A stretch of DNA of 64,000 nt from Antrihabitans stalagmiti (GTDB lineage: Bacteria > Actinomycetota > Actinomycetes > Mycobacteriales > Mycobacteriaceae): contig NZ_JAEMNV010000004.1 of the NCBI RefSeq assembly GCF_016482825.1, positions 186,001 through 250,000 of the forward strand, written 5' to 3'. The notes beneath the pieces were generated by a model that was not told the DNA's origin, searched no databases, and worked only from the letters and a program-made list of their open reading frames with translations. This document shows, piece after piece, positions 1-64,000 of this stretch (position 1 is the first letter of the stretch; each line of letters opens with the position of its first letter). A program made the position numbers and the translations under genes.

Positions 1-1
1 C

Positions 2-862
2 AGGGTCGACGCGGGCTACAACGCCTGGTGGACCTGTTTGATCCCGGCCGAGGTGGTCGCCAGGATCGGTCTGCCAATCCCGATCTTCTTCCAATGGGAC
101 GACGTCGAATACGGCATCCGCGCTCGCGAAGCCGGCTTCGTCACCGTCACTCTGCCCAACGCCGCGGTATGGCACGCGGACTTCTACTGGAAGGACTTCG
201 ACGACTGGGCGCGCTACTTCAGCACGCGCAACTCGTTGATCGTCGGTGCCCTGCATACCGAACTCGACGCAAAAGCGTTGTCGCGTCAGTTCTTCCGTTC
301 GATCTCGGAACATCTGGTCGCGATGCAGTACGGCCTCGTCTACACGACGCTGAAAGGCATCGAAGACTTCCTCGACGGCCCGAAGGGTCTGGCCGACGGC
401 GGTATCGAAGCGATGGCCGCGATCCGCAAGGGGCGAGCCGACTACCCGGAAACGATCAAGCATCCGGCGGCGACGGCACCCGTGCAATCGTCACATCTGC
501 ACACCCGTCGCGCATCGGGCGAGCCGAGTCACGCCAAGCTGATCCTGGTCAAGCGTGCGATCGACCAATGGTTCGGCCGTACGCAACACGGCATCATCGG
601 GGTGACACGTGAAGATGCGCACTGGTGGCACATCTCGCTGTTCGATCACGTCGTCGTGACAGATGCGTCGCAGTCGGGGGTTCGAGTTCGCCAGCGGGAC
701 AAGGCAAAAGCGCGTGATCTGCTGCGTCGGACGCGCAAGGTACTGCGTCGTCTGCGGCAGGAACTGCCCGCCGTGCAGAAGGACTATCGAGATGCGCTTC
801 CGACGTTGACCAGCCGCGAAAACTGGGAACGGTTGTATGCGGCGAAGCCTCCAACGAGCTGA
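2..862 (+). CDS. glfT2: Galactofuranosyltransferase GlfT2, C-terminal part
   Basis: This frame is open from the left edge and begins inside the gene, so only about the last 286 residues are present. GlfT2 is the processive galactan polymerase of the cell wall; it adds alternating beta-1,5 and beta-1,6 galactofuranose units to the lipid-linked acceptor at the inner face of the membrane. The visible part includes GYNAWWTCLIPAEV, the acceptor-site motif QWDDVEYG followed by IRAREAG, and WHADFYWKD. The histidine of that last motif corresponds to a metal ligand in the mycobacterial enzyme. A basic helical C-terminal region follows, as in the family. The next gene starts 26 bases before this stop. 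Identity is confident; the missing N-terminus lies outside the window. Confidence 0.92.
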   Translation, partial: RVDAGYNAWWTCLIPAEVVARIGLPIPIFFQWDDVEYGIRAREAGFVTVTLPNAAVWHADFYWKDFDDWARYFSTRNSLIVGALHTELDAKALSRQFFRSISEHLVAMQYGLVYTTLKGIEDFLDGPKGLADGGIEAMAAIRKGRADYPETIKHPAATAPVQSSHLHTRRASGEPSHAKLILVKRAIDQWFGRTQHGIIGVTREDAHWWHISLFDHVVVTDASQSGVRVRQRDKAKARDLLRRTRKVLRRLRQELPAVQKDYRDALPTLTSRENWERLYAAKPPTS

Positions 863-2333
863 TTCGAGGTTCGTCGGGCCGGTTGCGGCCTTTGTGTTCG
901 CCTTGGTTTTGGGCGTACTCGGCTCGTGGCGTCCGTCGTATTGGTACGACGAGGCCGCGACCGTCTACGTCTCGTCGCGTCCACTGCCTGACCTGCGACG
1001 CATTCTCGAACACCAGGATGCGGTGCACGGGCTCTACGACATCGGCATGCACTTCTGGTTCCGACTGTTCGGGAACTCGGAGTTCAGTGCCCGGTTTCCC
1101 AGTGCTCTAGCGGTCGGGATAGCCGCGGCCGGTGTCGTGGTTCTCGGCCGCCTACTGGTGAACGATCGGGTCGGGCTGTTCGCCGGTGTCGTCTTCGCGA
1201 TACTCCCGCGGGTTACCTGGGCTGCGGTCGAGGCAAGGTCGTACGCGCTGACCGCTGCCGCTGCGGTGTGGCTGACGGTTGTTCTTGTCGTCGCTCTGCG
1301 TGGCACGCGGTGGTCGTGGTGGGCGGGTTATGCCGCCGGGGCTGCGGTGACGATCGTGCTGTTCGTCGACACTGCGACCCTGGTCGGTGCTCATCTGCTG
1401 ACCGTTGCGATTCTGTCGCGGAAGTCGTTGCTGCGGTGGCTTTCCGCCGCTGCAGTCGGCGGATTGTTGGCCCTGCCTGCAGTCGTATTCATTCGAGGGC
1501 AATCGGGGCAGGTCGACTGGATTCCACCGCTCGATCGTCACGTCGTGCGGTCGGTGCTCGAGTATCAGTGGTTCGTGGGGGCGCCCGTTTTCGCGGTAGC
1601 AACCGTTGTCGTCGTTGCGCTCGCAGCACCTCGCATCGACAGGTCGTTGCTGGCTGTTGCCGTCCCGTGGGCGGTTGTTCCCACGGTTGCGTTGCTTCTG
1701 TTTTCTTTGCTCGCCGAGCCGATCTATCTCGATCGCTATCTGACCTTCACAACCCCTGCGGTCGCGTTGCTGGTCGGAGGAGCGATCGCGGCGGTCTCGG
1801 CTCGGGTCTGGGTAGCGCCCGCCTTGGCAGCCGTGCTGCTCGCGACGGCCGTTCCCGCATACCTCGCGCAACGGGGAACGTTTTCGAAGCCGAGCGAGAT
1901 GGACTTCAGCGCCGTCGCCGACTTCTTCGAGACACACGGTGCGCCCGGCGACTGCGTCCTGTTCACAAACGACTCCGCCTGGAATCCGACCTCGGCACGG
2001 GTGGCGATGAACATCCGACCGACCGCGTTCGACGGTGTACGGGACGTGGGGGTAGGCCGTTCCGCGGTCGCCGAAGGTTGGCTGTGGGACGAGAACCTGA
2101 CCATTCCCGATGCTGATCTCACTGGCTGCCGGGTGCTCTGGTTCGTTGCCGACGCCGACCGCGACACCGCACGAACGATTCGTCACACCTCGAACGAAGT
2201 GTGGAACCTCCCGCCGTACCGATTCGACACGTCGCCGGAGTATCGGCAACTGGCAGAGCGTGGTTTCACGATCGAGGAACGGTCACCGATCCACATGTCC
2301 CAAGTCGTTCGGCTGCAGTGGCGCGACGGCTGA
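837..2333 (+). CDS. GT-C fold polytopic membrane glycosyltransferase
   Basis: A 498-residue integral membrane protein with roughly ten or more hydrophobic segments. The motif SYWYDEAATV near residues 33-42 has the acidic pair expected in the first periplasmic loop of GT39/GT-C enzymes, which use polyprenyl-phosphate sugars as donors. The C-terminal 150 residues are soluble and probably extracytoplasmic. The start overlaps the end of glfT2 by 26 bases, so the two are probably translated together. A role in decorating arabinogalactan or a lipoglycan is inferred from this neighbour; the sugar and acceptor cannot be read from the sequence. It converges on the TetR gene 13 bases downstream. Confidence 0.75.
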   Translation: MRRSLQRADSRFVGPVAAFVFALVLGVLGSWRPSYWYDEAATVYVSSRPLPDLRRILEHQDAVHGLYDIGMHFWFRLFGNSEFSARFPSALAVGIAAAGVVVLGRLLVNDRVGLFAGVVFAILPRVTWAAVEARSYALTAAAAVWLTVVLVVALRGTRWSWWAGYAAGAAVTIVLFVDTATLVGAHLLTVAILSRKSLLRWLSAAAVGGLLALPAVVFIRGQSGQVDWIPPLDRHVVRSVLEYQWFVGAPVFAVATVVVVALAAPRIDRSLLAVAVPWAVVPTVALLLFSLLAEPIYLDRYLTFTTPAVALLVGGAIAAVSARVWVAPALAAVLLATAVPAYLAQRGTFSKPSEMDFSAVADFFETHGAPGDCVLFTNDSAWNPTSARVAMNIRPTAFDGVRDVGVGRSAVAEGWLWDENLTIPDADLTGCRVLWFVADADRDTARTIRHTSNEVWNLPPYRFDTSPEYRQLAERGFTIEERSPIHMSQVVRLQWRDG

Positions 2334-2346
2334 GGTAGCGAGCCGT

Positions 2347-2934
2347 CTATATGTTCGCCAGCAGAGTCCTCGCTGCGTCGGCGATGTCGTCCTCTAGCCA
2401 CTCCGGGAGCGGATCGGTCCGACCGTGGCGCCGCACGGCCGAGTAGGGCAGGTCGACGATCGCCCGCGCGACGGCGTCGAGGTTGCGCGGATCGTCGGCT
2501 CCCGTGAGAGCTCGGGCAATCCGGCGGACCTCGGCAAACATCGGCGCGTTCATGGCAGCGAGCGTGGTCGTGAAGGCGTCGTCCGGCGGGCCGTCGATCA
2601 AGTCGGCAGGCCTCGTGTTCAGGAGTAGCCGCGCATCCTGCGGTTCTTCGCGCGCGAACACGATCGCGCTCCGGGCAAGGGCTACACCCGCCTCCAGTGG
2701 ATCCGGTAGTTGCGCCGCAGTTTTCGCGCGGGTTTGGAATCGCTCGAGAGCGCGGAGCCAGGCCGCTGTCAGGATGCCGTCGCGGTTGCCGAAGCGGTGG
2801 TAGAGCGTGCCTGCCGGTGCGCCGCTGCGCGCGGCGATCGCGGCGACGCTTGCCGAGCGCGGGCCGTCTGCCAGCACCAATGCGCGCGCTGCGTCGAGGA
2901 TCACGTCGGTGCTGTGCTTGCGGGGTGGAGCCAT
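2347..2934 (-). CDS. TetR family transcriptional regulator
   Basis: A 195-residue protein. The N-terminal helix-turn-helix is clear (DVILDAARALVLADG, then SVAAIAARSGAPAGTLYHRF) and the ligand-binding half is divergent. It starts 21 bases from the divergent SRPBCC pair, and the shared short intergenic segment must hold both promoters, so it probably controls that pair and itself. The C-terminal part has LEEDIADAARTLL-type helices typical of TetR dimer interfaces. The ligand is unknown. The ATG at 2934 is supported by the GAAGGAC purine run upstream and by the start of the HTH at about residue 8. Confidence 0.85.
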   Translation of the reverse strand: MAPPRKHSTDVILDAARALVLADGPRSASVAAIAARSGAPAGTLYHRFGNRDGILTAAWLRALERFQTRAKTAAQLPDPLEAGVALARSAIVFAREEPQDARLLLNTRPADLIDGPPDDAFTTTLAAMNAPMFAEVRRIARALTGADDPRNLDAVARAIVDLPYSAVRRHGRTDPLPEWLEDDIADAARTLLANI

Positions 2935-2955
2935 GATCTAGTACAGTCCTTCTAT

Positions 2956-3321
2956 ATGGAACGTTTGCCTTATATCGATGAGCATGCCACAGAGATCGCC
3001 TCCGATCGGGCACATACCTGGGACGCGTTGCTCAGCGTCGTCTGCAAAGATCCCGCCGCTCCGACCCCACCCGCAGGCTTCGAGGTCGACGAAGCCGATG
3101 CGCCGAACCGTCTTGTCCTGAGGGGTCGACATCCCTTCTCGATCTACGAATTGGCCTTCACCCTCGACGAAAGCGGACCGTCCCGGACCCGGCTGACCGC
3201 CTACACCCATGCGGCGTTCCCCGGTCTCCACGGCAAGATTTACCGTGCCCTCGTCATCGGCAGTGGCGGCCACAGGATCGTCGTCGGACGAATGCTGCGA
3301 AAGATCGCGGCAGCGGCATGA
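2956..3321 (+). CDS. Small SRPBCC-like protein
   Basis: A 121-residue protein beginning MERLPYIDEHATEI. The opening (hydrophobic strand, then SDRAHTWDALLSVV) and the later RLTAYTHAAFPGLHGKIYR segment resemble START/polyketide-cyclase-like ligand-binding proteins of the SRPBCC fold, without a recognisable catalytic set. Its stop overlaps the start of the next SRPBCC gene by four bases (ATGA), so the two form an operon read divergently from the TetR gene. The shared promoter suggests inducible expression. Family assignment is by pattern only, and the substrate is unknown. Confidence 0.6.
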   Translation: MERLPYIDEHATEIASDRAHTWDALLSVVCKDPAAPTPPAGFEVDEADAPNRLVLRGRHPFSIYELAFTLDESGPSRTRLTAYTHAAFPGLHGKIYRALVIGSGGHRIVVGRMLRKIAAAA

Positions 3322-3827
3322 TCACCGACCTGATCCCCGGACTCGTGTGGGGAGCCACGCCCGGCGAACGGGCACTCCCACTGCCCTGCGACGACCTGTT
3401 GCCGGACGCAGGCACAACTGCCGACCGCGCCATCTCGGTCGACGCGCCGCCCGCCGTCGTGTTCTCCTGGCTGTGCCAGCTGCGGGTAGCGCCGTACAGC
3501 TACGACCTGTTCGACAACTTCGGCAAACGCAGCCCACGGACCCGTGACCCCGAACTTGTCGAGCTCCAACTCGGCCAGCGGTTTATGAACCTGTTCGATC
3601 TGGTGTCCTTCGTCGCCGACGAGCACATCACGCTGCGCACGAATCGTGTCGTCACCACCTACTCGGTGCGCCGCGCGGGTTCAGGTTCGCGGTTGCACGT
3701 GCGTGTGCTCTTCGAGGGGCCGGCTGTGCTCGCGCGAGCGCTCGCACTGGGTGATCTGGTGATGATGCGCAAACAACTGCTCGTCCTGAAAGAACTTGCC
3801 GAGCGCGAAGCCGCACACGTTGGGTGA
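3318..3827 (+). CDS. SRPBCC family (polyketide cyclase-like) protein
   Basis: A 169-residue protein. The segment DRAISVDAPPAVVFSWLCQLRVAPYSYDL is the usual N-terminal strand and helix of SRPBCC proteins, where 'vdAPpevVfpwl' is typical; basic amphipathic strands and a long C-terminal helix follow. It overlaps the upstream gene by four bases and is probably cotranscribed under the TetR regulator. Five bases separate its stop from that of the convergent GGDEF-EAL gene, leaving no room for a terminator. A hydrophobic-ligand-binding role is inferred from the fold only. Confidence 0.68.
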   Translation: MITDLIPGLVWGATPGERALPLPCDDLLPDAGTTADRAISVDAPPAVVFSWLCQLRVAPYSYDLFDNFGKRSPRTRDPELVELQLGQRFMNLFDLVSFVADEHITLRTNRVVTTYSVRRAGSGSRLHVRVLFEGPAVLARALALGDLVMMRKQLLVLKELAEREAAHVG

Positions 3828-3832
3828 AACCG

Positions 3833-6001
3833 TCAGTCGCCCAACCTGAACCGTGCCGCCGCATCCGCGGACATCGGTTTAGCGAACCGCCAACCCTGGC
3901 CGAACCGATAGCCGAGCGACTTCAGCAGATTCAGCTGCTCGTCGCTCTCGATACCCTCGGCAATAGCACTGACCCCGAGCGCCTTCGTCGTCGTCACGAA
4001 CATCTCTAGAAGCGTCACCGCGCGGTCGGTCGGTAGGTCCGAGACGAAAGTGCGGTCGATCTTGATGCCGTCGAGCAGACCTGTCGCGGACAGGTCGCTG
4101 AGTCGAGCCATATTCGAGTAACCGATGCCGTAGTCGTCGATCAACGCCCTGATACCGGCGTCGCGCAAGGCACCGATCACGGCCCGAGACCGTCCAGAAT
4201 CGTCCATCAGTGCAGTCTCGGTCAGTTCCAACACAACACACGACGGCGTCAGCCCAGCGCTCGCCGCAGCGTCGACGATCCTGCTCGGCAACGTCCTGTC
4301 CCGCAGTTGGCGAGCAGCGACGTTGACGCCGACGGTCAGCAATTCGCCACCTTTGGCGCGTGGCGTAGCCGTCGTCGCGTCGATCTGCGCATTCCAGTTC
4401 GCGGCCGCTCGAAGAGAACGATCGAGCACGAGGTCGAACAACTCGTCGATCAGCGGCGAATTCTCCGCCAGTGCAATGAATTCGTCGGGACCGACCGGAC
4501 CGAGCTGAGTGTCGTTCCACCGAGCCAACGCTTCGAATCCGGTGATCCGAGACGCCGTCAGGTCGACGATCGGTTGGAACTCAACGTCGAGACTGCCGGA
4601 CGTTATCGCCTTGCGAAGTCGGGTCGACACCTTGAGGCGGCGACTCGCACGGTCCGCATCGGCGCGATAGAAGCGATGCGCGGCTCGACCCGACCGCTTC
4701 GCTGCGTACATCGCACTGTCCGCGCGGGTCAGCAACGTGGCGATCGACACCCCGTCGCCCGGTGCCACAGCGATGCCGACGCTTGCCGTCACGCTGATGT
4801 CGAGTCGAATCGGCTGGCCGGCCACATCGAAGTTGATTCGCATCGGACGCGAGATCGCGTCGATGATCGACGACGCGACGGCCGCAGCCTGGTCCACGTC
4901 GGCGGTCCGCAGACCGACGACCAACTCGTCGCCGCCGAGGCGTCCGATGATCGACCGCGCGGGCGCTGTCTTGCGAATGCGCGTACCGACGCGGTGCAGC
5001 ACTCGATCACCCATCGCATGACCGTGGGAATCGTTGATGTCCTTGAAATCGTCGAGGTCGATCAAGAGCAGTGCGAGTGGTTCGCCGTCCGACAGCAGTT
5101 CGGCCAAACTGTCCTCTGTGTGCGAGCGGCTGCCGAGGCCGGTGACGATGTCGGTTTCCGCCAGCAAGCGCAACGCCTTCTCGCTGATCACCTGAGCGGT
5201 GACATCGATACTCACGCCGAGGCTGCCTGTCAGTTCGCCCTCGTCGGAATACAGCGGTTGATAGTGCGTATCCCATACCCGCTCTTTGGCCTCTATGCGG
5301 AATCGAAACTTTTCGCCGGTCAAAGCGCGGCGATAGATTCGGGCGAGATCTTCTCGACCTGGCCGGAGGTCGAAAACATTGCGGCCGACAAGATCGTCGG
5401 ACTCGACACCCATCCGGGCAAGGCCACCACCGGTAGCGACGCGAATTACCCCGTCGAGATCGAGTGAGAACACCACCAGTGGCGCCGAACCGAGGATTTC
5501 GCTGATCTGATCACCCGACATCCAACGTTTGTCCGAGGCGACCGGACCGACAGGCGTCGTCGTTTCGACAAGGGTTCCGTGCTCGGCGGGTTCACGGATG
5601 AATGCGACGATCCACTCCGGTGCTGCCCCGGAATCGACGTCGTCACCCGGCGTGGCAGTGATCGTCACTTCGATCGGCACACTCGTTCCGTCGCCGCGCC
5701 GGCCAAGCGTGCGGAACTTGAAAGCGCGTTCGTACGGCAGTTGACTGCTCGCCCGAAACCGTGCGACGGACGCCCGATGTGGTCCCCGCAGATGTGCGGG
5801 GACCACGACATCGATCATCTTCGACCCGATGACGTCGTTGCGGTTGCTTGCGAAGATGCGTTCGGCAATCGGATTGAATTCGATGATGGTGCCGTCGGCA
5901 GTCGCGATGATGACGCCATCGCTTGCAACTCGTGCGATGGCACGCCAGATCACCGCCAACTGTTTATCGACGTGAAGAGCCACTCGAACCTCTCGCCCCA
6001 C
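3833..6001 (-). CDS. PAS-PAS-GGDEF-EAL cyclic-di-GMP enzyme
   Basis: A 722-residue cytoplasmic signalling protein. PAS domains span about residues 20-135 (IEFNPIAERIF, IGSKMIDVVVPAHLRGPHR) and 165-275, followed by GGDEF (about 285-440) and EAL (about 460-715). The cyclase active loop reads GRLGGDEL, an acceptable GG(D/E)E(F/L) variant. The phosphodiesterase half has EALARW, NVAARQL, ELTETAL, DDYGIGYS, KIDRTF, AEGIES and GQGW, so the metal and substrate residues look intact. The protein could therefore both make and degrade c-di-GMP; dual proteins often show only one activity in vivo. The assigned start is GTG. No transmembrane segment is visible. Confidence 0.9.
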   Translation of the reverse strand: MGREVRVALHVDKQLAVIWRAIARVASDGVIIATADGTIIEFNPIAERIFASNRNDVIGSKMIDVVVPAHLRGPHRASVARFRASSQLPYERAFKFRTLGRRGDGTSVPIEVTITATPGDDVDSGAAPEWIVAFIREPAEHGTLVETTTPVGPVASDKRWMSGDQISEILGSAPLVVFSLDLDGVIRVATGGGLARMGVESDDLVGRNVFDLRPGREDLARIYRRALTGEKFRFRIEAKERVWDTHYQPLYSDEGELTGSLGVSIDVTAQVISEKALRLLAETDIVTGLGSRSHTEDSLAELLSDGEPLALLLIDLDDFKDINDSHGHAMGDRVLHRVGTRIRKTAPARSIIGRLGGDELVVGLRTADVDQAAAVASSIIDAISRPMRINFDVAGQPIRLDISVTASVGIAVAPGDGVSIATLLTRADSAMYAAKRSGRAAHRFYRADADRASRRLKVSTRLRKAITSGSLDVEFQPIVDLTASRITGFEALARWNDTQLGPVGPDEFIALAENSPLIDELFDLVLDRSLRAAANWNAQIDATTATPRAKGGELLTVGVNVAARQLRDRTLPSRIVDAAASAGLTPSCVVLELTETALMDDSGRSRAVIGALRDAGIRALIDDYGIGYSNMARLSDLSATGLLDGIKIDRTFVSDLPTDRAVTLLEMFVTTTKALGVSAIAEGIESDEQLNLLKSLGYRFGQGWRFAKPMSADAAARFRLGD

Positions 6002-6072
6002 CTGAGCCCGCGATCCGCGGTGTCGTTAGCGGAATGGTAGCGACCTCACGGGGTTCGATAGCGGATGTTCGC

Positions 6073-6930
6073 CTACTCGTCGAGAAAGATGTCCGTCACG
6101 AGGTCGACGTTCGGGTCGCCAGCGCGGTACTTCTCGAGATCGGTGACACCCGCGGCGGCGAGGACCTCGTCGTCGATGTAGAAGTTACCGGTGGCTTCCG
6201 TTGCGGGAGAGGTCAATACGACGTAAGCAGCATCGGCGTAGATGTCCGGGGTCCGCGAGGCGTTGACAACCGCGTCGCCGCCGAGCAAGTTGCGGACCGC
6301 TGCCGTCGCGATCGTGGTCCGCGGCCACAGCGAGTTGACGCCGATGCCGTCGCCCTTCAATTCTTCGGCGAGGCCGAGCGTTGTCAGGCTCATTCCGTAC
6401 TTGGCCATCGTGTACGCGAGGTGGCCGCCTGCCCACTTCGGGTTGAGGTTCAACGGCGGTGACAAGGTCAGAATGTGCGGGTTGCGTCCGGCCTTGGCAG
6501 ATTCACGCAACGACGGGATCGACAGCTTCGAGAGCAGGAACGTGCCACGGACGTTGATGTCCTGCATCAGGTCGTACTTCTTCATCGCGACGGCGTCGGT
6601 CTTCGACAGATCGATCGCGCTCGCGTTGTTGACGACAATGTCGATGCCCCCGAACTTCTCGACTGTCTGCGCGACGGCGGCCGCGACGGATTCGTCGTTG
6701 CGGACGTCGCCGACAAACGCCAGAACCTTGCCGCCGGCAGCCTCCAGTTCAGCAGCAGCTGTGTGGATTGTGCCGGGCAGCTTCGGGTTCGGGGTGTCGG
6801 TCTTGGCGATCAACGTGATGTTCGCGCCCTCGGCGGCCGCTCGCAGCGCGATGGCAAGGCCGATGCCGCGGCTGCCGCCGGACATGATCATGGTCTTGCC
6901 TGCGAGCGGCTTGTCTACCGATGTCGTCAT
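6073..6930 (-). CDS. SDR family oxidoreductase (HSDL2-like)
   Basis: A 285-residue short-chain dehydrogenase/reductase. The NAD(P)-binding motif is GGSRGIG near residue 18, with NNAS in the central strand. The active-site segment is AYTMAKYG, giving Tyr-x-x-x-Lys. The usual catalytic serine position lies in LTLSPPLN. 'HILTLSPPLNL', 'KWAGGHLAYTMAKYGMSL' and 'LWPRTTIATAA' are hallmarks of the hydroxysteroid-dehydrogenase-like 2 group, which is linked to lipid metabolism. The ATG at 6930 is chosen because the glycine motif follows at the normal distance; upstream codons in the same frame look non-coding. It lies 52 bases downstream of rsgA on the same strand. Confidence 0.85.
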   Translation of the reverse strand: MTTSVDKPLAGKTMIMSGGSRGIGLAIALRAAAEGANITLIAKTDTPNPKLPGTIHTAAAELEAAGGKVLAFVGDVRNDESVAAAVAQTVEKFGGIDIVVNNASAIDLSKTDAVAMKKYDLMQDINVRGTFLLSKLSIPSLRESAKAGRNPHILTLSPPLNLNPKWAGGHLAYTMAKYGMSLTTLGLAEELKGDGIGVNSLWPRTTIATAAVRNLLGGDAVVNASRTPDIYADAAYVVLTSPATEATGNFYIDDEVLAAAGVTDLEKYRAGDPNVDLVTDIFLDE

Positions 6931-6982
6931 TGCGCCTCTTCTCCCTGAACGGAAATAGTCTTCCGGCAACGGTAGACCGACG

Positions 6983-8023
6983 TCACTTCCGCGTGCGATA
7001 CACCTCCCGTAATGCGCGTGACCGCGCCTTGACCGTGCGGGTGCGCTCCTGGCGTAGTCGTGCATCGGTGCGCGACGCGACCCATTCGTTCTCGCGGAGC
7101 AGTTTGCGATAGCTGTCGAGTCTGCGTTCGGCCAACTCACCGGATTCGACCGCTGCCAGTACTGCGCAGCCCGGTTCGTGCAGGTGTCCGCAATCGTCGA
7201 ATCGGCAATCCTCGCCAAGCTCTTCGAGATCACTGAATGTCGTCGAAATGCCATGTGCGGCATCCCAAAGCCCGATACCGCGCAGTCCCGGCGTGTCGAT
7301 CAACGTGCCGCCGGAGGGCAGCGGGAACAGTTCGCGATGGACCGTCGTGTGCCTGCCTTTGCCGTCGACGCCGCGGACTGCATTGGTTGCCAGTCGTTCC
7401 TCGCCGAGGAGCGTGTTGGCCAGTGTCGACTTGCCTGCTCCCGACGGTCCGATCAACACGACCGTCCCGTCGAGCATTGCGGTGAGGACATCGATCCCCT
7501 CGCCGTTCGTAGAGCTGACGGCAAGGACAGTCGCGCCGGGGGCGATGGCTCGAACGTCGTCGAGGCTCTGTGAAATATTCTCGGCGGCATCGGCTTTCGT
7601 CAAAACGACGACGGGTTGGGCGCCGCTTTCCCAGGCGAGCGCGAGCATCCGCTCGATGCGCCCGAGGTCGACGTCACCGTCGAGTGCGGTCACGATCAGC
7701 ACGGTGTCGACGTTCGCCGCGAGGATCTGAGCTTCCGATCGTGCCGACGCCGTCGACCGTTGGATTGCGCTGCGGCGATCGAGAACGTGCATGACGCTCG
7801 GATGACCGCCGTGGTCGCCGACCGCTACCCAATCGCCGGTGCATACCGGCTCTATCGTTCGGGCGCGGATCGGTCCGTCGGGAGTTATGACATCACATTC
7901 GCCACGGTCGACGCGGACAACCCGAGCAGGGCTGAACTCGTTTTCGGCGGCGAGGAGGTTTTCGAATTGCCTTGCTACGGAATCGTTCCAGCCGTAACGG
8001 TCGAGAAGGTGGAGCTGTTGCAT
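6983..8023 (-). CDS. rsgA: Ribosome small-subunit biogenesis GTPase RsgA
   Basis: A 346-residue circularly permuted GTPase that checks 30S subunit maturation. An N-terminal OB-fold segment is followed by the permuted G motifs: TKAD (G4), GPSGAGKST (G1 P-loop) and DTPG (G3). A C-terminal zinc finger follows (CRFDDCGHLHEPGCAV), the full RsgA signature. The start at ATG 8023 (MQQLHLLDRYGW) matches family length; about 28 upstream in-frame residues are proline-rich and unlikely to be translated. It lies 175 bases downstream of glfT1, and that gap shows no gene. The short neighbour gap suggests possible cotranscription with the SDR gene. Confidence 0.92.
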   Translation of the reverse strand: MQQLHLLDRYGWNDSVARQFENLLAAENEFSPARVVRVDRGECDVITPDGPIRARTIEPVCTGDWVAVGDHGGHPSVMHVLDRRSAIQRSTASARSEAQILAANVDTVLIVTALDGDVDLGRIERMLALAWESGAQPVVVLTKADAAENISQSLDDVRAIAPGATVLAVSSTNGEGIDVLTAMLDGTVVLIGPSGAGKSTLANTLLGEERLATNAVRGVDGKGRHTTVHRELFPLPSGGTLIDTPGLRGIGLWDAAHGISTTFSDLEELGEDCRFDDCGHLHEPGCAVLAAVESGELAERRLDSYRKLLRENEWVASRTDARLRQERTRTVKARSRALREVYRTRK

Positions 8024-8198
8024 TGGGATTGAACTTTCGTCGAGGAGGAGACCCTCGACGCACGTCGGCGGAGGGTCAGGGGAGGTGGATTGTGCGCAGC
8101 ACGACAACCGATACGACAGCCACGAACAACAACCTCCCTTTCCACTCGAATCGCTTGAACCTTAAAAATCGCAGACTTGCGGCGCCTGCGCAAGCTAT

Positions 8199-9107
8199 TT
8201 ATTCGGCGGGCCGCTGGAACCGTTCCTTGCGGCCCAACTTGCGCAGCCGCAACCATTCCCGCAGACCCGCTGGGTCGCGTTCGGTGACGAGGAAGAACCA
8301 GCCGAAACGGATCCATTCCTGCGGCAACAGTCGTCGCATTCCTGGCTGCGACATCAGATAGCCCCGGTTGCGGTAGGTGAAGTACCGCTTCGTCGCGTCG
8401 TCCGGGTACTGCGTGTGCATCCGCCCGCCGAGGATCGGCTTGAATTCCGCGGCACCGTTCGGGTGCAGGTAGGCGGTCTGCAGGCAGGTCCCGAACGGGA
8501 GTCCCGACCGCACGAGTCGCCTGTGCACCTCGACTTCGTCGCCACGTACGAACAGCCGCAGATCGGGAACGCCGACCGCATCGATCGCGTCGGCCGATAG
8601 CAACGCGCCGTTGAACAGCGACGCGATACCGGGCAGCAGATCTTCTTCGCCCAACTCCGACCGCAGCCGTCGCCATACGACGCCGCGGCGCAAAGGGAAC
8701 GCGAGGCGGTCGGGTTCGTCGATGTCGCAGACGACGGGTGACACCTCGGCCAGCCCGTTCCGGAGCGCGCAGTCCAGCAGGATCTGCAGCACGTCGGGGC
8801 CTTCGGGCCTACCGTCGTCGTCGGCGAGCCAGACCCAATCGGCTCCGATCGATAGGGCGTAGAGGATGCCGAGTGCGAAACCGCCTGCGCCGCCGAGATT
8901 GTGCGCGGACCCGAGATAGGTGACGCTCGCGGGCTGATCTTCGACAAGCGTGCGGACCTCGGACTCGTTGCCGTTGTCGACGACGACGATGTGGTCGACC
9001 GGTCGCGATTGTGAGGTCAGGACAGCCAACGACTCGGCCAGCAGCGCTCGTCGTCGATGGGTGACAACGACAGCAACGATCCGGGGTGCGGAGCTTGTTT
9101 CGGTCAT
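8199..9107 (-). CDS. glfT1: Galactofuranosyltransferase GlfT1
   Basis: A 302-residue GT2-family enzyme. GlfT1 primes galactan synthesis by adding the first galactofuranose residues to the decaprenyl-PP-GlcNAc-Rha acceptor in the cytoplasm. The sequence shows VAVVVTHRR, VVVDNG, the HNLGGAGGF loop and the nucleotide/metal motif WLADDDG at residues 94-99, then FNGALLS and RGDEVE for the acceptor side. The start at ATG 9107 overlaps the wzt stop by four bases (ATGA), supporting coupled translation. The cluster order wzm-wzt-glfT1 parallels Rv3783-Rv3781-Rv3782 of M. tuberculosis in content. Confidence 0.92.
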   Translation of the reverse strand: MTETSSAPRIVAVVVTHRRRALLAESLAVLTSQSRPVDHIVVVDNGNESEVRTLVEDQPASVTYLGSAHNLGGAGGFALGILYALSIGADWVWLADDDGRPEGPDVLQILLDCALRNGLAEVSPVVCDIDEPDRLAFPLRRGVVWRRLRSELGEEDLLPGIASLFNGALLSADAIDAVGVPDLRLFVRGDEVEVHRRLVRSGLPFGTCLQTAYLHPNGAAEFKPILGGRMHTQYPDDATKRYFTYRNRGYLMSQPGMRRLLPQEWIRFGWFFLVTERDPAGLREWLRLRKLGRKERFQRPAE

Positions 9108-9916
9108 CCCTGCTCGCCGCGCTTTTTCTCCGCTTCGAGTTCCTGCAGCGTGCGTGCCACATGTTCGCCGGCCTCGGGTCCCTCGTAGGCCGTGACGACG
9201 TCCTGGATCCCGCCGCGTTCGCGAATCTGGCCGTGATCGATCCACATCGCGGTGTCGCAGAGTTGGGCGAGGAACTCGTTGGAATGGCTTGCGAACACCA
9301 GGATTCCGGAGCGTTCCACAAGTTTCTGCAACCGGATGCGCGCCTTCTTCATAAACTCCGCATCGACGGCGCCGATACCCTCGTCGAGCAGCAGAATCTC
9401 GGGGTCGATGCTGGTCACGACCCCCATCGCGAGCCGGACCCGCATACCCGTCGAGTAGGTACGCAAGGGCATTTCGAGGTAGTCGCCGAGCTCGGTGAAG
9501 TCGGCGATCTCTTCGATCTTGGCGAGCATCTGCTTGCGCGTCTGCCCGAGGAACAGTCCACGAATGATGATGTTCTCGTAGCCGGAAATTTCGGGATCCA
9601 TACCGACCCCGAGGTCGAACACCGGTGCAACGCGGCCGCGGATCTGCGCGCTGCCACGTGACGGTTCGTAGATGCCCGAAAGTAACCGCAGCAGCGTCGA
9701 TTTGCCCGCACCGTTGTGTCCGACGAGACCGACGCGGTCGCCCTCTTTCAGCGAAAGGTTGATGTCGCGCAATGCTTCGACGACAACAACTTTCGACGGA
9801 TTGCGACCGATGGCGCCGCCCGCTTTGCCGAGAAACGCCTTTTTGAGCGAGCGCGACTTGGCGTCGAAGATGGGAAATTCGACCCAAGCTTGGTGAGTTT
9901 CGATACCTACCGACAC
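9104..9916 (-). CDS. wzt: Galactan ABC exporter, ATP-binding subunit (Wzt/RfbE-like)
   Basis: A 270-residue ATPase of the O-antigen/teichoic-acid exporter type. Walker A is GHNGAGKST; the region YSTGMRVRLAMG serves as the signature; Walker B is ILLLDEGIGAVD; the switch histidine lies in VFASHSNEF. It is thought to power flipping of the lipid-linked galactan across the membrane, with Wzm as the membrane partner. The GTG at 9916 (VSVGIETHQAWVEF) starts ten bases after the wzm stop and gives the normal family length without a carbohydrate-binding extension. Confidence 0.92.
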   Translation of the reverse strand: MSVGIETHQAWVEFPIFDAKSRSLKKAFLGKAGGAIGRNPSKVVVVEALRDINLSLKEGDRVGLVGHNGAGKSTLLRLLSGIYEPSRGSAQIRGRVAPVFDLGVGMDPEISGYENIIIRGLFLGQTRKQMLAKIEEIADFTELGDYLEMPLRTYSTGMRVRLAMGVVTSIDPEILLLDEGIGAVDAEFMKKARIRLQKLVERSGILVFASHSNEFLAQLCDTAMWIDHGQIRERGGIQDVVTAYEGPEAGEHVARTLQELEAEKKRGEQG

Positions 9917-9926
9917 GACGTATCCC

Positions 9927-10793
9927 CTAAACCCAGTAGGGCACGCGGGCCCGGTATTTGCGCATGGCCAGTAGGGCCAACGTCCAGCCGAGCACCGTGA
10001 ACGCCAGCACGATGTACCAGTGGTAGGCCTCTTGCTCCTCGCCGATGAGCGGCGCACGGATGATGTCGAGGTAGTGGAACAGCGGGTTCAGCTCTGCCAG
10101 TTTCACCCGTTCGGCCGCCTGACCGCCCTGCTGCTCCAGCGCTTTCGTCGTCCACATGATCGGTGTCAGAACGAACGCGAGCAGCACGAAGCTGCCGAGA
10201 ATCGGTGCGATGTCGCGGTAGCGGGTACTGAAGATGCCGAAGACGATCGACCCCCACAGCGCGTTCAACATCAGCAGTACCAGCGCGGGGATCGCCGCGA
10301 ACGACGTCCAGGTCAGATCCCGCCACACGCCGAAAGCCACCAACATCACCACGTAGATCAGCATGTTGTGCGCAAGCAGCAGGATCTGACGCCACACGAG
10401 CCGATAGACGTGCACGCTCAACGCCGAGGGCAACTGCTTGATCAGCCCCTCGTTGGCGACGAACACTTCGGAGCCCTCGAGGATGCTGGCACTGATCAAC
10501 TGCCAGACGATCAACCCGACGGTGACGTAGGGCAAGAACTCGTCGAGCGGTATGTCGAGCAGGGCCGAATAGAGGATTCCCATGGCCGCCGCCTGCACGC
10601 CGGTGGCGATGGTGATCCAGAAGGGACCGAGTACGGAACGCCGGTACCGCTGCTTGATGTCCTGCCAACCGAGCGACAACCAAAGCTCACGCTGGCTGAA
10701 CCCGTCGCTCAGGTCCTTGAAGGCGCGCCGAAATGTTTGTGAGTCCGAGACGGGTAAAACCTCGTCATCGGTATCCGGAGCTGCAGTCGACAC
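9927..10793 (-). CDS. wzm: Galactan ABC exporter, permease subunit (Wzm/RfbD-like)
   Basis: A 288-residue ABC-2 type permease. An amphipathic N-terminus (LWLSLGWQDIKQRYRRS, a motif typical of polysaccharide exporters) precedes six hydrophobic helices, with LNPLFHYLDIIRAPL between helices five and six. It pairs with the adjacent ATPase to move the galactan precursor to the outer face. GTG at 10793 is preferred because residues encoded further upstream on this strand are the antisense of bpa. The bpa stop lies 31 bases upstream on the same strand, so bpa-wzm-wzt-glfT1 may share transcripts. Confidence 0.9.
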   Translation of the reverse strand: MSTAAPDTDDEVLPVSDSQTFRRAFKDLSDGFSQRELWLSLGWQDIKQRYRRSVLGPFWITIATGVQAAAMGILYSALLDIPLDEFLPYVTVGLIVWQLISASILEGSEVFVANEGLIKQLPSALSVHVYRLVWRQILLLAHNMLIYVVMLVAFGVWRDLTWTSFAAIPALVLLMLNALWGSIVFGIFSTRYRDIAPILGSFVLLAFVLTPIMWTTKALEQQGGQAAERVKLAELNPLFHYLDIIRAPLIGEEQEAYHWYIVLAFTVLGWTLALLAMRKYRARVPYWV

Positions 10794-10824
10794 GATTGCC
10801 GAGCCTACCGGGGTCGGGCGGGGG

Positions 10825-11397
10825 TCAGAGATATTGCCCGGTCCCACCCGGTGCCGAAGGGCCTGGCCCACCACGCGGATCGGCCGAGTGCAGGCCGGGA
10901 GGCAGTGCACCCTGACGCATTTGCTCCAGTTGCGCGCGCGCTGCCATCTGCTGTGCGAACAGTGCGGTCTGGATGCCGTGGAACAGTCCCTCCAGCCAAC
11001 CGACCAGCTGCGCCTGCGCAATCCGCAGCTCCGCGTCGGACGGCACCGACTCCTCGCTGAACGGCAGCGTCAGCCTCTCGAGCTCGTCGCGTAGCTCGGG
11101 GGCGAGGCCTTCTTCCAGCTCGCTGATCGACGAGCGGTGGATCTCCTTGAGCCGATTGCGGCTCGCATCGTCGAGCGGAGCCGCACGAACTTCTTCGAGC
11201 AACTGCTTGATCATCGTGCCGATCCGCATCACCTTGGCAGGCTGCTCGACCATGCCGGCGAGTGACTCGTGCTCGCTGCCTTCGGTGCCGGTCTTCGGCG
11301 CGGTCGCTCCGGCCGCGGCTGCTTCCTCGGGGGAAACGGCGACAGGTTGACCGTCGGGTCCGATAACGACCACTTGTTCGTTGTCCGCGTGCGTCAT
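10825..11397 (-). CDS. bpa: Bacterial proteasome activator Bpa (PafE)
   Basis: A 190-residue protein of the DUF2587/Bpa family. Bpa forms an ATP-independent ring that opens the 20S core particle so that disordered proteins enter without Pup tagging. The sequence has VVVIGPDGQPVAV at the N-terminus, a four-helix core (MIKQLLEEVRAAPLDDASR, ELEEGLAPELRDEL, SDAELRIAQAQLVGWLEGLFHG) and ends in GTGQYL. The GQYL tail is the hydrophobic-tyrosine-x docking motif for the proteasome alpha ring. ATG 11397 fits the family start. The same neighbour order (bpa beside wzt/glfT1/wzm) is known in mycobacteria. It implies that the host carries a 20S proteasome. Confidence 0.93.
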   Translation of the reverse strand: MTHADNEQVVVIGPDGQPVAVSPEEAAAAGATAPKTGTEGSEHESLAGMVEQPAKVMRIGTMIKQLLEEVRAAPLDDASRNRLKEIHRSSISELEEGLAPELRDELERLTLPFSEESVPSDAELRIAQAQLVGWLEGLFHGIQTALFAQQMAARAQLEQMRQGALPPGLHSADPRGGPGPSAPGGTGQYL

Positions 11398-11554
11398 GAC
11401 CCCATCTTGTCGGTTGCACACGAATTGCGCCAAGAAGCTCGAGCTCTATCCTGGAATGGGTCGTTGCGGGGGGTCGATGTGATGAAGGCTGGGCTTACAT
11501 GATGAGAGGGATCTGCATCACTGCTTCGACGACGGACCATTTAGAGTGGCGGGC

Positions 11555-12754
11555 ATGACATACGACGTCGCACGGGTTAGAGGGCTCATCCCCTCCCTGG
11601 GCGACGGGTGGATCCATCTCGATCCACAGGCGGGAATGCAGGTGCCTGATGCTGTATTCCGCGCTGTATCAACAGGATTCAGGACTTCGTCGTTTTCGCA
11701 CACCGGTCAGCACAGTGCGTCGCAACGCAGTGCCGGGATACTGGAGCGCGCCCGACAGGCGGTCGCCGATCTGGTCGGTGGCGACCCGGCCGGCGTCGTA
11801 CTCGGACCCGACCGTGCGCTCCTACTGGCGTGGCTGGCGGAGTCGCTGAGTTCGCGTCTCGGGCTCGGAACCGGCATCGTGCTCTCCCGTCTCGACGACG
11901 AAGCCAATGTCGCACCGTGGTTGCGGATCGCCAATCGGTACGGCGCTCACGTGCGCTGGGCCGAAGTCGAGATCGAAACCTGCGAGCTCCCCGCCTGGCA
12001 ATTCGAGGAGTTGATCGGCCCGACCGCACGTCTGGTTGCGCTCACGGCGGCGTCGCCGATCGTCGGGTCGGCGCCGGATGTTCGGGTCGCCGCCGACCGT
12101 GTGCACGAGGTCGGCGGGCTGCTTGTCGTCGACGCCATCGGAGCCGCGCCCTACGCACATATCGACATCGACGAACTCGGTGCGGACATCATCGCCGTCA
12201 GCGGCACGTCGTGGGGCGGTCCGCAGGTCGGCGCGCTCGCGTTTCGCGACCCTGCTTTCCTCGACCGCATTCCTGCCATGTCGCTCAACCCGTACGCCAA
12301 GGGTGCCGAGCGGCTCGAGGTCGGCGGTCATCAGTACTCGATGCTTGCCGGGCTCACCACGTCGATCGACTACCTCGCCGGTCTCGACGAAGCAGCCACC
12401 GGAACTCGGCGAGAACGGCTCGAGACGTCGATCAGCTCGCTGCAGGCGTACCAGGACGATCTGTTCGAGCACCTCATGGCGACGCTGGGCGATCTGCCGA
12501 AGGTCACGGTCATCGGGCGCGCGTCCACTCGAATTCCGACCGTCAGCTTCACCGTCGCAGGCACGCAGTCGGAGAAGGTCGCAGCCAAACTGGCCGACCA
12601 TCGGATCGGCACGCTCAGCGGCAGCCACGGCGGGAGTCGGCTGCTCGACGCACTCGGCGTCAACGACGAAGGCGGCGCAGTGACCGTCGGTCTGGCGCCG
12701 TACACGACCAAGTACGAAATCGATCAGCTCGGCCGCGCACTGTCGAGCCTGTGA
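11555..12754 (+). CDS. Cysteine desulfurase-like protein lacking the PLP lysine
   Basis: A 399-residue fold-type I aminotransferase relative, orthologous in context and sequence to Rv3778c. Recognisable parts are TYDVARVRGLIPSLGDGWIHLD at the N-terminus, HTGQHSASQRS, SRLDDEANVAPWLRIA, VVDAIGAAPYAHIDI and the C-terminal LGVNDEGGAVTVGLA. At the place where desulfurases have S-x-H-K, this protein reads S216-G-T-S219-W, so the Schiff-base lysine is a serine and the preceding histidine a threonine. Catalysis by the normal PLP chemistry is therefore doubtful. ATG 11555 is preferred over GTG 11546 because it matches the family N-terminus. Its stop touches the stop of the convergent oxidoreductase. 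Confidence 0.82.
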   Translation: MTYDVARVRGLIPSLGDGWIHLDPQAGMQVPDAVFRAVSTGFRTSSFSHTGQHSASQRSAGILERARQAVADLVGGDPAGVVLGPDRALLLAWLAESLSSRLGLGTGIVLSRLDDEANVAPWLRIANRYGAHVRWAEVEIETCELPAWQFEELIGPTARLVALTAASPIVGSAPDVRVAADRVHEVGGLLVVDAIGAAPYAHIDIDELGADIIAVSGTSWGGPQVGALAFRDPAFLDRIPAMSLNPYAKGAERLEVGGHQYSMLAGLTTSIDYLAGLDEAATGTRRERLETSISSLQAYQDDLFEHLMATLGDLPKVTVIGRASTRIPTVSFTVAGTQSEKVAAKLADHRIGTLSGSHGGSRLLDALGVNDEGGAVTVGLAPYTTKYEIDQLGRALSSL

Positions 12755-13735
12755 TCATCTGATTCGCAGCACCACTTTGCCGACACTGTCCGGCGAATCG
12801 AGCAGGTCGTGAGCTGCGGCGACGTCGGCAATCGGGAGTTCTGCGTGGACCACAGGCGAGACGGTTCCGTCCGCGATCAACGGCCACAGATGTTCGACGA
12901 CCTCGGAGACGATCTCCGCCTTGCCTGATCGGCCGGTCTCGGGACGCCCGCGCAAACTCGCGGCTGTCACCGACGCACGCTTCATCAACAGCTTGCCGAG
13001 TTCCAACTCGCCCTTCATGCCGCCCTGCATACCGATAACGACGAGCTGACCGTCCGCAGCCAGCGCATCGACGTTGCGGGACAGGTACTTCGCGCCCATG
13101 TTGTCGAGGATGATGTCGGCGCCGCCATGTTCCTGTACAGCAGCGACGAAATCGTCGTCGTGATAGTTGACCAGGATCGAGGCACCGAGGTCCTTGCAGC
13201 GGTCCAGCTTGTACTGCGAGCCTGCGGTGACGGCAACGGTCGCGCCGCGAGCGACCGCAACCTGGATCGCGTGGGTGCCGATCCCGCTGCCGCCGCCGTG
13301 GACCAGCAGCAACTGGCCCGAATGCAGTCCGGCGCCCATCACGACGTTCGACCAGACCGTGCAGGCAACCTCCGGCAGCGACGCTGCGGCGTAGAGGTCG
13401 AGGCTCTCCGGTACAGGCAGTACCTGGGTCGCGGGGACGACGACCTCCTCGGCGTATCCGCCACCTGCCAGCAGGGCACACACCCGATCGCCGACCTTCC
13501 AACCGGTCACGCCGTCGCCGACCTCGGAGATCACGCCGGAACATTCCAGTCCGAGAACGTCACTCGCACCGGGCGGTGGCGGGTAGAAGCCCTGCCGCTG
13601 CAAGATGTCCGCACGATTGACGGCGGTTGCGACGACGTCGATCAGAACCTGCCCATGGCCCGGATGGAGGTCGGGCCCGTCGGTCCATTCCATAACCTCG
13701 GGTCCGCCGAAACCGTTCAACCTGATCGCGTACAT
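12755..13735 (-). CDS. NADPH:quinone oxidoreductase, PIG3/zinc-free MDR type
   Basis: A 326-residue medium-chain reductase without structural zinc. It has MYAIRLNGFGGPEVMEW at the start, the NRADILQRQGFYPPPPGASD segment diagnostic of the TP53I3/PIG3 group, the cofactor motif VHGGGSGIGTHAIQ, and the C-terminal LPIADVAAAHDLLDS. These enzymes reduce quinones with NADPH; the physiological substrate here is unknown. It corresponds in context to Rv3777. The gene is convergent with the desulfurase-like gene and divergent from the MarR gene, with 62 bases between the two starts. Confidence 0.88.
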   Translation of the reverse strand: MYAIRLNGFGGPEVMEWTDGPDLHPGHGQVLIDVVATAVNRADILQRQGFYPPPPGASDVLGLECSGVISEVGDGVTGWKVGDRVCALLAGGGYAEEVVVPATQVLPVPESLDLYAAASLPEVACTVWSNVVMGAGLHSGQLLLVHGGGSGIGTHAIQVAVARGATVAVTAGSQYKLDRCKDLGASILVNYHDDDFVAAVQEHGGADIILDNMGAKYLSRNVDALAADGQLVVIGMQGGMKGELELGKLLMKRASVTAASLRGRPETGRSGKAEIVSEVVEHLWPLIADGTVSPVVHAELPIADVAAAHDLLDSPDSVGKVVLRIR

Positions 13736-13797
13736 GTGCCGACGGTAGCGCAGGCGAGTCGGCCGATAGCGCTGAGCTGTGCGAATAGAATGTTCGT

Positions 13798-14292
13798 GTG
13801 CAGGATGACCAAACCGGCCAGTCGGGGCTGGAACCGAAATGGCTCACCGCCGTCGAACAGCAGGCCTGGCGCGCCTACATCGACGGCCAGCAGAGGCTCA
13901 CAGATCAGCTCAACCGCGACCTGGAGGATCGTCACGACCTCTCGATCGCCGAGTACCGAATTCTCGTCATGCTTTCCGAAGCGCCGGACCACGAACTGCG
14001 AATGAGCGAACTCGCCGACGGCGTGCTTTCCTCACGCAGCCGCCTGACCCATCAGATTCGCCGTATGGAAACCCAGGGCATGGTGCGCCGCAGCACCTGC
14101 GTCGACGACGGTCGGGGAGTGCTCGCCCAACTGACCGACGAGGGTCGCCGCAGGCACGAAGAAGCAGCGCCGACACACGTCGAAGGAGTGCGGCGGAGTT
14201 TCGTCGATCTTCTGACGCCCGAGCAACTGCAGACCATCGGCGACGCCTTCCGAAAGGTCAGCGCAACCATCGCCGAGACACAATCCGAATAG
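13798..14292 (+). CDS. MarR family transcriptional regulator
   Basis: A 164-residue winged-helix regulator. The central region shows LSIAEYRILVMLSEAPDHELRMSELAD, then SRSRLTHQIRRMETQGMV and RRSTCVDDGRGVLAQLTDEGRR, which are the recognition helix and wing of MarR proteins. The start is GTG. It is divergent from the quinone oxidoreductase across a 62-base gap, so control of that gene is a reasonable inference. The gene ends 34 bases before tRNA-Ser, immediately outside the integrated element. Confidence 0.87.
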   Translation: MQDDQTGQSGLEPKWLTAVEQQAWRAYIDGQQRLTDQLNRDLEDRHDLSIAEYRILVMLSEAPDHELRMSELADGVLSSRSRLTHQIRRMETQGMVRRSTCVDDGRGVLAQLTDEGRRRHEEAAPTHVEGVRRSFVDLLTPEQLQTIGDAFRKVSATIAETQSE

Positions 14293-14326
14293 GACGCCAC
14301 CGGGGTCAGCGGCTAGTATCTGCGAC

Positions 14327-14414
14327 GGAAGCGTGGCAGAGCGGCCGAATGCACTCGCCTTGAAAGCGAGCGTCGTGAGAACGACCGGGGGTTCAAATCC
14401 CTCCGCTTCCGCCA
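14327..14414 (+). tRNA. tRNA-Ser(UGA)
   Basis: An 88-nt class II tRNA. The acceptor arm pairs GGAAGCG with CGCTTCC, the anticodon loop is CTTGAAA (anticodon TGA), there is a long variable arm, the T loop is GGTTCAAATCC-like, and CCA is encoded. The last part is the left attachment site of the element, so integration leaves the tRNA intact. Confidence 0.96.
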
Positions 14415-14419
14415 AAGTT
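14388..14419 (+). repeat. attL core: 32-bp repeat in tRNA-Ser 3' end
   Basis: A 32-bp sequence running from the T arm through the CCA end and five bases beyond is repeated exactly at 30708-30739 in the same orientation. The flanking bases differ on both sides. It defines the left end of the integrated element. Confidence 0.93.
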
Positions 14420-14424
14420 CGACC

Positions 14425-14465
14425 GCCCGCTATTTGCATCTAACGTGCAGGTAGCGGGCTTTTTG
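14425..14465 (+). terminator. Intrinsic terminator after tRNA-Ser
   Basis: GCCCGCTA (14425-14432) pairs with TAGCGGGC (14452-14459), followed by TTTTTG. It lies just inside the element, so the integrated tRNA-Ser gains the element's terminator. Confidence 0.75.
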
Positions 14466-14488
14466 TTGCTCGCGCCATCAAGATCAAA

Positions 14489-15622
14489 CTACGTCGCTGC
14501 CCACACATTGCCCACATTCGCGCCAGATCTAGCCTTATCCAAGGCGATGCCAACGGCGTCGAGATCCTCGTCGAACAGGTCTGCGTACGTGTCGAGGGTC
14601 ATCGCCGCCGAGGCGTGTCCGAGCATCCGTTGCAGTGCCTTCACGTTGACGCCGGCCGAAACCGCGAGGCTTGCCGCGGTGTGGCGAAGGTCGTGCGGCG
14701 TGACGCGGGGGATGCCCGACTTCTCGACTGCCTTCGTGAACCAGCCGGTGAAGCTGACCGATCGTCGAAGGTGCTCACCGTCGCGGCCGGGAAACACGAG
14801 ATCGTCGCGCGCCTTGCCCTCGCACTGGCGGGCCAGCTCGACGACGAGAAAGTCTGGGATCGGGACTGAGCGCGTCACGTGACTTTTCGGAGTGCCGACG
14901 TGCATGACCATGTTTACTTGCACGGCGTTTTCGCTTACGACGAGACGTTTACGCAACAGGTCAAGATGCTTCACGCGTAGACCGATCGCTTCGCCCCACC
15001 GGAGGCCGCAGTACGCGAGTAGGAGCACGAGCGTCTGGCGGTCACCGGCGGCGGTCGCGAGTGCATCCACCTGCGTATGCGTTAGGTAGATCCGTTCCTT
15101 GCGCTGTTTGCGTGGCAGGTTCTCGACGCCCCGCGCCGGGTTCTTCGCCAGTCGCTTCGCTTTCACGGCGCTGTCGAGCACCCCGGCAAGTACGCCGTAT
15201 GCGCGGATGACGACGGTCGCACCCTTGCCCTTCACCTTCACACCGTCGATTGTCTTGTCGCGGCCGAGGTCGGCGATCCAGCGCTCGACCGCATCGAGGT
15301 CGACGTCGGCAAGGCGTTCCCCGCCCCATCGTGGCTCGACGTGCACACGCCACGCAGTTTCGAGGGACTTGTAGGCAGACGGTTTCAGGTCGGACTTTTT
15401 GCGCTCCAGCCACGTCGGCCCGATCTCGCCGACCATGATGTAACCCAGCTTCGGCGGCACATACTCGCCCCGCATCTTCTCGACTTCGACCGTCGCGGCG
15501 AAGTCCTGTGCTTGTCTCTTGCTGGTGAATCCGCGTTTGTCCGTTTGACGGCGGTCGGGCGTCCGATACCGGACTCGGTAACGTTTGCCCGTTGCGGTCT
15601 GGTAGCTCTCAATTGTCGCCAC
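14489..15622 (-). CDS. int: Tyrosine site-specific integrase
   Basis: A 377-residue phage-type recombinase. An N-terminal arm-binding domain (YRVRYRTPDRRQTDKRGFTSKRQAQDF) is followed by a SAM-like core-binding domain near residues 65-165 and the catalytic domain. The catalytic residues are visible as CGLRWGEA (Arg), HDLRHTAAS (His-x-x-Arg) with LGHAS (His), and LDTYADLF (Tyr nucleophile). It is transcribed toward attL, only 69 bases away, and uses a GTG start. Its first 14 bases overlap the end of the repressor gene, so int is probably made from the repressor transcript. The codons near its 3' end contain two candidate arm sites. Confidence 0.93.
   Translation of the reverse strand: MATIESYQTATGKRYRVRYRTPDRRQTDKRGFTSKRQAQDFAATVEVEKMRGEYVPPKLGYIMVGEIGPTWLERKKSDLKPSAYKSLETAWRVHVEPRWGGERLADVDLDAVERWIADLGRDKTIDGVKVKGKGATVVIRAYGVLAGVLDSAVKAKRLAKNPARGVENLPRKQRKERIYLTHTQVDALATAAGDRQTLVLLLAYCGLRWGEAIGLRVKHLDLLRKRLVVSENAVQVNMVMHVGTPKSHVTRSVPIPDFLVVELARQCEGKARDDLVFPGRDGEHLRRSVSFTGWFTKAVEKSGIPRVTPHDLRHTAASLAVSAGVNVKALQRMLGHASAAMTLDTYADLFDEDLDAVGIALDKARSGANVGNVWAAT
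14498..14516 (+). promoter_or_regulatory. Candidate integrase arm sites, left flank
   Basis: Two copies of TGCCCACA lie 11 bp apart, inside the last codons of int. Three similar copies stand at the other end (30597-30625). In the excised circle they would lie on both sides of the attP core, as expected for arm-type integrase sites. Confidence 0.5.
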
Positions 15623-16250
15623 GGATTAGCCTCTCCCGCATCTCTGATTTGAGGGTGCGGGCGACCCGCCCGCGTTTCTGGGCGCTCGATCCTTCGCCTG
15701 CTCGGAAGTTTCTCTCCGCCGAGAAAGATCTGCCCCAAAGTTTCTGTGCCAGTTCGCCAAAGCGCTTCGGTGAGATGTTCAGGGAGGCTGCCGCGCGCAA
15801 CTCGGCTTCACCTCCCGCCTGGCGGAAGGCCATGTCGCGAAGATTCCGTTCGAACTCGTCGTGGGTTAGCTCAACGATCGGGCGTCCGCCGGCGTCGTGG
15901 CCCACGACGTTCCTACGTCGATCTGCGGGTGTTCCCTGGACGAGTCTGACTATGTCAGCGCCGCTTAGTTCGATCCTTTCGGTGAGTTGGACCAGGCCGT
16001 CGTACTGAAACAGATCCCCGAGGCCGACTTCCGCTTGCGTCACCTCGCTGAGCGTCACGCAGAGCGCGATGAGCATGGGAAGCGTCGGGCTTACCTTGCC
16101 CTTTTCGAGTGCAGACACGCGGCTGTCGGTCCATTTCAAACCAAATCGGCGTGCTGCGGTTGCAATCTCGTCAGTCGTGGCGCCGTACGTCGTTCGCAGC
16201 CGGAGCACGTTTTGGCCGACGACTTTCGCTAGGGGCACTGGCGTTTCCAT
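15609..16250 (-). CDS. XRE-type repressor of the element
   Basis: A 213-residue protein with an N-terminal helix-turn-helix (VVGQNVLRLRTTYGATTDEIATAARRFGL, DSRVSALEKGKVSPTLPMLIALCVTL) and a longer C-terminal part without a visible peptidase motif. The C-terminal part contains SPKRFGELAQKLWG and a basic tail. The position upstream of int and divergent from the AlpA-like gene is that of a lysogeny or satellite master repressor. ATG 16250 is chosen because the HTH follows at the usual distance. The 110-base divergent gap contains an inverted repeat suited as operator. Derepression by a helper-phage protein, as for Stl of SaPIs, is possible but not shown. Confidence 0.75.
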   Translation of the reverse strand: METPVPLAKVVGQNVLRLRTTYGATTDEIATAARRFGLKWTDSRVSALEKGKVSPTLPMLIALCVTLSEVTQAEVGLGDLFQYDGLVQLTERIELSGADIVRLVQGTPADRRRNVVGHDAGGRPIVELTHDEFERNLRDMAFRQAGGEAELRAAASLNISPKRFGELAQKLWGRSFSAERNFRAGEGSSAQKRGRVARTLKSEMRERLIRGDN

Positions 16251-16271
16251 GACCGAGAGAGTACCGCAAAA

Positions 16272-16303
16272 AATCGTCGGCTTGACGATTGGCAGTGAAT
16301 CGT
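16272..16303. promoter_or_regulatory. Candidate repressor operator and rightward promoter
   Basis: AATCGTC-5 bp-GACGATT (16272-16290) is a perfect inverted repeat and overlaps TTGACG (16282-16287), a good -35 box. A further half-site AATCGT lies at 16298-16303. A TATCAT box at 16329 could serve a second rightward promoter. The location between the divergent repressor and AlpA-like genes fits an operator. Confidence 0.5.
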
Positions 16304-16360
16304 GGTTATCTGGCCTCAGACCGCAAGATATCATCGGATTGAGAAGTGAGGAATCGGCTC

Positions 16361-16576
16361 ATGAACGAGGAAGGTCGGCCACCGTTGGCCACACCCGCTG
16401 AGGTTGCCGAATATCGGCGGGTAACAGTCGCCGCGTTGGCGCAGGAGCGCTATCTGGGGACTGGTCCGAAGTTTAAGAAGCTCGGCAAACGAGTGCTTTA
16501 TGACTGGGCCGACGTCTACTCGTGGATCGACGGAAACACCATGGCTCGCACAGACGGCGGTCGCGGTGCGGCCTGA
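16361..16576 (+). CDS. AlpA/excisionase-like DNA-binding protein
   Basis: A 71-residue protein with a single winged helix-turn-helix of the MerR/excisionase (HTH_17) type: LATPAEVAEYRRVTVAALAQ, then GPKFKKLGKRVLYDWADVYSWI. It is the first gene of the rightward operon, where phages and satellites place Xis or AlpA, so it probably assists excision or activates the operon. A GTGAGGA ribosome site lies ten bases before ATG 16361. Its end overlaps the next gene's GTG start by 11 bases. Confidence 0.72.
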   Translation: MNEEGRPPLATPAEVAEYRRVTVAALAQERYLGTGPKFKKLGKRVLYDWADVYSWIDGNTMARTDGGRGAA

Positions 16577-16856
16577 AACGGTTGCGCTTGCAGAGATCGC
16601 CATAAATCGCATCGAGACTGCGCTCGATTCTGCAGGCACAACCCGCCTATCGCTTGCTACCGCTACAGGAATCCCGGTGTCGACGCTACGGCGTCGGATG
16701 AAGGGTCACGGAGCCCTTGACATTGACCAACTCGAAAGAATCGCAACAACTTTGGGGTACGAAGTCGAAGCTTTCGTGCTCCCCGAGGACGAATGGCGCG
16801 GCTTACAACGGCAAACGCGTCATGACATGCCTGACCAACAGAACGGAGAGATGTGA
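16566..16856 (+). CDS. Small XRE-type DNA-binding protein
   Basis: A 96-residue protein. Residues about 15-70 form a lambda-repressor-like HTH (NRIETALDSAGTTRLSLATATGIPVSTLRRRMKGHGALDIDQLERIATTLG), followed by a short acidic tail. It starts with GTG inside the AlpA-like gene and ends four bases before the next ATG, so it is translationally linked to both. A Cro-like or auxiliary regulator role is inferred from fold and position. Confidence 0.68.
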   Translation: MRPETVALAEIAINRIETALDSAGTTRLSLATATGIPVSTLRRRMKGHGALDIDQLERIATTLGYEVEAFVLPEDEWRGLQRQTRHDMPDQQNGEM

Positions 16857-16858
16857 TC

Positions 16859-17359
16859 ATGTCCAGCCCTGAACCATCCTCGGAAGCCAGTCCCGACGAG
16901 TTCGCCGCGTGGATGTCCCGCGCGCATCCGGACGTCGCTCGTGAAAGCGCTCTTTGGCGCTGGCACCGCCACGACTTCGAGCATGCGGCCGTCACTGATT
17001 TGACTTCGATCCGCCCTCCAGCGGAAAAATGGATCAGCAGCAACTGGACTCGGTACTCCGATGTCGCTGCACAGACCGAGTTCTGTTCGGTTCCGCTGAG
17101 CGTGCGACTCGACCGTCACGCCGGGGAGTTGCACAAGGGTCAGAAGCAGCTGACGCACGCGTTCGCATCAGTGCAGCTTGCGCAGGTGGCAGTAGAGACC
17201 GCGCCGATTGTCGAATTGCTTCGTCACGGCATGGTTGATACGGATGATGTTCTGCCGCAGCCCGGTTCACGCTACCGGCTGACGTTGGACGAGGCTGCAG
17301 GGCTAGCACACCTGTTGTTGCTCGCCGTTGACGTCGCTCGCGCTGAACGGTCCCAATGA
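16859..17359 (+). CDS. Element protein of unknown function (166 aa)
   Basis: Not recognised. The protein is soluble and acidic at the N-terminus (SSPEPSSEASPDEFAAWMSRAHPDVARESALWRWHRHDF). The C-terminal half has a predicted helix (TLDEAAGLAHLLLLAVDVARAE) similar in style to the end of the next small protein. The ATG follows GGAGAG by about nine bases. It lies in the tightly packed rightward operon between two DNA-binding proteins and the Rep-like gene, so an early regulatory or replication-accessory role is possible. Confidence 0.6.
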   Translation: MSSPEPSSEASPDEFAAWMSRAHPDVARESALWRWHRHDFEHAAVTDLTSIRPPAEKWISSNWTRYSDVAAQTEFCSVPLSVRLDRHAGELHKGQKQLTHAFASVQLAQVAVETAPIVELLRHGMVDTDDVLPQPGSRYRLTLDEAAGLAHLLLLAVDVARAERSQ

Positions 17360-17559
17360 TGGCGTACGCGTACATGGACGCCATCCTCGAGCAGCCCGAG
17401 ATCCGGACGGAAAACTATCCCAACGAGCCGGACCGGGCTCGAATCAGCGTCCGCTACGCGTCACTCGTTGTTCATTTGAGCCTCACGGAGGCGACGGAAC
17501 TTGCAGCCGCGCTCGCTTTGGCATTGACGGCCGTTGATACCTCCGAAGCGAGGACATGA
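17356..17559 (+). CDS. Small element protein (67 aa)
   Basis: Not recognised. It has a short charged N-terminus, two strands (ARISVRYASLVVHLSL) and a C-terminal helix, TEATELAAALALALTAVDTS, that resembles the C-terminal helix of the preceding protein. It overlaps the previous stop with ATGATG, indicating coupled translation. Codon use is like the rest of the operon. Confidence 0.55.
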   Translation: MMAYAYMDAILEQPEIRTENYPNEPDRARISVRYASLVVHLSLTEATELAAALALALTAVDTSEART

Positions 17560-17565
17560 GAGCAA

Positions 17566-18195
17566 ATGGAGCCAAGCCCGCCCGGGACCAGAGACGAATC
17601 AGACGATTTCATGAAGGTGTCGCCTGCGTTGGTCCGTCGTCTCGGCAGTGCCAACTCCGCCTTGGTCTACGCGCGAATCGAATTCCGGTGTGGGCTGGCT
17701 GGAACGGGGCGAGTCGAGGACGTATCCGGCCGGTGGTGGCGCGCATCCATGTCCACGCTGTCACAGGAGACAGGACTGTCGGTGGACGCTCTGCGGCGAA
17801 CACTCCCGAAGCTTCAGAGTTCAGGCCAAATCGAGTCGTACAAACATCGAATTGGCGGCGCCAGCGACCAGACCCTGTCATACCGGATCAGGCCGCTACC
17901 TGCCATTCGGGCAGACGCCCGATTCGAGAACGTCAAACAACCGGATGGCAGGTCAGGGGCACGGTCAATTGACCGAATCGATTCGGCCAAAGGGCCGACT
18001 TATCAATCGGTCAAACGCCCGAATCTTTCCTCTCTCAAAGAATTAGAAGACAGAGACACGCGCGCGACAGGCAAGTTCGACCGCGACGTCAAGAGCTGCC
18101 CGGACTGCCACGGCACCCGATGGGTCGTCGATGACGAACAAAACCCCGTCCGAAAATGCAATCACGTGCGCGCGCCGATCAGGAGGCCAGCATGA
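17566..18195 (+). CDS. Winged-helix replication-type protein with C-terminal Zn ribbon
   Basis: A 209-residue protein. Residues about 15-110 hold a winged helix (VSPALVRRLGSANSALVYARIEFR, then STLSQETGLSVDALRRTLPKLQSSGQIESY) like those in plasmid and phage replication initiators. A polar linker of about 50 residues is followed by a zinc ribbon (CPDCHGTRWVVDD then CNH). This combination is common in replication-module proteins of actinobacterial phages and integrative elements. Two overlapping palindromes in the linker coding region could form an origin. The next gene overlaps by four bases. A Rep role is inferred; no helicase or nicking motif is present. Confidence 0.6.
   Translation: MEPSPPGTRDESDDFMKVSPALVRRLGSANSALVYARIEFRCGLAGTGRVEDVSGRWWRASMSTLSQETGLSVDALRRTLPKLQSSGQIESYKHRIGGASDQTLSYRIRPLPAIRADARFENVKQPDGRSGARSIDRIDSAKGPTYQSVKRPNLSSLKELEDRDTRATGKFDRDVKSCPDCHGTRWVVDDEQNPVRKCNHVRAPIRRPA
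17962..17985. other. Overlapping palindromes, possible replication origin
   Basis: CGGTCAATTGACCG (17962-17975) and CGAATCGATTCG (17974-17985) are perfect palindromes sharing two bases, inside the Rep-like gene and followed by further AT-richer repeats. Origins inside rep genes are common in phages and satellites, but this is only a structural hint. Confidence 0.3.
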
Positions 18196-18377
18196 CCACG
18201 ACGATCGACAGATACGGCGAACCGATCAACGACGATCCGCCAACCGCCCACGATGCAGAACGCTGCAGTGGTTGGCGCGGAGAAGATTTCGACGGGCGAC
18301 CTATCCCGTGTCTGCTGTGTAGGCCGCATCTCGCTCACACTGCGAAGGTGTACGACGGCGCAGGGATGATCCGGTGA
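18192..18377 (+). CDS. Small Cys-rich element protein (61 aa)
   Basis: Begins MTTTIDRYGEPINDDPP. It contains CSGWRG...PCLLCRPHL, three cysteines and a histidine that could bind one zinc ion. It overlaps the Rep-like gene and the WhiB-HTH gene by four bases each, so it is part of the same translational chain. A DNA- or protein-binding accessory role is possible, but the family is not recognised. Confidence 0.6.
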   Translation: MTTTIDRYGEPINDDPPTAHDAERCSGWRGEDFDGRPIPCLLCRPHLAHTAKVYDGAGMIR

Positions 18378-18901
18378 CTTCCTCGTTCTACGACAACCTC
18401 GTCAATGCTGTGTTGGTGGGTGCACCGAGCTTGCCGACCGCACGGTGCGCGGGTCGTCCGGAGTTGTTCGACGCGGACGTTGACGGAGAATCCGTCCAGG
18501 CTCGCACAGTTCGCCACGGCCTCGCACGCGCCGAGTGCTGCAGATGTCTCGATCTGTCCGCATGCCGGGAATGGTTGCAGCGGATGGACATTCATCACCG
18601 AGAGGTAAGCGGCATCGTCGGCGGCGAATCGAGAGGCTCCGACGAACGCGCAGCAGTTCCGAAAAGCATTCCAGTGCAACGAAATAAGATGCTCGACATC
18701 GACTCTGAGATCTACATACCGTTGCGCAGTGCGATGCAACTCACCTCGCGCTCAAGATCAACGATCTTGCGGTGGGTGAGGGACGGTCGAGTCGAACGGA
18801 TGCTGCTTCCGGACGGTCTCGTCGGATTCTGTGAGGACGACCTCCTCAGGGTTGAAGCTGAGACGCGCCGCGCGTTGGCGGCGAACCGGAGCGTCGCGTG
18901 A
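18374..18901 (+). CDS. WhiB-like Fe-S domain fused to an HTH domain
   Basis: A 175-residue two-domain regulator. The N-terminal 85 residues match the WhiB pattern: cysteines at 25, 55, 58 and 64 give C-x29-C-x2-C-x5-C, ARCAGRPELF precedes the first, and SGIVGGE replaces the usual G-V/I-W-G-G turn. The C-terminal part (YIPLRSAMQLTSRSRSTILRWVRDGRVE) is an excisionase/MerR-like HTH. WhiB proteins bind a 4Fe-4S cluster and region 4 of the principal sigma factor; phage WhiBs can act as dominant repressors. Here a DNA-binding domain is added in cis, so the protein may redirect host RNA polymerase to element promoters. GTG start overlapping the previous stop. Confidence 0.75.
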   Translation: MTSSFYDNLVNAVLVGAPSLPTARCAGRPELFDADVDGESVQARTVRHGLARAECCRCLDLSACREWLQRMDIHHREVSGIVGGESRGSDERAAVPKSIPVQRNKMLDIDSEIYIPLRSAMQLTSRSRSTILRWVRDGRVERMLLPDGLVGFCEDDLLRVEAETRRALAANRSVA

Positions 18902-19305
18902 CGGGCTCCGGCGCGGTGATGTTGGCGTTGCCGCCCGAAATTTGTCGTCACGTTTGCATCGCGCTGCAGAGGTACATCCAGCACCGCAAACGGTCAGGGA
19001 TGGTGATACCTGCCGAAATCCGAGAATTGGAACACAACCTCATCGAGTGGTCACGAACGATCAGTAACGGTCAGGAGCGGTCACGGTTTGCGCCTTCGGA
19101 ACCGGAGGCCGAATCTGACGACATGACCAAGACTCTTGTCGACTATTCCGAAGCCGCACAGATGCTTTCGGCGTCGTACTCGACAGTCCAGCGCATGGTG
19201 CGAACGGGGAAGTTGCATCCGATCCTGCTCGGCGCCAGGACCCCGCGAATCGCAGTCGAGGAAATCCGTGGACTCGTAACGGCACGCGATATGGCGGTGG
19301 TCTGA
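18898..19305 (+). CDS. HTH protein of the element (135 aa)
   Basis: The C-terminal 60 residues form an excisionase/HTH_17-type domain (VDYSEAAQMLSASYSTVQRMVRTGKLHPILLGARTPRIAVEEIRGLV), resembling that of the WhiB fusion just upstream. The N-terminal half is helical (ALPPEICRHVCIALQRYIQHRKRSG). It starts with GTG within the WhiB-HTH stop. A transcriptional or excision role is inferred; the similar domains in adjacent genes suggest duplication followed by divergence. Confidence 0.62.
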   Translation: MTGSGAVMLALPPEICRHVCIALQRYIQHRKRSGMVIPAEIRELEHNLIEWSRTISNGQERSRFAPSEPEAESDDMTKTLVDYSEAAQMLSASYSTVQRMVRTGKLHPILLGARTPRIAVEEIRGLVTARDMAVV

Positions 19306-19306
19306 C

Positions 19307-19618
19307 ATGAGTTACGAAGTGTTCGTCGATCAAGACGGTGTGCCGGCAGTGTCGGTCGACCGCGAACAAATCTTCCGCGACGCCGCCGAACTCGTCACGA
19401 AATTACTTGTGCTGAAGGAAGATTCACATTCAGCAGTGCGCGTGATCACCGACGAAGTCCAGGCACAAGGCCAACTCGCGCAAGCGGTAATGGGTGACGC
19501 CCTCGTGCTTCTGTCGTCACGAATAGTAGCCCCGCTGTTCCAAGTGCTCGAGACCAAAGGGATGACGAGCGCCGAGCTGTTCGACACATGCGTCACAGCC
19601 TTCGAGCGGGGACGGTGA
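19307..19618 (+). CDS. Small protein preceding the tape measure gene
   Basis: A 103-residue protein, not recognised. The sequence is mostly helical (REQIFRDAAELVTKLLVLKE, QAQGQLAQAVMGDALVLLSSRIVAPLFQVLE). It sits one base after the previous stop and eight bases before the tape measure start. In normal siphophages this position holds the G/GT tail chaperones made by frameshifting; this protein is short and I see no slippery sequence or extension frame, so it is not an evident chaperone. Confidence 0.6.
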   Translation: MSYEVFVDQDGVPAVSVDREQIFRDAAELVTKLLVLKEDSHSAVRVITDEVQAQGQLAQAVMGDALVLLSSRIVAPLFQVLETKGMTSAELFDTCVTAFERGR

Positions 19619-19625
19619 TACTCCG

Positions 19626-22600
19626 ATGACCGGTGGCCGGATCAACATTCTTGTAGACCTCGACACCGCGGCCGCTATGTCGCAGCTCAAGACCCTCGGC
19701 GGCGCCATGGGTGTGACTCTTGGTGTCGCCGGGATCGCGGCAGGGTTCGGCAAAGTCGTCAGCCTCGGCAACGATCTGACGAACACGCTGAACACCATGC
19801 AGGCGGTCTCGTCGGCGACCGCTGATCAGATGGCCGCCGTGTCGGAACGGGCAAAGCAGCTCGGCAACGACATGACGATCCCGAACACGTCGGCGACGAA
19901 TGCAGCCGAGGCGATGACCGAACTCGCCAAGGGCGGTCTGTCGGTCGAACAGACGATGGTTGCTGCGAAAGGCAGCCTGCAGCTTGCGGCGGCCGCGCAG
20001 ATTGACGCCGGAACGGCCGCGAATATTCAGGCGCGTGCGTTGAACGCCTTCAAACTGGAGGCGTCAGACGCAACTCTCGTAGCCGACACGCTAGCGAACG
20101 TGTCGAACGCAGCCAGCGGTGAGATTGGCGATTTCGCGATGGGGCTGAATCAGTCCGCACTTGTTGCGAAAGGACTCGGCCTTTCTCTGGAGGACACTGC
20201 AACGACGCTCGGACTCTTCGCGAAGAACAGCCTTCTGGGATCAGACGGCGGCACGAGTCTCAAGACGATGCTGATCGCGTTGGAGTCGCCGAGTAAGGCG
20301 CAGGCCGCTGCTCTTCGGGAGTTGGGTGTAGAGCAGTTCAACGCTCAGGGTCAGTTCGTCGGTATGCGCGTGGTGACGGAGCAGTTAGCGGCTGCTCAGC
20401 AGCGGATGACGACCGAACAGTTCACCGCGGCGGCGGCGACTGCGTTCGGCACCGACGCGGTCCGTGGTGCGACTGCATTGGTTGCCGAAGGCGCAGCGGG
20501 CTGGGATGAGATGGCTGGCGCCATCACTCGTCAGGGTGGCGCGGCGGAAGTTGCGGCCGCGAAGACGCAGGGGCTTCCTGGTGCGTTGCAGCGGGTGCAG
20601 AACGCAGCCGAGACTTCTGCGCTGGCACTGTACGAACTCGTCGATGGTCCGTTAGAGAGGTTGGCGAACTTCGCTGCTGGTGGACTCACCAGCGCTACCG
20701 AGGCGGTCGGGAATCTCGGATCCGGATCAGCGGCGTCCGTGCCGTTCGTGCAGGGATTCGTCTCAGCCTGGGACGGTCTGCCCGAGGTCGGCAGCAAGGT
20801 CATCAACGTCTTGCGTCCGATCGGTGAAGTCGTTCGGGAGAACGTCGAGGCGCTTGGGCAATCCGGTGGTGTGGTCGAGACGGCAGGGCAGGCGCTGCAC
20901 GGACTTGTCAACATCGCCGGTGCCGGACTGACGATCCTCACCCCGTTCGCGGAAGCGGTCGGTGCTGTCGGTTCGTTCTTCGCTGGGCTACCCGGTCCGG
21001 TGCAATCCGCAGTGGTCGCGTTGGTCGCGTTCCGGTTGCTTATGCCCGCGATCACAGCCTCGTTAGCGACAGCGGGAGCGGCTCTGTCCCGATTCGCGAT
21101 TACCGCAACGGGCCAGGCGGTCGGCGCACTTGCCGCAGTCACAACTTCCTTCACGACCGCGGCGGCTGCGGCAACGCGATTCGGTGCGGTTGGTCGTGTC
21201 GTGGCAGGTGGTATGTCGGTCGCGCGGGTCGGGATCAGTTCGTTGACGTCCGCGCTCGGCGGACCGTGGGTGCTCGCGCTCGCGGCGGCGACCATCGGTA
21301 TCACGTCCTGGATGGCGAGCAACGACGCTGCGGCCGAACGCGCAAAGCGGCTGCGGGACGCGACGGTGCAGATCGCGGCCGCGCAGCGCGACATGTACAA
21401 GGCGTTCACCGAATCCAACGGCGGATTGTCGCAGTTGGCGCTGTCGTCGATCAGCGTGCAGGTCGAAGCGGTAACCGGCAAGATCGACACGCTGACTGAG
21501 AGCGGCGCGAGCTGGACGAACTATGTCGGCGACGCCTTGCAGACTGTGTCGGGGTTTTGGGCGAACTCGGCCGGCGAACATACTGCCTACCTGGAGGAGC
21601 AAGAGGGCCGCGGCGACCGTATGAAGGCGGTCTATCAAAGCCTCGGCCTGAACGCGCAGCAGTTGGCCGAGCAGTTGGCCAACGATGACACGTGGCCCGA
21701 ACTGCAGCGCAAGCTCGAAGGGGCTGGGCAGGGCGGTGCCGAGTTGCTCGCCGAACTCGGCCCGCTGCACGAGGAGGCGGTGCGCGCCCGGCAAGACGCG
21801 GCGCTGCTGACCCCGGGCGTGTCGGATTTGTCGGCTGCGGTGAAGACGCTGGCGGACACGTCCTCGTCTGCCGAGGAACAGCTCAGCGCTTTGCACGAGA
21901 TCTTGGATGTGTTGTCGGGCAAGCAGATTCCGCTGTCGGAGGCGGTGGCGTCCTACAACGACACCATCAACAAGGTTGTCGAATCCACTGCTGAGGCGGT
22001 CGATCAGACGAAGGGGTTCGGCGACGCTCTTGTTGGTGTGAACGGTGCCGTCAACACGGTGCTGCCGAACGGTGGGGCGCTGTTCGATCAGTTGGTCCGG
22101 TTGCGTGGCGAAAGTGAAAAAGTTGCGCTCGCTGCCTACAACCAGAAGATTCAGACCGGCACTGTCGCCGAAGCTCAGCAGGCCGCACGCGAGCAGATGG
22201 CACGCACAGCCGAAGCGCTGGGTCCGCTTGCCGCCAAGTACGGGATCAGTGCCGACCAGATCGAGCGCATGGCACGCGAGGCGGGTCTCGTGCCCGAGAC
22301 GATCGTGTCGGCGGTGGCATTACAGGGTGCGAGCGAGTCGACGCAAGAGCTGTTCATCATCAACCAGGAACTTGCGAAGGCTGGCGCAGGGGCGTCGGTC
22401 ACGGTCGATGCACCGACCGAGGACGCCCGCAAACAACTCGAAGTGCTCGGCGTGAAGATCGAAGAAGTTGCAGGACACCCGAACCTGGTGAAGATCACCG
22501 CGCCGAATGAAACGGCGTTGCAGCAACTTGATCAGATCACGAAGGTGATCGACAGCGCGACGCGGACTCGGTACGTCGACATTGTCCCGCGACGAGTCGG

Positions 22601-24347
22601 GTCCCCTGAGCAGGTCGCCAACGCTGCGGTGCTGGATTCCGGGGTCACCTTCGGGCGGCCGCCGGGCCTCGCGACGGGTGGGCGGTTGCCGACGTCGGGA
22701 CCGGGGACCGACGTTGTGGACGGGTTCCTGGGCATGATTTCCGGGATGCCTGCGGTTCGGCTCGACGGTGGCGAGCAGATCACGCGGCGAGCGATGGTCG
22801 ATAAGTACGGTCCGCGTCTGTTCGATGAGATCAACGCGGGCACGTTCCCGATGTTGCCGGGGTACAAGGACGGTGGTCGGATCGCGGTCGACCGGATGAA
22901 AGATTTCGCGCAGTCGCAGAACGGTTTGCCGTATGTGTGGGGCTCGCGGGATTGCTCGTGGTTCATGTCCGCGATTCAAGCGGTCGGAATGGGTCACGAG
23001 CCTGGACGGCTGTACACGACGCACGATCTGATGGCGGGCAACACTGCCGGGTTGAAGTCGGGGTCGCAGGGTCCGTTCGTGATCGGTGTCAACGACGAGC
23101 ATATGGCGGGCGATCTCGACGGTGTCCCGGTCGAGTCGGGCGGTAACGGTGTCCGGTACGGCGCGGGTGCGCTCAGTGCGAACGATCCGAGGTTCGTGAA
23201 GCAGTTCTATATGCCGTCGGATTTGTTCGATCCACCGCTCACCGCCACGTCTCGTGAGTCCTCCCGCGACGATGAGTCGTCAACGGGCGAGAACCGCGGC
23301 GACCGCAGCACCGCTGAGCCTGATGCACAAGGCACCGACAAGAACAGGTCTGCGGGGCAGGCGCTGAGCGACCTTCCGCAGACACTGTCGGGTGCGGCTG
23401 GTGCTCTGGCGAGCGAGGTCGTGTCGTCGGTGGTGGGTGATGTGCTCGGTGTTCTCGGTGTCAACGACAGCGGGATCGTCGGGAAGTCGATCAGTCTGGG
23501 TCGCAGCATCGCCGAATACGATCCCGACCCCACCGGGGACGGGCGTCGGAAACGGCAGCAGGAGTTCGACACGGCACCGACGACCGATGACTCGGATCCG
23601 AAGGTGATGGATCAGCAGCCGATCAGTTACGACTCCGGTCGTGGTGTCGAGCAGTGGGCACCGGTATTCGCAGAGGCGTTGTCTCGCACGGGTAATCCGT
23701 CGCAGGACCTGGGTCGGACGCAGGAGCAGGCTCGGATCGAGTCGAACGGTAACCCGGACGCGGTCGGTCCGGATTCGGCGGACGGTAATCCCCGCGGGCT
23801 GCTGCAGGTGAAACCCGCCACGTTCGCGGCGTTCCGGGATCCGGAACTCGCGAACAACGTGCTGAATCCGTTGGCGAACTCAGTCGCAGCAATGAAATAC
23901 ACCAACGATCGGTACGGCAATCTCGCCAACATTTGGCCAACCGCCAAGGGATACAAGGACGGCGGTATCGAACTGTCGCCGATGGCGGCAGGTAAAGCGA
24001 GCATCGTCGGCCCGAACACGTGGCGCGTCGTGGGCGATCGAGCCAAGGACGACGAGTTCTACATCCCGGACACTAACGATCCCGCGCATGTGGCGATCGG
24101 TCAGGAATGGGCACGGCGCCGAGGATTCCAGCTCGTCCGTATGCACGCCGACGGCGGCATTCACGGGGGCAGCAGCGGACGGGGCGCCGCAGCGATGGAC
24201 GTCGACGCGATTGTCGGTGGTGTCTTCGGACGGATGGGAACCGTGAACATCAACGCACCGACCGGTGATTCGATCGGTATTCGCCGGGAGTGGGAGCGGT
24301 GGCTCGGCCGCGCGACACAGCATTACGCCATGGGCGGACGATCCTAG
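19626..24347 (+). CDS. Phage tape measure protein with two cell-wall hydrolase domains
   Basis: A 1573-residue protein. The N-terminal part (about residues 50-330) matches the phage minor tail/tape measure domain (TNAAEAMTELAKGGLSVEQ, TALGTDAV-type repeats, GTSLKTMLIAL). Hydrophobic stretches near 455-510 and 540-565 are typical for tape measures. Residues about 1090-1200 resemble an NlpC/P60-type peptidase (LPYVWGSRDCSWF for the cysteine, DEHMAGDLDG for the histidine). Residues about 1365-1445 form a lytic transglycosylase domain with catalytic Glu in ARIESNGNPDAVG, then NPRGLLQV. The protein sets tail length and is ejected to pierce peptidoglycan. It is the last gene of the rightward regulatory operon rather than of a late tail operon. 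Confidence 0.9.
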   Translation: MTGGRINILVDLDTAAAMSQLKTLGGAMGVTLGVAGIAAGFGKVVSLGNDLTNTLNTMQAVSSATADQMAAVSERAKQLGNDMTIPNTSATNAAEAMTELAKGGLSVEQTMVAAKGSLQLAAAAQIDAGTAANIQARALNAFKLEASDATLVADTLANVSNAASGEIGDFAMGLNQSALVAKGLGLSLEDTATTLGLFAKNSLLGSDGGTSLKTMLIALESPSKAQAAALRELGVEQFNAQGQFVGMRVVTEQLAAAQQRMTTEQFTAAAATAFGTDAVRGATALVAEGAAGWDEMAGAITRQGGAAEVAAAKTQGLPGALQRVQNAAETSALALYELVDGPLERLANFAAGGLTSATEAVGNLGSGSAASVPFVQGFVSAWDGLPEVGSKVINVLRPIGEVVRENVEALGQSGGVVETAGQALHGLVNIAGAGLTILTPFAEAVGAVGSFFAGLPGPVQSAVVALVAFRLLMPAITASLATAGAALSRFAITATGQAVGALAAVTTSFTTAAAAATRFGAVGRVVAGGMSVARVGISSLTSALGGPWVLALAAATIGITSWMASNDAAAERAKRLRDATVQIAAAQRDMYKAFTESNGGLSQLALSSISVQVEAVTGKIDTLTESGASWTNYVGDALQTVSGFWANSAGEHTAYLEEQEGRGDRMKAVYQSLGLNAQQLAEQLANDDTWPELQRKLEGAGQGGAELLAELGPLHEEAVRARQDAALLTPGVSDLSAAVKTLADTSSSAEEQLSALHEILDVLSGKQIPLSEAVASYNDTINKVVESTAEAVDQTKGFGDALVGVNGAVNTVLPNGGALFDQLVRLRGESEKVALAAYNQKIQTGTVAEAQQAAREQMARTAEALGPLAAKYGISADQIERMAREAGLVPETIVSAVALQGASESTQELFIINQELAKAGAGASVTVDAPTEDARKQLEVLGVKIEEVAGHPNLVKITAPNETALQQLDQITKVIDSATRTRYVDIVPRRVGSPEQVANAAVLDSGVTFGRPPGLATGGRLPTSGPGTDVVDGFLGMISGMPAVRLDGGEQITRRAMVDKYGPRLFDEINAGTFPMLPGYKDGGRIAVDRMKDFAQSQNGLPYVWGSRDCSWFMSAIQAVGMGHEPGRLYTTHDLMAGNTAGLKSGSQGPFVIGVNDEHMAGDLDGVPVESGGNGVRYGAGALSANDPRFVKQFYMPSDLFDPPLTATSRESSRDDESSTGENRGDRSTAEPDAQGTDKNRSAGQALSDLPQTLSGAAGALASEVVSSVVGDVLGVLGVNDSGIVGKSISLGRSIAEYDPDPTGDGRRKRQQEFDTAPTTDDSDPKVMDQQPISYDSGRGVEQWAPVFAEALSRTGNPSQDLGRTQEQARIESNGNPDAVGPDSADGNPRGLLQVKPATFAAFRDPELANNVLNPLANSVAAMKYTNDRYGNLANIWPTAKGYKDGGIELSPMAAGKASIVGPNTWRVVGDRAKDDEFYIPDTNDPAHVAIGQEWARRRGFQLVRMHADGGIHGGSSGRGAAAMDVDAIVGGVFGRMGTVNINAPTGDSIGIRREWERWLGRATQHYAMGGRS

Positions 24348-24379
24348 ACCGAACGAAAAGCAAAGGGAGACAGTAACTA

Positions 24380-24622
24380 ATGCAAGATGCGATCGCTCCA
24401 GGCAGAGGTCACTTCGACGCAGCCGGAAACTACTACCTGCCAGAGGGGCGCGGCGTTCTCTCGCAGACAGGCGTGTACACCGATCCGCACGGCGCCAAGA
24501 TCTACGGCGCGGCCCAGTTCCGCATAAGTCCAGACACGGGCGGATTGGTCCCGCGGGTGCCGATCCGCGACGCAGCGGATCCGCAGCGGATCCGCAGCCG
24601 CTGCCGCCGATCGTCCCTGTAG
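24380..24622 (+). CDS. Short protein after tape measure, frame altered by an 11-bp repeat
   Basis: Eighty residues in the present frame: MQDAIAPGRGHFDAAGNYYLPEGRGV, then FRISPDTGGLVPRVPIRDAADPQ and an arginine-rich tail. The tail arises from an 11-bp tandem duplication at 24572-24597. With one copy removed, the frame continues as PLPPIVPVGPGWPVPPA and stops at 24651, a proline-rich end that looks more natural. The gene may therefore be frameshifted, or may switch by repeat slippage. The function is unknown; its place after the tape measure suggests a virion-related peptide. A GGGAGA ribosome site precedes ATG 24380. Confidence 0.6.
   Translation: MQDAIAPGRGHFDAAGNYYLPEGRGVLSQTGVYTDPHGAKIYGAAQFRISPDTGGLVPRVPIRDAADPQRIRSRCRRSSL
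24572..24597 (+). repeat. 11-bp tandem repeat causing a frameshift
   Basis: Two full copies of GCAGCGGATCC and a partial third (GCAG). Eleven is not a multiple of three, so loss or gain of one unit changes the reading frame of the overlapping gene. Confidence 0.85.
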
Positions 24623-24704
24623 GCCCAGGCTGGCCCGTACCGCCCGCATAACCCCACAGCCCCCGCATAACCCCGACAAACGAACCAACCGCAGGAGGAC
24701 CCCC

Positions 24705-25466
24705 ATGAAAACACTGATGCACACACTGATGTCCGAGCGGATCGCGCTGAGGGCTGCACTGACGGACAACATCCGCCGTGCGACGAAGCCGGATCCGAAC
24801 TACACACGAGAAGCGAACGCGCAGCGCGCCAGCGAGGTTCGAGCGCAGCTGCTTCGTGATGGCAATGCTGTACTCGCTGAGCACGCACAGAAAGCGGCGC
24901 AAACCGCAGCGCAGTTGAAGATCGCTGCGGCAGGGGAGAGGCCTCATGTGGATGCGAGTTCGGCTGCCGATCTGATCCGTACGGAACAAGCGTGGCGGAA
25001 CAATGTGTTGCCAGAGTTGGAGCGGGGCAGACCACTCAACCAGGTGCTGAGCGACGCTGCCGTCGACGACGTCCTCGGTGCGGAGCGATTCGCGCCGGCC
25101 TACTACCGGTCGAAGTTCAACAGCAACACGAGTCTGTCGGCGATGCAGGAGGGGTATGACGCCTCGACCATGCGAACGACGCTCACGCCCGCCGTACAGG
25201 ATCTCAGCTTCGTCGATCACGCGATAGCAGACCGGTTTGCGAACATGGCACCGACAAGTGCCGCAGCAGATTTGATCCGATTCGCTGCCCGTGCTGATGT
25301 CGATCTCGCCACGTACCGCGATGTCGCCGCCAGTGTCGATCAAGGCGACGCGATGGGTGCCCAGATCACCATCCACTTGAGCGCGCAGAGCGGTTACGCC
25401 GCAGAACCAGCGCACGAAACGCAGGAGCAATCTGCGACCAGCAACAACGCTCCCGCCGACGCATAG
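24705..25466 (+). CDS. Element protein of unknown function (253 aa)
   Basis: Not recognised. The protein is helical, rich in alanine, aspartate and glutamate, with a disordered Ser/Thr/Ala-rich end (HETQEQSATSNNAPADA). The segment VDLATYRDVAASVDQGDAMGAQ recalls hypothetical proteins from actinobacterial prophages. A strong GCAGGAGGA ribosome site precedes the ATG. It lies alone between the tape measure region and the possible packaging site, where a virion component or scaffold-like morphogenesis factor is conceivable. No signal peptide or membrane segment is visible. Confidence 0.62.
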   Translation: MKTLMHTLMSERIALRAALTDNIRRATKPDPNYTREANAQRASEVRAQLLRDGNAVLAEHAQKAAQTAAQLKIAAAGERPHVDASSAADLIRTEQAWRNNVLPELERGRPLNQVLSDAAVDDVLGAERFAPAYYRSKFNSNTSLSAMQEGYDASTMRTTLTPAVQDLSFVDHAIADRFANMAPTSAAADLIRFAARADVDLATYRDVAASVDQGDAMGAQITIHLSAQSGYAAEPAHETQEQSATSNNAPADA

Positions 25467-25529
25467 GAAACGCGCGAACTGTGAACGGGACGGAAGCCTC
25501 TGCGGGGTCCCCGTCCCGGTGCACAGCTA

Positions 25530-25585
25530 CCCAGGGGGGTGGGCCTCTCCCATCCGTCTCTGGCACTGAGCGACCAGGCTCTAGA
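25530..25585 (+). repeat. Repeat copy A, possible cos/packaging sequence
   Basis: About 56 bp that recur imperfectly at 29139-29195. Shared blocks are CCCAGGGGGGTGGG, CCTCTCCC and GGCACTGAGCGACC followed by GCTCTA. The first two blocks form a short G/C hairpin in both copies, although its sequence changes. Copy A stands 50 bases before the small-terminase-like gene, where cos sites usually lie. Confidence 0.5.
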
Positions 25586-25634
25586 AGGTATGTCGACCGA
25601 AAAACTCAAGTGGGAACTTTGCTAGGAGGGTGAA

Positions 25635-26015
25635 TTGCCGCCCCTGATGAACCAGCAGACACCGAACAGCCGGGCTCGACGTCGGTCGAACGCTCCTGGT
25701 CACCGGCCCTTTTTCGTCGTCCTGCCGAGGGAAGGGTGCACGGACCCTGTCCCCAAAATTCCGGCAGGCAGAGTGTGGTCGAGGGTCGAAAAACAGCGTT
25801 GGAAAGAGCTGTGGACGTCGCCGCAGGCTACGCAATGGGACGAATCGGCGGCCGTAACCGTCGCTTTGCTCATCGCATACGAGACTCAGCTGCTTGCCGG
25901 TGAGGGCGCAGCGTGGCTCGCGCAAGAAGCACGTCACGCGGGCGACGCTCTCGGACTAACGCCGCGCGCGATGGCCGCCCTCGGCTGGACAATCGGCGAC
26001 CGGACGTCGCAATGA
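25635..26015 (+). CDS. Small terminase subunit-like protein
   Basis: A 126-residue protein. The pattern IPAGRVWSRVEKQRWKELW, SPQATQWDESAAVTVALLIAYETQLL, and EARHAGDALGLTPRAMAALGW matches the compact small terminase subunits of actinobacterial phages (an LW-x-SPQA-x-x-W-[DE] helix pair and a C-terminal LGLTP-x-x-x-x-LGW/LRW). TerS selects DNA for packaging; satellites such as SaPIs use their own TerS with the helper's large subunit. No large terminase follows. AGGAGGG five bases before TTG 25635 favours that start over ATG 25647. The following gene overlaps by four bases. Confidence 0.65.
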   Translation: MPPLMNQQTPNSRARRRSNAPGHRPFFVVLPREGCTDPVPKIPAGRVWSRVEKQRWKELWTSPQATQWDESAAVTVALLIAYETQLLAGEGAAWLAQEARHAGDALGLTPRAMAALGWTIGDRTSQ

Positions 26016-26212
26016 CCAGTGCACGCCGACGGGCCCGATCGAAGGATGGAAGCCTTGAATCCGGTGAGTCGGCCGGCGGGCGACAACACCACATGCTTCG
26101 GAAGTTCCGTCCTAATATCGCCCGAGGATGTATCGATTGCAGCAGCCTGATCGAGCCAAATGAACTTAGCGCGATTCTCTGCCCAGCCTGCTTGTCGCGG
26201 CGAGACGCGTAG
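26012..26212 (+). CDS. Small zinc-ribbon protein (66 aa)
   Basis: The N-terminus is very basic (MTSARRRARSKDG). The C-terminal half contains CIDC then CPAC separated by 16 residues, a four-cysteine zinc ribbon. It overlaps the TerS-like gene by four bases, so the two are translated together. It may assist DNA binding in packaging or regulation; the function is not recognised. Confidence 0.58.
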   Translation: MTSARRRARSKDGSLESGESAGGRQHHMLRKFRPNIARGCIDCSSLIEPNELSAILCPACLSRRDA

Positions 26213-26244
26213 CGAATCGGCGTAGGCCATCCTTCTCAAGGCGC

Positions 26245-26655
26245 TCATGCCCGTCGGGTTTTGGCGCTCTGGGCTGCGCACCACGCGTCGACAGTCGATT
26301 CCTCAAGCAGCAGAGGCGAATTCGGCGCATCACCGTTCTTCCAAGCTTGCGAGTAAAGAGGATGCCCCTTCACTCTGAGCTGGCGAATGCGGTTCGGCGT
26401 GTGTCCAGTCCTCGCCGAGATTCCTTGGATGTCTAGCAAGTGTGGTGGGTTGTCGATCGGCGCGCCGATGCTTTTGCGCGAATTGTGCTCGGTCTGTTGT
26501 GACTGCACCGTTACCGTCGGCCTTGCGTCGTCCTGCAGAAAATCGGTTGCGAGTATGAACCTCGCCCTCTGGTCGTTGCTGATGATCCCCGCGAAATCGA
26601 GCTGATCAAGCAATGTGCGGAGCGCGTCGATCTGTGTTGAAGAGGGTGTGTGCAC
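26245..26655 (-). CDS. HTH-containing element protein, reverse strand
   Basis: A 136-residue protein. The C-terminal half (LLDIQGISARTGHTPNRIRQLRVKGHPLYSQAWKNG, then LLEESTVDAWCA) has the layout of an excisionase/MerR-like HTH with wing. The N-terminal 70 residues are polar. The start is GTG. It is read leftward, divergent from the Ntn-hydrolase gene with about 200 bases between them that hold no other gene and presumably both promoters. It could regulate the cassette to its right. Confidence 0.6.
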   Translation of the reverse strand: MHTPSSTQIDALRTLLDQLDFAGIISNDQRARFILATDFLQDDARPTVTVQSQQTEHNSRKSIGAPIDNPPHLLDIQGISARTGHTPNRIRQLRVKGHPLYSQAWKNGDAPNSPLLLEESTVDAWCAAQSAKTRRA

Positions 26656-26854
26656 GCGCTAGATCCTCCGGGTTGCGGTCTTTGCGCCATGGATCACGGC
26701 CAAAGAAGGCCCACGCATACTTGGGTTGCATCGGGGCCGACGGCTTGTTAGCGGCGCACGGACCCGACAATCGCGAATCGCGAGTAATGGAAACCAGGAG
26801 GAGCCCGCGCGCGCCGGTCGAGCGTCCTCACCTGCGCCGACTAGTCTGACCGGC

Positions 26855-27685
26855 GTGACGGTTGCGGTATGGGTGAAAGTGTTTGATGGAATCGTGCTTT
26901 CGACGGACTCTGCGAGTACGGCGCTGCTACCGAATGGTTCGGCTCAGGTCTACAACAATGCCGACAAGATCTTTCACCTCCACAGGAAGCTACCGATTGG
27001 AGCAATGACCTGGGGACTGGGCCAAATAGGTCCCGCTTCCATCTCAACGGTTTCGAAGAGCCTCCGATTGAGACTAATGGGACGTGATCCTGACCACCCG
27101 GAGTGGGAAGTCGACGCGGACACCTACACCATCGAAGGGGTCGCAGAGCGCGTCGCAGAAATGTTCTGTGAGCTGATGAAACAGACCAACCAGGACGATT
27201 GGCCAGGGCAGCTGGGCTACCTGGTTGCCGGGTTTTCTGCAAAGAGTGACCAGTCAGAAGCTTGGCTTCTCAAATTCGAAGACAAGGTCGACGAGGTGCC
27301 TGGACCGGAGCAGGTTGCTTCCACCGACCGATGGGGGTACGAGGCGTACGCGCAGCCTGACGCTGTAGATCGCCTGTTTCGGGGCTACGACCAGCGTCTT
27401 CTCGCGAGGTTGTTGGCAGCAACGCCTCCGCAGCATCATGCCGATATGGTCGCCCTACTGGAGGAACATCACAGGGTTCCGCTTCATCCAGCGATGCCCT
27501 TCCCCGACGCGATCGCGCTAGCGAAGTTCATGGTAGAAACCACTGCTGGATTCACCCACTTCAACCTGGGGCCGGATACAGTGGGAGGACCAGTCGAAGT
27601 CGCTGGAATCAACCTGCACGAGGGATTTAGGTGGATCAAGCGGAAGCACTACTTTTCGACTGAACTGAACCAGGGAGAGCTTTGA
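26855..27685 (+). CDS. Proteasome/HslV-like Ntn-hydrolase
   Basis: A 276-residue protein starting at GTG 26855 with M-T-V-A-V-W-V-K-V-F-D-G. After Met removal Thr becomes residue 1, as in HslV. IVLSTDSAS places an Asp at position 17 after Thr1, and NNADKIFHL supplies the lysine (position 37, four later than the usual 33). IGAMTWGLGQIG matches the glycine-rich strand after it. These are the core catalytic features of proteasome beta-type N-terminal nucleophile hydrolases. The rest (about 200 residues, with GQLGYLVAGFSAKSDQSEAWLLKF as the next strands) is divergent. There is no propeptide and no ATPase partner nearby. A Ser/Gly-rich 59-residue gene overlaps its stop. Fold assignment is by motif; the role in the element is unknown. 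Confidence 0.68.
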   Translation: MTVAVWVKVFDGIVLSTDSASTALLPNGSAQVYNNADKIFHLHRKLPIGAMTWGLGQIGPASISTVSKSLRLRLMGRDPDHPEWEVDADTYTIEGVAERVAEMFCELMKQTNQDDWPGQLGYLVAGFSAKSDQSEAWLLKFEDKVDEVPGPEQVASTDRWGYEAYAQPDAVDRLFRGYDQRLLARLLAATPPQHHADMVALLEEHHRVPLHPAMPFPDAIALAKFMVETTAGFTHFNLGPDTVGGPVEVAGINLHEGFRWIKRKHYFSTELNQGEL

Positions 27686-27864
27686 TGAGTGCGAAATTCG
27701 TGACCTTCAATGGTGGGTCGGGTTCGTCGAGCTCGAAGAGCAGCGGCGCGTCCCGAGGAGTGTTTCGATCGGGTGGACAGACGTTCCAGATGCCGCCCCG
27801 CCCGACAGTCACCGTCCCGCGGCCAGCGTCGAAGCAGTCGGGCTCTGGAACGAAGGGCAAATAG
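27685..27864 (+). CDS. Ser/Gly-rich 59-aa protein coupled to the Ntn-hydrolase
   Basis: The ATG overlaps the last base of the hydrolase stop, and GGGAGAG lies 8-10 bases upstream, so coupling is likely. The sequence is low complexity and unstructured: FVTFNGGSGSSSSKSSGASRG, then FRSGGQTFQMPPRPTVTVPRP, ending KQSGSGTKGK. It has no signal peptide. It could be a substrate, inhibitor or degron-bearing partner of the hydrolase, but nothing in the sequence proves that. Confidence 0.6.
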   Translation: MSAKFVTFNGGSGSSSSKSSGASRGVFRSGGQTFQMPPRPTVTVPRPASKQSGSGTKGK

Positions 27865-27976
27865 TTCGGCTGTCGTCAACATTGTGGGCCGCGACGGATT
27901 GAACCTGATTCTGACCGGTGATGTAGTGCGTGAGCGGACCTACTGGTCCCGCACCCCGGTCGGTATGACGGGCGGC

Positions 27977-28828
27977 TTAGCAACCTAGTCGTTTTGTCGC
28001 TCGGCGCGTCGAATTCCTCTGCACGTATTGCCTCGATCTCGGGGACAAGCCCGCCGGGTCGGGAGCAAGTACAAGTGCGGGCTTGTAGGTCAGGTCTAGC
28101 GCGGCGAATATATCGCTGTCAGTGAGCCGCCATTTTCGTCCGATCTTGTGGCCGGGCAGCTTCCGTTCACGAAGATGTCGGGTGTACCACTCTTTGCTAG
28201 CGCCGATCTTTTTGGCCGCCTCTGCGACCGAATAGGTGACGATCGGACGCGGATCCGGGATGGATTGCTCCTCGGTCAACTCAGCTTGTGTGGTCGTGAC
28301 GTTGTACTTCATTCGGCGTGGGTGTTTGCCAGAATCGTCGGGCGGCAAGTGCGTTGCGACGTAGGTGAGTTGCAGCGCGTCCTTGATGTCATGCTCGGTC
28401 ACTTGCCACCTACCGCCTCGTTTGTGGCCGGGTAGGCGCCGAGCGTGCAACTTGTCGAGATACCAGGATTCTTTGGCTCCCAACCGCTCGGCTGCTTCAG
28501 TGACACTGTAGAAAGTCGCCAGAGGGTGCACGGGGTGTGGCGGCGGTAGTACGGTCGCGTCTACCCGCAGTTCGCTGTTCTGCCAGCGGCCATACGTTGG
28601 TTTTGAATGTCCCTCTGGGAAGGTCTCATGCTCCATGTAATGCACGCCGGCAGCGGTGACCTTCGGGTTGAGGTCTTTCGATGTTCTGGAGATGGTCACC
28701 AACTGCCGGTCCGCGAGCGCAATCACGGTTGTCCCGAATGTGGCCGCGTCCCAGGCTATTTCGGTCGACTTTGACGCGATCCAACGGAGGATTTCGAGTT
28801 GCCGAGCGTTCAGTCGGCGATAGTTCAT
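27977..28828 (-). CDS. Protein with two tandem AlpA-like HTH domains
   Basis: A 283-residue protein. The N-terminal winged helix-like part (LNARQLEILRWIASKSTEIAW) is followed by two similar excisionase-type domains, YSVTEAAERLGAKESWYLDKL...LPGHKRGGRW and YSVAEAAKKIGASKEWYTRHL...LPGHKIGRKW, about 90 residues apart, then a basic tail. The internal duplication suggests binding of two adjacent or one palindromic site as a monomer. ATG 28828 is preferred; upstream in-frame codons lack conserved features. It may regulate the accessory end of the element. Confidence 0.66.
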   Translation of the reverse strand: MNYRRLNARQLEILRWIASKSTEIAWDAATFGTTVIALADRQLVTISRTSKDLNPKVTAAGVHYMEHETFPEGHSKPTYGRWQNSELRVDATVLPPPHPVHPLATFYSVTEAAERLGAKESWYLDKLHARRLPGHKRGGRWQVTEHDIKDALQLTYVATHLPPDDSGKHPRRMKYNVTTTQAELTEEQSIPDPRPIVTYSVAEAAKKIGASKEWYTRHLRERKLPGHKIGRKWRLTDSDIFAALDLTYKPALVLAPDPAGLSPRSRQYVQRNSTRRATKRLGC

Positions 28829-28923
28829 TGCCAATTCACTCGGCACGGCGTCGAACTGGCCCGCAGCTCTCGGCGGCGCCGGATCTGCGCATTCATCCAC
28901 TGCCGAACTTGCTCGTCGGTCAT
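28825..28923 (-). CDS. Possible 32-aa peptide upstream of the tandem-HTH gene
   Basis: MTDEQVRQWMNAQIRRRRELR followed by a short tail, ending in a TGA that overlaps the next ATG by four bases. The start resembles the first helix of small regulatory proteins. It may be a leader peptide, a real small gene, or a start displaced by frameshift. No independent support. Confidence 0.3.
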   Translation of the reverse strand: MTDEQVRQWMNAQIRRRRELRASSTPCRVNWQ

Positions 28924-29138
28924 CCGCGAGGTCACTCCCAAAGCTTAGAACTAGGGTCAAGGGGTGAGGGGTTGGTGGACTGCGCACGATGCACGAAACG
29001 GATTGCTGCGGGTGAGCCCGTGGGATCTCGGGCACGACGATGTGAATCGGACTGTGTACCGGTCTAGCAACACGATCCGAATCTTAAAACTGTTGCACAC
29101 CAACGGATTACGTGCGACCGCCTGCAGTACTGCCCAGG

Positions 29139-29195
29139 CCCAGGGGGGTGGGGCCTCTCCCCCGAATCTCCGGGCACTGAGCGACCGAGCTCTAA
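29139..29195 (+). repeat. Repeat copy B of the possible packaging sequence
   Basis: An imperfect direct repeat of 25530-25585, with the same order of conserved blocks. It lies in the 660-base gene-poor stretch 28924-29586, which also contains the perfect palindrome GGTTAGGCCTAACC (29259-29272) and the candidate ncRNA. Confidence 0.5.
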
Positions 29196-29339
29196 AACGC
29201 GCGGAGGGTTCAAAACTTGGACGGCCGAACGTCGAAAAGCTTCCGGCACTGTCGACAGGGTTAGGCCTAACCGTTACGAAAGCGTTACTTCACGTCAATA
29301 GCCCAACCCCCTGTGCGCCGTCGAACGACTGCAGTTAGG

Positions 29340-29570
29340 GGCGTCCGTCTTGGGCGCTGACGGCCGAACGCCGCTACGGCCACACCGCCTTCTGGACCCG
29401 CGCCTACCGAGGGCGCTGTGAGCCATTTAAGGGCTATCTAGCACCAGGCCGGGAGACGGACCTGCCTTTGACGACCTTGGCGCGACGCGGGTACCTTTTA
29501 TTCATCAACCCCGGCCCCTCTGTTAGTCACCGACTGCGTGTCACCGGCTAACAAGGGCCGGTTTTCTTTT
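29340..29570 (+). ncRNA. Candidate structured RNA upstream of the AbiF-like gene
   Basis: This non-coding stretch has a possible long-range pairing of GGCCGGG (29447-29453) with CCCGGCC (29510-29516) and ends in a terminator-like hairpin and U tract directly before the Abi gene. The abiF RNA motif is known to precede abiF genes in many bacteria, so a related RNA is plausible here. Its 5' end is not defined and the structure is only hand-folded. Confidence 0.4.
29544..29570 (+). terminator. Terminator/attenuator before the Abi gene
   Basis: CCGGC (29544-29548) pairs with GCCGG (29557-29561), followed by TTTTCTTTT. TGTTAG (29521-29526) could alternatively pair with CTAACA (29548-29553), which would compete with this hairpin. 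Confidence 0.5.
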
Positions 29571-29586
29571 GGGAGCAGTTGCGCCA

Positions 29587-30567
29587 GTGGCGGAGTACAA
29601 CAAGCCCCATCGCAATTTCAACGAGCAAATTGCGCTCATGAAGTCGCGAGGGTTGGGCTGCGAGGACGATCGTGCAGCCGTGCAGGCGCTGAAACGAATC
29701 GGCTACTACCGGTTGTCCGCCTACTCCTACCCATTCCGGCGCTTCGACCCAGATCGCCCGGGTAAACGGTGTGACGAGTTCATCGCAGGTGCGACCTTCG
29801 AACAGGTCGTGGAACTATGCGATTTCGACAGCAAACTGCGAGCGCAGATGCTCGTAGCCGCAGAGATCGTAGAGGTAGCGCTCCGCGTTCAGGTCGCTTA
29901 TTTTCTCGGAAAGCGCGAAAGATTCGGTCACCTCGACCGGGTTCATCTCGACGAAGGTGAGTGCGCAGGACGGCGTGGCACCCACGAGAAAGACGTGCAT
30001 ACAGACTGGATTGACCGGTATGAGCGCCGCGCCTCTGACTCTCAGAACGAGGACTTCATTCGACATTTTCGCGAAAAGTACGACGGCCAATTACCGATCT
30101 GGGTGGCGGTTGAGATCTTAGAGTTCGGTCAGCTTGTCCGGCTGTACGGAATGCTCGACAAGCAGGACAAGCGGCGGATCTCGGATCATTTCGGAGTGAA
30201 GGGCCACAACGTGTTGCATAAGTGGCTGATCCGGCTCAACAATGTGCGAAATCACTGCGCACACCACGACAGGATATGGAACCGGATCGCGGTGTACGGG
30301 ATTCCAGCCGTGCACGAACAACAGGTCCCCGCTGCGCTAACGCACTTGTCGAGGTTGGGCGACGACGATAGGAAGCGGATTTACACTGCAGCGGCACTGA
30401 GCGCGCATATAGTGACACTTTCCAAACCCGAGACCAATTGGCCTCGATCTTTTAAGACAGTCGTCAGCAAACTTCCGCTTCGAGATGGTGTGGTTACCGA
30501 GGCTGTCATGGGCTTCCCCACCGGGTGGAAGAGTTTCGACATTTGGAACTACGAACCGAAACGGTAG
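29587..30567 (+). CDS. AbiF/AbiD-like (Abi_2) abortive infection protein
   Basis: A 326-residue protein from GTG 29587. The N-terminal pattern NKPHRNFNEQIALMKSRGL...GYYRLSAYSYPFR is the hallmark of the Abi_2 family. LNNVRNHCAHHDRIWNR provides the R-x4-H motif of HEPN ribonucleases, and VEILEFGQLVRLYGML is the conserved helix before it. Such proteins stop phage growth by RNA cleavage or cell arrest. An in-frame TTG at 29569 is a possible alternative start; the chosen GTG follows GGGAG. It is the last gene before attR, the usual place for accessory defence genes, and may work with the upstream ncRNA candidate. Confidence 0.8.
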   Translation: MAEYNKPHRNFNEQIALMKSRGLGCEDDRAAVQALKRIGYYRLSAYSYPFRRFDPDRPGKRCDEFIAGATFEQVVELCDFDSKLRAQMLVAAEIVEVALRVQVAYFLGKRERFGHLDRVHLDEGECAGRRGTHEKDVHTDWIDRYERRASDSQNEDFIRHFREKYDGQLPIWVAVEILEFGQLVRLYGMLDKQDKRRISDHFGVKGHNVLHKWLIRLNNVRNHCAHHDRIWNRIAVYGIPAVHEQQVPAALTHLSRLGDDDRKRIYTAAALSAHIVTLSKPETNWPRSFKTVVSKLPLRDGVVTEAVMGFPTGWKSFDIWNYEPKR

Positions 30568-30596
30568 CGCCGACTGCGTCCAGCATGCCGCCTGCG

Positions 30597-30625
30597 TGCC
30601 CACATTCTGCCCACACTTGCCCACG
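30597..30625 (+). promoter_or_regulatory. Candidate integrase arm sites, right flank
   Basis: TGCCCACA at 30597 and 30608 and TGCCCACG at 30618 repeat at 10-11 bp intervals, in the same orientation as the pair inside int. GGTGAAT occurs twice just beyond (30632 and 30642), possibly for Xis. Confidence 0.5.
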
Positions 30626-30707
30626 AAACATGGTGAATCTAGGTGAATTACAGTGATGTGTTTGTGCAGCTAGACGGCGAATCGGGCCTCTGACCAGAGG
30701 GTCGAAT

Positions 30708-30739
30708 GGGGTTCAAATCCCTCCGCTTCCGCCAAAGTT
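30708..30739 (+). repeat. attR core: displaced tRNA-Ser 3' end
   Basis: An exact 32-bp copy of attL. The upstream sequence does not complete a tRNA, so this is the copy displaced by integration. The 357-base stretch from the Abi stop to rsdA holds only the arm sites, this repeat and a terminator. Confidence 0.93.
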
Positions 30740-30883
30740 TTGCGGTGTCGGGGGCACCTTCACGTCGTCCAGTGGTGTCAGCGCCACTCTTATCCCGCTC
30801 CGGCTCGGAGCCGATGCGACATCGGTCCCGCCGAGGGGTACGTATGCCACATTCGCTCCACGGTTTCGAGTCCGCCGGAACGA

Positions 30884-30916
30884 AAGAACCCCGCCACCTC
30901 AGGCGACGGGGTTCTT
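30884..30916 (-). terminator. Terminator downstream of rsdA
   Basis: AAGAACCCCG (30884-30893) pairs with CGGGGTTCTT (30907-30916), eight bases from the rsdA stop. The stem is ten perfect pairs; the poly-U tract is weak on the minus strand. Confidence 0.65.
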
Positions 30917-30924
30917 CGCGAAAT

Positions 30925-31797
30925 CTAGCCAGCCGGCGGCGGCTGCTGCTCCCACGGTGGTGGGGGAAGCGTCGGCAGCGGTGGCAGTGTCGGCAGCGGT
31001 GGGAAATCGATCGTCGGGTTCGGCGCGGGCACCGGGGTCTGCGTCGGTGTCTCCGGCGGCACCTGGCTCACGGACGTCGCTGCGTTACTCGGGTCGGCAG
31101 TCGACGTCGCGGTTGTCGCCGCCGCTGATTGAGTTGCGCTCGCCGCAACAGTTGCCTCGACGGTGGTCGGGTTCAGCTTCTGATTCAGCTCTTGTTCGAG
31201 CCGAGTCGACCACTCCATAAGCACGTCGTGTGCTGCGGTGTCGTTCACATCGCTGGCACGCGAGGATGCTTCCGCGAGTTGGATCTTCGCCTCGTCGGGT
31301 CGGCCGGATTGAATGAGCTGCTCGGCTTCGTGCAGGTAGGTCGAGGTATCGATGTTGGCGACCGTGGAGTCGGCGGCATCGCTGAACACGACCTGCTTCA
31401 CGTTCCACAGCGGATCGCCAGGCTCGGCGTTGTAGGAAAGAACGGTCATGCCGCCGCCGACCAAGGCGACTGCCGCGGCTACACCTGCAAGCGGACGAAC
31501 CATCCGGAGCACCCGGGACGAACGGTCGCGGGTGCGCTTGGCGCCGATCTCCTGATGGATCGCCGCAAGCACTTCGTCTATGTCGGGTCCTGCTGGCAGA
31601 GGCTCGTCGACGATGTCAGCGCGCCAGCTCGAAAGCAGCGCAGCAATGTCGTTGTCGTCGTCGAACGCCTCGCCGTTGACGATCGCGTCGATGAGGGCGT
31701 CGTCACGTTGGACGGCGGCGATATCGATCGGCGCTTCGACGCTCGACGCGCCGTTCTGTGGGTCCGCACCGAAGCCGCGGTTCTTGTCCCTAGCCAT
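30925..31797 (-). CDS. rsdA: Anti-sigma-D factor RsdA
   Basis: A 290-residue single-pass membrane protein. The sigma-binding N-terminus is clear (DDALIDAIVNGEAFDDDNDIAALLSSWRADI). One membrane helix follows (LAGVAAAVALVGGGMTVLSY), then an extracytoplasmic part with a coiled region (LHEAEQLIQSGRPDEAKIQLAEA) and a Thr/Pro-rich tail ending PPLPTLPPPPW. RsdA holds SigD at the membrane until proteolysis releases it. ATG 31797 overlaps the sigD stop by eight bases, confirming the operon. The short sigma-interacting segment DEPLPAGPDIDEVLAAI is also present. Confidence 0.88.
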   Translation of the reverse strand: MARDKNRGFGADPQNGASSVEAPIDIAAVQRDDALIDAIVNGEAFDDDNDIAALLSSWRADIVDEPLPAGPDIDEVLAAIHQEIGAKRTRDRSSRVLRMVRPLAGVAAAVALVGGGMTVLSYNAEPGDPLWNVKQVVFSDAADSTVANIDTSTYLHEAEQLIQSGRPDEAKIQLAEASSRASDVNDTAAHDVLMEWSTRLEQELNQKLNPTTVEATVAASATQSAAATTATSTADPSNAATSVSQVPPETPTQTPVPAPNPTIDFPPLPTLPPLPTLPPPPWEQQPPPAG

Positions 31798-32368
31798 TGG
31801 TTTCACCCACCGTCGCCACTCTTGTCTTGAGTTTCGCGAGCGCTCGATGTTGAGCGACACGCACCGCTCCCGCTGTGCTGCCCACCGCGGTGGCGGTTTC
31901 TTCTGCCGATAGACCCATGACGAGCCTGAGTATAAGTATTTCTCGGTGCTGTTCAGGCAGTGTGGCGAGGAGCGTGTTCATCTGTCGCGCGGCCTCTGAA
32001 TCGAGAGCGTGCTGCTCGGGTCCGCTGTCGGTGGAGATGACGTCGGGGACATCTGCCATCGGGTCGGACTTGTTTCGCGATGCGCTCCTGTGAGCGTCGG
32101 CCACCTTGTGAGACGCGATGCCGTAGACGAAGGCCATAAACGGTCGACCTTGGTCCTGGTACCGCGGCAATGCTGTCATCACAGCGAGGCATACCTCCTG
32201 AGCCACATCGTCAGCGGAGAGCTGCCCACGCTCCGCCGACCCGACCCTGGCTCTGCAATAGCGCACAACCAACGGCCGGACAATCTCCAGCACTTGGGAA
32301 AGAGCGGATCGGTCGCCGTTTGCAGCTAGTGCAACTGCGGCGTCCAACTCCTCACCCGTATTAGTCAT
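31790..32368 (-). CDS. sigD: RNA polymerase sigma factor SigD (ECF)
   Basis: A 192-residue ECF sigma factor. Region 2 shows VRPLVVRYCRARVG, SADDVAQEVCLAVMTALPRYQDQGRPFMAFVYGIASHKVADAHR; region 4 shows LATLPEQHREILILRLVMGLSAEETATAVGSTAGAVRVAQHRAL. The linker and the RsdA partner directly downstream match SigD of mycobacteria, which responds to nutrient limitation and controls lipid metabolism and cell-envelope genes. ATG 32368 fits family length. Confidence 0.88.
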   Translation of the reverse strand: MTNTGEELDAAVALAANGDRSALSQVLEIVRPLVVRYCRARVGSAERGQLSADDVAQEVCLAVMTALPRYQDQGRPFMAFVYGIASHKVADAHRSASRNKSDPMADVPDVISTDSGPEQHALDSEAARQMNTLLATLPEQHREILILRLVMGLSAEETATAVGSTAGAVRVAQHRALAKLKTRVATVGETNG

Positions 32369-32935
32369 CGACAGAGTATTTCCCGGCGTTACAGTGACAC
32401 GCTCATCAGACAGGCGTGCTTCCCAGAATTACGGAACGTTACTAACCATAGTCACCGCTGTGCCACCTCCCGATCACGAACCTGCCGATACCACGGACGA
32501 CGACGCTCGCCGCATCGGGTTCGATTGCGATCGAACGAATTTGGGCGTGGCTGGCAGTCGGGTTCCGACGTGGCGGGGAGCGCTTCGGCTATCGCGCGAC
32601 ATGCCCGAAATGCCTGATCGAGACGGTCTCGACACGCGAATGTGATTCACGTAACTCACTTGCAGCCGTTTACGAAAACGGGCATTTCGGAATGGGTGCC
32701 GCGTTAACAATCCGGTCGGTATTGGCGTCGAAACCATACTTTCGGTCGAATTTGCGTCCGAATCCGGCGGCGCTCGGAATTGGACGAACACGCGACCAAG
32801 GACGATCAACGCCTGCCCGGCCAGATCAACCAGCCGTTATCCGTCTGCTCCTCGATCGTTGTCCCAAGCAATGTTCTCCCCAGCCGGTCTGGGTTAGTTT
32901 TGACGCTCCGGGTGGTCGTTGGGGAGGGTTTTCGG
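32369..32935. other. 567-base gap without a supported gene
   Basis: The stretch lies between the divergent sigD and mycolyltransferase genes and must contain both promoters. Short open frames on both strands here lack conserved features, good ribosome sites and a convincing composition. I see no RNA gene. GGGGAGGG at 32921-32928 is the ribosome site of the mycolyltransferase. Confidence 0.6.
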
Positions 32936-33886
32936 ATGCGCAGAGTGCTGTTGTTGGTCGTTGCGATGGTTGCAGGCTTGGTCGGCGCGGTGGCATCGCC
33001 GCAGGTGGCGAACGCAGCAGAGGTTGTGAACGTCGTCGGCTTGAGCCCGACGCGGACCGCCGTCTTCGTCCGTTCGCCGGCCATGAATCAGGTAGTCCAG
33101 GTGCAGATCCTGCATCCGGCAGGCGGCGGTTCGCGCCCGAGTTACTACCTGCTCGACGGCTTGCATCCCGGGGTGAACGAGAGCACCTGGACCAACGCGA
33201 CCGACGCGGAACGGTTCTTTCTTGGCAAGAACGTGAACGTCGTGCTGCCGGTCGGCGGCTTCGCCAGCTACTACACCGACTGGGACCGCCCGGACCCGCG
33301 CTTCGGCAACTACAAGTGGGAGACCTTCCTGACCAGGGAGTTGCCACCGATCATCGACGGGCAGTTCGGCGGCAACGGCGTCAACGCGATCGGCGGGTTG
33401 TCGATGGGTGGCAACAGCGCCTTCATTCTGGCGGCTCGCAATCCGTGGCTGTATCGCGCAGTCGCGGGATTCAGTGCCTGCCCGGATACCGCGATGTCGA
33501 TGCCTGCGATCGTCGCGTCCATCGCGATGCGCGGCGGCGATCCGACCAACATGTGGGGACCGATCAATGGTGCAGGCTGGCGAGATCACGACCCCGCGCT
33601 CGTCGCCGACCGCTTGCGAGGCAAAGCGCTCTACATCTCGACGGGCACCGGCCTTCCCGGCCCGCACGAGCTCGAACTCAAACCACAGCTGGCCGAGAAC
33701 ATCCTGACCGGCGGACCTGTCGAGGCGATGGTCTTCGCATGCGTCGTCGGATTCGAGCAACGGTTGCGTGGCATGGGAGTCCCCGCGCATTTCGCCTACC
33801 GGCCGTTGGGCACACATTCGTGGTCGTACTGGCAGGACGACCTGCACGATTCGTGGCCGATGATCGGGTCCGCGATCGGGGCGTGA
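32936..33886 (+). CDS. Secreted mycolyltransferase (antigen 85-type), copy 1
   Basis: A 316-residue alpha/beta hydrolase with a signal peptide cut near PQVANA-AE. Conserved features are AVFVRSPAMNQVVQVQIL, YYLLDG, NVNVVLPVGG, SYYTDW, KWETFLTRELPPII and the nucleophile elbow GLSMGG, with the histidine in GTHSWSYWQDDL. These match Ag85-family enzymes, which transfer mycolates between trehalose monomycolates or to arabinogalactan. The start follows a GGGGAGGG ribosome site. Two further paralogues lie 1.5-2.5 kb downstream on the same strand, with two leftward genes in between. Confidence 0.9.
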   Translation: MRRVLLLVVAMVAGLVGAVASPQVANAAEVVNVVGLSPTRTAVFVRSPAMNQVVQVQILHPAGGGSRPSYYLLDGLHPGVNESTWTNATDAERFFLGKNVNVVLPVGGFASYYTDWDRPDPRFGNYKWETFLTRELPPIIDGQFGGNGVNAIGGLSMGGNSAFILAARNPWLYRAVAGFSACPDTAMSMPAIVASIAMRGGDPTNMWGPINGAGWRDHDPALVADRLRGKALYISTGTGLPGPHELELKPQLAENILTGGPVEAMVFACVVGFEQRLRGMGVPAHFAYRPLGTHSWSYWQDDLHDSWPMIGSAIGA

Positions 33887-33890
33887 CGCC

Positions 33891-34754
33891 TCAGACCGCT
33901 CGGCCGCGCAGACCCCAACTGTTGGCCAGGTCCACCGGATCGGCGTCTGCTATCCGCTGATACATCTGCGCGGCAGCTCGGGAGAACCCATCGGGCAGTC
34001 CGACGGCCGCGAACGCGTCGCCTGCCTCTTCCATCTCACCGACCCATCGCCATGCTTTCCCTGCAGCGCGGTCGTCGAGCTGCTGCAGCAGGGCGGTGAG
34101 GTCCTTGCCGGTCCGTGCGAGTTCGTCGCGTAGCTCGTCCTGCACCCCGTAGGCACGAGCGGCTTCCGCGATGGCCAGCCAGATCGTCGGCAGTGCTTTG
34201 CTCTGCGCCGCGAAGCATGCCTTCAATCCACTCGCCGACCCGATCTCGCCGTCGAGGACCCGAGCCGTGAACGGCGAACCGTCGAACAGCGCCGCCACGA
34301 CGGGTGCCTGCTCGCCGGCCAGCCACAACACCGTGTGCCCCGGCTCCCACGCGGGTGGACCGATGATCGCCGCGTCCACGGTGCGATCAGCCCCGAACAG
34401 GTCACCGATGCCAGCGACGGTTGCAGGCGACACGGCGTTGGCGTCGACATAGAGGGGTCGGCGATCGCCTGCCGCGGCGGCAACCTGCTCTGCAACACCG
34501 CGAGCAGCGTCCGGCGGGCACACCGAAATGATCACGTCGGCACGACGGACCAGTTCGGCCAGGTCGGGTACACCGACGAAATCGGCGATCTCAGCCCGCT
34601 TCGACGTGGTGACGCTGCGCCCGGCCGCTGCCCAGATCACCGCCCCGGCGACAGGCTTGAGCGCCGAACCGACGGACGCACCCATCACGCCGGGGTGCAG
34701 GATCCCGATGACGGGACGGGACGGGAGAACGATCGGGCTCATGGGAAGCATCAT
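33891..34754 (-). CDS. NAD(P)-dependent 6PGDH-like dehydrogenase (DUF1932 type)
   Basis: A 287-residue protein. The Rossmann part begins PVIGILHPGVMGASVGSALK (G-x-x-x-G-x-x-x-G variant), with ADVIISVCPPDAA and YVDANAVSPAT. The C-terminal helical part (SASGLKACFAAQSKALPTIWLAIAEAA) resembles DUF1932 dimerisation domains of hydroxyacid dehydrogenase-like proteins. The substrate is unknown. ATG 34742 (MSPIVLPSRP) is an alternative start. It converges on the first mycolyltransferase with four bases between stops. Confidence 0.78.
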   Translation of the reverse strand: MMLPMSPIVLPSRPVIGILHPGVMGASVGSALKPVAGAVIWAAAGRSVTTSKRAEIADFVGVPDLAELVRRADVIISVCPPDAARGVAEQVAAAAGDRRPLYVDANAVSPATVAGIGDLFGADRTVDAAIIGPPAWEPGHTVLWLAGEQAPVVAALFDGSPFTARVLDGEIGSASGLKACFAAQSKALPTIWLAIAEAARAYGVQDELRDELARTGKDLTALLQQLDDRAAGKAWRWVGEMEEAGDAFAAVGLPDGFSRAAAQMYQRIADADPVDLANSWGLRGRAV

Positions 34755-34779
34755 CCGCTAGCAGGGGAGCGGGGCTCGG

Positions 34780-35382
34780 CTAGACCTCGTCCGGCTCGAA
34801 TTCGCGGACGTAGGCGGGTGCGGGTTCGGTCTTCGTCGTACCGTTCTTCGGTGCCGAACCGGTCTTCGACGGGGTTGATTTGCTGCCGTTCCTGGCAGGC
34901 GTTTCAGGCGGTGCCGTCGACTTGGCCGGCTGCTTCGAGCCGTTCGATTGTTTTTCCGGAGACTTGGCTGCGGGTGCTTTCGGCGTTGCGCCTGCGGTAG
35001 CGGACCGGATCTCCACGACAGCTTCGACGCCGTGGTTGCCGAGTTCGTCCTGCATGATCTTGGCGGCCTTCTCGTACACGATCTTCGTGACGAGTGACGG
35101 AGCGAAGTTGCCGGCGAAACCGCCGATCCAGCTGTTAGCTGCGGCGACCTCGAGCGGATTGACGATCTCCACGGTCAGTATCCGCCCGCGGCCTACCGTT
35201 CGGGCGCCTGTGAGCACCGCTTGCGTGGTGTGCGGCTCGTCTCGGCTCAGCAGTCGCCGCGCGAGCACGATGAGTACGATCAGCGCCGCGAGGGTACATG
35301 TGCAGATAATGAGCAAAAGAATAAAAATTGCGATCTCCACCTCTACCGTCAGCGTTCGTGCCTTCGCACTTCCATTGTGCAT
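34780..35382 (-). CDS. Single-pass membrane protein with polar tail
   Basis: A 200-residue protein. One strong membrane helix near residues 15-42 (VEIAIFILLLIICTCTLAALIVLIVLARR) is followed by a soluble segment (RILTVEIVNPLEVAAANSWIGGFAGNFAPSLVTKIVYEKAAKIMQDEL) and a disordered Ala/Pro/Lys/Thr-rich tail ending FEPDEV. The AAGGA run before ATG 35382 supports the start. It lies between mycolyltransferase genes on the opposite strand; a cell-envelope role is only contextual. Family not recognised. Confidence 0.7.
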   Translation of the reverse strand: MHNGSAKARTLTVEVEIAIFILLLIICTCTLAALIVLIVLARRLLSRDEPHTTQAVLTGARTVGRGRILTVEIVNPLEVAAANSWIGGFAGNFAPSLVTKIVYEKAAKIMQDELGNHGVEAVVEIRSATAGATPKAPAAKSPEKQSNGSKQPAKSTAPPETPARNGSKSTPSKTGSAPKNGTTKTEPAPAYVREFEPDEV

Positions 35383-35449
35383 ATTTCCTTCTCGAACCTA
35401 CCGTTTGCGTTACCGTGGTCCGGCTACGAGCCGTGAAGGAAGTACGTCG

Positions 35450-36439
35450 ATGGGCCGGAGATTTTTCGCGACCGCCAGTCTTGCGTTGGCGCTCGTGCTC
35501 TCTGGGGGAGTTCCCTCTGCGGTCGGCGCGCCGATCCCGGCGCTGCCACGACCCGGTGGACCCGCGACCGTCGTCTCGGTCGACGAGTTGACGCCGACGC
35601 GGTCCGCATTGTTCATCGATTCGCCGGCGATGGGCAGGATTGTGCAGGTACAGGTCCTGCACCCGGCGTCGGAGGGGCCACGTCCGTCGTTCTATCTCTT
35701 GGACGGCGTCGACAGCACCGACGATGAGAGTTCGTGGACAAAGAAGACCGACATCGTCGATTTCGTTGCGGGAAAGAACGTCAACGTCGTCCTTCCGGTC
35801 GGCGGTATGGCGAGTTACTACACCGATTGGCAGAAGGCGGATCCCGCGCTCGGGGTCAATATGTGGGAGACGTTTCTCACGAAGGAACTGCCACCGATCA
35901 TCGACGGAGAGATGAACGGCAACGGGGTTCGAGCGATCGGCGGGTTGTCCATGGGTGGGCAGGCGGCGCTCATCCTGACCTCGCGTAACCCCGACCTCTA
36001 CCGTGGCTCCTTCGTATTCAGCGCGTGCCCCGACACAGGCTCGCCGGCGTCGCAGAACCTCGTCCGCGTGACCGTGGCGTCGAGAGGGGGCGATGCGACC
36101 AACATGTGGGGACCCGCTTCCGACCCCGACTGGCAGGCTCACGATCCGTGGACGAACGCCGAGCGGTTGCGCGGCAAGGTCCTCTACATGTCGGTCGGCA
36201 ACGGAGTGCCCGGCAACAACGACTTTCAAGGCGACATCGACGCAGCGACAGTGCTGTCGGAAGGTGCTCCGCTCGAGGTCGGTGCGTTGATCTGCACAAA
36301 GGAATTCCAGAGTCGACTCGATTCGCTCGGCATCCCTGCGCAGTTCGTCTACCGGCCGATCGGAACGCACTCGTGGCCGTATTGGCAAGATGACCTGCAT
36401 GACGCCTGGCCGACGATCGAGAGTGCGCTCACGAGCTAG
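35450..36439 (+). CDS. Secreted mycolyltransferase (antigen 85-type), copy 2
   Basis: A 329-residue paralogue of the previous mycolyltransferase. The signal peptide is MGRRFFATASLALALVLSGG and onward, cut near AVGA-PI. SALFIDSPAMGRIVQVQVLHP, FYLLDG, SYYTDWQ, MWETFLTKELPPII, GLSMGGQAA (nucleophile Ser) and GTHSWPYWQDDL (His) are all present. ATG 35450 follows GAAGGAAG. The next paralogue starts within its last 50 bases, so the two are probably co-expressed. Confidence 0.9.
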   Translation: MGRRFFATASLALALVLSGGVPSAVGAPIPALPRPGGPATVVSVDELTPTRSALFIDSPAMGRIVQVQVLHPASEGPRPSFYLLDGVDSTDDESSWTKKTDIVDFVAGKNVNVVLPVGGMASYYTDWQKADPALGVNMWETFLTKELPPIIDGEMNGNGVRAIGGLSMGGQAALILTSRNPDLYRGSFVFSACPDTGSPASQNLVRVTVASRGGDATNMWGPASDPDWQAHDPWTNAERLRGKVLYMSVGNGVPGNNDFQGDIDAATVLSEGAPLEVGALICTKEFQSRLDSLGIPAQFVYRPIGTHSWPYWQDDLHDAWPTIESALTS

Positions 36440-37391
36440 CGCAGTAGTTGCGGCGATCGCCGCTGTCACGATGCTCTTTGTGCCTGTGCAGCACGCGTCG
36501 GCCGCGCCCGTTGCGACCATCGATCGTGTCGAATCCATCACCGACCGCTGGGTTCGAGTGTTCGTCGACTCGCCGGCCATGGGCTCGGTCGTCGAAGTGC
36601 AGGTACTGCATCCGAAGAATCGGTCGACGCCGCGCCCGACCGTCTATCTGCTTGACGGTCGTAGCGCTGACAGTTCGGGTAGTCACTGGACCGATCGCGG
36701 CGGCGCTGTGGAGTTCTTCGCCGACAAGGACGTCAACGTCGTTATGACTGTCGGCGGAACGGCAAGTTATTACACCGATTGGCAGCGGGCGGACCCGACC
36801 CTCGGGACCTACCGGTGGGAGACATTTCTGACGAAAGAGCTTCCGCCGCTGATCGATTCGGCGTTCGACGGCAACGGTCGCAACGCGGTGGCAGGCATTT
36901 CGATGGGTGCGCAGGCGGCGATGATGCTCGCGTTCAGAGCCCCGCAGGTCTATTCGGCCGTCGCGTCGTACAGCGGTTGTTATTCAACGACCGACGATCT
37001 CGGTCAGGCGCAGATGCGACTGGTCGTCGCGAGTTTCCGCGGCGACGCCGACAACATGTTCGGTCCGCCGACCGATCCCGAGTGGGCGGCGCACGACGTG
37101 ATCGGCAACGCGGACGGACTGCGTGGGAAGGCGATCTACATCTCTGCGGGAAGCGGTCTACCGGGGCCGTTCGAGAACCTCGCAAATCCCGACGCTCTGA
37201 ATTCCGTCCTGTTCGGCGGGCCGATCGAAGCGATCACCAATCAGTGCACACAACAATTGGCCGGCCGATTGGCCGAACTCGGTATCCCTGCAACGGTGAA
37301 CCATCGGCCTGTCGGGACACATTCGTGGCCGTATTGGACGCAGGAACTCGCCAACTCCTGGCCGACGCTTGCTGCCGGACTTGGTCAGTAG
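36390..37391 (+). CDS. Secreted mycolyltransferase (antigen 85-type), copy 3
   Basis: A 333-residue third paralogue. The signal peptide ends near QHASA-APVA. WVRVFVDSPAMGSVVEVQVLHP, VYLLDG, SYYTDWQRADP, RWETFLTKELPPLI, the elbow GISMGAQAA and GTHSWPYWTQEL are conserved; the usual second glycine of GLSMGG is alanine here. The start is uncertain: ATG 36390, ATG 36399 or GTG 36423 would all keep a signal sequence. It overlaps copy 2 and converges on the nucleotidase-like gene, overlapping it by seven bases. Confidence 0.87.
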   Translation: MTCMTPGRRSRVRSRASAVVAAIAAVTMLFVPVQHASAAPVATIDRVESITDRWVRVFVDSPAMGSVVEVQVLHPKNRSTPRPTVYLLDGRSADSSGSHWTDRGGAVEFFADKDVNVVMTVGGTASYYTDWQRADPTLGTYRWETFLTKELPPLIDSAFDGNGRNAVAGISMGAQAAMMLAFRAPQVYSAVASYSGCYSTTDDLGQAQMRLVVASFRGDADNMFGPPTDPEWAAHDVIGNADGLRGKAIYISAGSGLPGPFENLANPDALNSVLFGGPIEAITNQCTQQLAGRLAELGIPATVNHRPVGTHSWPYWTQELANSWPTLAAGLGQ

Positions 37392-39091
37392 CAGTCTCCG
37401 CACGCGATCCGGTCGGTTGCCGGCGGCTCGATCGGAGAATTGGCAGTGACGTAGTCGACGAGAGCGTCGACGTCTTTGCCGGCGTCGGTGCGGTCGGTGC
37501 CGGTTGTGAATCCCGCAAAGTTGTCACCGCCGTCGGCGAGGTATTGATTGACAGCGACGCGGTAGGCCGCGGCCGGATCCACCGGAATGCCGTCGATCGT
37601 CAACCCGGATACCTTCGCTCCTAGCGGTGCTGAATTGCTGATCCGATAACGAAGGTTCGCCGACGGCGCGAGGATTTCCCGAGCCGCGGGCCCGTCCGCC
37701 GGTGGCCGGAACTGCTGCTCGAGGACGGAGTCGAGTTGCGCTCCGGTCATGGTCAGCACCTGCAACTGGTTGCCGAACGGTTGGACGGCGAAGATTTCAC
37801 CGAAGCTGACCGATCCTGGTACCGGTGACGTCGAAATCACGTTGAGGTCGCCTCGCAGTCCGCCTGCATTCGTCAGCGCGACGTCGGCGCCCGCAGACCG
37901 GGATGCCGCGAGATGCGAATCAGCGACGAGGTTGCCGAGTGGTGACTCACCCGTCCTGGATTCGTCGCGAACAATATCGGCGGTGATCTGCCCGATCTGG
38001 CGGCTGGTTATGGCCGACGCCTTCTCGGTCGCGCGGTCTACCAGCGCTGACACGGTTGGGTCCGGCGTGATGTCGCGCGTCACGATCTGGTTGAACGAAC
38101 TCGTCCGATCACGCAGGACGTCGCGGCTGTCCCTGTCGATGTTGATGTCGACGACGGAGACGCCTCTGCCGTTGGAAGCGCCCTGCATAAACGCGCGCGG
38201 AGCACCCATCGGGTCGGCAACCGTGCAGTTGTACTGCCGATTGCCCGCCGCGGTGAAGATCACGTCGACCTTCGGGCTGGCCTTCTCCGCGATCGTTCGC
38301 GCAGCGCTGGTGGTGAGATTGCAGGTGTCCGGACCGCCCGGACCCGATTCGTCGCCTTTGTGAAGCAGGACGGTTATTGCCTTCACGCCGAAAAAGTCGA
38401 GTAGGTCGGCGGTGCGGTCGATCGCTGTGAGTTCGTCTCCGAAGGTGAGTCCGGTCGCGCGGTCGGCGGCGATGAACTGACCGGCGTCGCGAGGCAGGAC
38501 CCCGATCACCCCGACCGGTATGCCCTCGACGAAGTCGACGTTGAACGGCAGCGTCGCAGGGGAGCCGTTGGCGAGGGTGAGGTTGGCGGCGAGCATCGGG
38601 AACGAGGCGCCGTCGTAGGTTGTGTCGAACGTGCAACCGTCCACGGGGTGGCAGCCGCCGCGCTGCAACCGCTGCAACTCCGAAAATCCGCCGTCGAGTT
38701 CGAGATTGCCGATGCCCGAGGCGTTGACGCCGATCGAGTTCAGCATCTCGACCACCGGCTCGCCGTGAAACAGCGACGATTCCAACGCCGACGGACCCCA
38801 ACTGTCGCCGACGGAGTAGAGCAGCGAATTGGTCGCTTGGCTGCGCAGCTGGCCAACATACGCCGCGAGGTAAGTAGCGCCTCCTGCAGGGACGGGGGAG
38901 CCGTCGACCTGCTCGATGACGCCGGAACTACCGTCGGGCGGCGTCAGATTGCCGCGGAAATCGTTGAACGCAAGCAAACGGACGTCGACCGTGTCGGTCG
39001 ACTGTGCGACGGCGGGTGTGGGCGCGAGCAAACCGGCGACTGTGAGGGCGCACGCGAAGACTGTCGTCAAGCGACCGAGCACACGCACCAC
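37385..39091 (-). CDS. Secreted 5'-nucleotidase-like protein with degenerate metal site
   Basis: A 568-residue exported protein: signal peptide to about residue 30 (TPAVA-QS), a metallophosphoesterase-like domain (35-320) and a C-terminal 5'-nucleotidase domain (350-540; ALTNAGGLRGDLN, FAVQPFGNQLQVLTMTG, ADGGDNFAGF). Metal-site motifs are altered: NDFHG is NDFRG (46), GNHE is GNLE (130), and the later G-H-T-H is GNRQ in TAAGNRQYNC. D44, D96 and N129 remain. Catalysis of the normal type is therefore unlikely, while the C-terminal substrate domain looks intact. It may be a binding protein or use another site. Confidence 0.82.
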   Translation of the reverse strand: MVRVLGRLTTVFACALTVAGLLAPTPAVAQSTDTVDVRLLAFNDFRGNLTPPDGSSGVIEQVDGSPVPAGGATYLAAYVGQLRSQATNSLLYSVGDSWGPSALESSLFHGEPVVEMLNSIGVNASGIGNLELDGGFSELQRLQRGGCHPVDGCTFDTTYDGASFPMLAANLTLANGSPATLPFNVDFVEGIPVGVIGVLPRDAGQFIAADRATGLTFGDELTAIDRTADLLDFFGVKAITVLLHKGDESGPGGPDTCNLTTSAARTIAEKASPKVDVIFTAAGNRQYNCTVADPMGAPRAFMQGASNGRGVSVVDINIDRDSRDVLRDRTSSFNQIVTRDITPDPTVSALVDRATEKASAITSRQIGQITADIVRDESRTGESPLGNLVADSHLAASRSAGADVALTNAGGLRGDLNVISTSPVPGSVSFGEIFAVQPFGNQLQVLTMTGAQLDSVLEQQFRPPADGPAAREILAPSANLRYRISNSAPLGAKVSGLTIDGIPVDPAAAYRVAVNQYLADGGDNFAGFTTGTDRTDAGKDVDALVDYVTANSPIEPPATDRIACGDCY

Positions 39092-39191
39092 CTTTCGCCC
39101 ACCTGTCGAAGTCTGCCAAGCCGACGCTTACAGGTACTCCAAGTGCGAGTTACATTTTCGTTTCAGATCAGCGACTTGTGTCAGTCCTGTC

Positions 39192-40280
39192 TCAGCGGTT
39201 TGCCGACACATCGGCGAAGCGCCGGCTCGCGGCGTTGGTGGCGAACTCGAGGAATGCGTCGTTCTCGTGCGGATCGCCGACCGTGACACGGACCCCGTCG
39301 ACTCCGTAGGGCCGAACCAGCACACCTGCGGCAGCGCTCGCAGCCGAAAAGTCAGCGGACTGCGACCCGAGTGGCAGCCAGACGAAGTTTGCTTCACTCG
39401 GGGGAACGTCGTACCCAGCGCCGACCAGCGCGTCGCGCACCCGGACGCGCTCGGCGACGACGGCGTCGGTGCGCTCGAGCAGTTCGGCCTGCGATTGCAG
39501 CGAGGCGATCGCAGCGGCCTGCGCGACGCGGCTGACGCTGAACGGCACATGCACCTTGCCGAGATTGGCGATGACGGCAGGATCGCCGACCGCGTAGCCG
39601 ACGCGGATGCTCGCCAAGCCGTAGGCCTTCGAAAAAGTCCGCAGCGTAACGACATTGGGTCGGGTTCGCCCCAGCTCGACGCCGTCCGGCCGGTCGCCTT
39701 CCGGGAAGCGCTGGTATTCGAAGTACGCCTCGTCGAGCACGACGAGGATGTGCGGGGGGACTCGGTCGAGGAACGACTCCAGCGCGCGCTGGCCGACCGC
39801 TGTTCCGGTCGGATTGTTCGGATTGCAGATGAAGATCAGCCGGGTGCGATCGGTGACGGCCGCCGCGATCGCGTCGAGGTCGTGCACGTGACCTTCGGTG
39901 AGTGGAACGGTCACCGCTGTCGCACCGACGACCTGCGTGACGATCGGATACATCTCGAACGACCGCCACGCGTAGAGCACTTCGTCGCCCGCAACGCAGG
40001 TGATCTGCGCGAGTTCCTGGCAGATAGCCACGCTGCCGCAGCCTGCGGAAACGCCCTCGGCGGGCACATCGAGTGCTTCGGCAAGTGCGGCGACCAGTTC
40101 GGTCGACCGATTGTCCGGGTAGCGATGCGCCAGTTCGACCGCTTCTGCGACAGCTTTGGCCACGCTCGGCAGCGGTCCGAGTGTCGTTTCGTTGCTCGCC
40201 AGCTTGTAGGCACCCGGAAAATCCCGGCCGGGAACGTAGAGGGGGATCGACGCGAGGTCCGGCCGAATTCGTGCTGTCAC
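39192..40280 (-). CDS. pat: Histidinol-phosphate/aromatic aminotransferase (HisC2/Pat)
   Basis: A 362-residue fold-type I PLP aminotransferase. Seen are KLASNETTLGPLPSV, SAGCGSVAICQELAQI, NPNNPTGTAV, VVLDEAYFEY and the PLP lysine in TFSKAYGLASIRVGY, with R in VRVTVGDPHEND. It resembles HisC2/Pat of mycobacteria, which acts on aromatic amino acids and can replace HisC. The start is GTG 40280. It is divergent from the DLH-like gene with 121 bases between them. The choice between aromatic and histidinol-phosphate specificity cannot be made from sequence. Confidence 0.85.
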   Translation of the reverse strand: MTARIRPDLASIPLYVPGRDFPGAYKLASNETTLGPLPSVAKAVAEAVELAHRYPDNRSTELVAALAEALDVPAEGVSAGCGSVAICQELAQITCVAGDEVLYAWRSFEMYPIVTQVVGATAVTVPLTEGHVHDLDAIAAAVTDRTRLIFICNPNNPTGTAVGQRALESFLDRVPPHILVVLDEAYFEYQRFPEGDRPDGVELGRTRPNVVTLRTFSKAYGLASIRVGYAVGDPAVIANLGKVHVPFSVSRVAQAAAIASLQSQAELLERTDAVVAERVRVRDALVGAGYDVPPSEANFVWLPLGSQSADFSAASAAAGVLVRPYGVDGVRVTVGDPHENDAFLEFATNAASRRFADVSANR

Positions 40281-40401
40281 CAGCCAAGTATGAAGGGCGC
40301 CGCCGTGTGCGTTTCGGGCAGGCCTTTTCCGCGCGAGGGGGTTTCTTCGGCCGGCAACAGTATTTCGGGCGCGTTGTTGCGTATCGCCCTAGGCTTGTTG
40401 C

Positions 40402-41130
40402 ATGTCGGGAATCTTCGAAGACACTGCTGTCGAGCGTACGAACGATGGGGACGAGACCGCATCGCCGGGGACCGTTCCGGTCAGTGCGATCGAGCCGGAC
40501 GGCCACGCTCGCGGCGGGATCGTCGTACTCCACGAGTCGAGGGACTTCACACCAGCGCTGCTCGGCTTGATGCGGGCTCTCGCTGACGAAGGCTGGATTG
40601 CCGTCGCGCCGCACCTCTTCCATCGGGAACCGGAAGACTCGGCTGCCGAGGTGTTCGGCGACAACCTCTTCCGTGACTTCGACGCGTCCTTCGACTGGCT
40701 CAGAGCCAAAGGTGTGTTCGCGGACTGCATCGGTGTGCTCGGCTTCGACGACGCGGGAACAGCTGCCGTTCTTGTGGCGACCAACAGGCCCGTAGGCGCT
40801 GTCGTCAGTGTCGCGGCCAGGGGCATCGTCGAACCGATCACCGCGGGCGCCCAGACCTTGCTCGACGCGGTTCAGACTTTGCAGGCGCCGTGGCTCGCGC
40901 TCTACGGATTCGACGATCCGGAGACGCCGTCGGAGCATGTCGAGCGCCTACGTGACGCTGTCGCCACCGCATCCGTCGCAACGAACGTCGTCAGCTATGC
41001 CGGACTAGGCCATCGAGCCGACGAGGAAACTGCGGCGGGTGACATCGGTAAAGAGTTCGAAAGCGGTGCTGACGTCCTCCTCGACGCGCAGTCCAGAATT
41101 TTCGACTGGTTCGACAGCAACCTGCGCTAG
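40402..41130 (+). CDS. Dienelactone hydrolase-like protein without the Cys nucleophile
   Basis: A 242-residue alpha/beta hydrolase of the DLH family. GGIVVLHESRDFTP carries the conserved Glu after HE, WIAVAPHLFHR follows, and the C-terminal acid and base are LYGFDDPETPSEHV and GLGHRAD. At the nucleophile elbow, where DLH proteins have G-F-C-x-G-G, the sequence is G114-F-D116-D-A-G119, so the cysteine is an aspartate. Hydrolase activity is therefore doubtful. Its stop lies 97 bases before tRNA-Ser(GCU). Confidence 0.78.
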   Translation: MSGIFEDTAVERTNDGDETASPGTVPVSAIEPDGHARGGIVVLHESRDFTPALLGLMRALADEGWIAVAPHLFHREPEDSAAEVFGDNLFRDFDASFDWLRAKGVFADCIGVLGFDDAGTAAVLVATNRPVGAVVSVAARGIVEPITAGAQTLLDAVQTLQAPWLALYGFDDPETPSEHVERLRDAVATASVATNVVSYAGLGHRADEETAAGDIGKEFESGADVLLDAQSRIFDWFDSNLR

Positions 41131-41227
41131 AACGCCTGTACGCAGGCGTTTTGCGTACTGCGACGGGTCTGTGTAACCTTTCCCCTCGGCGGTTCGAAAG
41201 GACCGGCTCCTCTTCAAGGGAAGCTCG

Positions 41228-41319
41228 GGAGGCGTGCCAGAGCGGCCGAATGGGACTCACTGCTAATGAGTTGTCCCCTTTAAAAGGGACCGGAGGTTCA
41301 AATCCTCTCGCCTCCGCCA
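41228..41319 (+). tRNA. tRNA-Ser(GCU)
   Basis: A 92-nt class II tRNA. GGAGGCG pairs with CGCCTCC; anticodon loop CTGCTAA (GCT); long variable arm; encoded CCA. Confidence 0.96.
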
Positions 41320-41358
41320 CATCCGGTGATCGTTGCTGGACTACAACTGAATTAGCTC

Positions 41359-41431
41359 GCGCCCGTAGCTCAACGGATAGAGCACCTGACTACGGATCAG
41401 GAGGTTAGGGGTTCGAATCCCTTCGGGCGCA
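41359..41431 (+). tRNA. tRNA-Arg(ACG)
   Basis: A 73-nt tRNA. GCGCCCG pairs with CGGGCGC; anticodon loop CTACGGA (ACG); T loop GGTTCGAATCC. CCA is not encoded. The gene follows tRNA-Ser(GCU) by 39 bases. Confidence 0.96.
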
Positions 41432-41436
41432 CAACA

Positions 41437-41469
41437 AACACCCCGTCACCATTGGTGGCGGGGTGTTTT
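41437..41469. terminator. Bidirectional terminator after tRNA-Arg
   Basis: AACACCCCG pairs with CGGGGTGTT, with an inner CACC/GGTG stem, followed by TTTTG. It serves the tRNAs and probably the convergent SRPBCC gene. Confidence 0.8.
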
Positions 41470-41485
41470 GCTGTTCAGCGCGGTG

Positions 41486-41947
41486 TCAGGACGCCTTCGA
41501 CGCCTTGTACTCGGACTCGAGCTTCTTCTTGACCGTCGCATCCGAGTGCCGGATGGCGATGGCGACAAAGGGTTCGATGATTTTGCCGAGGGCCTTGCCC
41601 GCGATGCCGCCGGGCAGTTCGTAGTTGATGTCGACGACAACCTCGCACTGCTCGGGCCCGAGTTCGTTGATCTTCCAGTTGGTGCGGAGTTCGAAACCTG
41701 AAACGTAGTCGGTGCGGTAGCTTCCCGGCCGCTCGAACTCGACCACCTTGATCACCGAATGCAAAGTCTTGGGTCCGAGCTTCATGCCGCCGTCGTACAC
41801 GGTGCCTAGGCCGTAGACGGGCTCACCGACGACCTCGAGCTTGGTGATGCCGAAGATCCATTCGCCGCCGTTGCGCAGATCGGACATGTAGTCGAAGGCG
41901 TACTCGCGAGGTATCGCGAACGTCGACTCGTTGTGCACGTGGACCAT
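41486..41947 (-). CDS. SRPBCC family protein
   Basis: A 153-residue protein. HNESTFAIPREYAFDYMSDLRNGGEWIFGI is a clear SRPBCC N-terminal strand-helix-strand, with SGFELRTNWKI, EVVVDINYELPGG and a C-terminal amphipathic helix (AIAIRHSDATVKKKLESE). Such proteins bind hydrophobic ligands or act as coenzyme-Q-binding-like factors. It ends 17 bases from the terminator shared with tRNA-Arg. Confidence 0.8.
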   Translation of the reverse strand: MVHVHNESTFAIPREYAFDYMSDLRNGGEWIFGITKLEVVGEPVYGLGTVYDGGMKLGPKTLHSVIKVVEFERPGSYRTDYVSGFELRTNWKINELGPEQCEVVVDINYELPGGIAGKALGKIIEPFVAIAIRHSDATVKKKLESEYKASKAS

Positions 41948-42013
41948 CCGTCGTCTCCCATTCGATCGTGCTGACCGGCGTCACAGTACCCAATCTCGAT
42001 GCAAGCCTTGCAG

Positions 42014-42400
42014 TCAGACGATTGCGTCAACCTCGATTTCTACCAGCAAATCGGGTGAGATCAGCGCTTTCACCTCGACCATCGTCGCCGCGGGACGGAT
42101 CTCTGCGAACACTTCACCGTGCGCGCGGCCGACCTCCTCCCACCTGCTGATGTCGGTGACGAACATCCGCGTCCGGACGACGTTCTCGGGTCCGGCGCCC
42201 ACCTCGGCCAAGGCGGCGACGATTCGTTTCAACGCTTCTCGTGCTTGCGCGCCGATGTCGGCTCCGCCGACAGCCGATCCGTCGGGTGAGGCGGCCGTCG
42301 TCCCCGCGACCCAGACGAATTGGCCGACGCGGACAGCCCGCGAATAGCCGACGGGCCCTTCCCACTCCGATTGCGACGACACGTTTATACGATTGCTCAT
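42014..42400 (-). CDS. RidA family protein
   Basis: A 128-residue RidA/YjgF-type protein (start ATG 42400). The family pattern is present: GYSRAVRVGQFVWVAGTTAA, IGAQAREALKRIVAALAEVGAGPENVVRTRMFVTDI, RPAATMVEVKAL, LVEIEVDAIV. Canonical RidA hydrolyses reactive enamines from PLP enzymes with an arginine; an Arg occurs at the expected R-P-A-A-T position. It lies 14 bases downstream of the DUF998 gene stop on the same strand. Confidence 0.86.
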   Translation of the reverse strand: MSNRINVSSQSEWEGPVGYSRAVRVGQFVWVAGTTAASPDGSAVGGADIGAQAREALKRIVAALAEVGAGPENVVRTRMFVTDISRWEEVGRAHGEVFAEIRPAATMVEVKALISPDLLVEIEVDAIV

Positions 42401-42413
42401 GGCGCTGATCAAA

Positions 42414-43100
42414 CTAGCTGTCGGTAGGAGAAGGCGACCGAATTCCGACGAGCACCGCTACGCCGAGGGTGACTATCCATAGCGACATCGCGCCGACCTG
42501 TCCGCGCTGCGCGTACCCGAGGCTGTAGGCACCGTCCAGGTTGTCGGCGATCAACATCCACGCTGTCGTCACCGAAGCGATGACGAAAAGCAGCAATCCG
42601 ACTAGGCGCAGTACCCGAAACATGCGATATCGGAATGCCGCGACGGTGAACGCGATCATGGCGACAAAGATTGCGTTGACGGCAATAGTGCTGGTCAGCG
42701 CATGGATGTGATGAAGTTGGGGGAACAGTCCGCTCGGCTCGGAACTACACGGATGCTCGGGCGTCGCGATGCAGCCGATCGGCAGTTGGGAGTCTGCGAT
42801 CGTGGCTGCTCCGAAAACCGTGAGGGCAATCCAGCCTGTTGTGGTGAGCGGCCGTCGCGGCAGCACAATCAGCGCGGCCAGCGCGGCGAGAATCATGAGT
42901 GTGCCGGTGACCGAGTCCGCAACGGAGAAGACGTCGCGGTACCGCTGCCCGACCGCATCCAGTTCGCTCAGAAACGTATTGCGCGGATCGAGGCCGGTTT
43001 CGATGAAGAACTCGAGGACCCACGACGAATAGGCGATCCCGCCAAGGATCAGCGGGATCGGCAGACCTGCTCGCAGCAGTGCCCTCATGCGTCGGCGCAT
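42414..43100 (-). CDS. DUF998 family membrane protein
   Basis: A 228-residue membrane protein with about six to seven helices. LGGIAYSSWVLEFFIETGLDPRNTFLSELDAVGQRYRDVF and ADSQLPIGCIATPEHPC are characteristic of DUF998 proteins. The function of the family is unknown. It is placed upstream of RidA with a 13-base gap, so the two may be cotranscribed. Confidence 0.82.
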   Translation of the reverse strand: MRRRMRALLRAGLPIPLILGGIAYSSWVLEFFIETGLDPRNTFLSELDAVGQRYRDVFSVADSVTGTLMILAALAALIVLPRRPLTTTGWIALTVFGAATIADSQLPIGCIATPEHPCSSEPSGLFPQLHHIHALTSTIAVNAIFVAMIAFTVAAFRYRMFRVLRLVGLLLFVIASVTTAWMLIADNLDGAYSLGYAQRGQVGAMSLWIVTLGVAVLVGIRSPSPTDS

Positions 43101-43116
43101 GACGTACTCATCGCGT

Positions 43117-43527
43117 TCAGGGTAGAGCCCGGCCCACAGCTGCTTGAACTTTGTCTGCCGCGGCGGCCGGCGATTCGTGTTCCCACACCCGGACGACGTG
43201 CCAGCCCTCGGCGGTCAGCCGGTGGTCGGTATCGCGATCACGCGTCACGTTCGCGGCGAGTTTGTCGGCCCACCACGCGGCATTGTTCTTGGGGTCCGTC
43301 GCATGGTCGGGGCAGCGATGCCAGAAGCAACCGTCGACGTAGACGGCAACGCGACGCCGCGGAAAGACGAGGTCGGCGCGTCGACGTAGTCCCGGCAGCG
43401 GCGCCCGATCGACGAAGAAGCGGAGTCCCCGCCGGTGCAATTCGCGACGCAGCGCCACCTCCGGTTTGGTGTCGCGACGGCGTTGTTTGCTCAGCCGAGC
43501 GCTTGTCGCTGGGTCGGTGGACGGCAC
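43117..43527 (-). CDS. vsr: Very short patch repair endonuclease Vsr
   Basis: A 136-residue enzyme. MSKQRRRDTKPEV-type N-terminus (SARLSKQRRRDTKPEVALRREL), then RRADLVFPRRRVAVYVDGCFWHRCPDH, ANVTRDRDTDHRLTAEGWHVVRVWEHE. These are the Vsr metal-binding and zinc motifs. Vsr nicks T:G mismatches formed by deamination of 5-methylcytosine and so accompanies C5-methylases. The GTG at 43527 lies 22 bases after the putative endonuclease stop. Confidence 0.9.
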   Translation of the reverse strand: MPSTDPATSARLSKQRRRDTKPEVALRRELHRRGLRFFVDRAPLPGLRRRADLVFPRRRVAVYVDGCFWHRCPDHATDPKNNAAWWADKLAANVTRDRDTDHRLTAEGWHVVRVWEHESPAAAADKVQAAVGRALP

Positions 43528-43549
43528 CCTGCCACGGTAGGCCTGCTCG

Positions 43550-44377
43550 TCAGTCGTCGGATTCCGGTTCGGACCAGGTGGGTGCGAATCGGTTGCGCCG
43601 CTCCACCTCCGCGTGGACGGAATCGACGAAATCGTCGAAGGACAGCGTGATCGACTCCGGCGGTCGGCCGTTGCGCGGCGGCGCGTTCTCGACGTCGAAA
43701 AACCGAACCGAACCCTCGGTGTCGTACAACCCGATGTAGACCTTTTCGAACAGATCGTGCCGGGTGTCTTCGGCGCCGAGGTCGACCCACAGTTTGTCGT
43801 CGCCACCGAGCACAGGCCGTTTGCCGCGGCCCGTTCGCTTGGCCAACGTTGTGACGTGGTGCGCGAACGACGACTTGCCGATATCACTCGCCTTCGTCGG
43901 ATCGCCGTCGTCGCACGTGGTGTACGGCTCGAACATCACCGCAACCAAGACGCTGTACGGCTGACGCTGATGCAACACCATTGCCTCGCCGCGCAATTCG
44001 TGATCGTTGCGGACGATGTTCTTGGTCCAGCGTCCCAGTTTGCCCGAGGTCGGGCTGTAGTCCTGGAAGCTGTAGGTCTTGATCGACACGCACAGCACCA
44101 GGCCGAGCGTCGGGTCGATCGACTTGACGTCCAACCGTTTTCGGCCTTTTGCGACGTCGACGGTCGCTTCCTGGCCTGCGCCGCTCGCGGTCGGTGTGAT
44201 GTCCGGGTAGCGGGATCGAAGTGCGTCGGCGACGGTCTGCGCCAGATGATTCGAGAGGCGCTGCGCGTAGTTCTTCTTCTCGCCGCGGTCTGCGTCGGGT
44301 GCGGGTTTCGTACCGCTGAGGCGAAGTGCGCGTGCGAGAGATTTGGGTGCGGGCACCGGGAACAGCCCGTCGGTCAT
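43550..44377 (-). CDS. Probable type II restriction endonuclease
   Basis: A 275-residue protein overlapping the C5-methylase by four bases. No named family is certain. RLDVKSIDPTLGLVLCVSIKTYSFQD has D-[strand]-x-I-K spacing as in PD-(D/E)XK nucleases, and KKNYAQRLSNHLAQTVADALRSRYP provides the helix before it. WVDLGAEDTRHDLFEKVYIGLY lies later. Its place between a C5-methylase and Vsr strongly suggests the cognate endonuclease. Confidence 0.68.
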   Translation of the reverse strand: MTDGLFPVPAPKSLARALRLSGTKPAPDADRGEKKNYAQRLSNHLAQTVADALRSRYPDITPTASGAGQEATVDVAKGRKRLDVKSIDPTLGLVLCVSIKTYSFQDYSPTSGKLGRWTKNIVRNDHELRGEAMVLHQRQPYSVLVAVMFEPYTTCDDGDPTKASDIGKSSFAHHVTTLAKRTGRGKRPVLGGDDKLWVDLGAEDTRHDLFEKVYIGLYDTEGSVRFFDVENAPPRNGRPPESITLSFDDFVDSVHAEVERRNRFAPTWSEPESDD

Positions 44378-45534
44378 GCGGCGACTTCCGGGTAGCCGCC
44401 CATACGGTCCAGATGACTTTCGACGCCATCGAGGAAGCCCGCCGGAAAGCGGAGGTTGCCACGTCGAGTGCGACGAAGAAAACCTGCCGTTGCGCGTGCC
44501 GACAGTAGTCGTGAGTCGTCGAGAAAGCCGGAAAGGTCTTCGTAGGGTTCGTTGACCGGCCAGGTCGAGCAGTGGACGCGGTAGGCCTTGCCTTTGCTAC
44601 CCCATGCTGCGGTCGGCCAGCGTTGCCCGTGCTCGAGCAGGGTTTCGCCGGTGGCGTCGTACGGGATCGGGTTGTCGAGTCGATTGCCGACCCACGACGC
44701 CATCCGGACGCTCACCGCATTGCCGATCAGTTTCCAGCGATGACCTGGACGAACGCCTGGCGCATCGGTCGTGGGGGCCGTCCAGTCGGGGTCGAAACCC
44801 TGCAGCCGTTCGGCGTCGACGATGCCGGGGGTCACGATCTCGCCGGACGGCAACAACACGGCCGGCGGACTTGCGATGCCGATCGTCGAGCCACCTTTGA
44901 GTGTCGGCACGGCGTTGACTGCCCAGCCGAGGCCGCGGATGCCTTCGGTCCAGTAGAAGCCACACGGGTGCTCGTCGGCGTCGCCCATCTCGGTCGGCGC
45001 GGCGTCTTCGCCGAACAGCACGGTACGAGGATCGTCGGTTCTCGACGCGAGCATCAACACCCGCTGGCGACGTTGGGGGAGTCCGAAAGCGCGCGCATCG
45101 ACAACTCGATAGGCCCAGGTGTAGCCGAGCTCTTCGAGTGCATCGGTGATGTGTCGCATCGCAGCACCCTGGCCGAGGGCCAACATAAACGGCACGTTTT
45201 CGATCAGGAGCCAGCGTGGTCCACGTTTGCGTTTGACCAAGCGGAAAACCTCGTCGACCAGCCCTGATCTGGTGCCGCCGATGCCTGCCGTACGCCCGGC
45301 CTGGGACAGATCCTGGCAGGGGAATCCTGCTGCGACGAGTTCGATTCCGGATGGCAACGACCGGAGTCGGGTGACGTCGGATTGCAGCGGAACGTCGGTG
45401 AATCGCGCTCGCAGGACTGCCTGCGCACCGGCATCGATCTCGCACAACAGCTCTGTGCGCCAGCCGTGCTCGCTGAGCCCGAGCTCCAACCCGCCGATTC
45501 CGGCGAACAGCCCGACCATGCTTGCGGCAGCCAC
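44374..45534 (-). CDS. DNA cytosine-C5 methyltransferase
   Basis: A 386-residue enzyme. Motif I is GLFAGIGGLELGL, motif IV is AAGFPCQDLSQAG with the catalytic Cys, motif VI is WLLIENV, motif VIII is FGLPQRRQRVLML, and motif X is KLIGNAVSV. It makes 5-methylcytosine at an unidentified target. The C-terminal 75 residues (after NPIPYDAT) are an extension. GTG 45534 follows AAAGGG; ATG 45519 is an alternative start. First gene of a methylase-endonuclease-Vsr operon. Confidence 0.9.
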   Translation of the reverse strand: MAAASMVGLFAGIGGLELGLSEHGWRTELLCEIDAGAQAVLRARFTDVPLQSDVTRLRSLPSGIELVAAGFPCQDLSQAGRTAGIGGTRSGLVDEVFRLVKRKRGPRWLLIENVPFMLALGQGAAMRHITDALEELGYTWAYRVVDARAFGLPQRRQRVLMLASRTDDPRTVLFGEDAAPTEMGDADEHPCGFYWTEGIRGLGWAVNAVPTLKGGSTIGIASPPAVLLPSGEIVTPGIVDAERLQGFDPDWTAPTTDAPGVRPGHRWKLIGNAVSVRMASWVGNRLDNPIPYDATGETLLEHGQRWPTAAWGSKGKAYRVHCSTWPVNEPYEDLSGFLDDSRLLSARATAGFLRRTRRGNLRFPAGFLDGVESHLDRMGGYPEVAA

Positions 45535-45768
45535 GCACAACCCTTTCGAGACAGATAGTTCCGGCGATCTTGCAACGACTTCTCGAGGAACGTTACTCGA
45601 GCCCGCCGACAACATCGCGCAACGACGCAGCGCGAGGCCTTGACCTCAACCGAGCTTCAGGTTCGAAACTGTTGTTGCAGGAATGAGGCGACCGGAAAAT
45701 CGGTTGGTTCTGTCGGTACCCGGTGGGACCATCTCGCCAAGGGGAAATCAACAAGTCTGGGGTGTTCG

Positions 45769-47607
45769 GTGTCGGTAACGACGGAAGTGCAAACACCGGA
45801 TTGGGATCTGCTCGATGCGCACAACGAGCGATTGCAGTCCGGCGTCGAGCCGCAGCCGCAGCCGGACACCCGCAATTCGCTGCTCCGCTTCTGGCCGCAC
45901 ATCAAGCAGTTCCGCCTACCGCTCGGTGGGTCGATCCTCCTGTCGTTCGTCGCGATGATGACCGGCATCGTGATCCCGTTGATCACCGCCCGCATCATCG
46001 ACGGACCCATTGCGGATCGCCATTTCGGCGCCCTGTGGCTGCCAGTCCTGGTCGTGCTCGCGTTGGGTTTGGTCGACGCCGCAGGTGTGTGGGGTCGCCG
46101 TTGGCTGGTCGCGCGCCCGTCGAGCCAATTCGAAATCAATATGCGTGCCAAGCTTTTTGCGCGCTTGCAGACGCTGTCGGTCGGCGTGCACGACGGGTGG
46201 GATTCGGGCCAGCTGCTGTCGCGGGCAATCTCCGACATGTCGACGATGCGCAGATTCGTCGCGTTCATCGCGCCGTTCATCGTGATCAACACCGCGACGG
46301 TGATCGTCGGATTCGTCGCGCTGTTCGTACTCGATCCCAAGTTCGGACTCGTTCAGTTGGCGATCGCAATTCCATTGCTGTTCTTGTGTATTCGCTTCGA
46401 GCGTTTGTACAGGGTCGCAGCACGGCGGGCCCAGGATCAGACCGGTGATGTCGCGACGACGGTCGAGGAGGCAGTGCAGGGCATTCGTGTCGTCAAGGCG
46501 TTCGGTCGCGCTGCGCACGTCGGCGGTCTGTTCACCCGGCAGGCTCGCGACCTGAAATCCACCGAGCTGCTCAAGGTTCGCTACGGCGCGTTCCTGTGGT
46601 CGGTGATGGTCAGTTTGCCCGCTGTGTCGATCGGTCTGATGCTGGCCGTTGGAGCGCACGCGATAGTCGACGGAACGATGACGCTCGGCACGTTGGTTGC
46701 CGGCATCACCTTGGCGACGTTCATCCAGTGGCCCATCGAATCGTTCGGCTTCCTGCTTGCCGAGCTCAACAATGCGCGCACTGCCGCCGACCGATTCTGG
46801 GAGATCATCGACCTGCCGATCGACATCGACGAGCCCAGAGCCCCGCGCGCGCTACCCACGCCGTTACGCGGCGACCTTCGCTTCGATCAGGTGGGCTTCC
46901 GCTTTCCCGATGCCGAACGCGCTCAACTCGACAACGTGTCGCTGACCATCGGGCCAGGTGAAACTCTCGCGCTGGTCGGAGCAACCGGTAGCGGCAAGAC
47001 GGCACTGCTCAACCTCGTGCCGCGGCTGTTCGACGTCACGGCAGGGTCGATCACCGTCGACGGTGTCGACATCAGGTCGCTGCGTTTGGAAGATCTTCGT
47101 TCGATTGTTGCGGTCGCGTTCGAAGAGCCGGTGCTCTTCTCGGCGAGTGTGCGCGAGAACGTCGCGCTCGGCCGGCCCGAGGTGAGCGACGACGAGGTTC
47201 GCGACGCGCTGGAAGTAGCGCACGCAACGGAGTTCGTCGATGCATTGCCGTGGGGACTCGACACCAGGATCGGCGAGCAGGGGCTCAGTCTGTCCGGTGG
47301 GCAGCGACAACGCCTTGCGCTCGCTCGGGCTGTGCTGTCGAGGCCACGGATCCTCGTTCTCGACGACCCGCTCTCGGCGCTCGACGTCGACACCGAGGAA
47401 CGTGTTCAGGCCGCGCTGCGACGCGTACTCGAACACTCGACCACATTGCTTGTCGCACATCGACCGTCGACGGCCGCACTCGCGGACCGAGTGGCTGTGC
47501 TCGAGGGCGGCCGCATCACCGAAACGGGAACACACGAGCACTTGCTCGAAACATCGAAGCAATACCGAAACCTGATGGGAGGTGTGCACGATGACCGACA
47601 CCGCTGA
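45769..47607 (+). CDS. ABC exporter half-transporter A (degenerate ATP site)
   Basis: A 612-residue type IV ABC half-transporter: six membrane helices (about 40-320) and an ATPase domain. Walker A is GATGSGKTAL; signature LSLSGGQRQRLALA; Walker B ILVLDDPLSALD carries Asp where the catalytic Glu is expected, so it is the non-consensus partner. The H-loop is LLVAHRPS. GTG 45769 is preferred; upstream in-frame codons are not coding-like. It overlaps the next gene by 17 bases and forms a heterodimer with it. The substrate is unknown; related actinobacterial pairs export lipids, drugs or siderophores. Confidence 0.86.
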   Translation: MSVTTEVQTPDWDLLDAHNERLQSGVEPQPQPDTRNSLLRFWPHIKQFRLPLGGSILLSFVAMMTGIVIPLITARIIDGPIADRHFGALWLPVLVVLALGLVDAAGVWGRRWLVARPSSQFEINMRAKLFARLQTLSVGVHDGWDSGQLLSRAISDMSTMRRFVAFIAPFIVINTATVIVGFVALFVLDPKFGLVQLAIAIPLLFLCIRFERLYRVAARRAQDQTGDVATTVEEAVQGIRVVKAFGRAAHVGGLFTRQARDLKSTELLKVRYGAFLWSVMVSLPAVSIGLMLAVGAHAIVDGTMTLGTLVAGITLATFIQWPIESFGFLLAELNNARTAADRFWEIIDLPIDIDEPRAPRALPTPLRGDLRFDQVGFRFPDAERAQLDNVSLTIGPGETLALVGATGSGKTALLNLVPRLFDVTAGSITVDGVDIRSLRLEDLRSIVAVAFEEPVLFSASVRENVALGRPEVSDDEVRDALEVAHATEFVDALPWGLDTRIGEQGLSLSGGQRQRLALARAVLSRPRILVLDDPLSALDVDTEERVQAALRRVLEHSTTLLVAHRPSTAALADRVAVLEGGRITETGTHEHLLETSKQYRNLMGGVHDDRHR

Positions 47608-49486
47608 GGCCGGAAAAGACACGGCGACCCAGCCGACTCCGATCGACCTTCGGAAGGAGTCATCCGCACCTGCCGCGGAATCGTGGCGTGGCGTCGCGAA
47701 CGAGGACAAGGAAATAACCGCCGCCGGAAATCTGGTGCTGGCGAGCCGTTCTCGGCGATTGCTCGCGTCGCTCGTGCGGCCGTACAAGCGGTCTGCGTTG
47801 CTTGCGCTCGCGATCATCCTGATCGACAACGTCGCGATGGTCGCGGGACCTCTGTTCGTCGCGTACGCACTCGACGTAGGTGTCGACAAAGCGCTCGGCG
47901 GCAACTGGGGTCCGCTGTACTGGGCGGTCGGCGGCTTCATCGGCATGGCGGCGCTGGGTGCTGCGACGACGTATGTCTTCCTCCGTGTCTCGGGCAAGTT
48001 GAGCCAGAGCATTCTCTTCGACCTGCGGCTGCGGGTGTTCGATCACGTGCAGCGACTCAGCGTCGGCTTCCACGAGAAGTACACGTCTGGTCGGATCATC
48101 TCCCGCTTGACCAGCGATTTGGAATCGTTGGAGAGCTTGCTGGAGAGCGCACTCAACGATGCCATCAGCGCGATCCTCTCGGTGGTCACCATCGCGGCGA
48201 TCCTCGTGTACCTGGATGTTCCGCTTGCGCTCGTCGTCATGGCAGGCTTCGTTCCCCTGATCTACGTCACTCGCTCGGCACAGCGTCGCCAGCGTGCGGG
48301 ATATCGCCGAACCCGCGGCACCATCGCCAAAGTGGTCGTCCACTTCGTCGAGTCGATGGGCGGCATTCGCGCGGTGCAGGCGTTTCGCCGTGAGGTCCGC
48401 AACGAAACGATTCTGGCGGGCGAGGATTCGCAGTATCGGGCCGCGAACGCCGACGCGCTGCGCGGTATGGCGACCTACACGGGGCTGACCCGACTTATCG
48501 GCAACGTCACGACCGCGGTCATCCTCGTGGTCGGCGGTTGGCGAGTGATCAACGGCCACATCGAGGTCGGCGTGCTCGCGGCCTACCTGCTCTACCTGCG
48601 GCGGTTCTACGGTCCGCTCGACGAGCTTGCGCAGGTCTTCAACTCCTACCAGTCGGCGGCTGCTGCGCTGGAGAAGATATCGGGAGTGCTCGAAGAAGAG
48701 CCGGAGGTCGTCGAGCCGCTGCATCCGCAACCTATCGGATCGGCAACGGGGGCAATGACATTCGACAAGGCCTGGTTCTCGTATGCCAACGATCCGGCCA
48801 AGCCCGTCCTGCCGTCGTTCTCGCTGGACATTCCCGCGGGTCAAGTCATCGCGCTCGTGGGTGCCACAGGCGCGGGTAAGTCGACTCTGGCGAAGCTGCT
48901 GGCCCGCTTCTATGACCCGTCGGGCGGTGTCGTGAAACTCGACGGCATCGACTTGCGCGACATCAGCGACAACGATCTTCGTCGCAATGTCGTCATGGTC
49001 AACCAGGAGTCGTTTCTGTTCTCCGGCTCGGTTGCCGACAACATCCGACTCGGTCGGCCGGACGCGAGCGATTCTGATGTGCACGACGCAGCCCGAGCAG
49101 TGGGTCTGTACGACGTAGTGATGGCACTGCCGGACGGGTTCGACACCGATGTGCGGCGTCGCGGTGGTCGGCTCTCGGCAGGGCAACGCCAGCTTGTCGC
49201 GTTTGCGCGCGTCTTCTTGGCGGCGCCGGCCGTCATCGTCCTCGACGAGGCAACATCGAGTCTGGACATTCCAAGCGAGCGGCTGGTCCAGCGCGCTCTG
49301 GAAACCGTTCTCCGGGACCGGACCGCGCTGATCATCGCGCACAGGTTGTCGACGGTCGCCATCGCAGATCGGGTTCTTGTGATGGACGGCGGCCGCATAG
49401 TCGAAGACGGTTCGCCGGACGACCTGATTGCCGGCTCTGGCAGATTTGCGCGTTTGCATGCAGCGTGGCGCGAGTCGCTGGTGTGA
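47591..49486 (+). CDS. ABC exporter half-transporter B (consensus ATP site)
   Basis: A 631-residue partner of the preceding half-transporter. The membrane domain lies at about 50-340, with SQSILFDLRLRVFDHVQRLSVGFHEKYTSGRIISRLTSD as the cytoplasmic coupling region. Walker A is GATGAGKSTL, the signature region is RLSAGQRQLVAFA (Ala in place of Gly), Walker B is VIVLDEATSSLD with the Glu, and the H-loop is LIIAHRLS. GGGAGG before ATG 47591 supports this start. Coupled translation with A is expected. Confidence 0.88.
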   Translation: MTDTAEAGKDTATQPTPIDLRKESSAPAAESWRGVANEDKEITAAGNLVLASRSRRLLASLVRPYKRSALLALAIILIDNVAMVAGPLFVAYALDVGVDKALGGNWGPLYWAVGGFIGMAALGAATTYVFLRVSGKLSQSILFDLRLRVFDHVQRLSVGFHEKYTSGRIISRLTSDLESLESLLESALNDAISAILSVVTIAAILVYLDVPLALVVMAGFVPLIYVTRSAQRRQRAGYRRTRGTIAKVVVHFVESMGGIRAVQAFRREVRNETILAGEDSQYRAANADALRGMATYTGLTRLIGNVTTAVILVVGGWRVINGHIEVGVLAAYLLYLRRFYGPLDELAQVFNSYQSAAAALEKISGVLEEEPEVVEPLHPQPIGSATGAMTFDKAWFSYANDPAKPVLPSFSLDIPAGQVIALVGATGAGKSTLAKLLARFYDPSGGVVKLDGIDLRDISDNDLRRNVVMVNQESFLFSGSVADNIRLGRPDASDSDVHDAARAVGLYDVVMALPDGFDTDVRRRGGRLSAGQRQLVAFARVFLAAPAVIVLDEATSSLDIPSERLVQRALETVLRDRTALIIAHRLSTVAIADRVLVMDGGRIVEDGSPDDLIAGSGRFARLHAAWRESLV

Positions 49487-49555
49487 ATGGGACGAACTTG
49501 GAAGATCTTTGCCACCGCTGGTGCTGCCGGGCGCTGCGTCGCATAACGTAGACGA

Positions 49556-50164
49556 GTGACCAATCCAGCTCAGGGGTCTGCACCGTCAGACGAAGCCGTC
49601 AGCGCTTGGCCTGCGATTCTGACATGGCAAGCCCACAACGCTCCTCGGATGGAATCGGTGCGAGTTCAGGTCAGCGGCAACCGAATAAAAGCGTCAGGCC
49701 GCATCATCGGCGGCAAGTGCTCCGACCACCCAGCGTTCAGCGCCTCCTACGACCTCGTGACCGACGAGAACGGCGTCACTCGTCGCCTGTCGATGCGCAC
49801 GTCCATCGCGTCGGGCGAGCGGCAGACCTCGATCAGCCGTGACGAAGAGGGCTACTGGATGATCGAAAGCGGCAGCACCCATCTGCGTTCGACCTTCGGG
49901 GGAGCGCTCGATGTCGACGTCGTGCTGAGTCCGTTTTTCAACACGTTGCCGATCCGGCGTTACGGCTTGCAGACGGCCACCGAGGATCGACAGGTGCCCG
50001 TTGTGTACGTCAACCTGCCCGATCTCGGAGTGCAGGAAGCGAGCCTCACCTACAGCAGCGGCAGCGATGGCATTCATGTGCTGTCGCCGGTGTCGAGTTC
50101 TTCGGTGACGGTCGATGCCGAGGGCTTCGTAATCGACTATCCAGGCCTCGCAGTTCGCATCTAG
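49556..50164 (+). CDS. Putative glycolipid-binding domain protein
   Basis: A 202-residue protein of the 'putative glycolipid-binding' family. Seen are WQAHNAPRMESVRVQVSGNRIKASGRIIG, PAFSASYDLVTDENGVTRRLSM, GYWMIESGS and LDVDVVLSPFFNTLPIRRYGL, all typical of that beta-rich family. No signal peptide. It starts with GTG 70 bases after the ABC pair and ends before a strong bidirectional terminator. Confidence 0.75.
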   Translation: MTNPAQGSAPSDEAVSAWPAILTWQAHNAPRMESVRVQVSGNRIKASGRIIGGKCSDHPAFSASYDLVTDENGVTRRLSMRTSIASGERQTSISRDEEGYWMIESGSTHLRSTFGGALDVDVVLSPFFNTLPIRRYGLQTATEDRQVPVVYVNLPDLGVQEASLTYSSGSDGIHVLSPVSSSSVTVDAEGFVIDYPGLAVRI

Positions 50165-50183
50165 GCGGCTCCGCCGCTCGTGC

Positions 50184-50215
50184 GTCTTTTCGGCGGGCCC
50201 GCCCACCGAAAAGAC
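50184..50215. terminator. Bidirectional terminator between convergent genes
   Basis: GTCTTTTCGG (50184-50193) pairs with CCGAAAAGAC (50206-50215), extended inward by GGGC/GCCC. The stem lies between the glycolipid-binding and tyrA stops. Confidence 0.8.
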
Positions 50216-51160
50216 TCACAAGGCGCGAAGCGCCCCACCCCGTCGCCCGGCGTCACGAAACGCCTCCAACCAGCCGATATCGCCTGGAACGATGCCGGTG
50301 ATGTCCCAGCGTTCCGCTTTTTCGTAGCGCTGGCGTGCGTCGAATCCGGCACCGACCAGATCGGCAAGCGACCCTGCCGCAAGCGTCTCGCGCGCTGCGG
50401 CGAGCACGGCTAGCGTCTCGTCCAAAGCGTCGAGCAATGCGTCGGCGTTCGCCTCGCACATCGCGCGCACCAAGTCGGGTGCCGTCGCCGCTACCCGTGT
50501 GCCATCGCGAAACGACCCGGCAGCGAGGCCGAGTGCCAGGTCCCCACCAGCCGCGCCCGATGTTGCCAGCGCCTCGGCAAGGACGTGCGGAAGATGCGAT
50601 ATGCGGGCGACCGCACGATCGTGCTCGTTTGACTCGGCAGGTATCACAACCGAGCCGCAGGCCAGCGCCAATCGCGTCACTGCCGACCACACCGCGGGGT
50701 CCGCGCCGTCCTCTGCCGCGACTACCCATACCGCGTCGTTGAACAGCTCAGCGAACGATGCACCCCAACCCGAGTCGGCGGTGCCAGCCATCGGGTGACC
50801 GCCGACGTAGCGTTCGGTCAAACCGACGCGAGCAACGGCCGCGGCAACGGGTGCCTTGACACTCACGACGTCGGTCAAAGGGCACCCGGGAGCGTGCTCG
50901 GCCACCGCTGCGAGCACGGCATCGACCGCAGGCATCGGCACCGCGACGACGATCAGTGCGTTGCCCTCACGTGCCCTGACCAGTGCGGACCTCAAGTCCG
51001 AGGTCGCATCGAAACCATCGGCGACGGCGTCACGAACCGGATCGGCCGACCTGTTGTAACCCCAGGCAGTCCGGCCGGCGGCGACGGCCGCACGAAGCAA
51101 CGACCCCCCGATCAGACCGAGTCCGAGTACGCAGATCGGCGGTTCGACGTGTTCTGACAC
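50216..51160 (-). CDS. tyrA: Prephenate dehydrogenase TyrA
   Basis: A 314-residue NAD-dependent enzyme. VLGLGLIGGSLLRAAVAAG is the dinucleotide motif; TDVVSVKAPV, GGHPMAGTADSGW and RISHLPHVLAEAL are the conserved prephenate-dehydrogenase segments containing the catalytic His. It converts prephenate to 4-hydroxyphenylpyruvate in tyrosine synthesis. It is divergent from the tRNA-adenosine-deaminase-associated gene, the same neighbour order as Rv3754/Rv3753c. Confidence 0.92.
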   Translation of the reverse strand: MSEHVEPPICVLGLGLIGGSLLRAAVAAGRTAWGYNRSADPVRDAVADGFDATSDLRSALVRAREGNALIVVAVPMPAVDAVLAAVAEHAPGCPLTDVVSVKAPVAAAVARVGLTERYVGGHPMAGTADSGWGASFAELFNDAVWVVAAEDGADPAVWSAVTRLALACGSVVIPAESNEHDRAVARISHLPHVLAEALATSGAAGGDLALGLAAGSFRDGTRVAATAPDLVRAMCEANADALLDALDETLAVLAAARETLAAGSLADLVGAGFDARQRYEKAERWDITGIVPGDIGWLEAFRDAGRRGGALRAL

Positions 51161-51239
51161 GCACTCAGGTTTTCACACTCGCCGCTGTTCACGGACTCTG
51201 ACTTCAACATTTCAGGGTGGGCGGACTACCGTTGCGCGC

Positions 51240-51779
51240 ATGGCTGCACAGCGTTCGAGTATCAACACAGCACCCTCGGACGACTTCGACGATCTCGAAG
51301 GATTCGGCGTTGCGGTGACGCGGGAAGAGGGTGTGTGGAAATGCACTCCACTCTCCTCCGGTGCTCTCACAAGCCTGCACACCGCCGAGACCGAGTTGCG
51401 CGAGCTGAGAAGTTCGGGCGCGGTGTTCGGGTTGCTGGACATCGACGACGAGTTCTTCGTGGTCCTGCGTCCGGCGCCTTCGGGCACGCGGATGTTGCTG
51501 TCGGACGCCACGGCCGCGATCGACTACGACATCGCAGCCGAGGTGCTCGACGCGATCAACGTCGAAATTCCGGACATCGACCCTGACGAGCTCGACGACA
51601 TCGAACCGTGGGAAGAGGGCGACCTCGGTGTGCTCGCCGATCTCGGTCTGCCGGAGCCGGTATTGAGTGTCATCGTCGCGGAGACCGACCTCTACCCGGA
51701 CGAGCAGATCGGCATGATCGCGGCTCGCCTCGGCTTCGCAAACGAGCTCGCGGCTGTGCTCGACAAGCTTCCCCGGTAG
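51240..51779 (+). CDS. tRNA adenosine deaminase-associated protein
   Basis: A 179-residue acidic protein found beside tadA in actinobacteria. The start DDFDDLEGFGVAVTREEGVWKC and the segments TELRELRSSGAVFGLLDIDDEFFVVLRP and YPDEQIGMIAARLGFANEL are characteristic. Its molecular role is not settled. It lies six bases before tadA, so the two form an operon. Confidence 0.85.
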   Translation: MAAQRSSINTAPSDDFDDLEGFGVAVTREEGVWKCTPLSSGALTSLHTAETELRELRSSGAVFGLLDIDDEFFVVLRPAPSGTRMLLSDATAAIDYDIAAEVLDAINVEIPDIDPDELDDIEPWEEGDLGVLADLGLPEPVLSVIVAETDLYPDEQIGMIAARLGFANELAAVLDKLPR

Positions 51780-51785
51780 CGGGTT

Positions 51786-52253
51786 TTGGACGACGAGACG
51801 CTCATCCGCGCCGCGATCGACGCTGCGTCACTAGCGGGTGACGGCGACGTTCCGGTCGGTGCAGTTGTCGTCGATGCTGCAGGCAACGTCCTGGCTCGCG
51901 CAGCCAATGCTCGTGAGGCGACGGGTGATCCGACGGCGCACGCCGAAATCCTTGCGTTGCGTGACGCCGCGCGGGTCCACGGCGACGGGTGGCATTTGGA
52001 CGGGCTCACCTTGGCCGTCACTCTCGAACCCTGCACCATGTGCGCGGGCGCGCTCGTTCTCGCACGCGTCGAGCGAGTTGTGTTCGGCGCGTGGGAGCCG
52101 AAAACGGGTGCGGTCGGGTCGCTGTGGGACGTCGTCCGTGACCGTCGATTGAATCATCGCCCGCAGGTCCGGGGCGGTGTCCTGGCAGATGAGTGCGCTG
52201 CGCTGCTCGACGACTTCTTCCGTGCACGACGCCGCGACGTCGGCGAACTCTGA
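51786..52253 (+). CDS. tadA: tRNA-specific adenosine deaminase TadA
   Basis: A 155-residue zinc deaminase that makes inosine at position 34 of tRNA-Arg(ACG), a tRNA present in this window. The zinc motifs are THAEIL (His and catalytic Glu) and LEPCTMCAGALV (two Cys). PVGAVVVDAAGNVLARAANAR is the N-terminal core, and RGGVLADECAALLDDFF the C-terminal helix. The start codon is TTG at 51786. Confidence 0.92.
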   Translation: MDDETLIRAAIDAASLAGDGDVPVGAVVVDAAGNVLARAANAREATGDPTAHAEILALRDAARVHGDGWHLDGLTLAVTLEPCTMCAGALVLARVERVVFGAWEPKTGAVGSLWDVVRDRRLNHRPQVRGGVLADECAALLDDFFRARRRDVGEL

Positions 52254-52352
52254 GCAAGCAAGTTTCTTCGACTCCCGACGAAAAAAGACAACTTGGTGCG
52301 AATATTGCCTCTGTGCCGGACGACCCGGCGCGCAAACTCTGACGGAGGAACC

Positions 52353-52550
52353 ATGGGTATTGCAGACGATGCGAAGAGCACGGCTGAGAACATCGGCGGT
52401 CAGGCGAAGGAAGTAGTCGAAGGCGCGCTCGGCAAGGCAGAGGAGCTGGCCACTGCTGCAAAGGATGCGCTCCTCGAGGGTGTCGACAAGGCAAAAGAGG
52501 CAGCAACCGATCTCAAAGACAAGGTCACCGGCGGCGGATCCGGCGTCTAA
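52353..52550 (+). CDS. CsbD-like/antitoxin-type small helical protein
   Basis: A 65-residue protein. MGIADDAKSTAENIGGQAKEVVEGALGKAEEL and repeated KA/AKD helices resemble the CsbD and Rv0909-like families (abundant stress-linked proteins; Rv0909 is annotated as an antitoxin). No toxin gene is adjacent. CGGAGGAA lies six bases before the ATG. It is followed 45 bases later by tRNA-Ser(CGA). Confidence 0.65.
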   Translation: MGIADDAKSTAENIGGQAKEVVEGALGKAEELATAAKDALLEGVDKAKEAATDLKDKVTGGGSGV

Positions 52551-52595
52551 CGTCGCGATTTAGCGCAACTGCCGATCTCCGGTAGAGTCTGCGGC

Positions 52596-52686
52596 GGTGG
52601 CGTGTCCGAGCGGCCTAAGGAGCACGCCTCGAAAGCGTGTGACGGGTAACCCCCGTCCGAGGGTTCAAATCCCTCCGCCACCGCCA
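52596..52686 (+). tRNA. tRNA-Ser(CGA)
   Basis: A 91-nt class II tRNA. GGTGGCG pairs with CGCCACC; anticodon loop CTCGAAA (CGA); long variable arm; CCA encoded. Confidence 0.96.
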
Positions 52687-52687
52687 T

Positions 52688-52724
52688 AGAAACCCCTCGC
52701 TTAGCAACTCAGCGAGGGGTTTCT
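52688..52724. terminator. Terminator after tRNA-Ser(CGA)
   Basis: A 14-bp stem (AGAAACCCCTCGCT with AGCGAGGGGTTTCT) with a nine-base loop, then TTGCTG. The tail is T-poor but the stem is perfect. Confidence 0.8.
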
Positions 52725-52739
52725 TGCTGTCAGCGTGCA

Positions 52740-52789
52740 TCGAATCGGGTCGGCGTGCATCCCGACTGACGCACGCCGACCCGAATCGA
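52740..52789. repeat. Long hairpin, copy 1 of a flanking palindromic repeat
   Basis: A 19-bp stem with one mismatch around TCGGGTCGGCGTGC, with a 12-base loop containing TCCCGA. Related to 56710-56751. It lies just past the end of the surface-protein gene and may also terminate it. Confidence 0.65.
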
Positions 52790-52813
52790 CGCACACCGAT
52801 CGACCCAAACCCC

Positions 52814-55800
52814 CTACCGCACGAACGTCGCGGTGTAGTCGATGTTGTTCAGCACGTTGGAGTCCCTTGTCGTGGTGTTGATGCGGCCGATCACAAGTCC
52901 GAGGCCGAGTCGAGGCTGAGCTTCCAAAACGACCGTATAGGTGACCGTCTGCTGCGGTGCGAGCGTCGGTATTGCGAATGTGACGGTGTTGCCCGCGACC
53001 TGACCGCCTGCTGGGTCGACGATACGGGCGAACATCAGGTGCGACACCGTTACGGTGACACCATTCGATGGCTGCGCACCGTTGTTACGCACGGTGATCG
53101 TCGATGGGACCGTCGACCCTCGTGGAGCGTTCTGCGGGGTGGCGATATCGATCGACACATCCGAGGGCGCGTCGCCGGGTTGTTGGCCGACGTTGAGGAC
53201 CGACAAGCTCAGTTGCCCCGTACTCGGCCCGATTCCTGCCGCCGTGTCACCCGTGTACGCGGCCGTGATGACGTGCGCCCCGGACTTCAACTTCGAGAAA
53301 TCAGCCTTGACCAGAACGGCTTTGCCGTTCACCACCGGCACAGGCCCGCCCATTGCCGCCCCGTCCGCAGCGAATTGCACCGTGCCCGCACTGACCGGCC
53401 CGGTTGGATCGGTGGTGATCGTGGCGGTCAGGTCCAGTTGCTGGAAGAAGGCGACCGGGTTGCGGTTGGCGGTGACGGTCGTTGTCGATGACCGGGTGTA
53501 GACGTCGATCTGTTGTTGCGCAGTCGATTCCAGGTAGACCTCGTTGCCCAGATAGCGCGCTTCGACGCCCCCCGTGCCAGCAGCGAGCGGCGGTGACGTC
53601 GCGCTACCGTCGGCATCCAGCGGCACCGGCTCGCCGAGACTCGTCCCGTTCTGCGAAAATGCAATGGCACCAGTTGGTTTGGGTGCACCGGCCGGTCCGG
53701 TGACCGTCGCGCCGACCACAGCCCCCGCAAGCACAGGCGGCGGTGGCAGGGTCAGGCGAGTCTCGGTCCCGAGCTTGGCGACGTTCTGGTCCAGCGTCTT
53801 TGTGTTCGACGCGAATCGAGCATCGCCCGAGTATTTTGCCGTGACGACTGTTGTGCCGAGCGGCAGATTGTCCACCGGAACGCTTGTCGCCGAGGCCGGT
53901 CCGGTTGCGGCGAGTGGTACCGGCTCACCGACCGGATTCCCGCCTATCTCGAATTGCACTGTGCCGGTTGGTCGATCGCTCACACCGGAGTCCGGAGTGA
54001 CAACGGCCGAGAACGTCACAGGCTGGCCGGGATAGGACGGATTGTGGGACGACTCCAAGGTCATCGTCTGACCGTCGGCGTCGACGAGCAAACCGACGCT
54101 GCCGAAAACGGGAGCGAAGGTCTTGTTCGGATCGTCGCCGAGGTAGGTCGCCAGAATGTGGTGGGTGCCAGGCAGTAGGTTGCTCACCGGTGGCAAAGTC
54201 ACTGTGCCGGAGTTCAATTCGAGCGGACCGCCGACGTCGTTTCCGTCGATCTTGAACTGAACGTGACCGCTCGGCGTACCGAAGGACGGAGTTGTACCTT
54301 CTTGCTGCGATATCTTCGCGGTGAAGGTCACCGGTTGTCCGGGCTGCGAGATGTAGTCGGTCGCATCGGTCGTCACCTCGATGCTGGTGGGTACCTCGAC
54401 ATCGTGCAGCCGGAAGGTTGTCTCACCGATGAGGTGCGCAGGATCGTCGGTGACCGTTGCGTTTACGACGAAGCCTTCCGGCAGTGACGCCTGCTCGGCA
54501 GCGGGCAATGCTCTGATCGTCGTCTCGGCGAACCCCTCCGAATCGGTGTTCACCGAGATGCTGGACTCGCCATTGGAGAATTTCGCTGCGGCACCCTGCG
54601 TCGACGGCAATGTGAACGTGATCGATTTGTTCGCCTGCGGACCCTCGATCGCATCCACGAATCGCACTCGAAGGGGTTGCGCGAACTGCTGATCCGAGTA
54701 CGCACTCTGACTGTTCCCCGAAATCAGCTCCACCCGACTGCGTTTGGCTGGGATCGGGACCACCAGGTCGACGTGTCCGTCGTTGCGGCCTTCCTCGTTG
54801 CCGAAATCGCCGTTCGGTCCGCTGTAGTAGGACGGCGTTTGGCCGGGCACGCTACGAGCGAGGGACTCGCCACCCCCGCCTCCGCCGCCACCGCCGTCGT
54901 CACCGTCGTTGGCGCCGTGACCTTTTCCGCCGCCGCGGTGTCCGCCGCCGCCGCCGCCTCCTCCTCCGCCGGTGCTGCTGCCGGAGCCGTCGCCGCCCTT
55001 GGTTCCGCTCTCCTCACCGCCGAGACCGCCTGGGCCGCCACCGAAGCCGCCGCCCTTGCCGTCTTCGGGATCGACACCTGCGGCTCCACCGTCCCCACCG
55101 TCTGCGCTGAATCCGTTGCCGCCGCCACCGCCGCCGCCCCCGCCGATCACCAGGTACTCGGAGCGTGCGTCGTGAGTCGAGGCATCGCAGTCGGCGTCGG
55201 TCTGGCTCACCGATGTCGAACCGCCGCCACCTGCGCCGCTGTAGGACGCGTCCGAGTCGGCGGTCCCTCGGCCACCGCCCCTGCCATTGCCCCAACCGCC
55301 GCTGGCGCCACCGTAGTGCCCGACTTCGATCTTCAGCTGCTTGCGTTCGGTGACCGCAACGACGGCTTGGACGCCGCTGCCGGACCCGCCGGTGCTGACA
55401 TTGTCGTCGAAGTCGCGGCCGCCGCCACCACCGGATCCGCCGAGTGCGTCGACGTAGAGCTCGTTGACGCCGTCGCCGACGCAGTAGTACTGCGCTTCCT
55501 CGCCTCGGACGCCGAACGATTTGGTGCGAACGCCATCGGCGGACGTCAGAAACAGAATGTAGCCGTCACCCGAGACGGACGCCGTCTGGATGTTCGAATT
55601 GGTGAGTGCCTGTGCGGCAAAGGATGTGCCGCCACCTCCGCCCGCGCCGCCTGCACCTTTTGCGGCTTCGGGTCCGTGCACGATCGGGGTCGCGGGTGCC
55701 TGGGCGCCACCGCAACCGCCGTGTTCGTAACCGCCTCCGCCGCCACCTCCACCGCCTCCGCCGCCGGTGGTGTCGAAGGTGCCGCCGGCACCGCCTTCTT

Positions 55801-56563
55801 TTGGACCAGTGCAGCTCAGCCCGCTCGAGGTGTCGCCCGCTGGGTTGTTTTCACCGGCGCCGCCCTCGTACGGCGGAACGTCTTCGTAGCTGAACGGACC
55901 GCTGCCGTCGCCACCGTCGCCACCTTGGCGTCGAGGTCCGCCGCCGCAATAGAAAAACGTCGAATCCCGCACGGGCGAAACGGAATAGCAGTCGGGCGCG
56001 CTGCCACCCGATCCGCCACCGCCACCGGCAACAGCAATGGGTTCACCGTTGTAGAGCACGGCCGAGGCACCGCCGCCGCCACCGCCGTCGTAACCGTTCG
56101 AGTACACGGTGCCGAAGTTGGTGACGTTGGCGATGGCGAGTCCCTTCGGACCACCGGATGCGTAGGGGGAATACCCGCCGTCGCTGGTGCCGCGGCACCC
56201 GACCTGCACGTCGAACTCCTGTCCTGGCGTGACGCGCAGGCCGCCGGTGACCTGTCCACCGAGCCCGCCGATCCCTGCGTAGTTCGGGTTCGGCGTCTGG
56301 CCTTCGCCGCCGACAGCCTCGATGTAGAGACTGGTCGTCCCCTCGGGGACTTTGTACTTCTGATTGCCCGCAGTGCAGTGATAGGCGTGAATGGTGATCC
56401 CGGTTTCGGCGTCGAACAACACGTCGGGTGCGATCTCGACCGGCGGGGGCGGTGCGGCGGCGGCCAGCGGCGGGTCGACCAGCACGGCGGCGGTTCCGGC
56501 GCCGACGAGGATCGCGCACGTCGACACCACCAGAAGACGATCGAGGAACCCACTCCTGGACAT
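52814..56563 (-). CDS. Glycine-rich, Ig-repeat secreted surface protein
   Basis: A 1249-residue exported protein. The signal peptide spans about 1-37 (AVLVDPPLAAAA-PP). Two glycine-rich modules (about 60-340 and 345-600) each open with a Cys-containing strand (YHCTAGNQKYKVPEG, YYCVGDGVNELYVDALGG), as in ALK/LTK-type glycine-rich domains. A Big_1-like segment follows (about 605-715), then four Ig-like repeats with VQFKIDGNDVGGP-type motifs (about 715-1110), and a DUF11-like end (SDVSIDIATPQNAPRGSTV). No LPXTG or membrane anchor is visible. An adhesin or biofilm-matrix role is inferred. Long G+C-rich runs in the glycine region open spurious frames on the opposite strand. Confidence 0.8.
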   Translation of the reverse strand: MSRSGFLDRLLVVSTCAILVGAGTAAVLVDPPLAAAAPPPPVEIAPDVLFDAETGITIHAYHCTAGNQKYKVPEGTTSLYIEAVGGEGQTPNPNYAGIGGLGGQVTGGLRVTPGQEFDVQVGCRGTSDGGYSPYASGGPKGLAIANVTNFGTVYSNGYDGGGGGGASAVLYNGEPIAVAGGGGGSGGSAPDCYSVSPVRDSTFFYCGGGPRRQGGDGGDGSGPFSYEDVPPYEGGAGENNPAGDTSSGLSCTGPKEGGAGGTFDTTGGGGGGGGGGGGYEHGGCGGAQAPATPIVHGPEAAKGAGGAGGGGGTSFAAQALTNSNIQTASVSGDGYILFLTSADGVRTKSFGVRGEEAQYYCVGDGVNELYVDALGGSGGGGGRDFDDNVSTGGSGSGVQAVVAVTERKQLKIEVGHYGGASGGWGNGRGGGRGTADSDASYSGAGGGGSTSVSQTDADCDASTHDARSEYLVIGGGGGGGGGNGFSADGGDGGAAGVDPEDGKGGGFGGGPGGLGGEESGTKGGDGSGSSTGGGGGGGGGGHRGGGKGHGANDGDDGGGGGGGGGESLARSVPGQTPSYYSGPNGDFGNEEGRNDGHVDLVVPIPAKRSRVELISGNSQSAYSDQQFAQPLRVRFVDAIEGPQANKSITFTLPSTQGAAAKFSNGESSISVNTDSEGFAETTIRALPAAEQASLPEGFVVNATVTDDPAHLIGETTFRLHDVEVPTSIEVTTDATDYISQPGQPVTFTAKISQQEGTTPSFGTPSGHVQFKIDGNDVGGPLELNSGTVTLPPVSNLLPGTHHILATYLGDDPNKTFAPVFGSVGLLVDADGQTMTLESSHNPSYPGQPVTFSAVVTPDSGVSDRPTGTVQFEIGGNPVGEPVPLAATGPASATSVPVDNLPLGTTVVTAKYSGDARFASNTKTLDQNVAKLGTETRLTLPPPPVLAGAVVGATVTGPAGAPKPTGAIAFSQNGTSLGEPVPLDADGSATSPPLAAGTGGVEARYLGNEVYLESTAQQQIDVYTRSSTTTVTANRNPVAFFQQLDLTATITTDPTGPVSAGTVQFAADGAAMGGPVPVVNGKAVLVKADFSKLKSGAHVITAAYTGDTAAGIGPSTGQLSLSVLNVGQQPGDAPSDVSIDIATPQNAPRGSTVPSTITVRNNGAQPSNGVTVTVSHLMFARIVDPAGGQVAGNTVTFAIPTLAPQQTVTYTVVLEAQPRLGLGLVIGRINTTTRDSNVLNNIDYTATFVR

Positions 56564-56709
56564 GGGAAACTCCGTTTCGGCCCGCGTGCCCCCGCGAGCA
56601 GAACGTTAGTGACGGCACAGTCGAAATTTGTGTTCGACATGCGGGGAAAGGCCGGATTTGCCCGACCGATCTCCGGTCGGTCGGAGATCAAGTCATCAGA
56701 GTGCGTCGT

Positions 56710-56751
56710 TTCGGGTCGGTGTGCTCCCGATCGAGTGCACACCGACCCGAA
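56710..56751. repeat. Long hairpin, copy 2 of the flanking palindromic repeat
   Basis: A 15-bp perfect stem TTCGGGTCGGTGTGC with GCACACCGACCCGAA and a 12-base loop containing TCCCGA, similar to copy 1. It lies in the 325-base gap upstream of the surface-protein gene, which also contains a small stem GATCTCCG/CGGAGATC (56669-56690). Confidence 0.65.
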
Positions 56752-56836
56752 CTCGTGCTCCCTGACCGATCGTCCACCGGACCGATGAGTCCGTAGCTAA
56801 CTGTGCGCACGACCTCCACCGATCCACACCACACCG

Positions 56837-56869
56837 AAAGGCCCCCATCTGCGCGAGATGAGGGCCTTT
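56837..56869 (-). terminator. Terminator downstream of the first MmpL gene
   Basis: AAAGGCCC (56837-56844) pairs with GGGCCTTT (56862-56869), with inner ATCT/AGAT pairing. It lies 20 bases past the MmpL stop. Confidence 0.75.
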
Positions 56870-56888
56870 CGTCGTGTTCCTTGGAGCG

Positions 56889-59216
56889 TCAGGAGATCTT
56901 TACCGGCTCCGGTTCCTTCGCCACATCGCCGTGCCTGCGAAGGTTCAACTTCTCACCTTCGACGTCGATGTTCGGCACGATGCGGTCGAGCCACTTCGGC
57001 ATCCACCAGGCTGCGTCACCGAGCAGCGCGAGCAGCGCCGGGATGATCAGCATGCGCACGATGAATGCGTCGAGGAGAACGCCGACTGCCAGTGCGAAGC
57101 CCATCGTCTTGGCGGTGGGGTCGGATTCCAGCATAAATGCGCTGAATACCGAGATCATGATGATCGCCGCCGACGTCACGACGCGCGCGCCGTGGTGGTA
57201 GCCGGAGATCATCGCCTCCTTGGCAGGCTTGCCGTGGACGTATTCCTCGCGCATACGAGTCACGAGGAACACCTGGTAGTCCATGGCGAGACCGAACACC
57301 AGGCCGATCAACATGATCGGTAGGAAGCTCACGATCGGGTGTGGATCGGCGATCAGCCCGAACTTGCCTTCCTGGAAGATCAGCACAGTCGCACCGAAGG
57401 TCGCTGCCATCGACAACAGGAACCCGAGTGCACCGATCAGCGGAACCAGGATCGAACGGAACACCAGGATCAGCAGCAGGAACGCTGCACCTGCGACGAT
57501 CGCGATGTATGGAACGATCGAGCCGAGTAGCACGTCGTCGACATCGGCAAAGATCGCCGTCGTACCTGTGACGCCGTACTCCAGCCCGTATTCGTCGGTC
57601 AGCGCCGATTCCGCGCCGCGGACCTCCTTGACCAGATCCTTGGTGTCCTGGTTGTTCGGGCCCGACTTCGGAACGCCGTCGAACGTTGCGCCCGCTCCGT
57701 CTTCGCTTTTGTTCGGTCCGATCACGTAGTCCATATCGGAGTACGAGACGAGTTGCTGGCGGACTGCGTCGAGTGCTGCGTCACGACGATCCGGTGCAAC
57801 ATCGGCAAGGTCGACCGCGATTTGCAGTACGCCGTTGCTGCCCTCGCCGAATCCGTCGGTCCGCAGTTCGTAGGCCTGGCGGACGGTGGTGTCGGTCGGT
57901 GCACTCTCGTCGCCGGGGAGGCCGAGGTTGAGGTTGACCGCGGGCAGTGCAAGCAGGCCGAGGACGACGATGCCGAACGTCAGCGCCACGGCCGGTGCCT
58001 TGCCGATCCACTTTGCGACGCGCTGACCGTTGGATACGACGGAGTCGTCCTCGGGATCGTGCTTGGCGATGAACGGCAGCTTCGGTTTGAACAGAGCCTT
58101 ACCGAAGGCTCCGAGCAACGCGGGCATCAATGTGAGCGCCACCAGCACCGCGAACGCCGCTGCGATTGCGCCGCCGATACCCATGAAGGTCAAGAATTTG
58201 ACGCCGACGATGCTGAGGCCGCTGAGCGCGATGATGACGGTGAGACCAGCGAACACGACCGCAGAACCAGCTGTACCGAGTGCGGCACCGGCTGCCTCTT
58301 CGGGTGTGTCGGCGACCGTGAGTTCGTGTTTGTATCTCGACACGATGAACAGCGCGTAGTCGATCGAGAGGGCGATACCGATCATCGACGCGAGGAACGT
58401 CGTGAAGGTGGGGATGGAGATGATCGATGTTCCCGCCATGATCAGCATGGTGGCTGCGCCCAACCCGACGACCGCGGTGATGAGCGGGATGAACGGTGCG
58501 ACGAGGGCGCCGAAGGCGATGATCATGACGATCAGTGCGACACCCATACCCATCAGTTCGGCGGAACCGCCGGGCGCTGCGTTCTCCTGTGCGATCGAGC
58601 CGCTTAGCTCGACGGTGAGGCCGGCGTTGCGCGCGTCGTCGGCGATGTCGTAGGCCTTCTCACGATCCTCGGGCGTGATGTCCTGGAACTTGGCGATCGT
58701 GAACTTGGCGCCCAATGTTGCGACGGTGTCCGGCTTTTCGGTGTTGAGAACGTTGAGCGGTGCACCACTGCAGTCGGCTCTGAACTGCTCCGCTGTGCGG
58801 TCGGCCGTGAGACACGTTGCGCCATCGCTGGTTTCGAGCTTGCCGGCCGTGGTGATCGGGCTTTCGATCTGCTTCTCGTGATCGACGATGTCGAGACCGT
58901 TGAGCTTGTCGACCAGCGCGTTGATCGCCGCTTCGTTGTTGGGGTCAGTCAGCTTCTGCCCCTCGGGAGCGGCGATGACGTAAGTCCCTGTGACGGCGTC
59001 GAAATCGAACGCGTCCGAGGCCCCGGGAAAGTGCTTGTCCAAGATTTCCGTTGCCCTCTCGGAGGGCAGGTTGGGCATGGTGAAGTCGTCTTCCATCGGC
59101 TGCGATATCGCCGACGACAGGACGCCGAGTCCGATGAGCAACACCAGCCAGATCGGCAAGACAAGCCATTTTCGGCGGAACGCGAACTTCCCCCACCGAT
59201 ACAAGTAAACGGACAC
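56889..59216 (-). CDS. MmpL-type RND transporter
   Basis: A 775-residue transporter with twelve membrane helices in two halves and two large extracytoplasmic loops. The proton-relay Asp-Tyr pairs are SIDYALFIVSRY near residue 280 and GLAMDYQVFLVTR in the second half, the MmpL3-type signature. MmpL proteins move lipids, drugs or other hydrophobic molecules. The start at 59216 is GTG or ATG-like near the SVYLYRWGKFAFRRKW amphipathic N-terminus. It is divergent from the TetR gene across the operator at 59297-59337. Confidence 0.9.
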   Translation of the reverse strand: MSVYLYRWGKFAFRRKWLVLPIWLVLLIGLGVLSSAISQPMEDDFTMPNLPSERATEILDKHFPGASDAFDFDAVTGTYVIAAPEGQKLTDPNNEAAINALVDKLNGLDIVDHEKQIESPITTAGKLETSDGATCLTADRTAEQFRADCSGAPLNVLNTEKPDTVATLGAKFTIAKFQDITPEDREKAYDIADDARNAGLTVELSGSIAQENAAPGGSAELMGMGVALIVMIIAFGALVAPFIPLITAVVGLGAATMLIMAGTSIISIPTFTTFLASMIGIALSIDYALFIVSRYKHELTVADTPEEAAGAALGTAGSAVVFAGLTVIIALSGLSIVGVKFLTFMGIGGAIAAAFAVLVALTLMPALLGAFGKALFKPKLPFIAKHDPEDDSVVSNGQRVAKWIGKAPAVALTFGIVVLGLLALPAVNLNLGLPGDESAPTDTTVRQAYELRTDGFGEGSNGVLQIAVDLADVAPDRRDAALDAVRQQLVSYSDMDYVIGPNKSEDGAGATFDGVPKSGPNNQDTKDLVKEVRGAESALTDEYGLEYGVTGTTAIFADVDDVLLGSIVPYIAIVAGAAFLLLILVFRSILVPLIGALGFLLSMAATFGATVLIFQEGKFGLIADPHPIVSFLPIMLIGLVFGLAMDYQVFLVTRMREEYVHGKPAKEAMISGYHHGARVVTSAAIIMISVFSAFMLESDPTAKTMGFALAVGVLLDAFIVRMLIIPALLALLGDAAWWMPKWLDRIVPNIDVEGEKLNLRRHGDVAKEPEPVKIS

Positions 59217-59296
59217 GATTTTCTCCTCGATGGCACGTGTGGATGTAGGGCACGAAATCGCACAGAGTCGAGCTCCCCCTCCGAAACTGCGTGCTC

Positions 59297-59337
59297 CTAC
59301 CGTTCGGTAGGTACGCTACCTACCGCACGGCAGGTAG
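59297..59337. promoter_or_regulatory. TetR operator between MmpL and TetR genes
   Basis: Overlapping inverted repeats: CTACCG-TT-CGGTAG (59297-59310), CGGTAGGTA-CGC-TACCTACCG (59305-59325, perfect) and CTACCT...AGGTAG (59316-59337). Dense dyads in a divergent intergenic region are typical TetR sites. Confidence 0.75.
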
Positions 59338-59393
59338 ACAATCGAGTTTTCTGAGTCGAACCTGTGAGAATCGCAATAGGAAGCTGTCGACCA

Positions 59394-59954
59394 ATGAGGG
59401 TCCGGGACACAAAAGGGTCCATCCGAACGACCGCGATCCGTCTGATTGCGGCCAAGGGCTTCGATCAGACGAGCTTGCGCGAGGTCGCGGACGAAGTCGG
59501 TATCACCAAGGCCTCGTTGTACTACCACTACGCATCCAAAGCGGATCTGCTCGCCGAGATCGTCGCGCCGATTTTCGACGAAATGCGGCTCATTGCAGTA
59601 GATCTGGACGAAACGCCGTATAGCGCGAAGGCTGTACAGGATTTGTTGGGCCGCTACGTCGCGAGCTTGGTTCGGCAGCGTGACGTCGGCGTTCTTTTCG
59701 TCCGCGACGCGGTTGCCATCATCAATGCGGTTGGGGATCGGTTCCCAGAGTTGATGCAGATCAACGAGCGGATGCGTGAATGGCTCGCCGGACCGAATCC
59801 GTCTGTCGAGGTGCAACTTCGCGCGGCCGCCACGCTCGAGGTGCTCGGTGTCGCACTGACTGCCAACGAATTAGTGCCAGATGCGACGGTCGTGGACATA
59901 GAACGAGTGCTGTTGGGTGTCGCGTTGTCTGTTCTGAACGGCACGCCCGCCTAA
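59394..59954 (+). CDS. TetR regulator of the divergent MmpL gene
   Basis: A 186-residue TetR protein from ATG 59394. The HTH is SIRTTAIRLIAAKGFDQTSLREVADEVGITKASLYYHYASKADLLAEI. The C-terminal domain belongs to the Fatty-acid-regulator-like type seen beside lipid transporters. It is divergent from mmpL with the operator between, so self- and mmpL-repression is likely. It is preceded by AGGAAG. Confidence 0.88.
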   Translation: MRVRDTKGSIRTTAIRLIAAKGFDQTSLREVADEVGITKASLYYHYASKADLLAEIVAPIFDEMRLIAVDLDETPYSAKAVQDLLGRYVASLVRQRDVGVLFVRDAVAIINAVGDRFPELMQINERMREWLAGPNPSVEVQLRAAATLEVLGVALTANELVPDATVVDIERVLLGVALSVLNGTPA

Positions 59955-59990
59955 ACTGACGCCACCTAGGAGCAGGGGAGGACGGTCGGC

Positions 59991-60473
59991 GTGCACATCA
60001 CCGCGAGGGTGGACTACGCCGTGCGGACGTTGCTGGAGTTGGCACACGCTCCGGAGAGTCCGACCAAGGCCGACGGACTCGCGCTCGCACAATCGATTCC
60101 GCCGAAATTGCTCGAGACGATTCTCGCCGAACTGCGCCGCAGCGGACTCGTGGCCAGCCGGCGCGGGCCCGACGGTGGGTATTGGCTCTCGCGGCCGGCA
60201 GCGGAGATCAGCATCGCTGACGTCATCCGCGCTGTCGAAGGTCCGCTTGCGTCGGTCCGCGGCGAGCGACCCGAAGATGTGCAGTACACGGGGTATGCCG
60301 AGCCGCTGCAGCGCGTGTGGATCGCGGTGCGCGTGAATCTCCGAGCGGTACTCGAGCGGGTGAGTATCGCCGATGTCGCGATGGACGAGCTGCCCGACTT
60401 CATCGCCCAGCTCACCGCGGACCCACAGGCATGGCAGCGCCGCGAAACCGTCAGTCCAACCGTCGATCCGTAG
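59991..60473 (+). CDS. Rrf2 family regulator without cysteines
   Basis: A 160-residue winged-helix protein. MHITARVDYAVRTLLELA, IPPKLLETILAELRRSGLVASRRGPDGGYWLSRPAAEISIADVIRAVEGPL is the Rrf2 pattern. There are no cysteines, so it cannot carry the Fe-S cluster of IscR/NsrR-type members. The start is GTG. Its 3' end overlaps the convergent ThrE-type gene by 23 bases. Target unknown. Confidence 0.85.
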   Translation: MHITARVDYAVRTLLELAHAPESPTKADGLALAQSIPPKLLETILAELRRSGLVASRRGPDGGYWLSRPAAEISIADVIRAVEGPLASVRGERPEDVQYTGYAEPLQRVWIAVRVNLRAVLERVSIADVAMDELPDFIAQLTADPQAWQRRETVSPTVDP

Positions 60474-61962
60474 GCGCGAGTGGGCCCGCCATTCTCGGAC
60501 CCGAGAGTTTTCGTTCCATGCGGCCGAGTCCGGTGCGCAGCGGTTGGGCGAGGTACTCGCCGAGGACGACGCCTGCGGCCAGCGCCAAGCCGATGCCGAT
60601 CGCGGTCATGATCGTCGAGGTACTTCCTCCCGGTTCGACACCCAGTTCGTACAGGCCGCGATACAGGGATAGGCCGGGAAGCAGCGGCGTCAGTCCAGAG
60701 ACGGCCACCACCAGCGGCGTCACCTTGATGCGGCGTGCAATAACACCGCCGCCGAGGCCGACGAGCGTCGCGGCGACCGCGGACGAGCCGATCGCACCCA
60801 GGTCTGTGAGCTTCAATGCGCCGTACACGGCACCACCGATTCCGCCGGCAATGCCCGCAACCGCCATCGCCCGGATCGTCGAATACGACGCAAGTGCGAA
60901 GCAGGCGGCCGCCCCGATGCTGCCGAGGATGATGACCGGCAACTGCTGCGGCGTCGAGTCGACGACCTCCGGTAGTGGGGTTCGGGGCAAGCCGAGCAGT
61001 ACAGCGGATTTAAGCGCGAGGACGACGCCCGCGATCAGGCCCGCGGTCATCAGCACGGTCTCCATCGTCCGACCGGCGGCCGTGACGTAATAGCCCGTGA
61101 TCGCGTCCTGGACCGCGGACACGGTCGAAAGTCCGGAGAGCAACACCGTGACCGCAGCGGCGACGACCAGCGTCGGTTTGTCGGTCGTCAGCAAACTGCT
61201 GCTCACAACGGCCATCGCGGTCAGCGTCGCTACCAGACCGCCGATGACCTGCTGGAAGAAGAACGGCAGCGCAAAGCTGTTGAGCAAACGACCTATCCGG
61301 TCGACCACCGCGCTGATCACCATCGCGACGATCGCGATGTCCCAACCGCCGCCGAGGATCAACGTGATGAACGCGGCAAGACCGCCCCAGGCGATCGTTG
61401 CAACCCAGCGCGGATACGGGTGACCGACTTCGGTGATCTTCTGCAACTCGATCTGTGCAGCGTCGGCACCGATGCTGCCTCGGACGATCTTGCGGATCAG
61501 CACCTCGGTCGCGGTGAGCCGGGTGTAGTCCAGGCTGCGGGACCTGACGACGCGCAATGCGGTGACGGGAGCCATCGTCGTTCCGCGATGACAGGTGACG
61601 GTGATCGACGTGAAGATCACGTCGACCTCGCAGTGCGGCAAACCGAGCGCGGAGGTGAGCGCGAGGATCGTTGCCGTCACGTCGGAAGCGCCCGCGCCGC
61701 TCGACATCTGGACTTCGCCGATTCGTAGGGAGAGGTCGAGCACGAAGTTGACGGTGGAGTCGTCGGGAAGTTGCGGGCCGATCACCTCGGTGGTGTCGGA
61801 GTCGGTCGGCGACGGTGCCGTCGGATGCCACGCGCGGCGGCGGAGCAGGTTCGTTCGTCGCACGCGATTGGACGTGGTTCCGGTGTCTTCGCCGGTCCGA
61901 GTGTCGAGCAGGTGCCAGCGATGACGCGAGTTGGTCGTCGCTGCTCGTTTGTTGCTTTTCAC
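60451..61962 (-). CDS. ThrE-type threonine/serine exporter
   Basis: A 503-residue protein. The ThrE domain N-terminal part (FVLDLSLRIGEVQMSSGAGASDVTATILALTSALGL, EVDVIFTSITVTCHRG) is cytoplasmic, and about ten membrane helices follow (GGWDIAIVAMVISAVVDRIGRLLN, FFFQQVIGGLVAT, PLLPGLSLYRGLYELGV). It resembles Rv3737 and corynebacterial ThrE, which exports threonine and serine. The first 70 residues are basic and poorly conserved. Confidence 0.87.
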   Translation of the reverse strand: MKSNKRAATTNSRHRWHLLDTRTGEDTGTTSNRVRRTNLLRRRAWHPTAPSPTDSDTTEVIGPQLPDDSTVNFVLDLSLRIGEVQMSSGAGASDVTATILALTSALGLPHCEVDVIFTSITVTCHRGTTMAPVTALRVVRSRSLDYTRLTATEVLIRKIVRGSIGADAAQIELQKITEVGHPYPRWVATIAWGGLAAFITLILGGGWDIAIVAMVISAVVDRIGRLLNSFALPFFFQQVIGGLVATLTAMAVVSSSLLTTDKPTLVVAAAVTVLLSGLSTVSAVQDAITGYYVTAAGRTMETVLMTAGLIAGVVLALKSAVLLGLPRTPLPEVVDSTPQQLPVIILGSIGAAACFALASYSTIRAMAVAGIAGGIGGAVYGALKLTDLGAIGSSAVAATLVGLGGGVIARRIKVTPLVVAVSGLTPLLPGLSLYRGLYELGVEPGGSTSTIMTAIGIGLALAAGVVLGEYLAQPLRTGLGRMERKLSGPRMAGPLAPTDRRLD

Positions 61963-62055
61963 GCTCTTACATCACCTCCACGTTCTGTTCAGGGTGCCTG
62001 GTTTCGAGTGACGGCGGACACATTCGGGCACGTCGTGTAGCGGATCACACAAATA

Positions 62056-62089
62056 TTGCACCGGTCTGCAAACTTGCACGGTTCTGCAA
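62056..62089. promoter_or_regulatory. Two tandem TetR operators
   Basis: TTGCA-N6-TGCAA occurs twice, at 62056-62071 and 62074-62089, 18 bp apart, directly upstream of the TetR gene at 62109. The spacing puts both dyads on similar faces of the helix. Confidence 0.7.
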
Positions 62090-62108
62090 GTTCCGTACAG
62101 TTAGTCGC

Positions 62109-62720
62109 ATGACCAGTTCAACCGGACTTCGAGACCGTAAGAAGGCTGCGACCCGAGCAGCACTCAGCGCGGCCGCGGTTCGACTCTCCCGTCTGCACGG
62201 TCTCGACGCTGTGACCGCAGAAGCCATCGCCGCCGAAGCCGATGTCTCCACCCGTACCTTCCACAACTACTTCCCTTCGAAAGAGGACGCAATCCTCTAT
62301 CAAGCGGAGTCCTCGGTTCAGGAGTGGGTCAACGACCTTCGCGCGCGCCCTGCACACGAGCCGATCTGGGATTCCCTCGAAGCTTTGGCCATCGCCTACG
62401 TCAGCGACGACAGCCGCGATCTCGAAGATTTGAGCGTCGTTTCTCGGCTGGTCGAGCAGTCACCTGCATTGATGGCCAGGACGGTGCAAATGCACAACAC
62501 GGTGTCGCGGCTGTTCGGCGAAGCCATTGCCGACCGCACAGGCACCGACATCGACTCAGATCTTTATCCGAACCTGCTGCAGGTTGCAGTCGGGGGAGCG
62601 ATGAAGACCGTGATCGAACTCTCCATAAGTGAAAACGCCGGCGGCCGGACGCCCGAGCAACTGGTGTCCGAAGCATTCGCGCTCCTTCGCGCAGGGCTAC
62701 CGCAGCCCACTCACAACTGA
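62109..62720 (+). CDS. TetR regulator of the downstream MmpL gene
   Basis: A 203-residue TetR protein. The HTH is ATRAALSAAAVRLSRLHGLDAVTAEAIAAEADVSTRTFHNYFPSKEDAIL. It precedes the second MmpL gene by 27 bases on the same strand, with the operators in its own promoter, so it likely represses the whole operon. The C-terminal part resembles lipid- and drug-responsive members. Confidence 0.88.
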   Translation: MTSSTGLRDRKKAATRAALSAAAVRLSRLHGLDAVTAEAIAAEADVSTRTFHNYFPSKEDAILYQAESSVQEWVNDLRARPAHEPIWDSLEALAIAYVSDDSRDLEDLSVVSRLVEQSPALMARTVQMHNTVSRLFGEAIADRTGTDIDSDLYPNLLQVAVGGAMKTVIELSISENAGGRTPEQLVSEAFALLRAGLPQPTHN

Positions 62721-62747
62721 CGACCGACAACTTTCACGAGGAGAATC

Positions 62748-64000
62748 GTGGCTACCTATCTGTATCGAATCGGTAAGTTCGCCTACCGAAGAAAAGGCGT
62801 AGTGCTCGCCGCCTGGCTGGTACTTCTTGTACTTGCCGGTGTCGGCGCGGCCACGCTGTCCGGGCCGACGAGCGAATCGTTCTCGATCCCGGGTACCGAG
62901 GCGCAAAAGGCTCAGGACCTGATGGCCGAGCGCTTCCCTGATCGCGCCGAAGATCCGATGAACTCGCTCAGCGCGCGGTACGTGATCCAGGCTCCCGCCG
63001 GGCAGACGCTCGAGTCGCCGCAGAATCAAGCGGCGATGGACGCGATGATCGCCAAGGTCCGCGAGATTCCGGACATCAAGGGTGGTGCCGAGCAGGTATC
63101 CAATCCCGTTGTTGCCGAGCAGAACATGACCCAGATTGCGCTCGATCAAGCTGCCAAGGACGGGTCGTCGCCGGATCAGGCGCTCGCCAACGCCAAGGCA
63201 GTGTCGTCGCTGAGTCCCGACAAGACCGTCGGCTACTTCGAAGTTCCGTTCAACGGTGGCATGAGTGACGTCACGCCGGAACTGCGCCAAGAGATCGGTG
63301 ACGCGGCCCAGATCGGCCGCGATGCAGGCCTCACCGTCGAGGTCAGTGGCAATGCGGCCACCGAGCAGACGATGCCGGGTGGAGCCGCCGAACTGGTCGG
63401 CATCGGCGTCGCAGCAGTAGTTTTGATGATCACCTTCGGTTCGCTCGTCGCAGCTGGTCTGCCTCTGATTACCGCGATCATCGGTATCGCCATCGGCAGC
63501 CTGGGCATCACCATCGCGACGGGGTTCATGGATCTCAGCTCGATGACGCCCACATTGGCGATCATGATCGGTCTCGCTGTCGCGATCGACTATTCGTTGT
63601 TCATCGTCAGCCGCTACAGGCATGAGCTGGAGGAAACCGAAGACCGCGCGGAAGCCGCAGGTAAAGCGGTCGGCACCGCCGGGTCGGCAGTGGTGTTCGC
63701 CGGCTTGACCGTCATCATCGCGTTGGTCGCTCTCCGCGTCGTCGGGATTCCGTTCCTGTCGGACATGGGTGCAGCTGCGGCATTCACCGTGCTGATTGCT
63801 GTACTGATCGCACTGACGTTGCTGCCGGCCCTGCTTGGACTGTTCGGCCGCAAGGCGATCGCCGGTGGGATTCCGTTCCTGAAGTCGCGTGTCGGCGAAG
63901 GCGATCCTGCGAAGCCGAACAGGGCTGTCCGCTACGCACGATTCGTGACGAAGGCTCCGGCGCTGACGTTGGGTGCAGGCATTCTGTTGCTCGGCTTGCT
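62748..64000 (+). CDS. MmpL-type RND transporter, N-terminal part
   Basis: The first 417 residues of a protein cut by the right edge, paralogous to the MmpL at 56889. TYLYRIGKFAYRRKG is the shared N-terminus, GNAATEQTMPGGAAELVGIG the loop end, and LAVAIDYSLFIVSRYRHEL carries the first Asp-Tyr pair. GTG 62748 follows ACGAGGAGAA. Cotranscribed with the TetR gene. Confidence 0.9.
   Translation, partial: MATYLYRIGKFAYRRKGVVLAAWLVLLVLAGVGAATLSGPTSESFSIPGTEAQKAQDLMAERFPDRAEDPMNSLSARYVIQAPAGQTLESPQNQAAMDAMIAKVREIPDIKGGAEQVSNPVVAEQNMTQIALDQAAKDGSSPDQALANAKAVSSLSPDKTVGYFEVPFNGGMSDVTPELRQEIGDAAQIGRDAGLTVEVSGNAATEQTMPGGAAELVGIGVAAVVLMITFGSLVAAGLPLITAIIGIAIGSLGITIATGFMDLSSMTPTLAIMIGLAVAIDYSLFIVSRYRHELEETEDRAEAAGKAVGTAGSAVVFAGLTVIIALVALRVVGIPFLSDMGAAAAFTVLIAVLIALTLLPALLGLFGRKAIAGGIPFLKSRVGEGDPAKPNRAVRYARFVTKAPALTLGAGILLLGL

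Follow-up and report, generated by a model that had tools for sequence, protein, structure and literature searches.

A PICI-like element in an actinobacterial genome with a lone tape measure protein gene, a candidate for chimeric helper tails

Why would a compact integrated element carry one very long tape measure protein (TMP) gene and no other recognisable tail gene? In the window, the 64,000-nucleotide stretch of the Antrihabitans stalagmiti genome analysed here, such an element spans positions 14388-30739 (16.3 kb) at a tRNA-Ser gene, flanked by identical 32-bp direct repeats (Table 1), as the first-pass annotation had claimed. PICIs are compact islands of about 10-20 kb with an integrase and att repeats; they have divergent regulators, an excisionase-like gene and a replication gene, and they bring their own small terminase subunit (TerS) and/or a helper cos or pac site, with no large subunit (TerL). 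The element has the integrase, the att repeats and the compact size. Its regulators are laid out in the same way, by weak matches, with a repressor-like gene on the minus strand, an AlpA-like gene on the plus strand and an O-like replication gene, and it has its own TerS and a cos core with no TerL recognised. Pfam and PHROGs support the integrase, repressor, AlpA-like and Rep-like genes proposed earlier (the repressor by a weak HTH match), and the proposed accessory defence-type gene is backed as AbiD by Pfam and PADLOC. At E≤1e-60, 118 of the 401 genomes of the host family, which includes Rhodococcus, Gordonia and Williamsia, contain a relative of the integrase. The int-repressor/AlpA layout is common to the related loci, with repressor relatives adjoining int in part of them and AlpA/excisionase-like relatives present in most. 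No clean empty insertion site was found; three genomes of the same genus match the left flank, and the right flank matches elsewhere.

Table 1. Features of the integrated element and its insertion site (positions in the window).
Feature	Position	Strand	Evidence or remark
tRNA-Ser(tga)	14327-14414		ARAGORN; 3' end overlapped by attL
attL, 32 bp	14388-14419	+	exact direct repeat; first 27 nt inside tRNA-Ser
Tyrosine integrase, 377 aa	14489-15622	-	Pfam PF00589 1.5e-25; phrog_1
HTH repressor-like gene	15609-16334	-	weak HTH Pfam matches, below cut-off
AlpA/excisionase-like gene	16361-16576	+	phrog_66 1.6e-5
HTH regulator	16572-16856	+	phrog_4583 repressor 5.7e-13
O-like replication initiation gene, 209 aa	17566-18195	+	phrog_678 6e-6
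Regulator, weak WhiB-like and excisionase-like matches	18374-18901	+	Pfam/PHROGs
MerR/excisionase-type HTH gene	18898-19305	+	phrog_66 2.1e-7
103-aa gene upstream of TMP	19307-19618	+	no PHROG match
TMP, 1573 aa	19626-24347	+	PF10145 4e-40; phrog_10780 4.3e-179
80-aa gene	24380-24622	+	no PHROG match; relative 3' of TMP in L378
All-helical protein, 253 aa	24705-25466	+	5/7 family members compared lie shortly 3' of a TMP
Partial copy of cos-flank repeat	25533-25590	+	alignment; upstream of TerS
Small terminase subunit (TerS)	25635-26015	+	phrog_226; tblastn
136-aa gene	26245-26655	-	relative in TMP locus L381
Accessory gene	26726-27685, start uncertain	+	phrog_5990
60-aa gene	27682-27864	+	overlaps end of gene 26726-27685
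352-aa protein, repeated excisionase-type HTH	27977-29035	-	phrog_1840 6e-30, two stretches
Cos-like site, flank repeat copy and core 29200-29213	29142-29230	+	sequence matches to phage termini
AbiD/Abi_2 abortive-infection protein	29569-30567	+	PF07751 5.6e-53; PADLOC AbiD 7.3e-61
attR, 32 bp	30708-30739	+	exact direct repeat

Among 57 proteins from two actinophages, TMP and TerS alone match the element at E≤1e-3 (tblastn), and a PHROGs scan of 20 of its called ORFs (E≤0.01) returned no further family of head or tail proteins; strongly diverged tail genes could escape both searches. The earlier claim that head, portal, TerL and other tail genes are missing is consistent with these results, and two major capsid protein profiles, like PHROGs, gave no match in the element. 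In the PHROGs scan the HTH gene at 18898-19305 had one TerS match, at E 0.1. The TMP ORF is intact and carries an SLT transglycosylase domain (PF01464, 2.8e-7). The claim of a single TMP with no second recognised tail gene is borne out by Pfam, PHROGs and tblastn. Its placement as the last gene of the operon was wrong, since the 80-aa and 253-aa genes come after it on the same strand.

Tail assembly chaperones diverge fast, and those of the phages Nyceirae and LonelyBoi match the element at E≥0.12 only (tblastn). The 103-aa gene was rejected as a TMP-specific chaperone partner because its relative in the TMP element L274/L385 (L385:6832) sits apart from the TMP. The 253-aa protein has an all-helical structure model (mean pLDDT 80.3) with no Foldseek match in BFVD and PDB at E≤0.001. 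VIA-align scores reach Z 9.8, mostly to designed or common helical bundles, and since such scores are usual for helical folds of this kind, no function was inferred from the fold. The protein matched 15 other genomes; gene surroundings were taken for the six with E below 1e-8, and the nine weaker matches (8e-4 to 0.01) were left out of the context count. No relatives turned up in phages and viral contigs, and PHROGs searches with six aligned family members gave nothing convincing (best E 0.0065, a family of unknown function). This TMP-linked helical protein appears to be new.

The TMP points to a type of helper phage. The first six of 1288 matching phage records belong to five Nyceiraevirus phages of Gordonia (Nyceirae, twice, Dogfish, Ewald, Phishy and Meyran). 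Identity to the Nyceirae TMP is 38-54% per 100-residue block over residues 1-400, 20-28% over 501-1100, 40-67% over 1301-1500 and 32% over the last 73 residues, and at 1573 aa the protein is 260-275 residues shorter than the phage TMPs (1833-1848 aa). The TerS falls into phrog_226 with the proteins annotated as TerS in Nyceirae, Dogfish and LonelyBoi, which supports the small-terminase reading of this gene; the database label of phrog_226 is "minor tail protein". The TerS family is common to the element and the two of the five Nyceiraevirus phages tested.

The 14-nt core of the cos-like site, CGCGGAGGGTTCAA, starts at nt 14 of the Nyceirae record. A 45-mer from Nyceirae matched 27 phage records at E≤10, 22 of them at the left terminus. 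Of these 22, which include some duplicates, 6 are from Gordonia phages and 16 from Arthrobacter phages, the latter with weak E-values of 3 to 9. The core lies within 60 nt of the stretch end in 13 of 120 core-bearing viral stretches, and at offset 14-15 in eight of those 13, one being Nyceirae itself. The first-pass annotation had placed a cos-like repeat before TerS; a repeat is present there as a partial copy, and the intact core lies about 3.2 kb beyond TerS, so that TerS is on the other side of the core than in the phages. Ten copies of the core occur in the 401 family genomes, against five for a reversed control; three of the ten belong to satellites whose integrase is of this family, the other seven having been left out of the context check. 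A search of 12 further TMP elements, allowing up to one mismatch to a 13-mer, did not find the core, so the match to a helper rests on the window element. Together, TMP, TerS PHROG and core tie the element to Nyceirae-type Gordonia siphophages. These complete, 41-43-kb phages are its likely helper type and not its kin as elements.

The host genome has a single copy of the core, inside the element, and no resident prophage with this core. A search of genome contigs for relatives of the TMP gave 16 pattern matches, none of them a relative. Host contig C6 (46 kb, with portal, MuF and tail genes and an integrase 47-50% identical) is not favoured as the helper because the cos core is missing and the similarity of its TMP is no more than partial.

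A TMP with a hydrolase domain could instead serve DNA entry or host range, fitting helper particles to the wall of the satellite's host, with its length incidental. SLT or NlpC/P60 domains do occur in four of seven Pfam-scanned satellite TMPs (one just below the curated cut-off). However, it is in the part with the hydrolase (residues 1369-1447) that similarity to the helper-type TMP is highest, which gives little sign of specialisation, and we regard this explanation as improbable.

The search for similar gene sets that the first-pass annotation proposed turned up 14 more TMP-bearing actinobacterial elements, which makes 15 with the window element, each with a TMP PHROG match. In nine of the 15, clear att repeats bound the element at a spacing of 10.3-16.9 kb, and in three a major capsid protein is encoded alongside the TMP. 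The elements sit at tRNA genes for Ser, Val, Lys, Met and Thr. These numbers come from a census with profiles for two capsid types, portal, TerL and TMP, which misses other families. Because TMPs found earlier were the source of the TMP profile, it did not detect L274; that locus was picked up by ORF size. The 80 census loci were picked roughly nearest integrases first, with some near contig ends skipped, and are no random sample. The counts from set C (80 named loci) were not added, because this set shares loci with sets A and B and its flanks reach 10 kb at most. Long ORFs outside the TMP count were left unscanned in L087/L300, L089/L302, L243, L249, L268 and several set C loci, and several stretches (for example L093, L097, L102, L104 and L113) do not extend far enough to reveal a TMP. 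TMP matches led to the initial choice of G003 and G018, which are both also in the integrase-relative list; G018 is broken by Ns 3' of the TMP and L095 by a contig end. Two size-based candidates were dropped: the 962-aa ORF of L357, which has no PHROG match, and the 1028-aa ORF of L254, which matches a methyltransferase.

Recurrence bears on whether the window element is a prophage remnant in which, of the head and tail genes, the TMP was kept by chance. The TMP is the longest tail gene, for which chance survival is conceivable, and the element holds cargo genes as well as an incomplete second copy of the cos flank. Yet a TMP recurs in 15 elements at several tRNA genes with a portal recognised in none, and tblastn with two phages found no second tail gene in nine of them at E≤1e-3. 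The TMP ORFs are long and open, and in the pair L082/L084 the TMP (dN 0.62, dS 1.32) and the capsid gene (0.15, 0.74) look to be under constraint. The window element itself holds no structural-gene relics at E≤1e-3 (tblastn), and a non-exhaustive site search found, among the loci examined, no full prophage at this tRNA-Ser with deletion junctions, the outcome that the first-pass annotation had named as refuting its reading. Decay from a prophage is very improbable.

We consider the element to be, probably, a cos-packaged PICI-like satellite whose own TMP is used in chimeric helper tails. The earlier reading, in which a satellite encodes its own TerS, is packaged by a cos mechanism and supplies a TMP for helper tails, gains comparative support, because several TMP elements are bounded by att repeats and the cos core, TerS and TMP are helper-like. 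From these features we infer induction, excision, particle composition and tail length as follows. When a Nyceirae-type siphophage replicates in the cell, the satellite would excise and replicate, and its TerS and cos would direct the helper's large terminase to fill helper heads with satellite DNA. The satellite TMP would take the place of the helper's as the core on which helper tail proteins polymerise; its conserved parts would suit the helper tail machinery, and its shorter, diverged middle would yield a shorter tail, about 40 nm below the helper's on the assumption of 0.15 nm per residue. The satellite's particles would then bear chimeric tails, with helper tail assembly diverted. Points against the model are that no chaperone was recognised, that the host has no prophage with the core, that the core did not turn up in other TMP elements, that TerS and core are placed differently from the phages, and that no clean empty site was found. 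This model is directly testable, since the predicted helper group infects a laboratory host, Gordonia terrae.

The TMP might also be mainly a weapon, a dominant-negative poison of helper tail assembly that defends the cell and yields no transmissible particle. Tail assembly is a target of bacterial and satellite systems, with Tai (PMC11364771) and Rta (PMC12987554) as examples in the parts of those reports drawn on here, and AbiD is encoded in the same element. A poison would need less, however, than this full-length TMP, in which both terminal parts are conserved and a hydrolase domain is present; the element also has TerS and a cos-like core, both of use in transmission, and in three relatives the TMP is paired with a capsid protein. 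A satellite TMP is, moreover, built into particles in PLEs, according to the sections of PMC12987554 used here. A mainly defensive role is unlikely.

Among the published work found, as far as the cited portions go, only the PLEs of Vibrio cholerae have experimentally shown chimeric tails. Tails built on the satellite TMP were shown there in March 2026: the PLE11 TMP differs from the helper's by 95 residues, its tails are about 10 nm shorter, and loss of tmp cuts transfer by 96-99.9% (PMC12987554). The tail-chimera mechanism is therefore not new in kind. Like PLEs, the window element encodes a TMP. PLEs parasitise contractile-tailed ICP1, and their genes include one for a tail assembly chaperone and in some cases one for a hub (PMC12987554), whereas the window element has a siphophage-type TMP, no recognised chaperone, its own TerS and a helper-like cos core. 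The earlier statement that no described satellite carries a TMP as its sole tail gene stands in part: TMP satellites are in print (PMC12987554), and a TMP alone, with no chaperone recognised, stays unusual.

The siphophage, actinobacterial form of such satellites and the TMP-plus-capsid pairs appear to be new. The actinobacterial TMP elements seem to parasitise siphophages, and their TMPs are of at least two Pfam types, which suggests that tail takeover arose more than once and is general. We give about even chances to a widespread and so far unrecognised actinobacterial class of tail-reprogramming siphophage satellites, in which a slot in a common backbone holds a TMP, a capsid protein or both and the 253-aa family, as a partner specific to satellites, helps the TMP outcompete the helper's. 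If so, one small element could reset a helper's tail length, its capsid or both, because the slot takes either or both; given the relatives with TMP and capsid together, a single satellite might reset two virion dimensions.

Own capsid modules (capsid, portal, TerL and connectors) mark the cf-PICIs, and unlike them the window element yielded no gene of such a module. Some cf-PICIs are reported with putative tmp genes (Extended Data Fig. 10 legend, PMC12987554). Candidate PICIs of Mycobacterium, including phiRv1 and phiRv2, were defined by an integrase and a major capsid protein (PMC10654092, main text, in which "tape measure" is absent); they are likewise actinobacterial and integrase-bearing, carry few virion genes and in several cases sit at tRNA genes, but the searches of the window element found no capsid gene. 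In the cos-type satellite SaPIbov5, the part of PMC8569155 drawn on describes Ccm as a homologue of a helper structural protein. Ccm parallels the capsid-bearing relatives of the window element and, unlike the role proposed for the TMP, changes capsid shape and not tails. Within the integrase family of the window element, L094 and L248 resemble cf-PICIs in carrying TerL, portal and capsid.

The analysis confirmed the element at 14388-30739, in all likelihood a satellite. As the first-pass annotation had reported, it is bounded by exact 32-bp repeats, which a repeat comparison placed 16,320 bp apart, the left one overlapping the end of a tRNA-Ser(tga) gene. The minus strand carries an integrase and then a repressor-like gene. 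On the plus strand come first an AlpA-like gene and an HTH regulator, then small genes, an O-like replication gene, and regulators. Still on this strand, a 103-aa gene precedes that of a 1573-aa tape measure protein (TMP), which is followed by genes of 80 and 253 aa (the latter at 24705-25466) and a putative small terminase (TerS). The rest of the element holds accessory genes, some on each strand, and AbiD (29569-30567). The tape measure identified earlier holds up: its ORF is intact, with Pfam matches to PhageMin_Tail (4e-40) and SLT (2.8e-7) and a PHROGs match to phrog_10780 (4.3e-179). Among 20 called ORFs, no head or tail PHROGs were matched at E ≤ 0.01 beyond the TMP and the gene at 25635-26015. 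The latter, previously noted as small-terminase-like, matches phrog_226, which is labeled "minor tail protein"; the TPA4 phage record labels its own relative in the same way. Because phrog_226 also contains the annotated TerS of the Gordonia siphophages Nyceirae and Dogfish and of the actinophage LonelyBoi, and because phage relatives of this gene stand immediately 5' of the large terminase gene (TerL), its sequence is read as that of a TerS. At 26726-27864, a 319-aa gene (phrog_5990) overlaps a 60-aa serine/glycine-rich gene; PADLOC found no match to these genes, which look like cargo.

The satellite TMP has matches in 1288 phage records, the best six rows of which belong to five phages of the genus Nyceiraevirus, the supposed helper type (one is recorded twice). 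Identity to the Nyceirae TMP over successive 100-residue blocks is 45, 54, 38, 47, 34, 24, 28, and 25% (blocks 1-8) and 20, 25, 23, 47, 17, 40, and 67% (blocks 9-15), with 32% over the final 73 residues. The TMPs of the five phages are 1833-1848 residues long, and that of the satellite is 260-275 residues shorter.

The repeat resembling a cos site recurs at 29142-29199, running on into the 14-nt core CGCGGAGGGTTCAA at 29200-29213, and in the Nyceirae record the same core follows directly on the first 13 nt. A search with a 45-mer from the Nyceirae end gave hits at E ≤ 10 to 27 of 50,697 phage records. Twenty-two of these matches are at the left terminus (6 Gordonia and 16 Arthrobacter, some phages twice, the Arthrobacter matches having E values of 3 to 9 and counting by position alone) and five lie elsewhere. 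Joined cohesive ends are noted in the records of two further Nyceiraevirus phages, Ewald and Meyran. The core is present in at least 120 viral stretches; among the matches listed, it lies no more than 60 nt from a stretch end in 13, eight of them at offset 14-15 (one a copy of Nyceirae). The 6.4-Mb host genome has a single copy, and 401 genomes of the family have 10 versus 5 for a reversed control. Three of these 10, whose surroundings were inspected, are in satellites of the same integrase family (the window element, L083, and L080). A point against the helper link is that a 13-mer search allowing up to one mismatch found no core in 12 other TMP elements, so that the helpers of these, if any, use other ends. 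The cos-flank repeat occurs twice within 25533-29199, 3.6 kb apart, flanking TerS, the phrog_5990 gene, and a double-HTH gene, and may mark cargo insertion beside cos.

Relatives of the integrase (E ≤ 1e-60) are present in 118 of the 401 genomes. Set A (43 loci: 40 listed integrase loci, the window, G003, and G018) contained TMP in 8, capsid protein of type one in 16 and type two in 4, portal in 3, and TerL in 2. Set B (40 further loci with more distant integrases) yielded one TMP (L274), spotted by ORF size and then confirmed, and set C (80 named loci overlapping both) contributed two, L317 and L320. The 253-aa protein as query added four (L378, L379, L381, and L382). The same kind of element, sought in other actinobacterial genomes, is thus represented by 15 TMP elements including the window's, all 15 TMPs matching TMP PHROGs and none of the elements matching a portal profile. 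Clear att repeats were found in nine (see table); L378 has a tentative att, a 21-bp repeat at the border of the retrieved stretch, and no attR was seen in the retrieved stretches of L095, L098, G018, L317, and L320. The Frigoribacterium loci L317 and L320 (tRNA-Ser, same integrase family) have shorter TMPs of 893 and 734 aa. Pfam scans of seven TMPs assigned PF10145 to three, PF20155 to another three, and neither family to the seventh. The TMPs also have different closest relatives, and together this suggests that satellite TMPs were acquired several times.

TMP elements with clear att repeats
Element	Position	att spacing (kb)
Window element	14388-30739	16.3
G003		12.6
L082		10.7
L084		10.5
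L090		10.3
L274		15.5
L379		14.1
L381		13.8
L382	1573-18502	16.9

Three att-bounded 10-kb satellites (L082, L084, and L090) have a major capsid protein together with a TMP, and portal and TerL profiles found no match in them. For the L082/L084 pair, a simple Nei-Gojobori count gave dN 0.62 and dS 1.32 for the TMP, with synonymous changes near saturation, and dN 0.15 and dS 0.74 for the capsid protein, which suggests, from one pair only, that both are under constraint. L382, at a tRNA-Thr, has a TMP, a 253-aa family protein, and TerL, with no match to capsid and portal profiles. Two loci of the same integrase family (L094 and L248) contain TerL, portal, and capsid protein between att repeats ~10.5-10.8 kb apart and are actinobacterial elements resembling cf-PICIs, which carry their own capsid module. 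The second capsid-protein type occurs in satellites L079 (phrog_1650), L091, L096, and L116, at least one of which (L116) has a head-protease-like gene.

The 253-aa protein family has seven members among the sequences compared. Six relatives were found with this protein as sole query, four of them shortly 3' of a TMP, and in L378 a relative of the 80-aa gene lies between the two. Among the nine TMP elements from sets A and B, no member of the family was found in eight, so the protein is not required everywhere. The protein is predicted, with fair confidence, to be all-helical, and the predicted structure had no informative structural matches; as a guess, it might help to load the TMP, serve as a chaperone, or affect head size.

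The best reading, inferred here from sequence, is the proposed use of the TMP in helper tails, where it would replace the helper's own and set a shorter length; this has a tested precedent in another system. According to PMC12987554, the Vibrio cholerae satellite PLE11 makes tails with its own TMP, which is 95 residues off that of the helper, the tails being 10 nm shorter; tmp deletion cuts transfer by ~99.9%, and putative tmp genes are present in PLE-like elements and some cf-PICIs. Candidate Mycobacterium PICIs were defined by integrase plus capsid in PMC10654092, in the main text of which the term "tape measure" does not occur, and small actinobacterial elements were supposed to be possible satellites in PMC10023795. 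A literature search reaching neither preprints nor most subscription journals found no description of TMP-bearing actinobacterial satellites.

The host genome also includes a 46-kb contig (C6; loci L024, L025, and L046) with portal, MuF, tail genes, and TMP, which may be a prophage or the genome of a free phage. Its integrase is 47-50% identical to that of the satellite.
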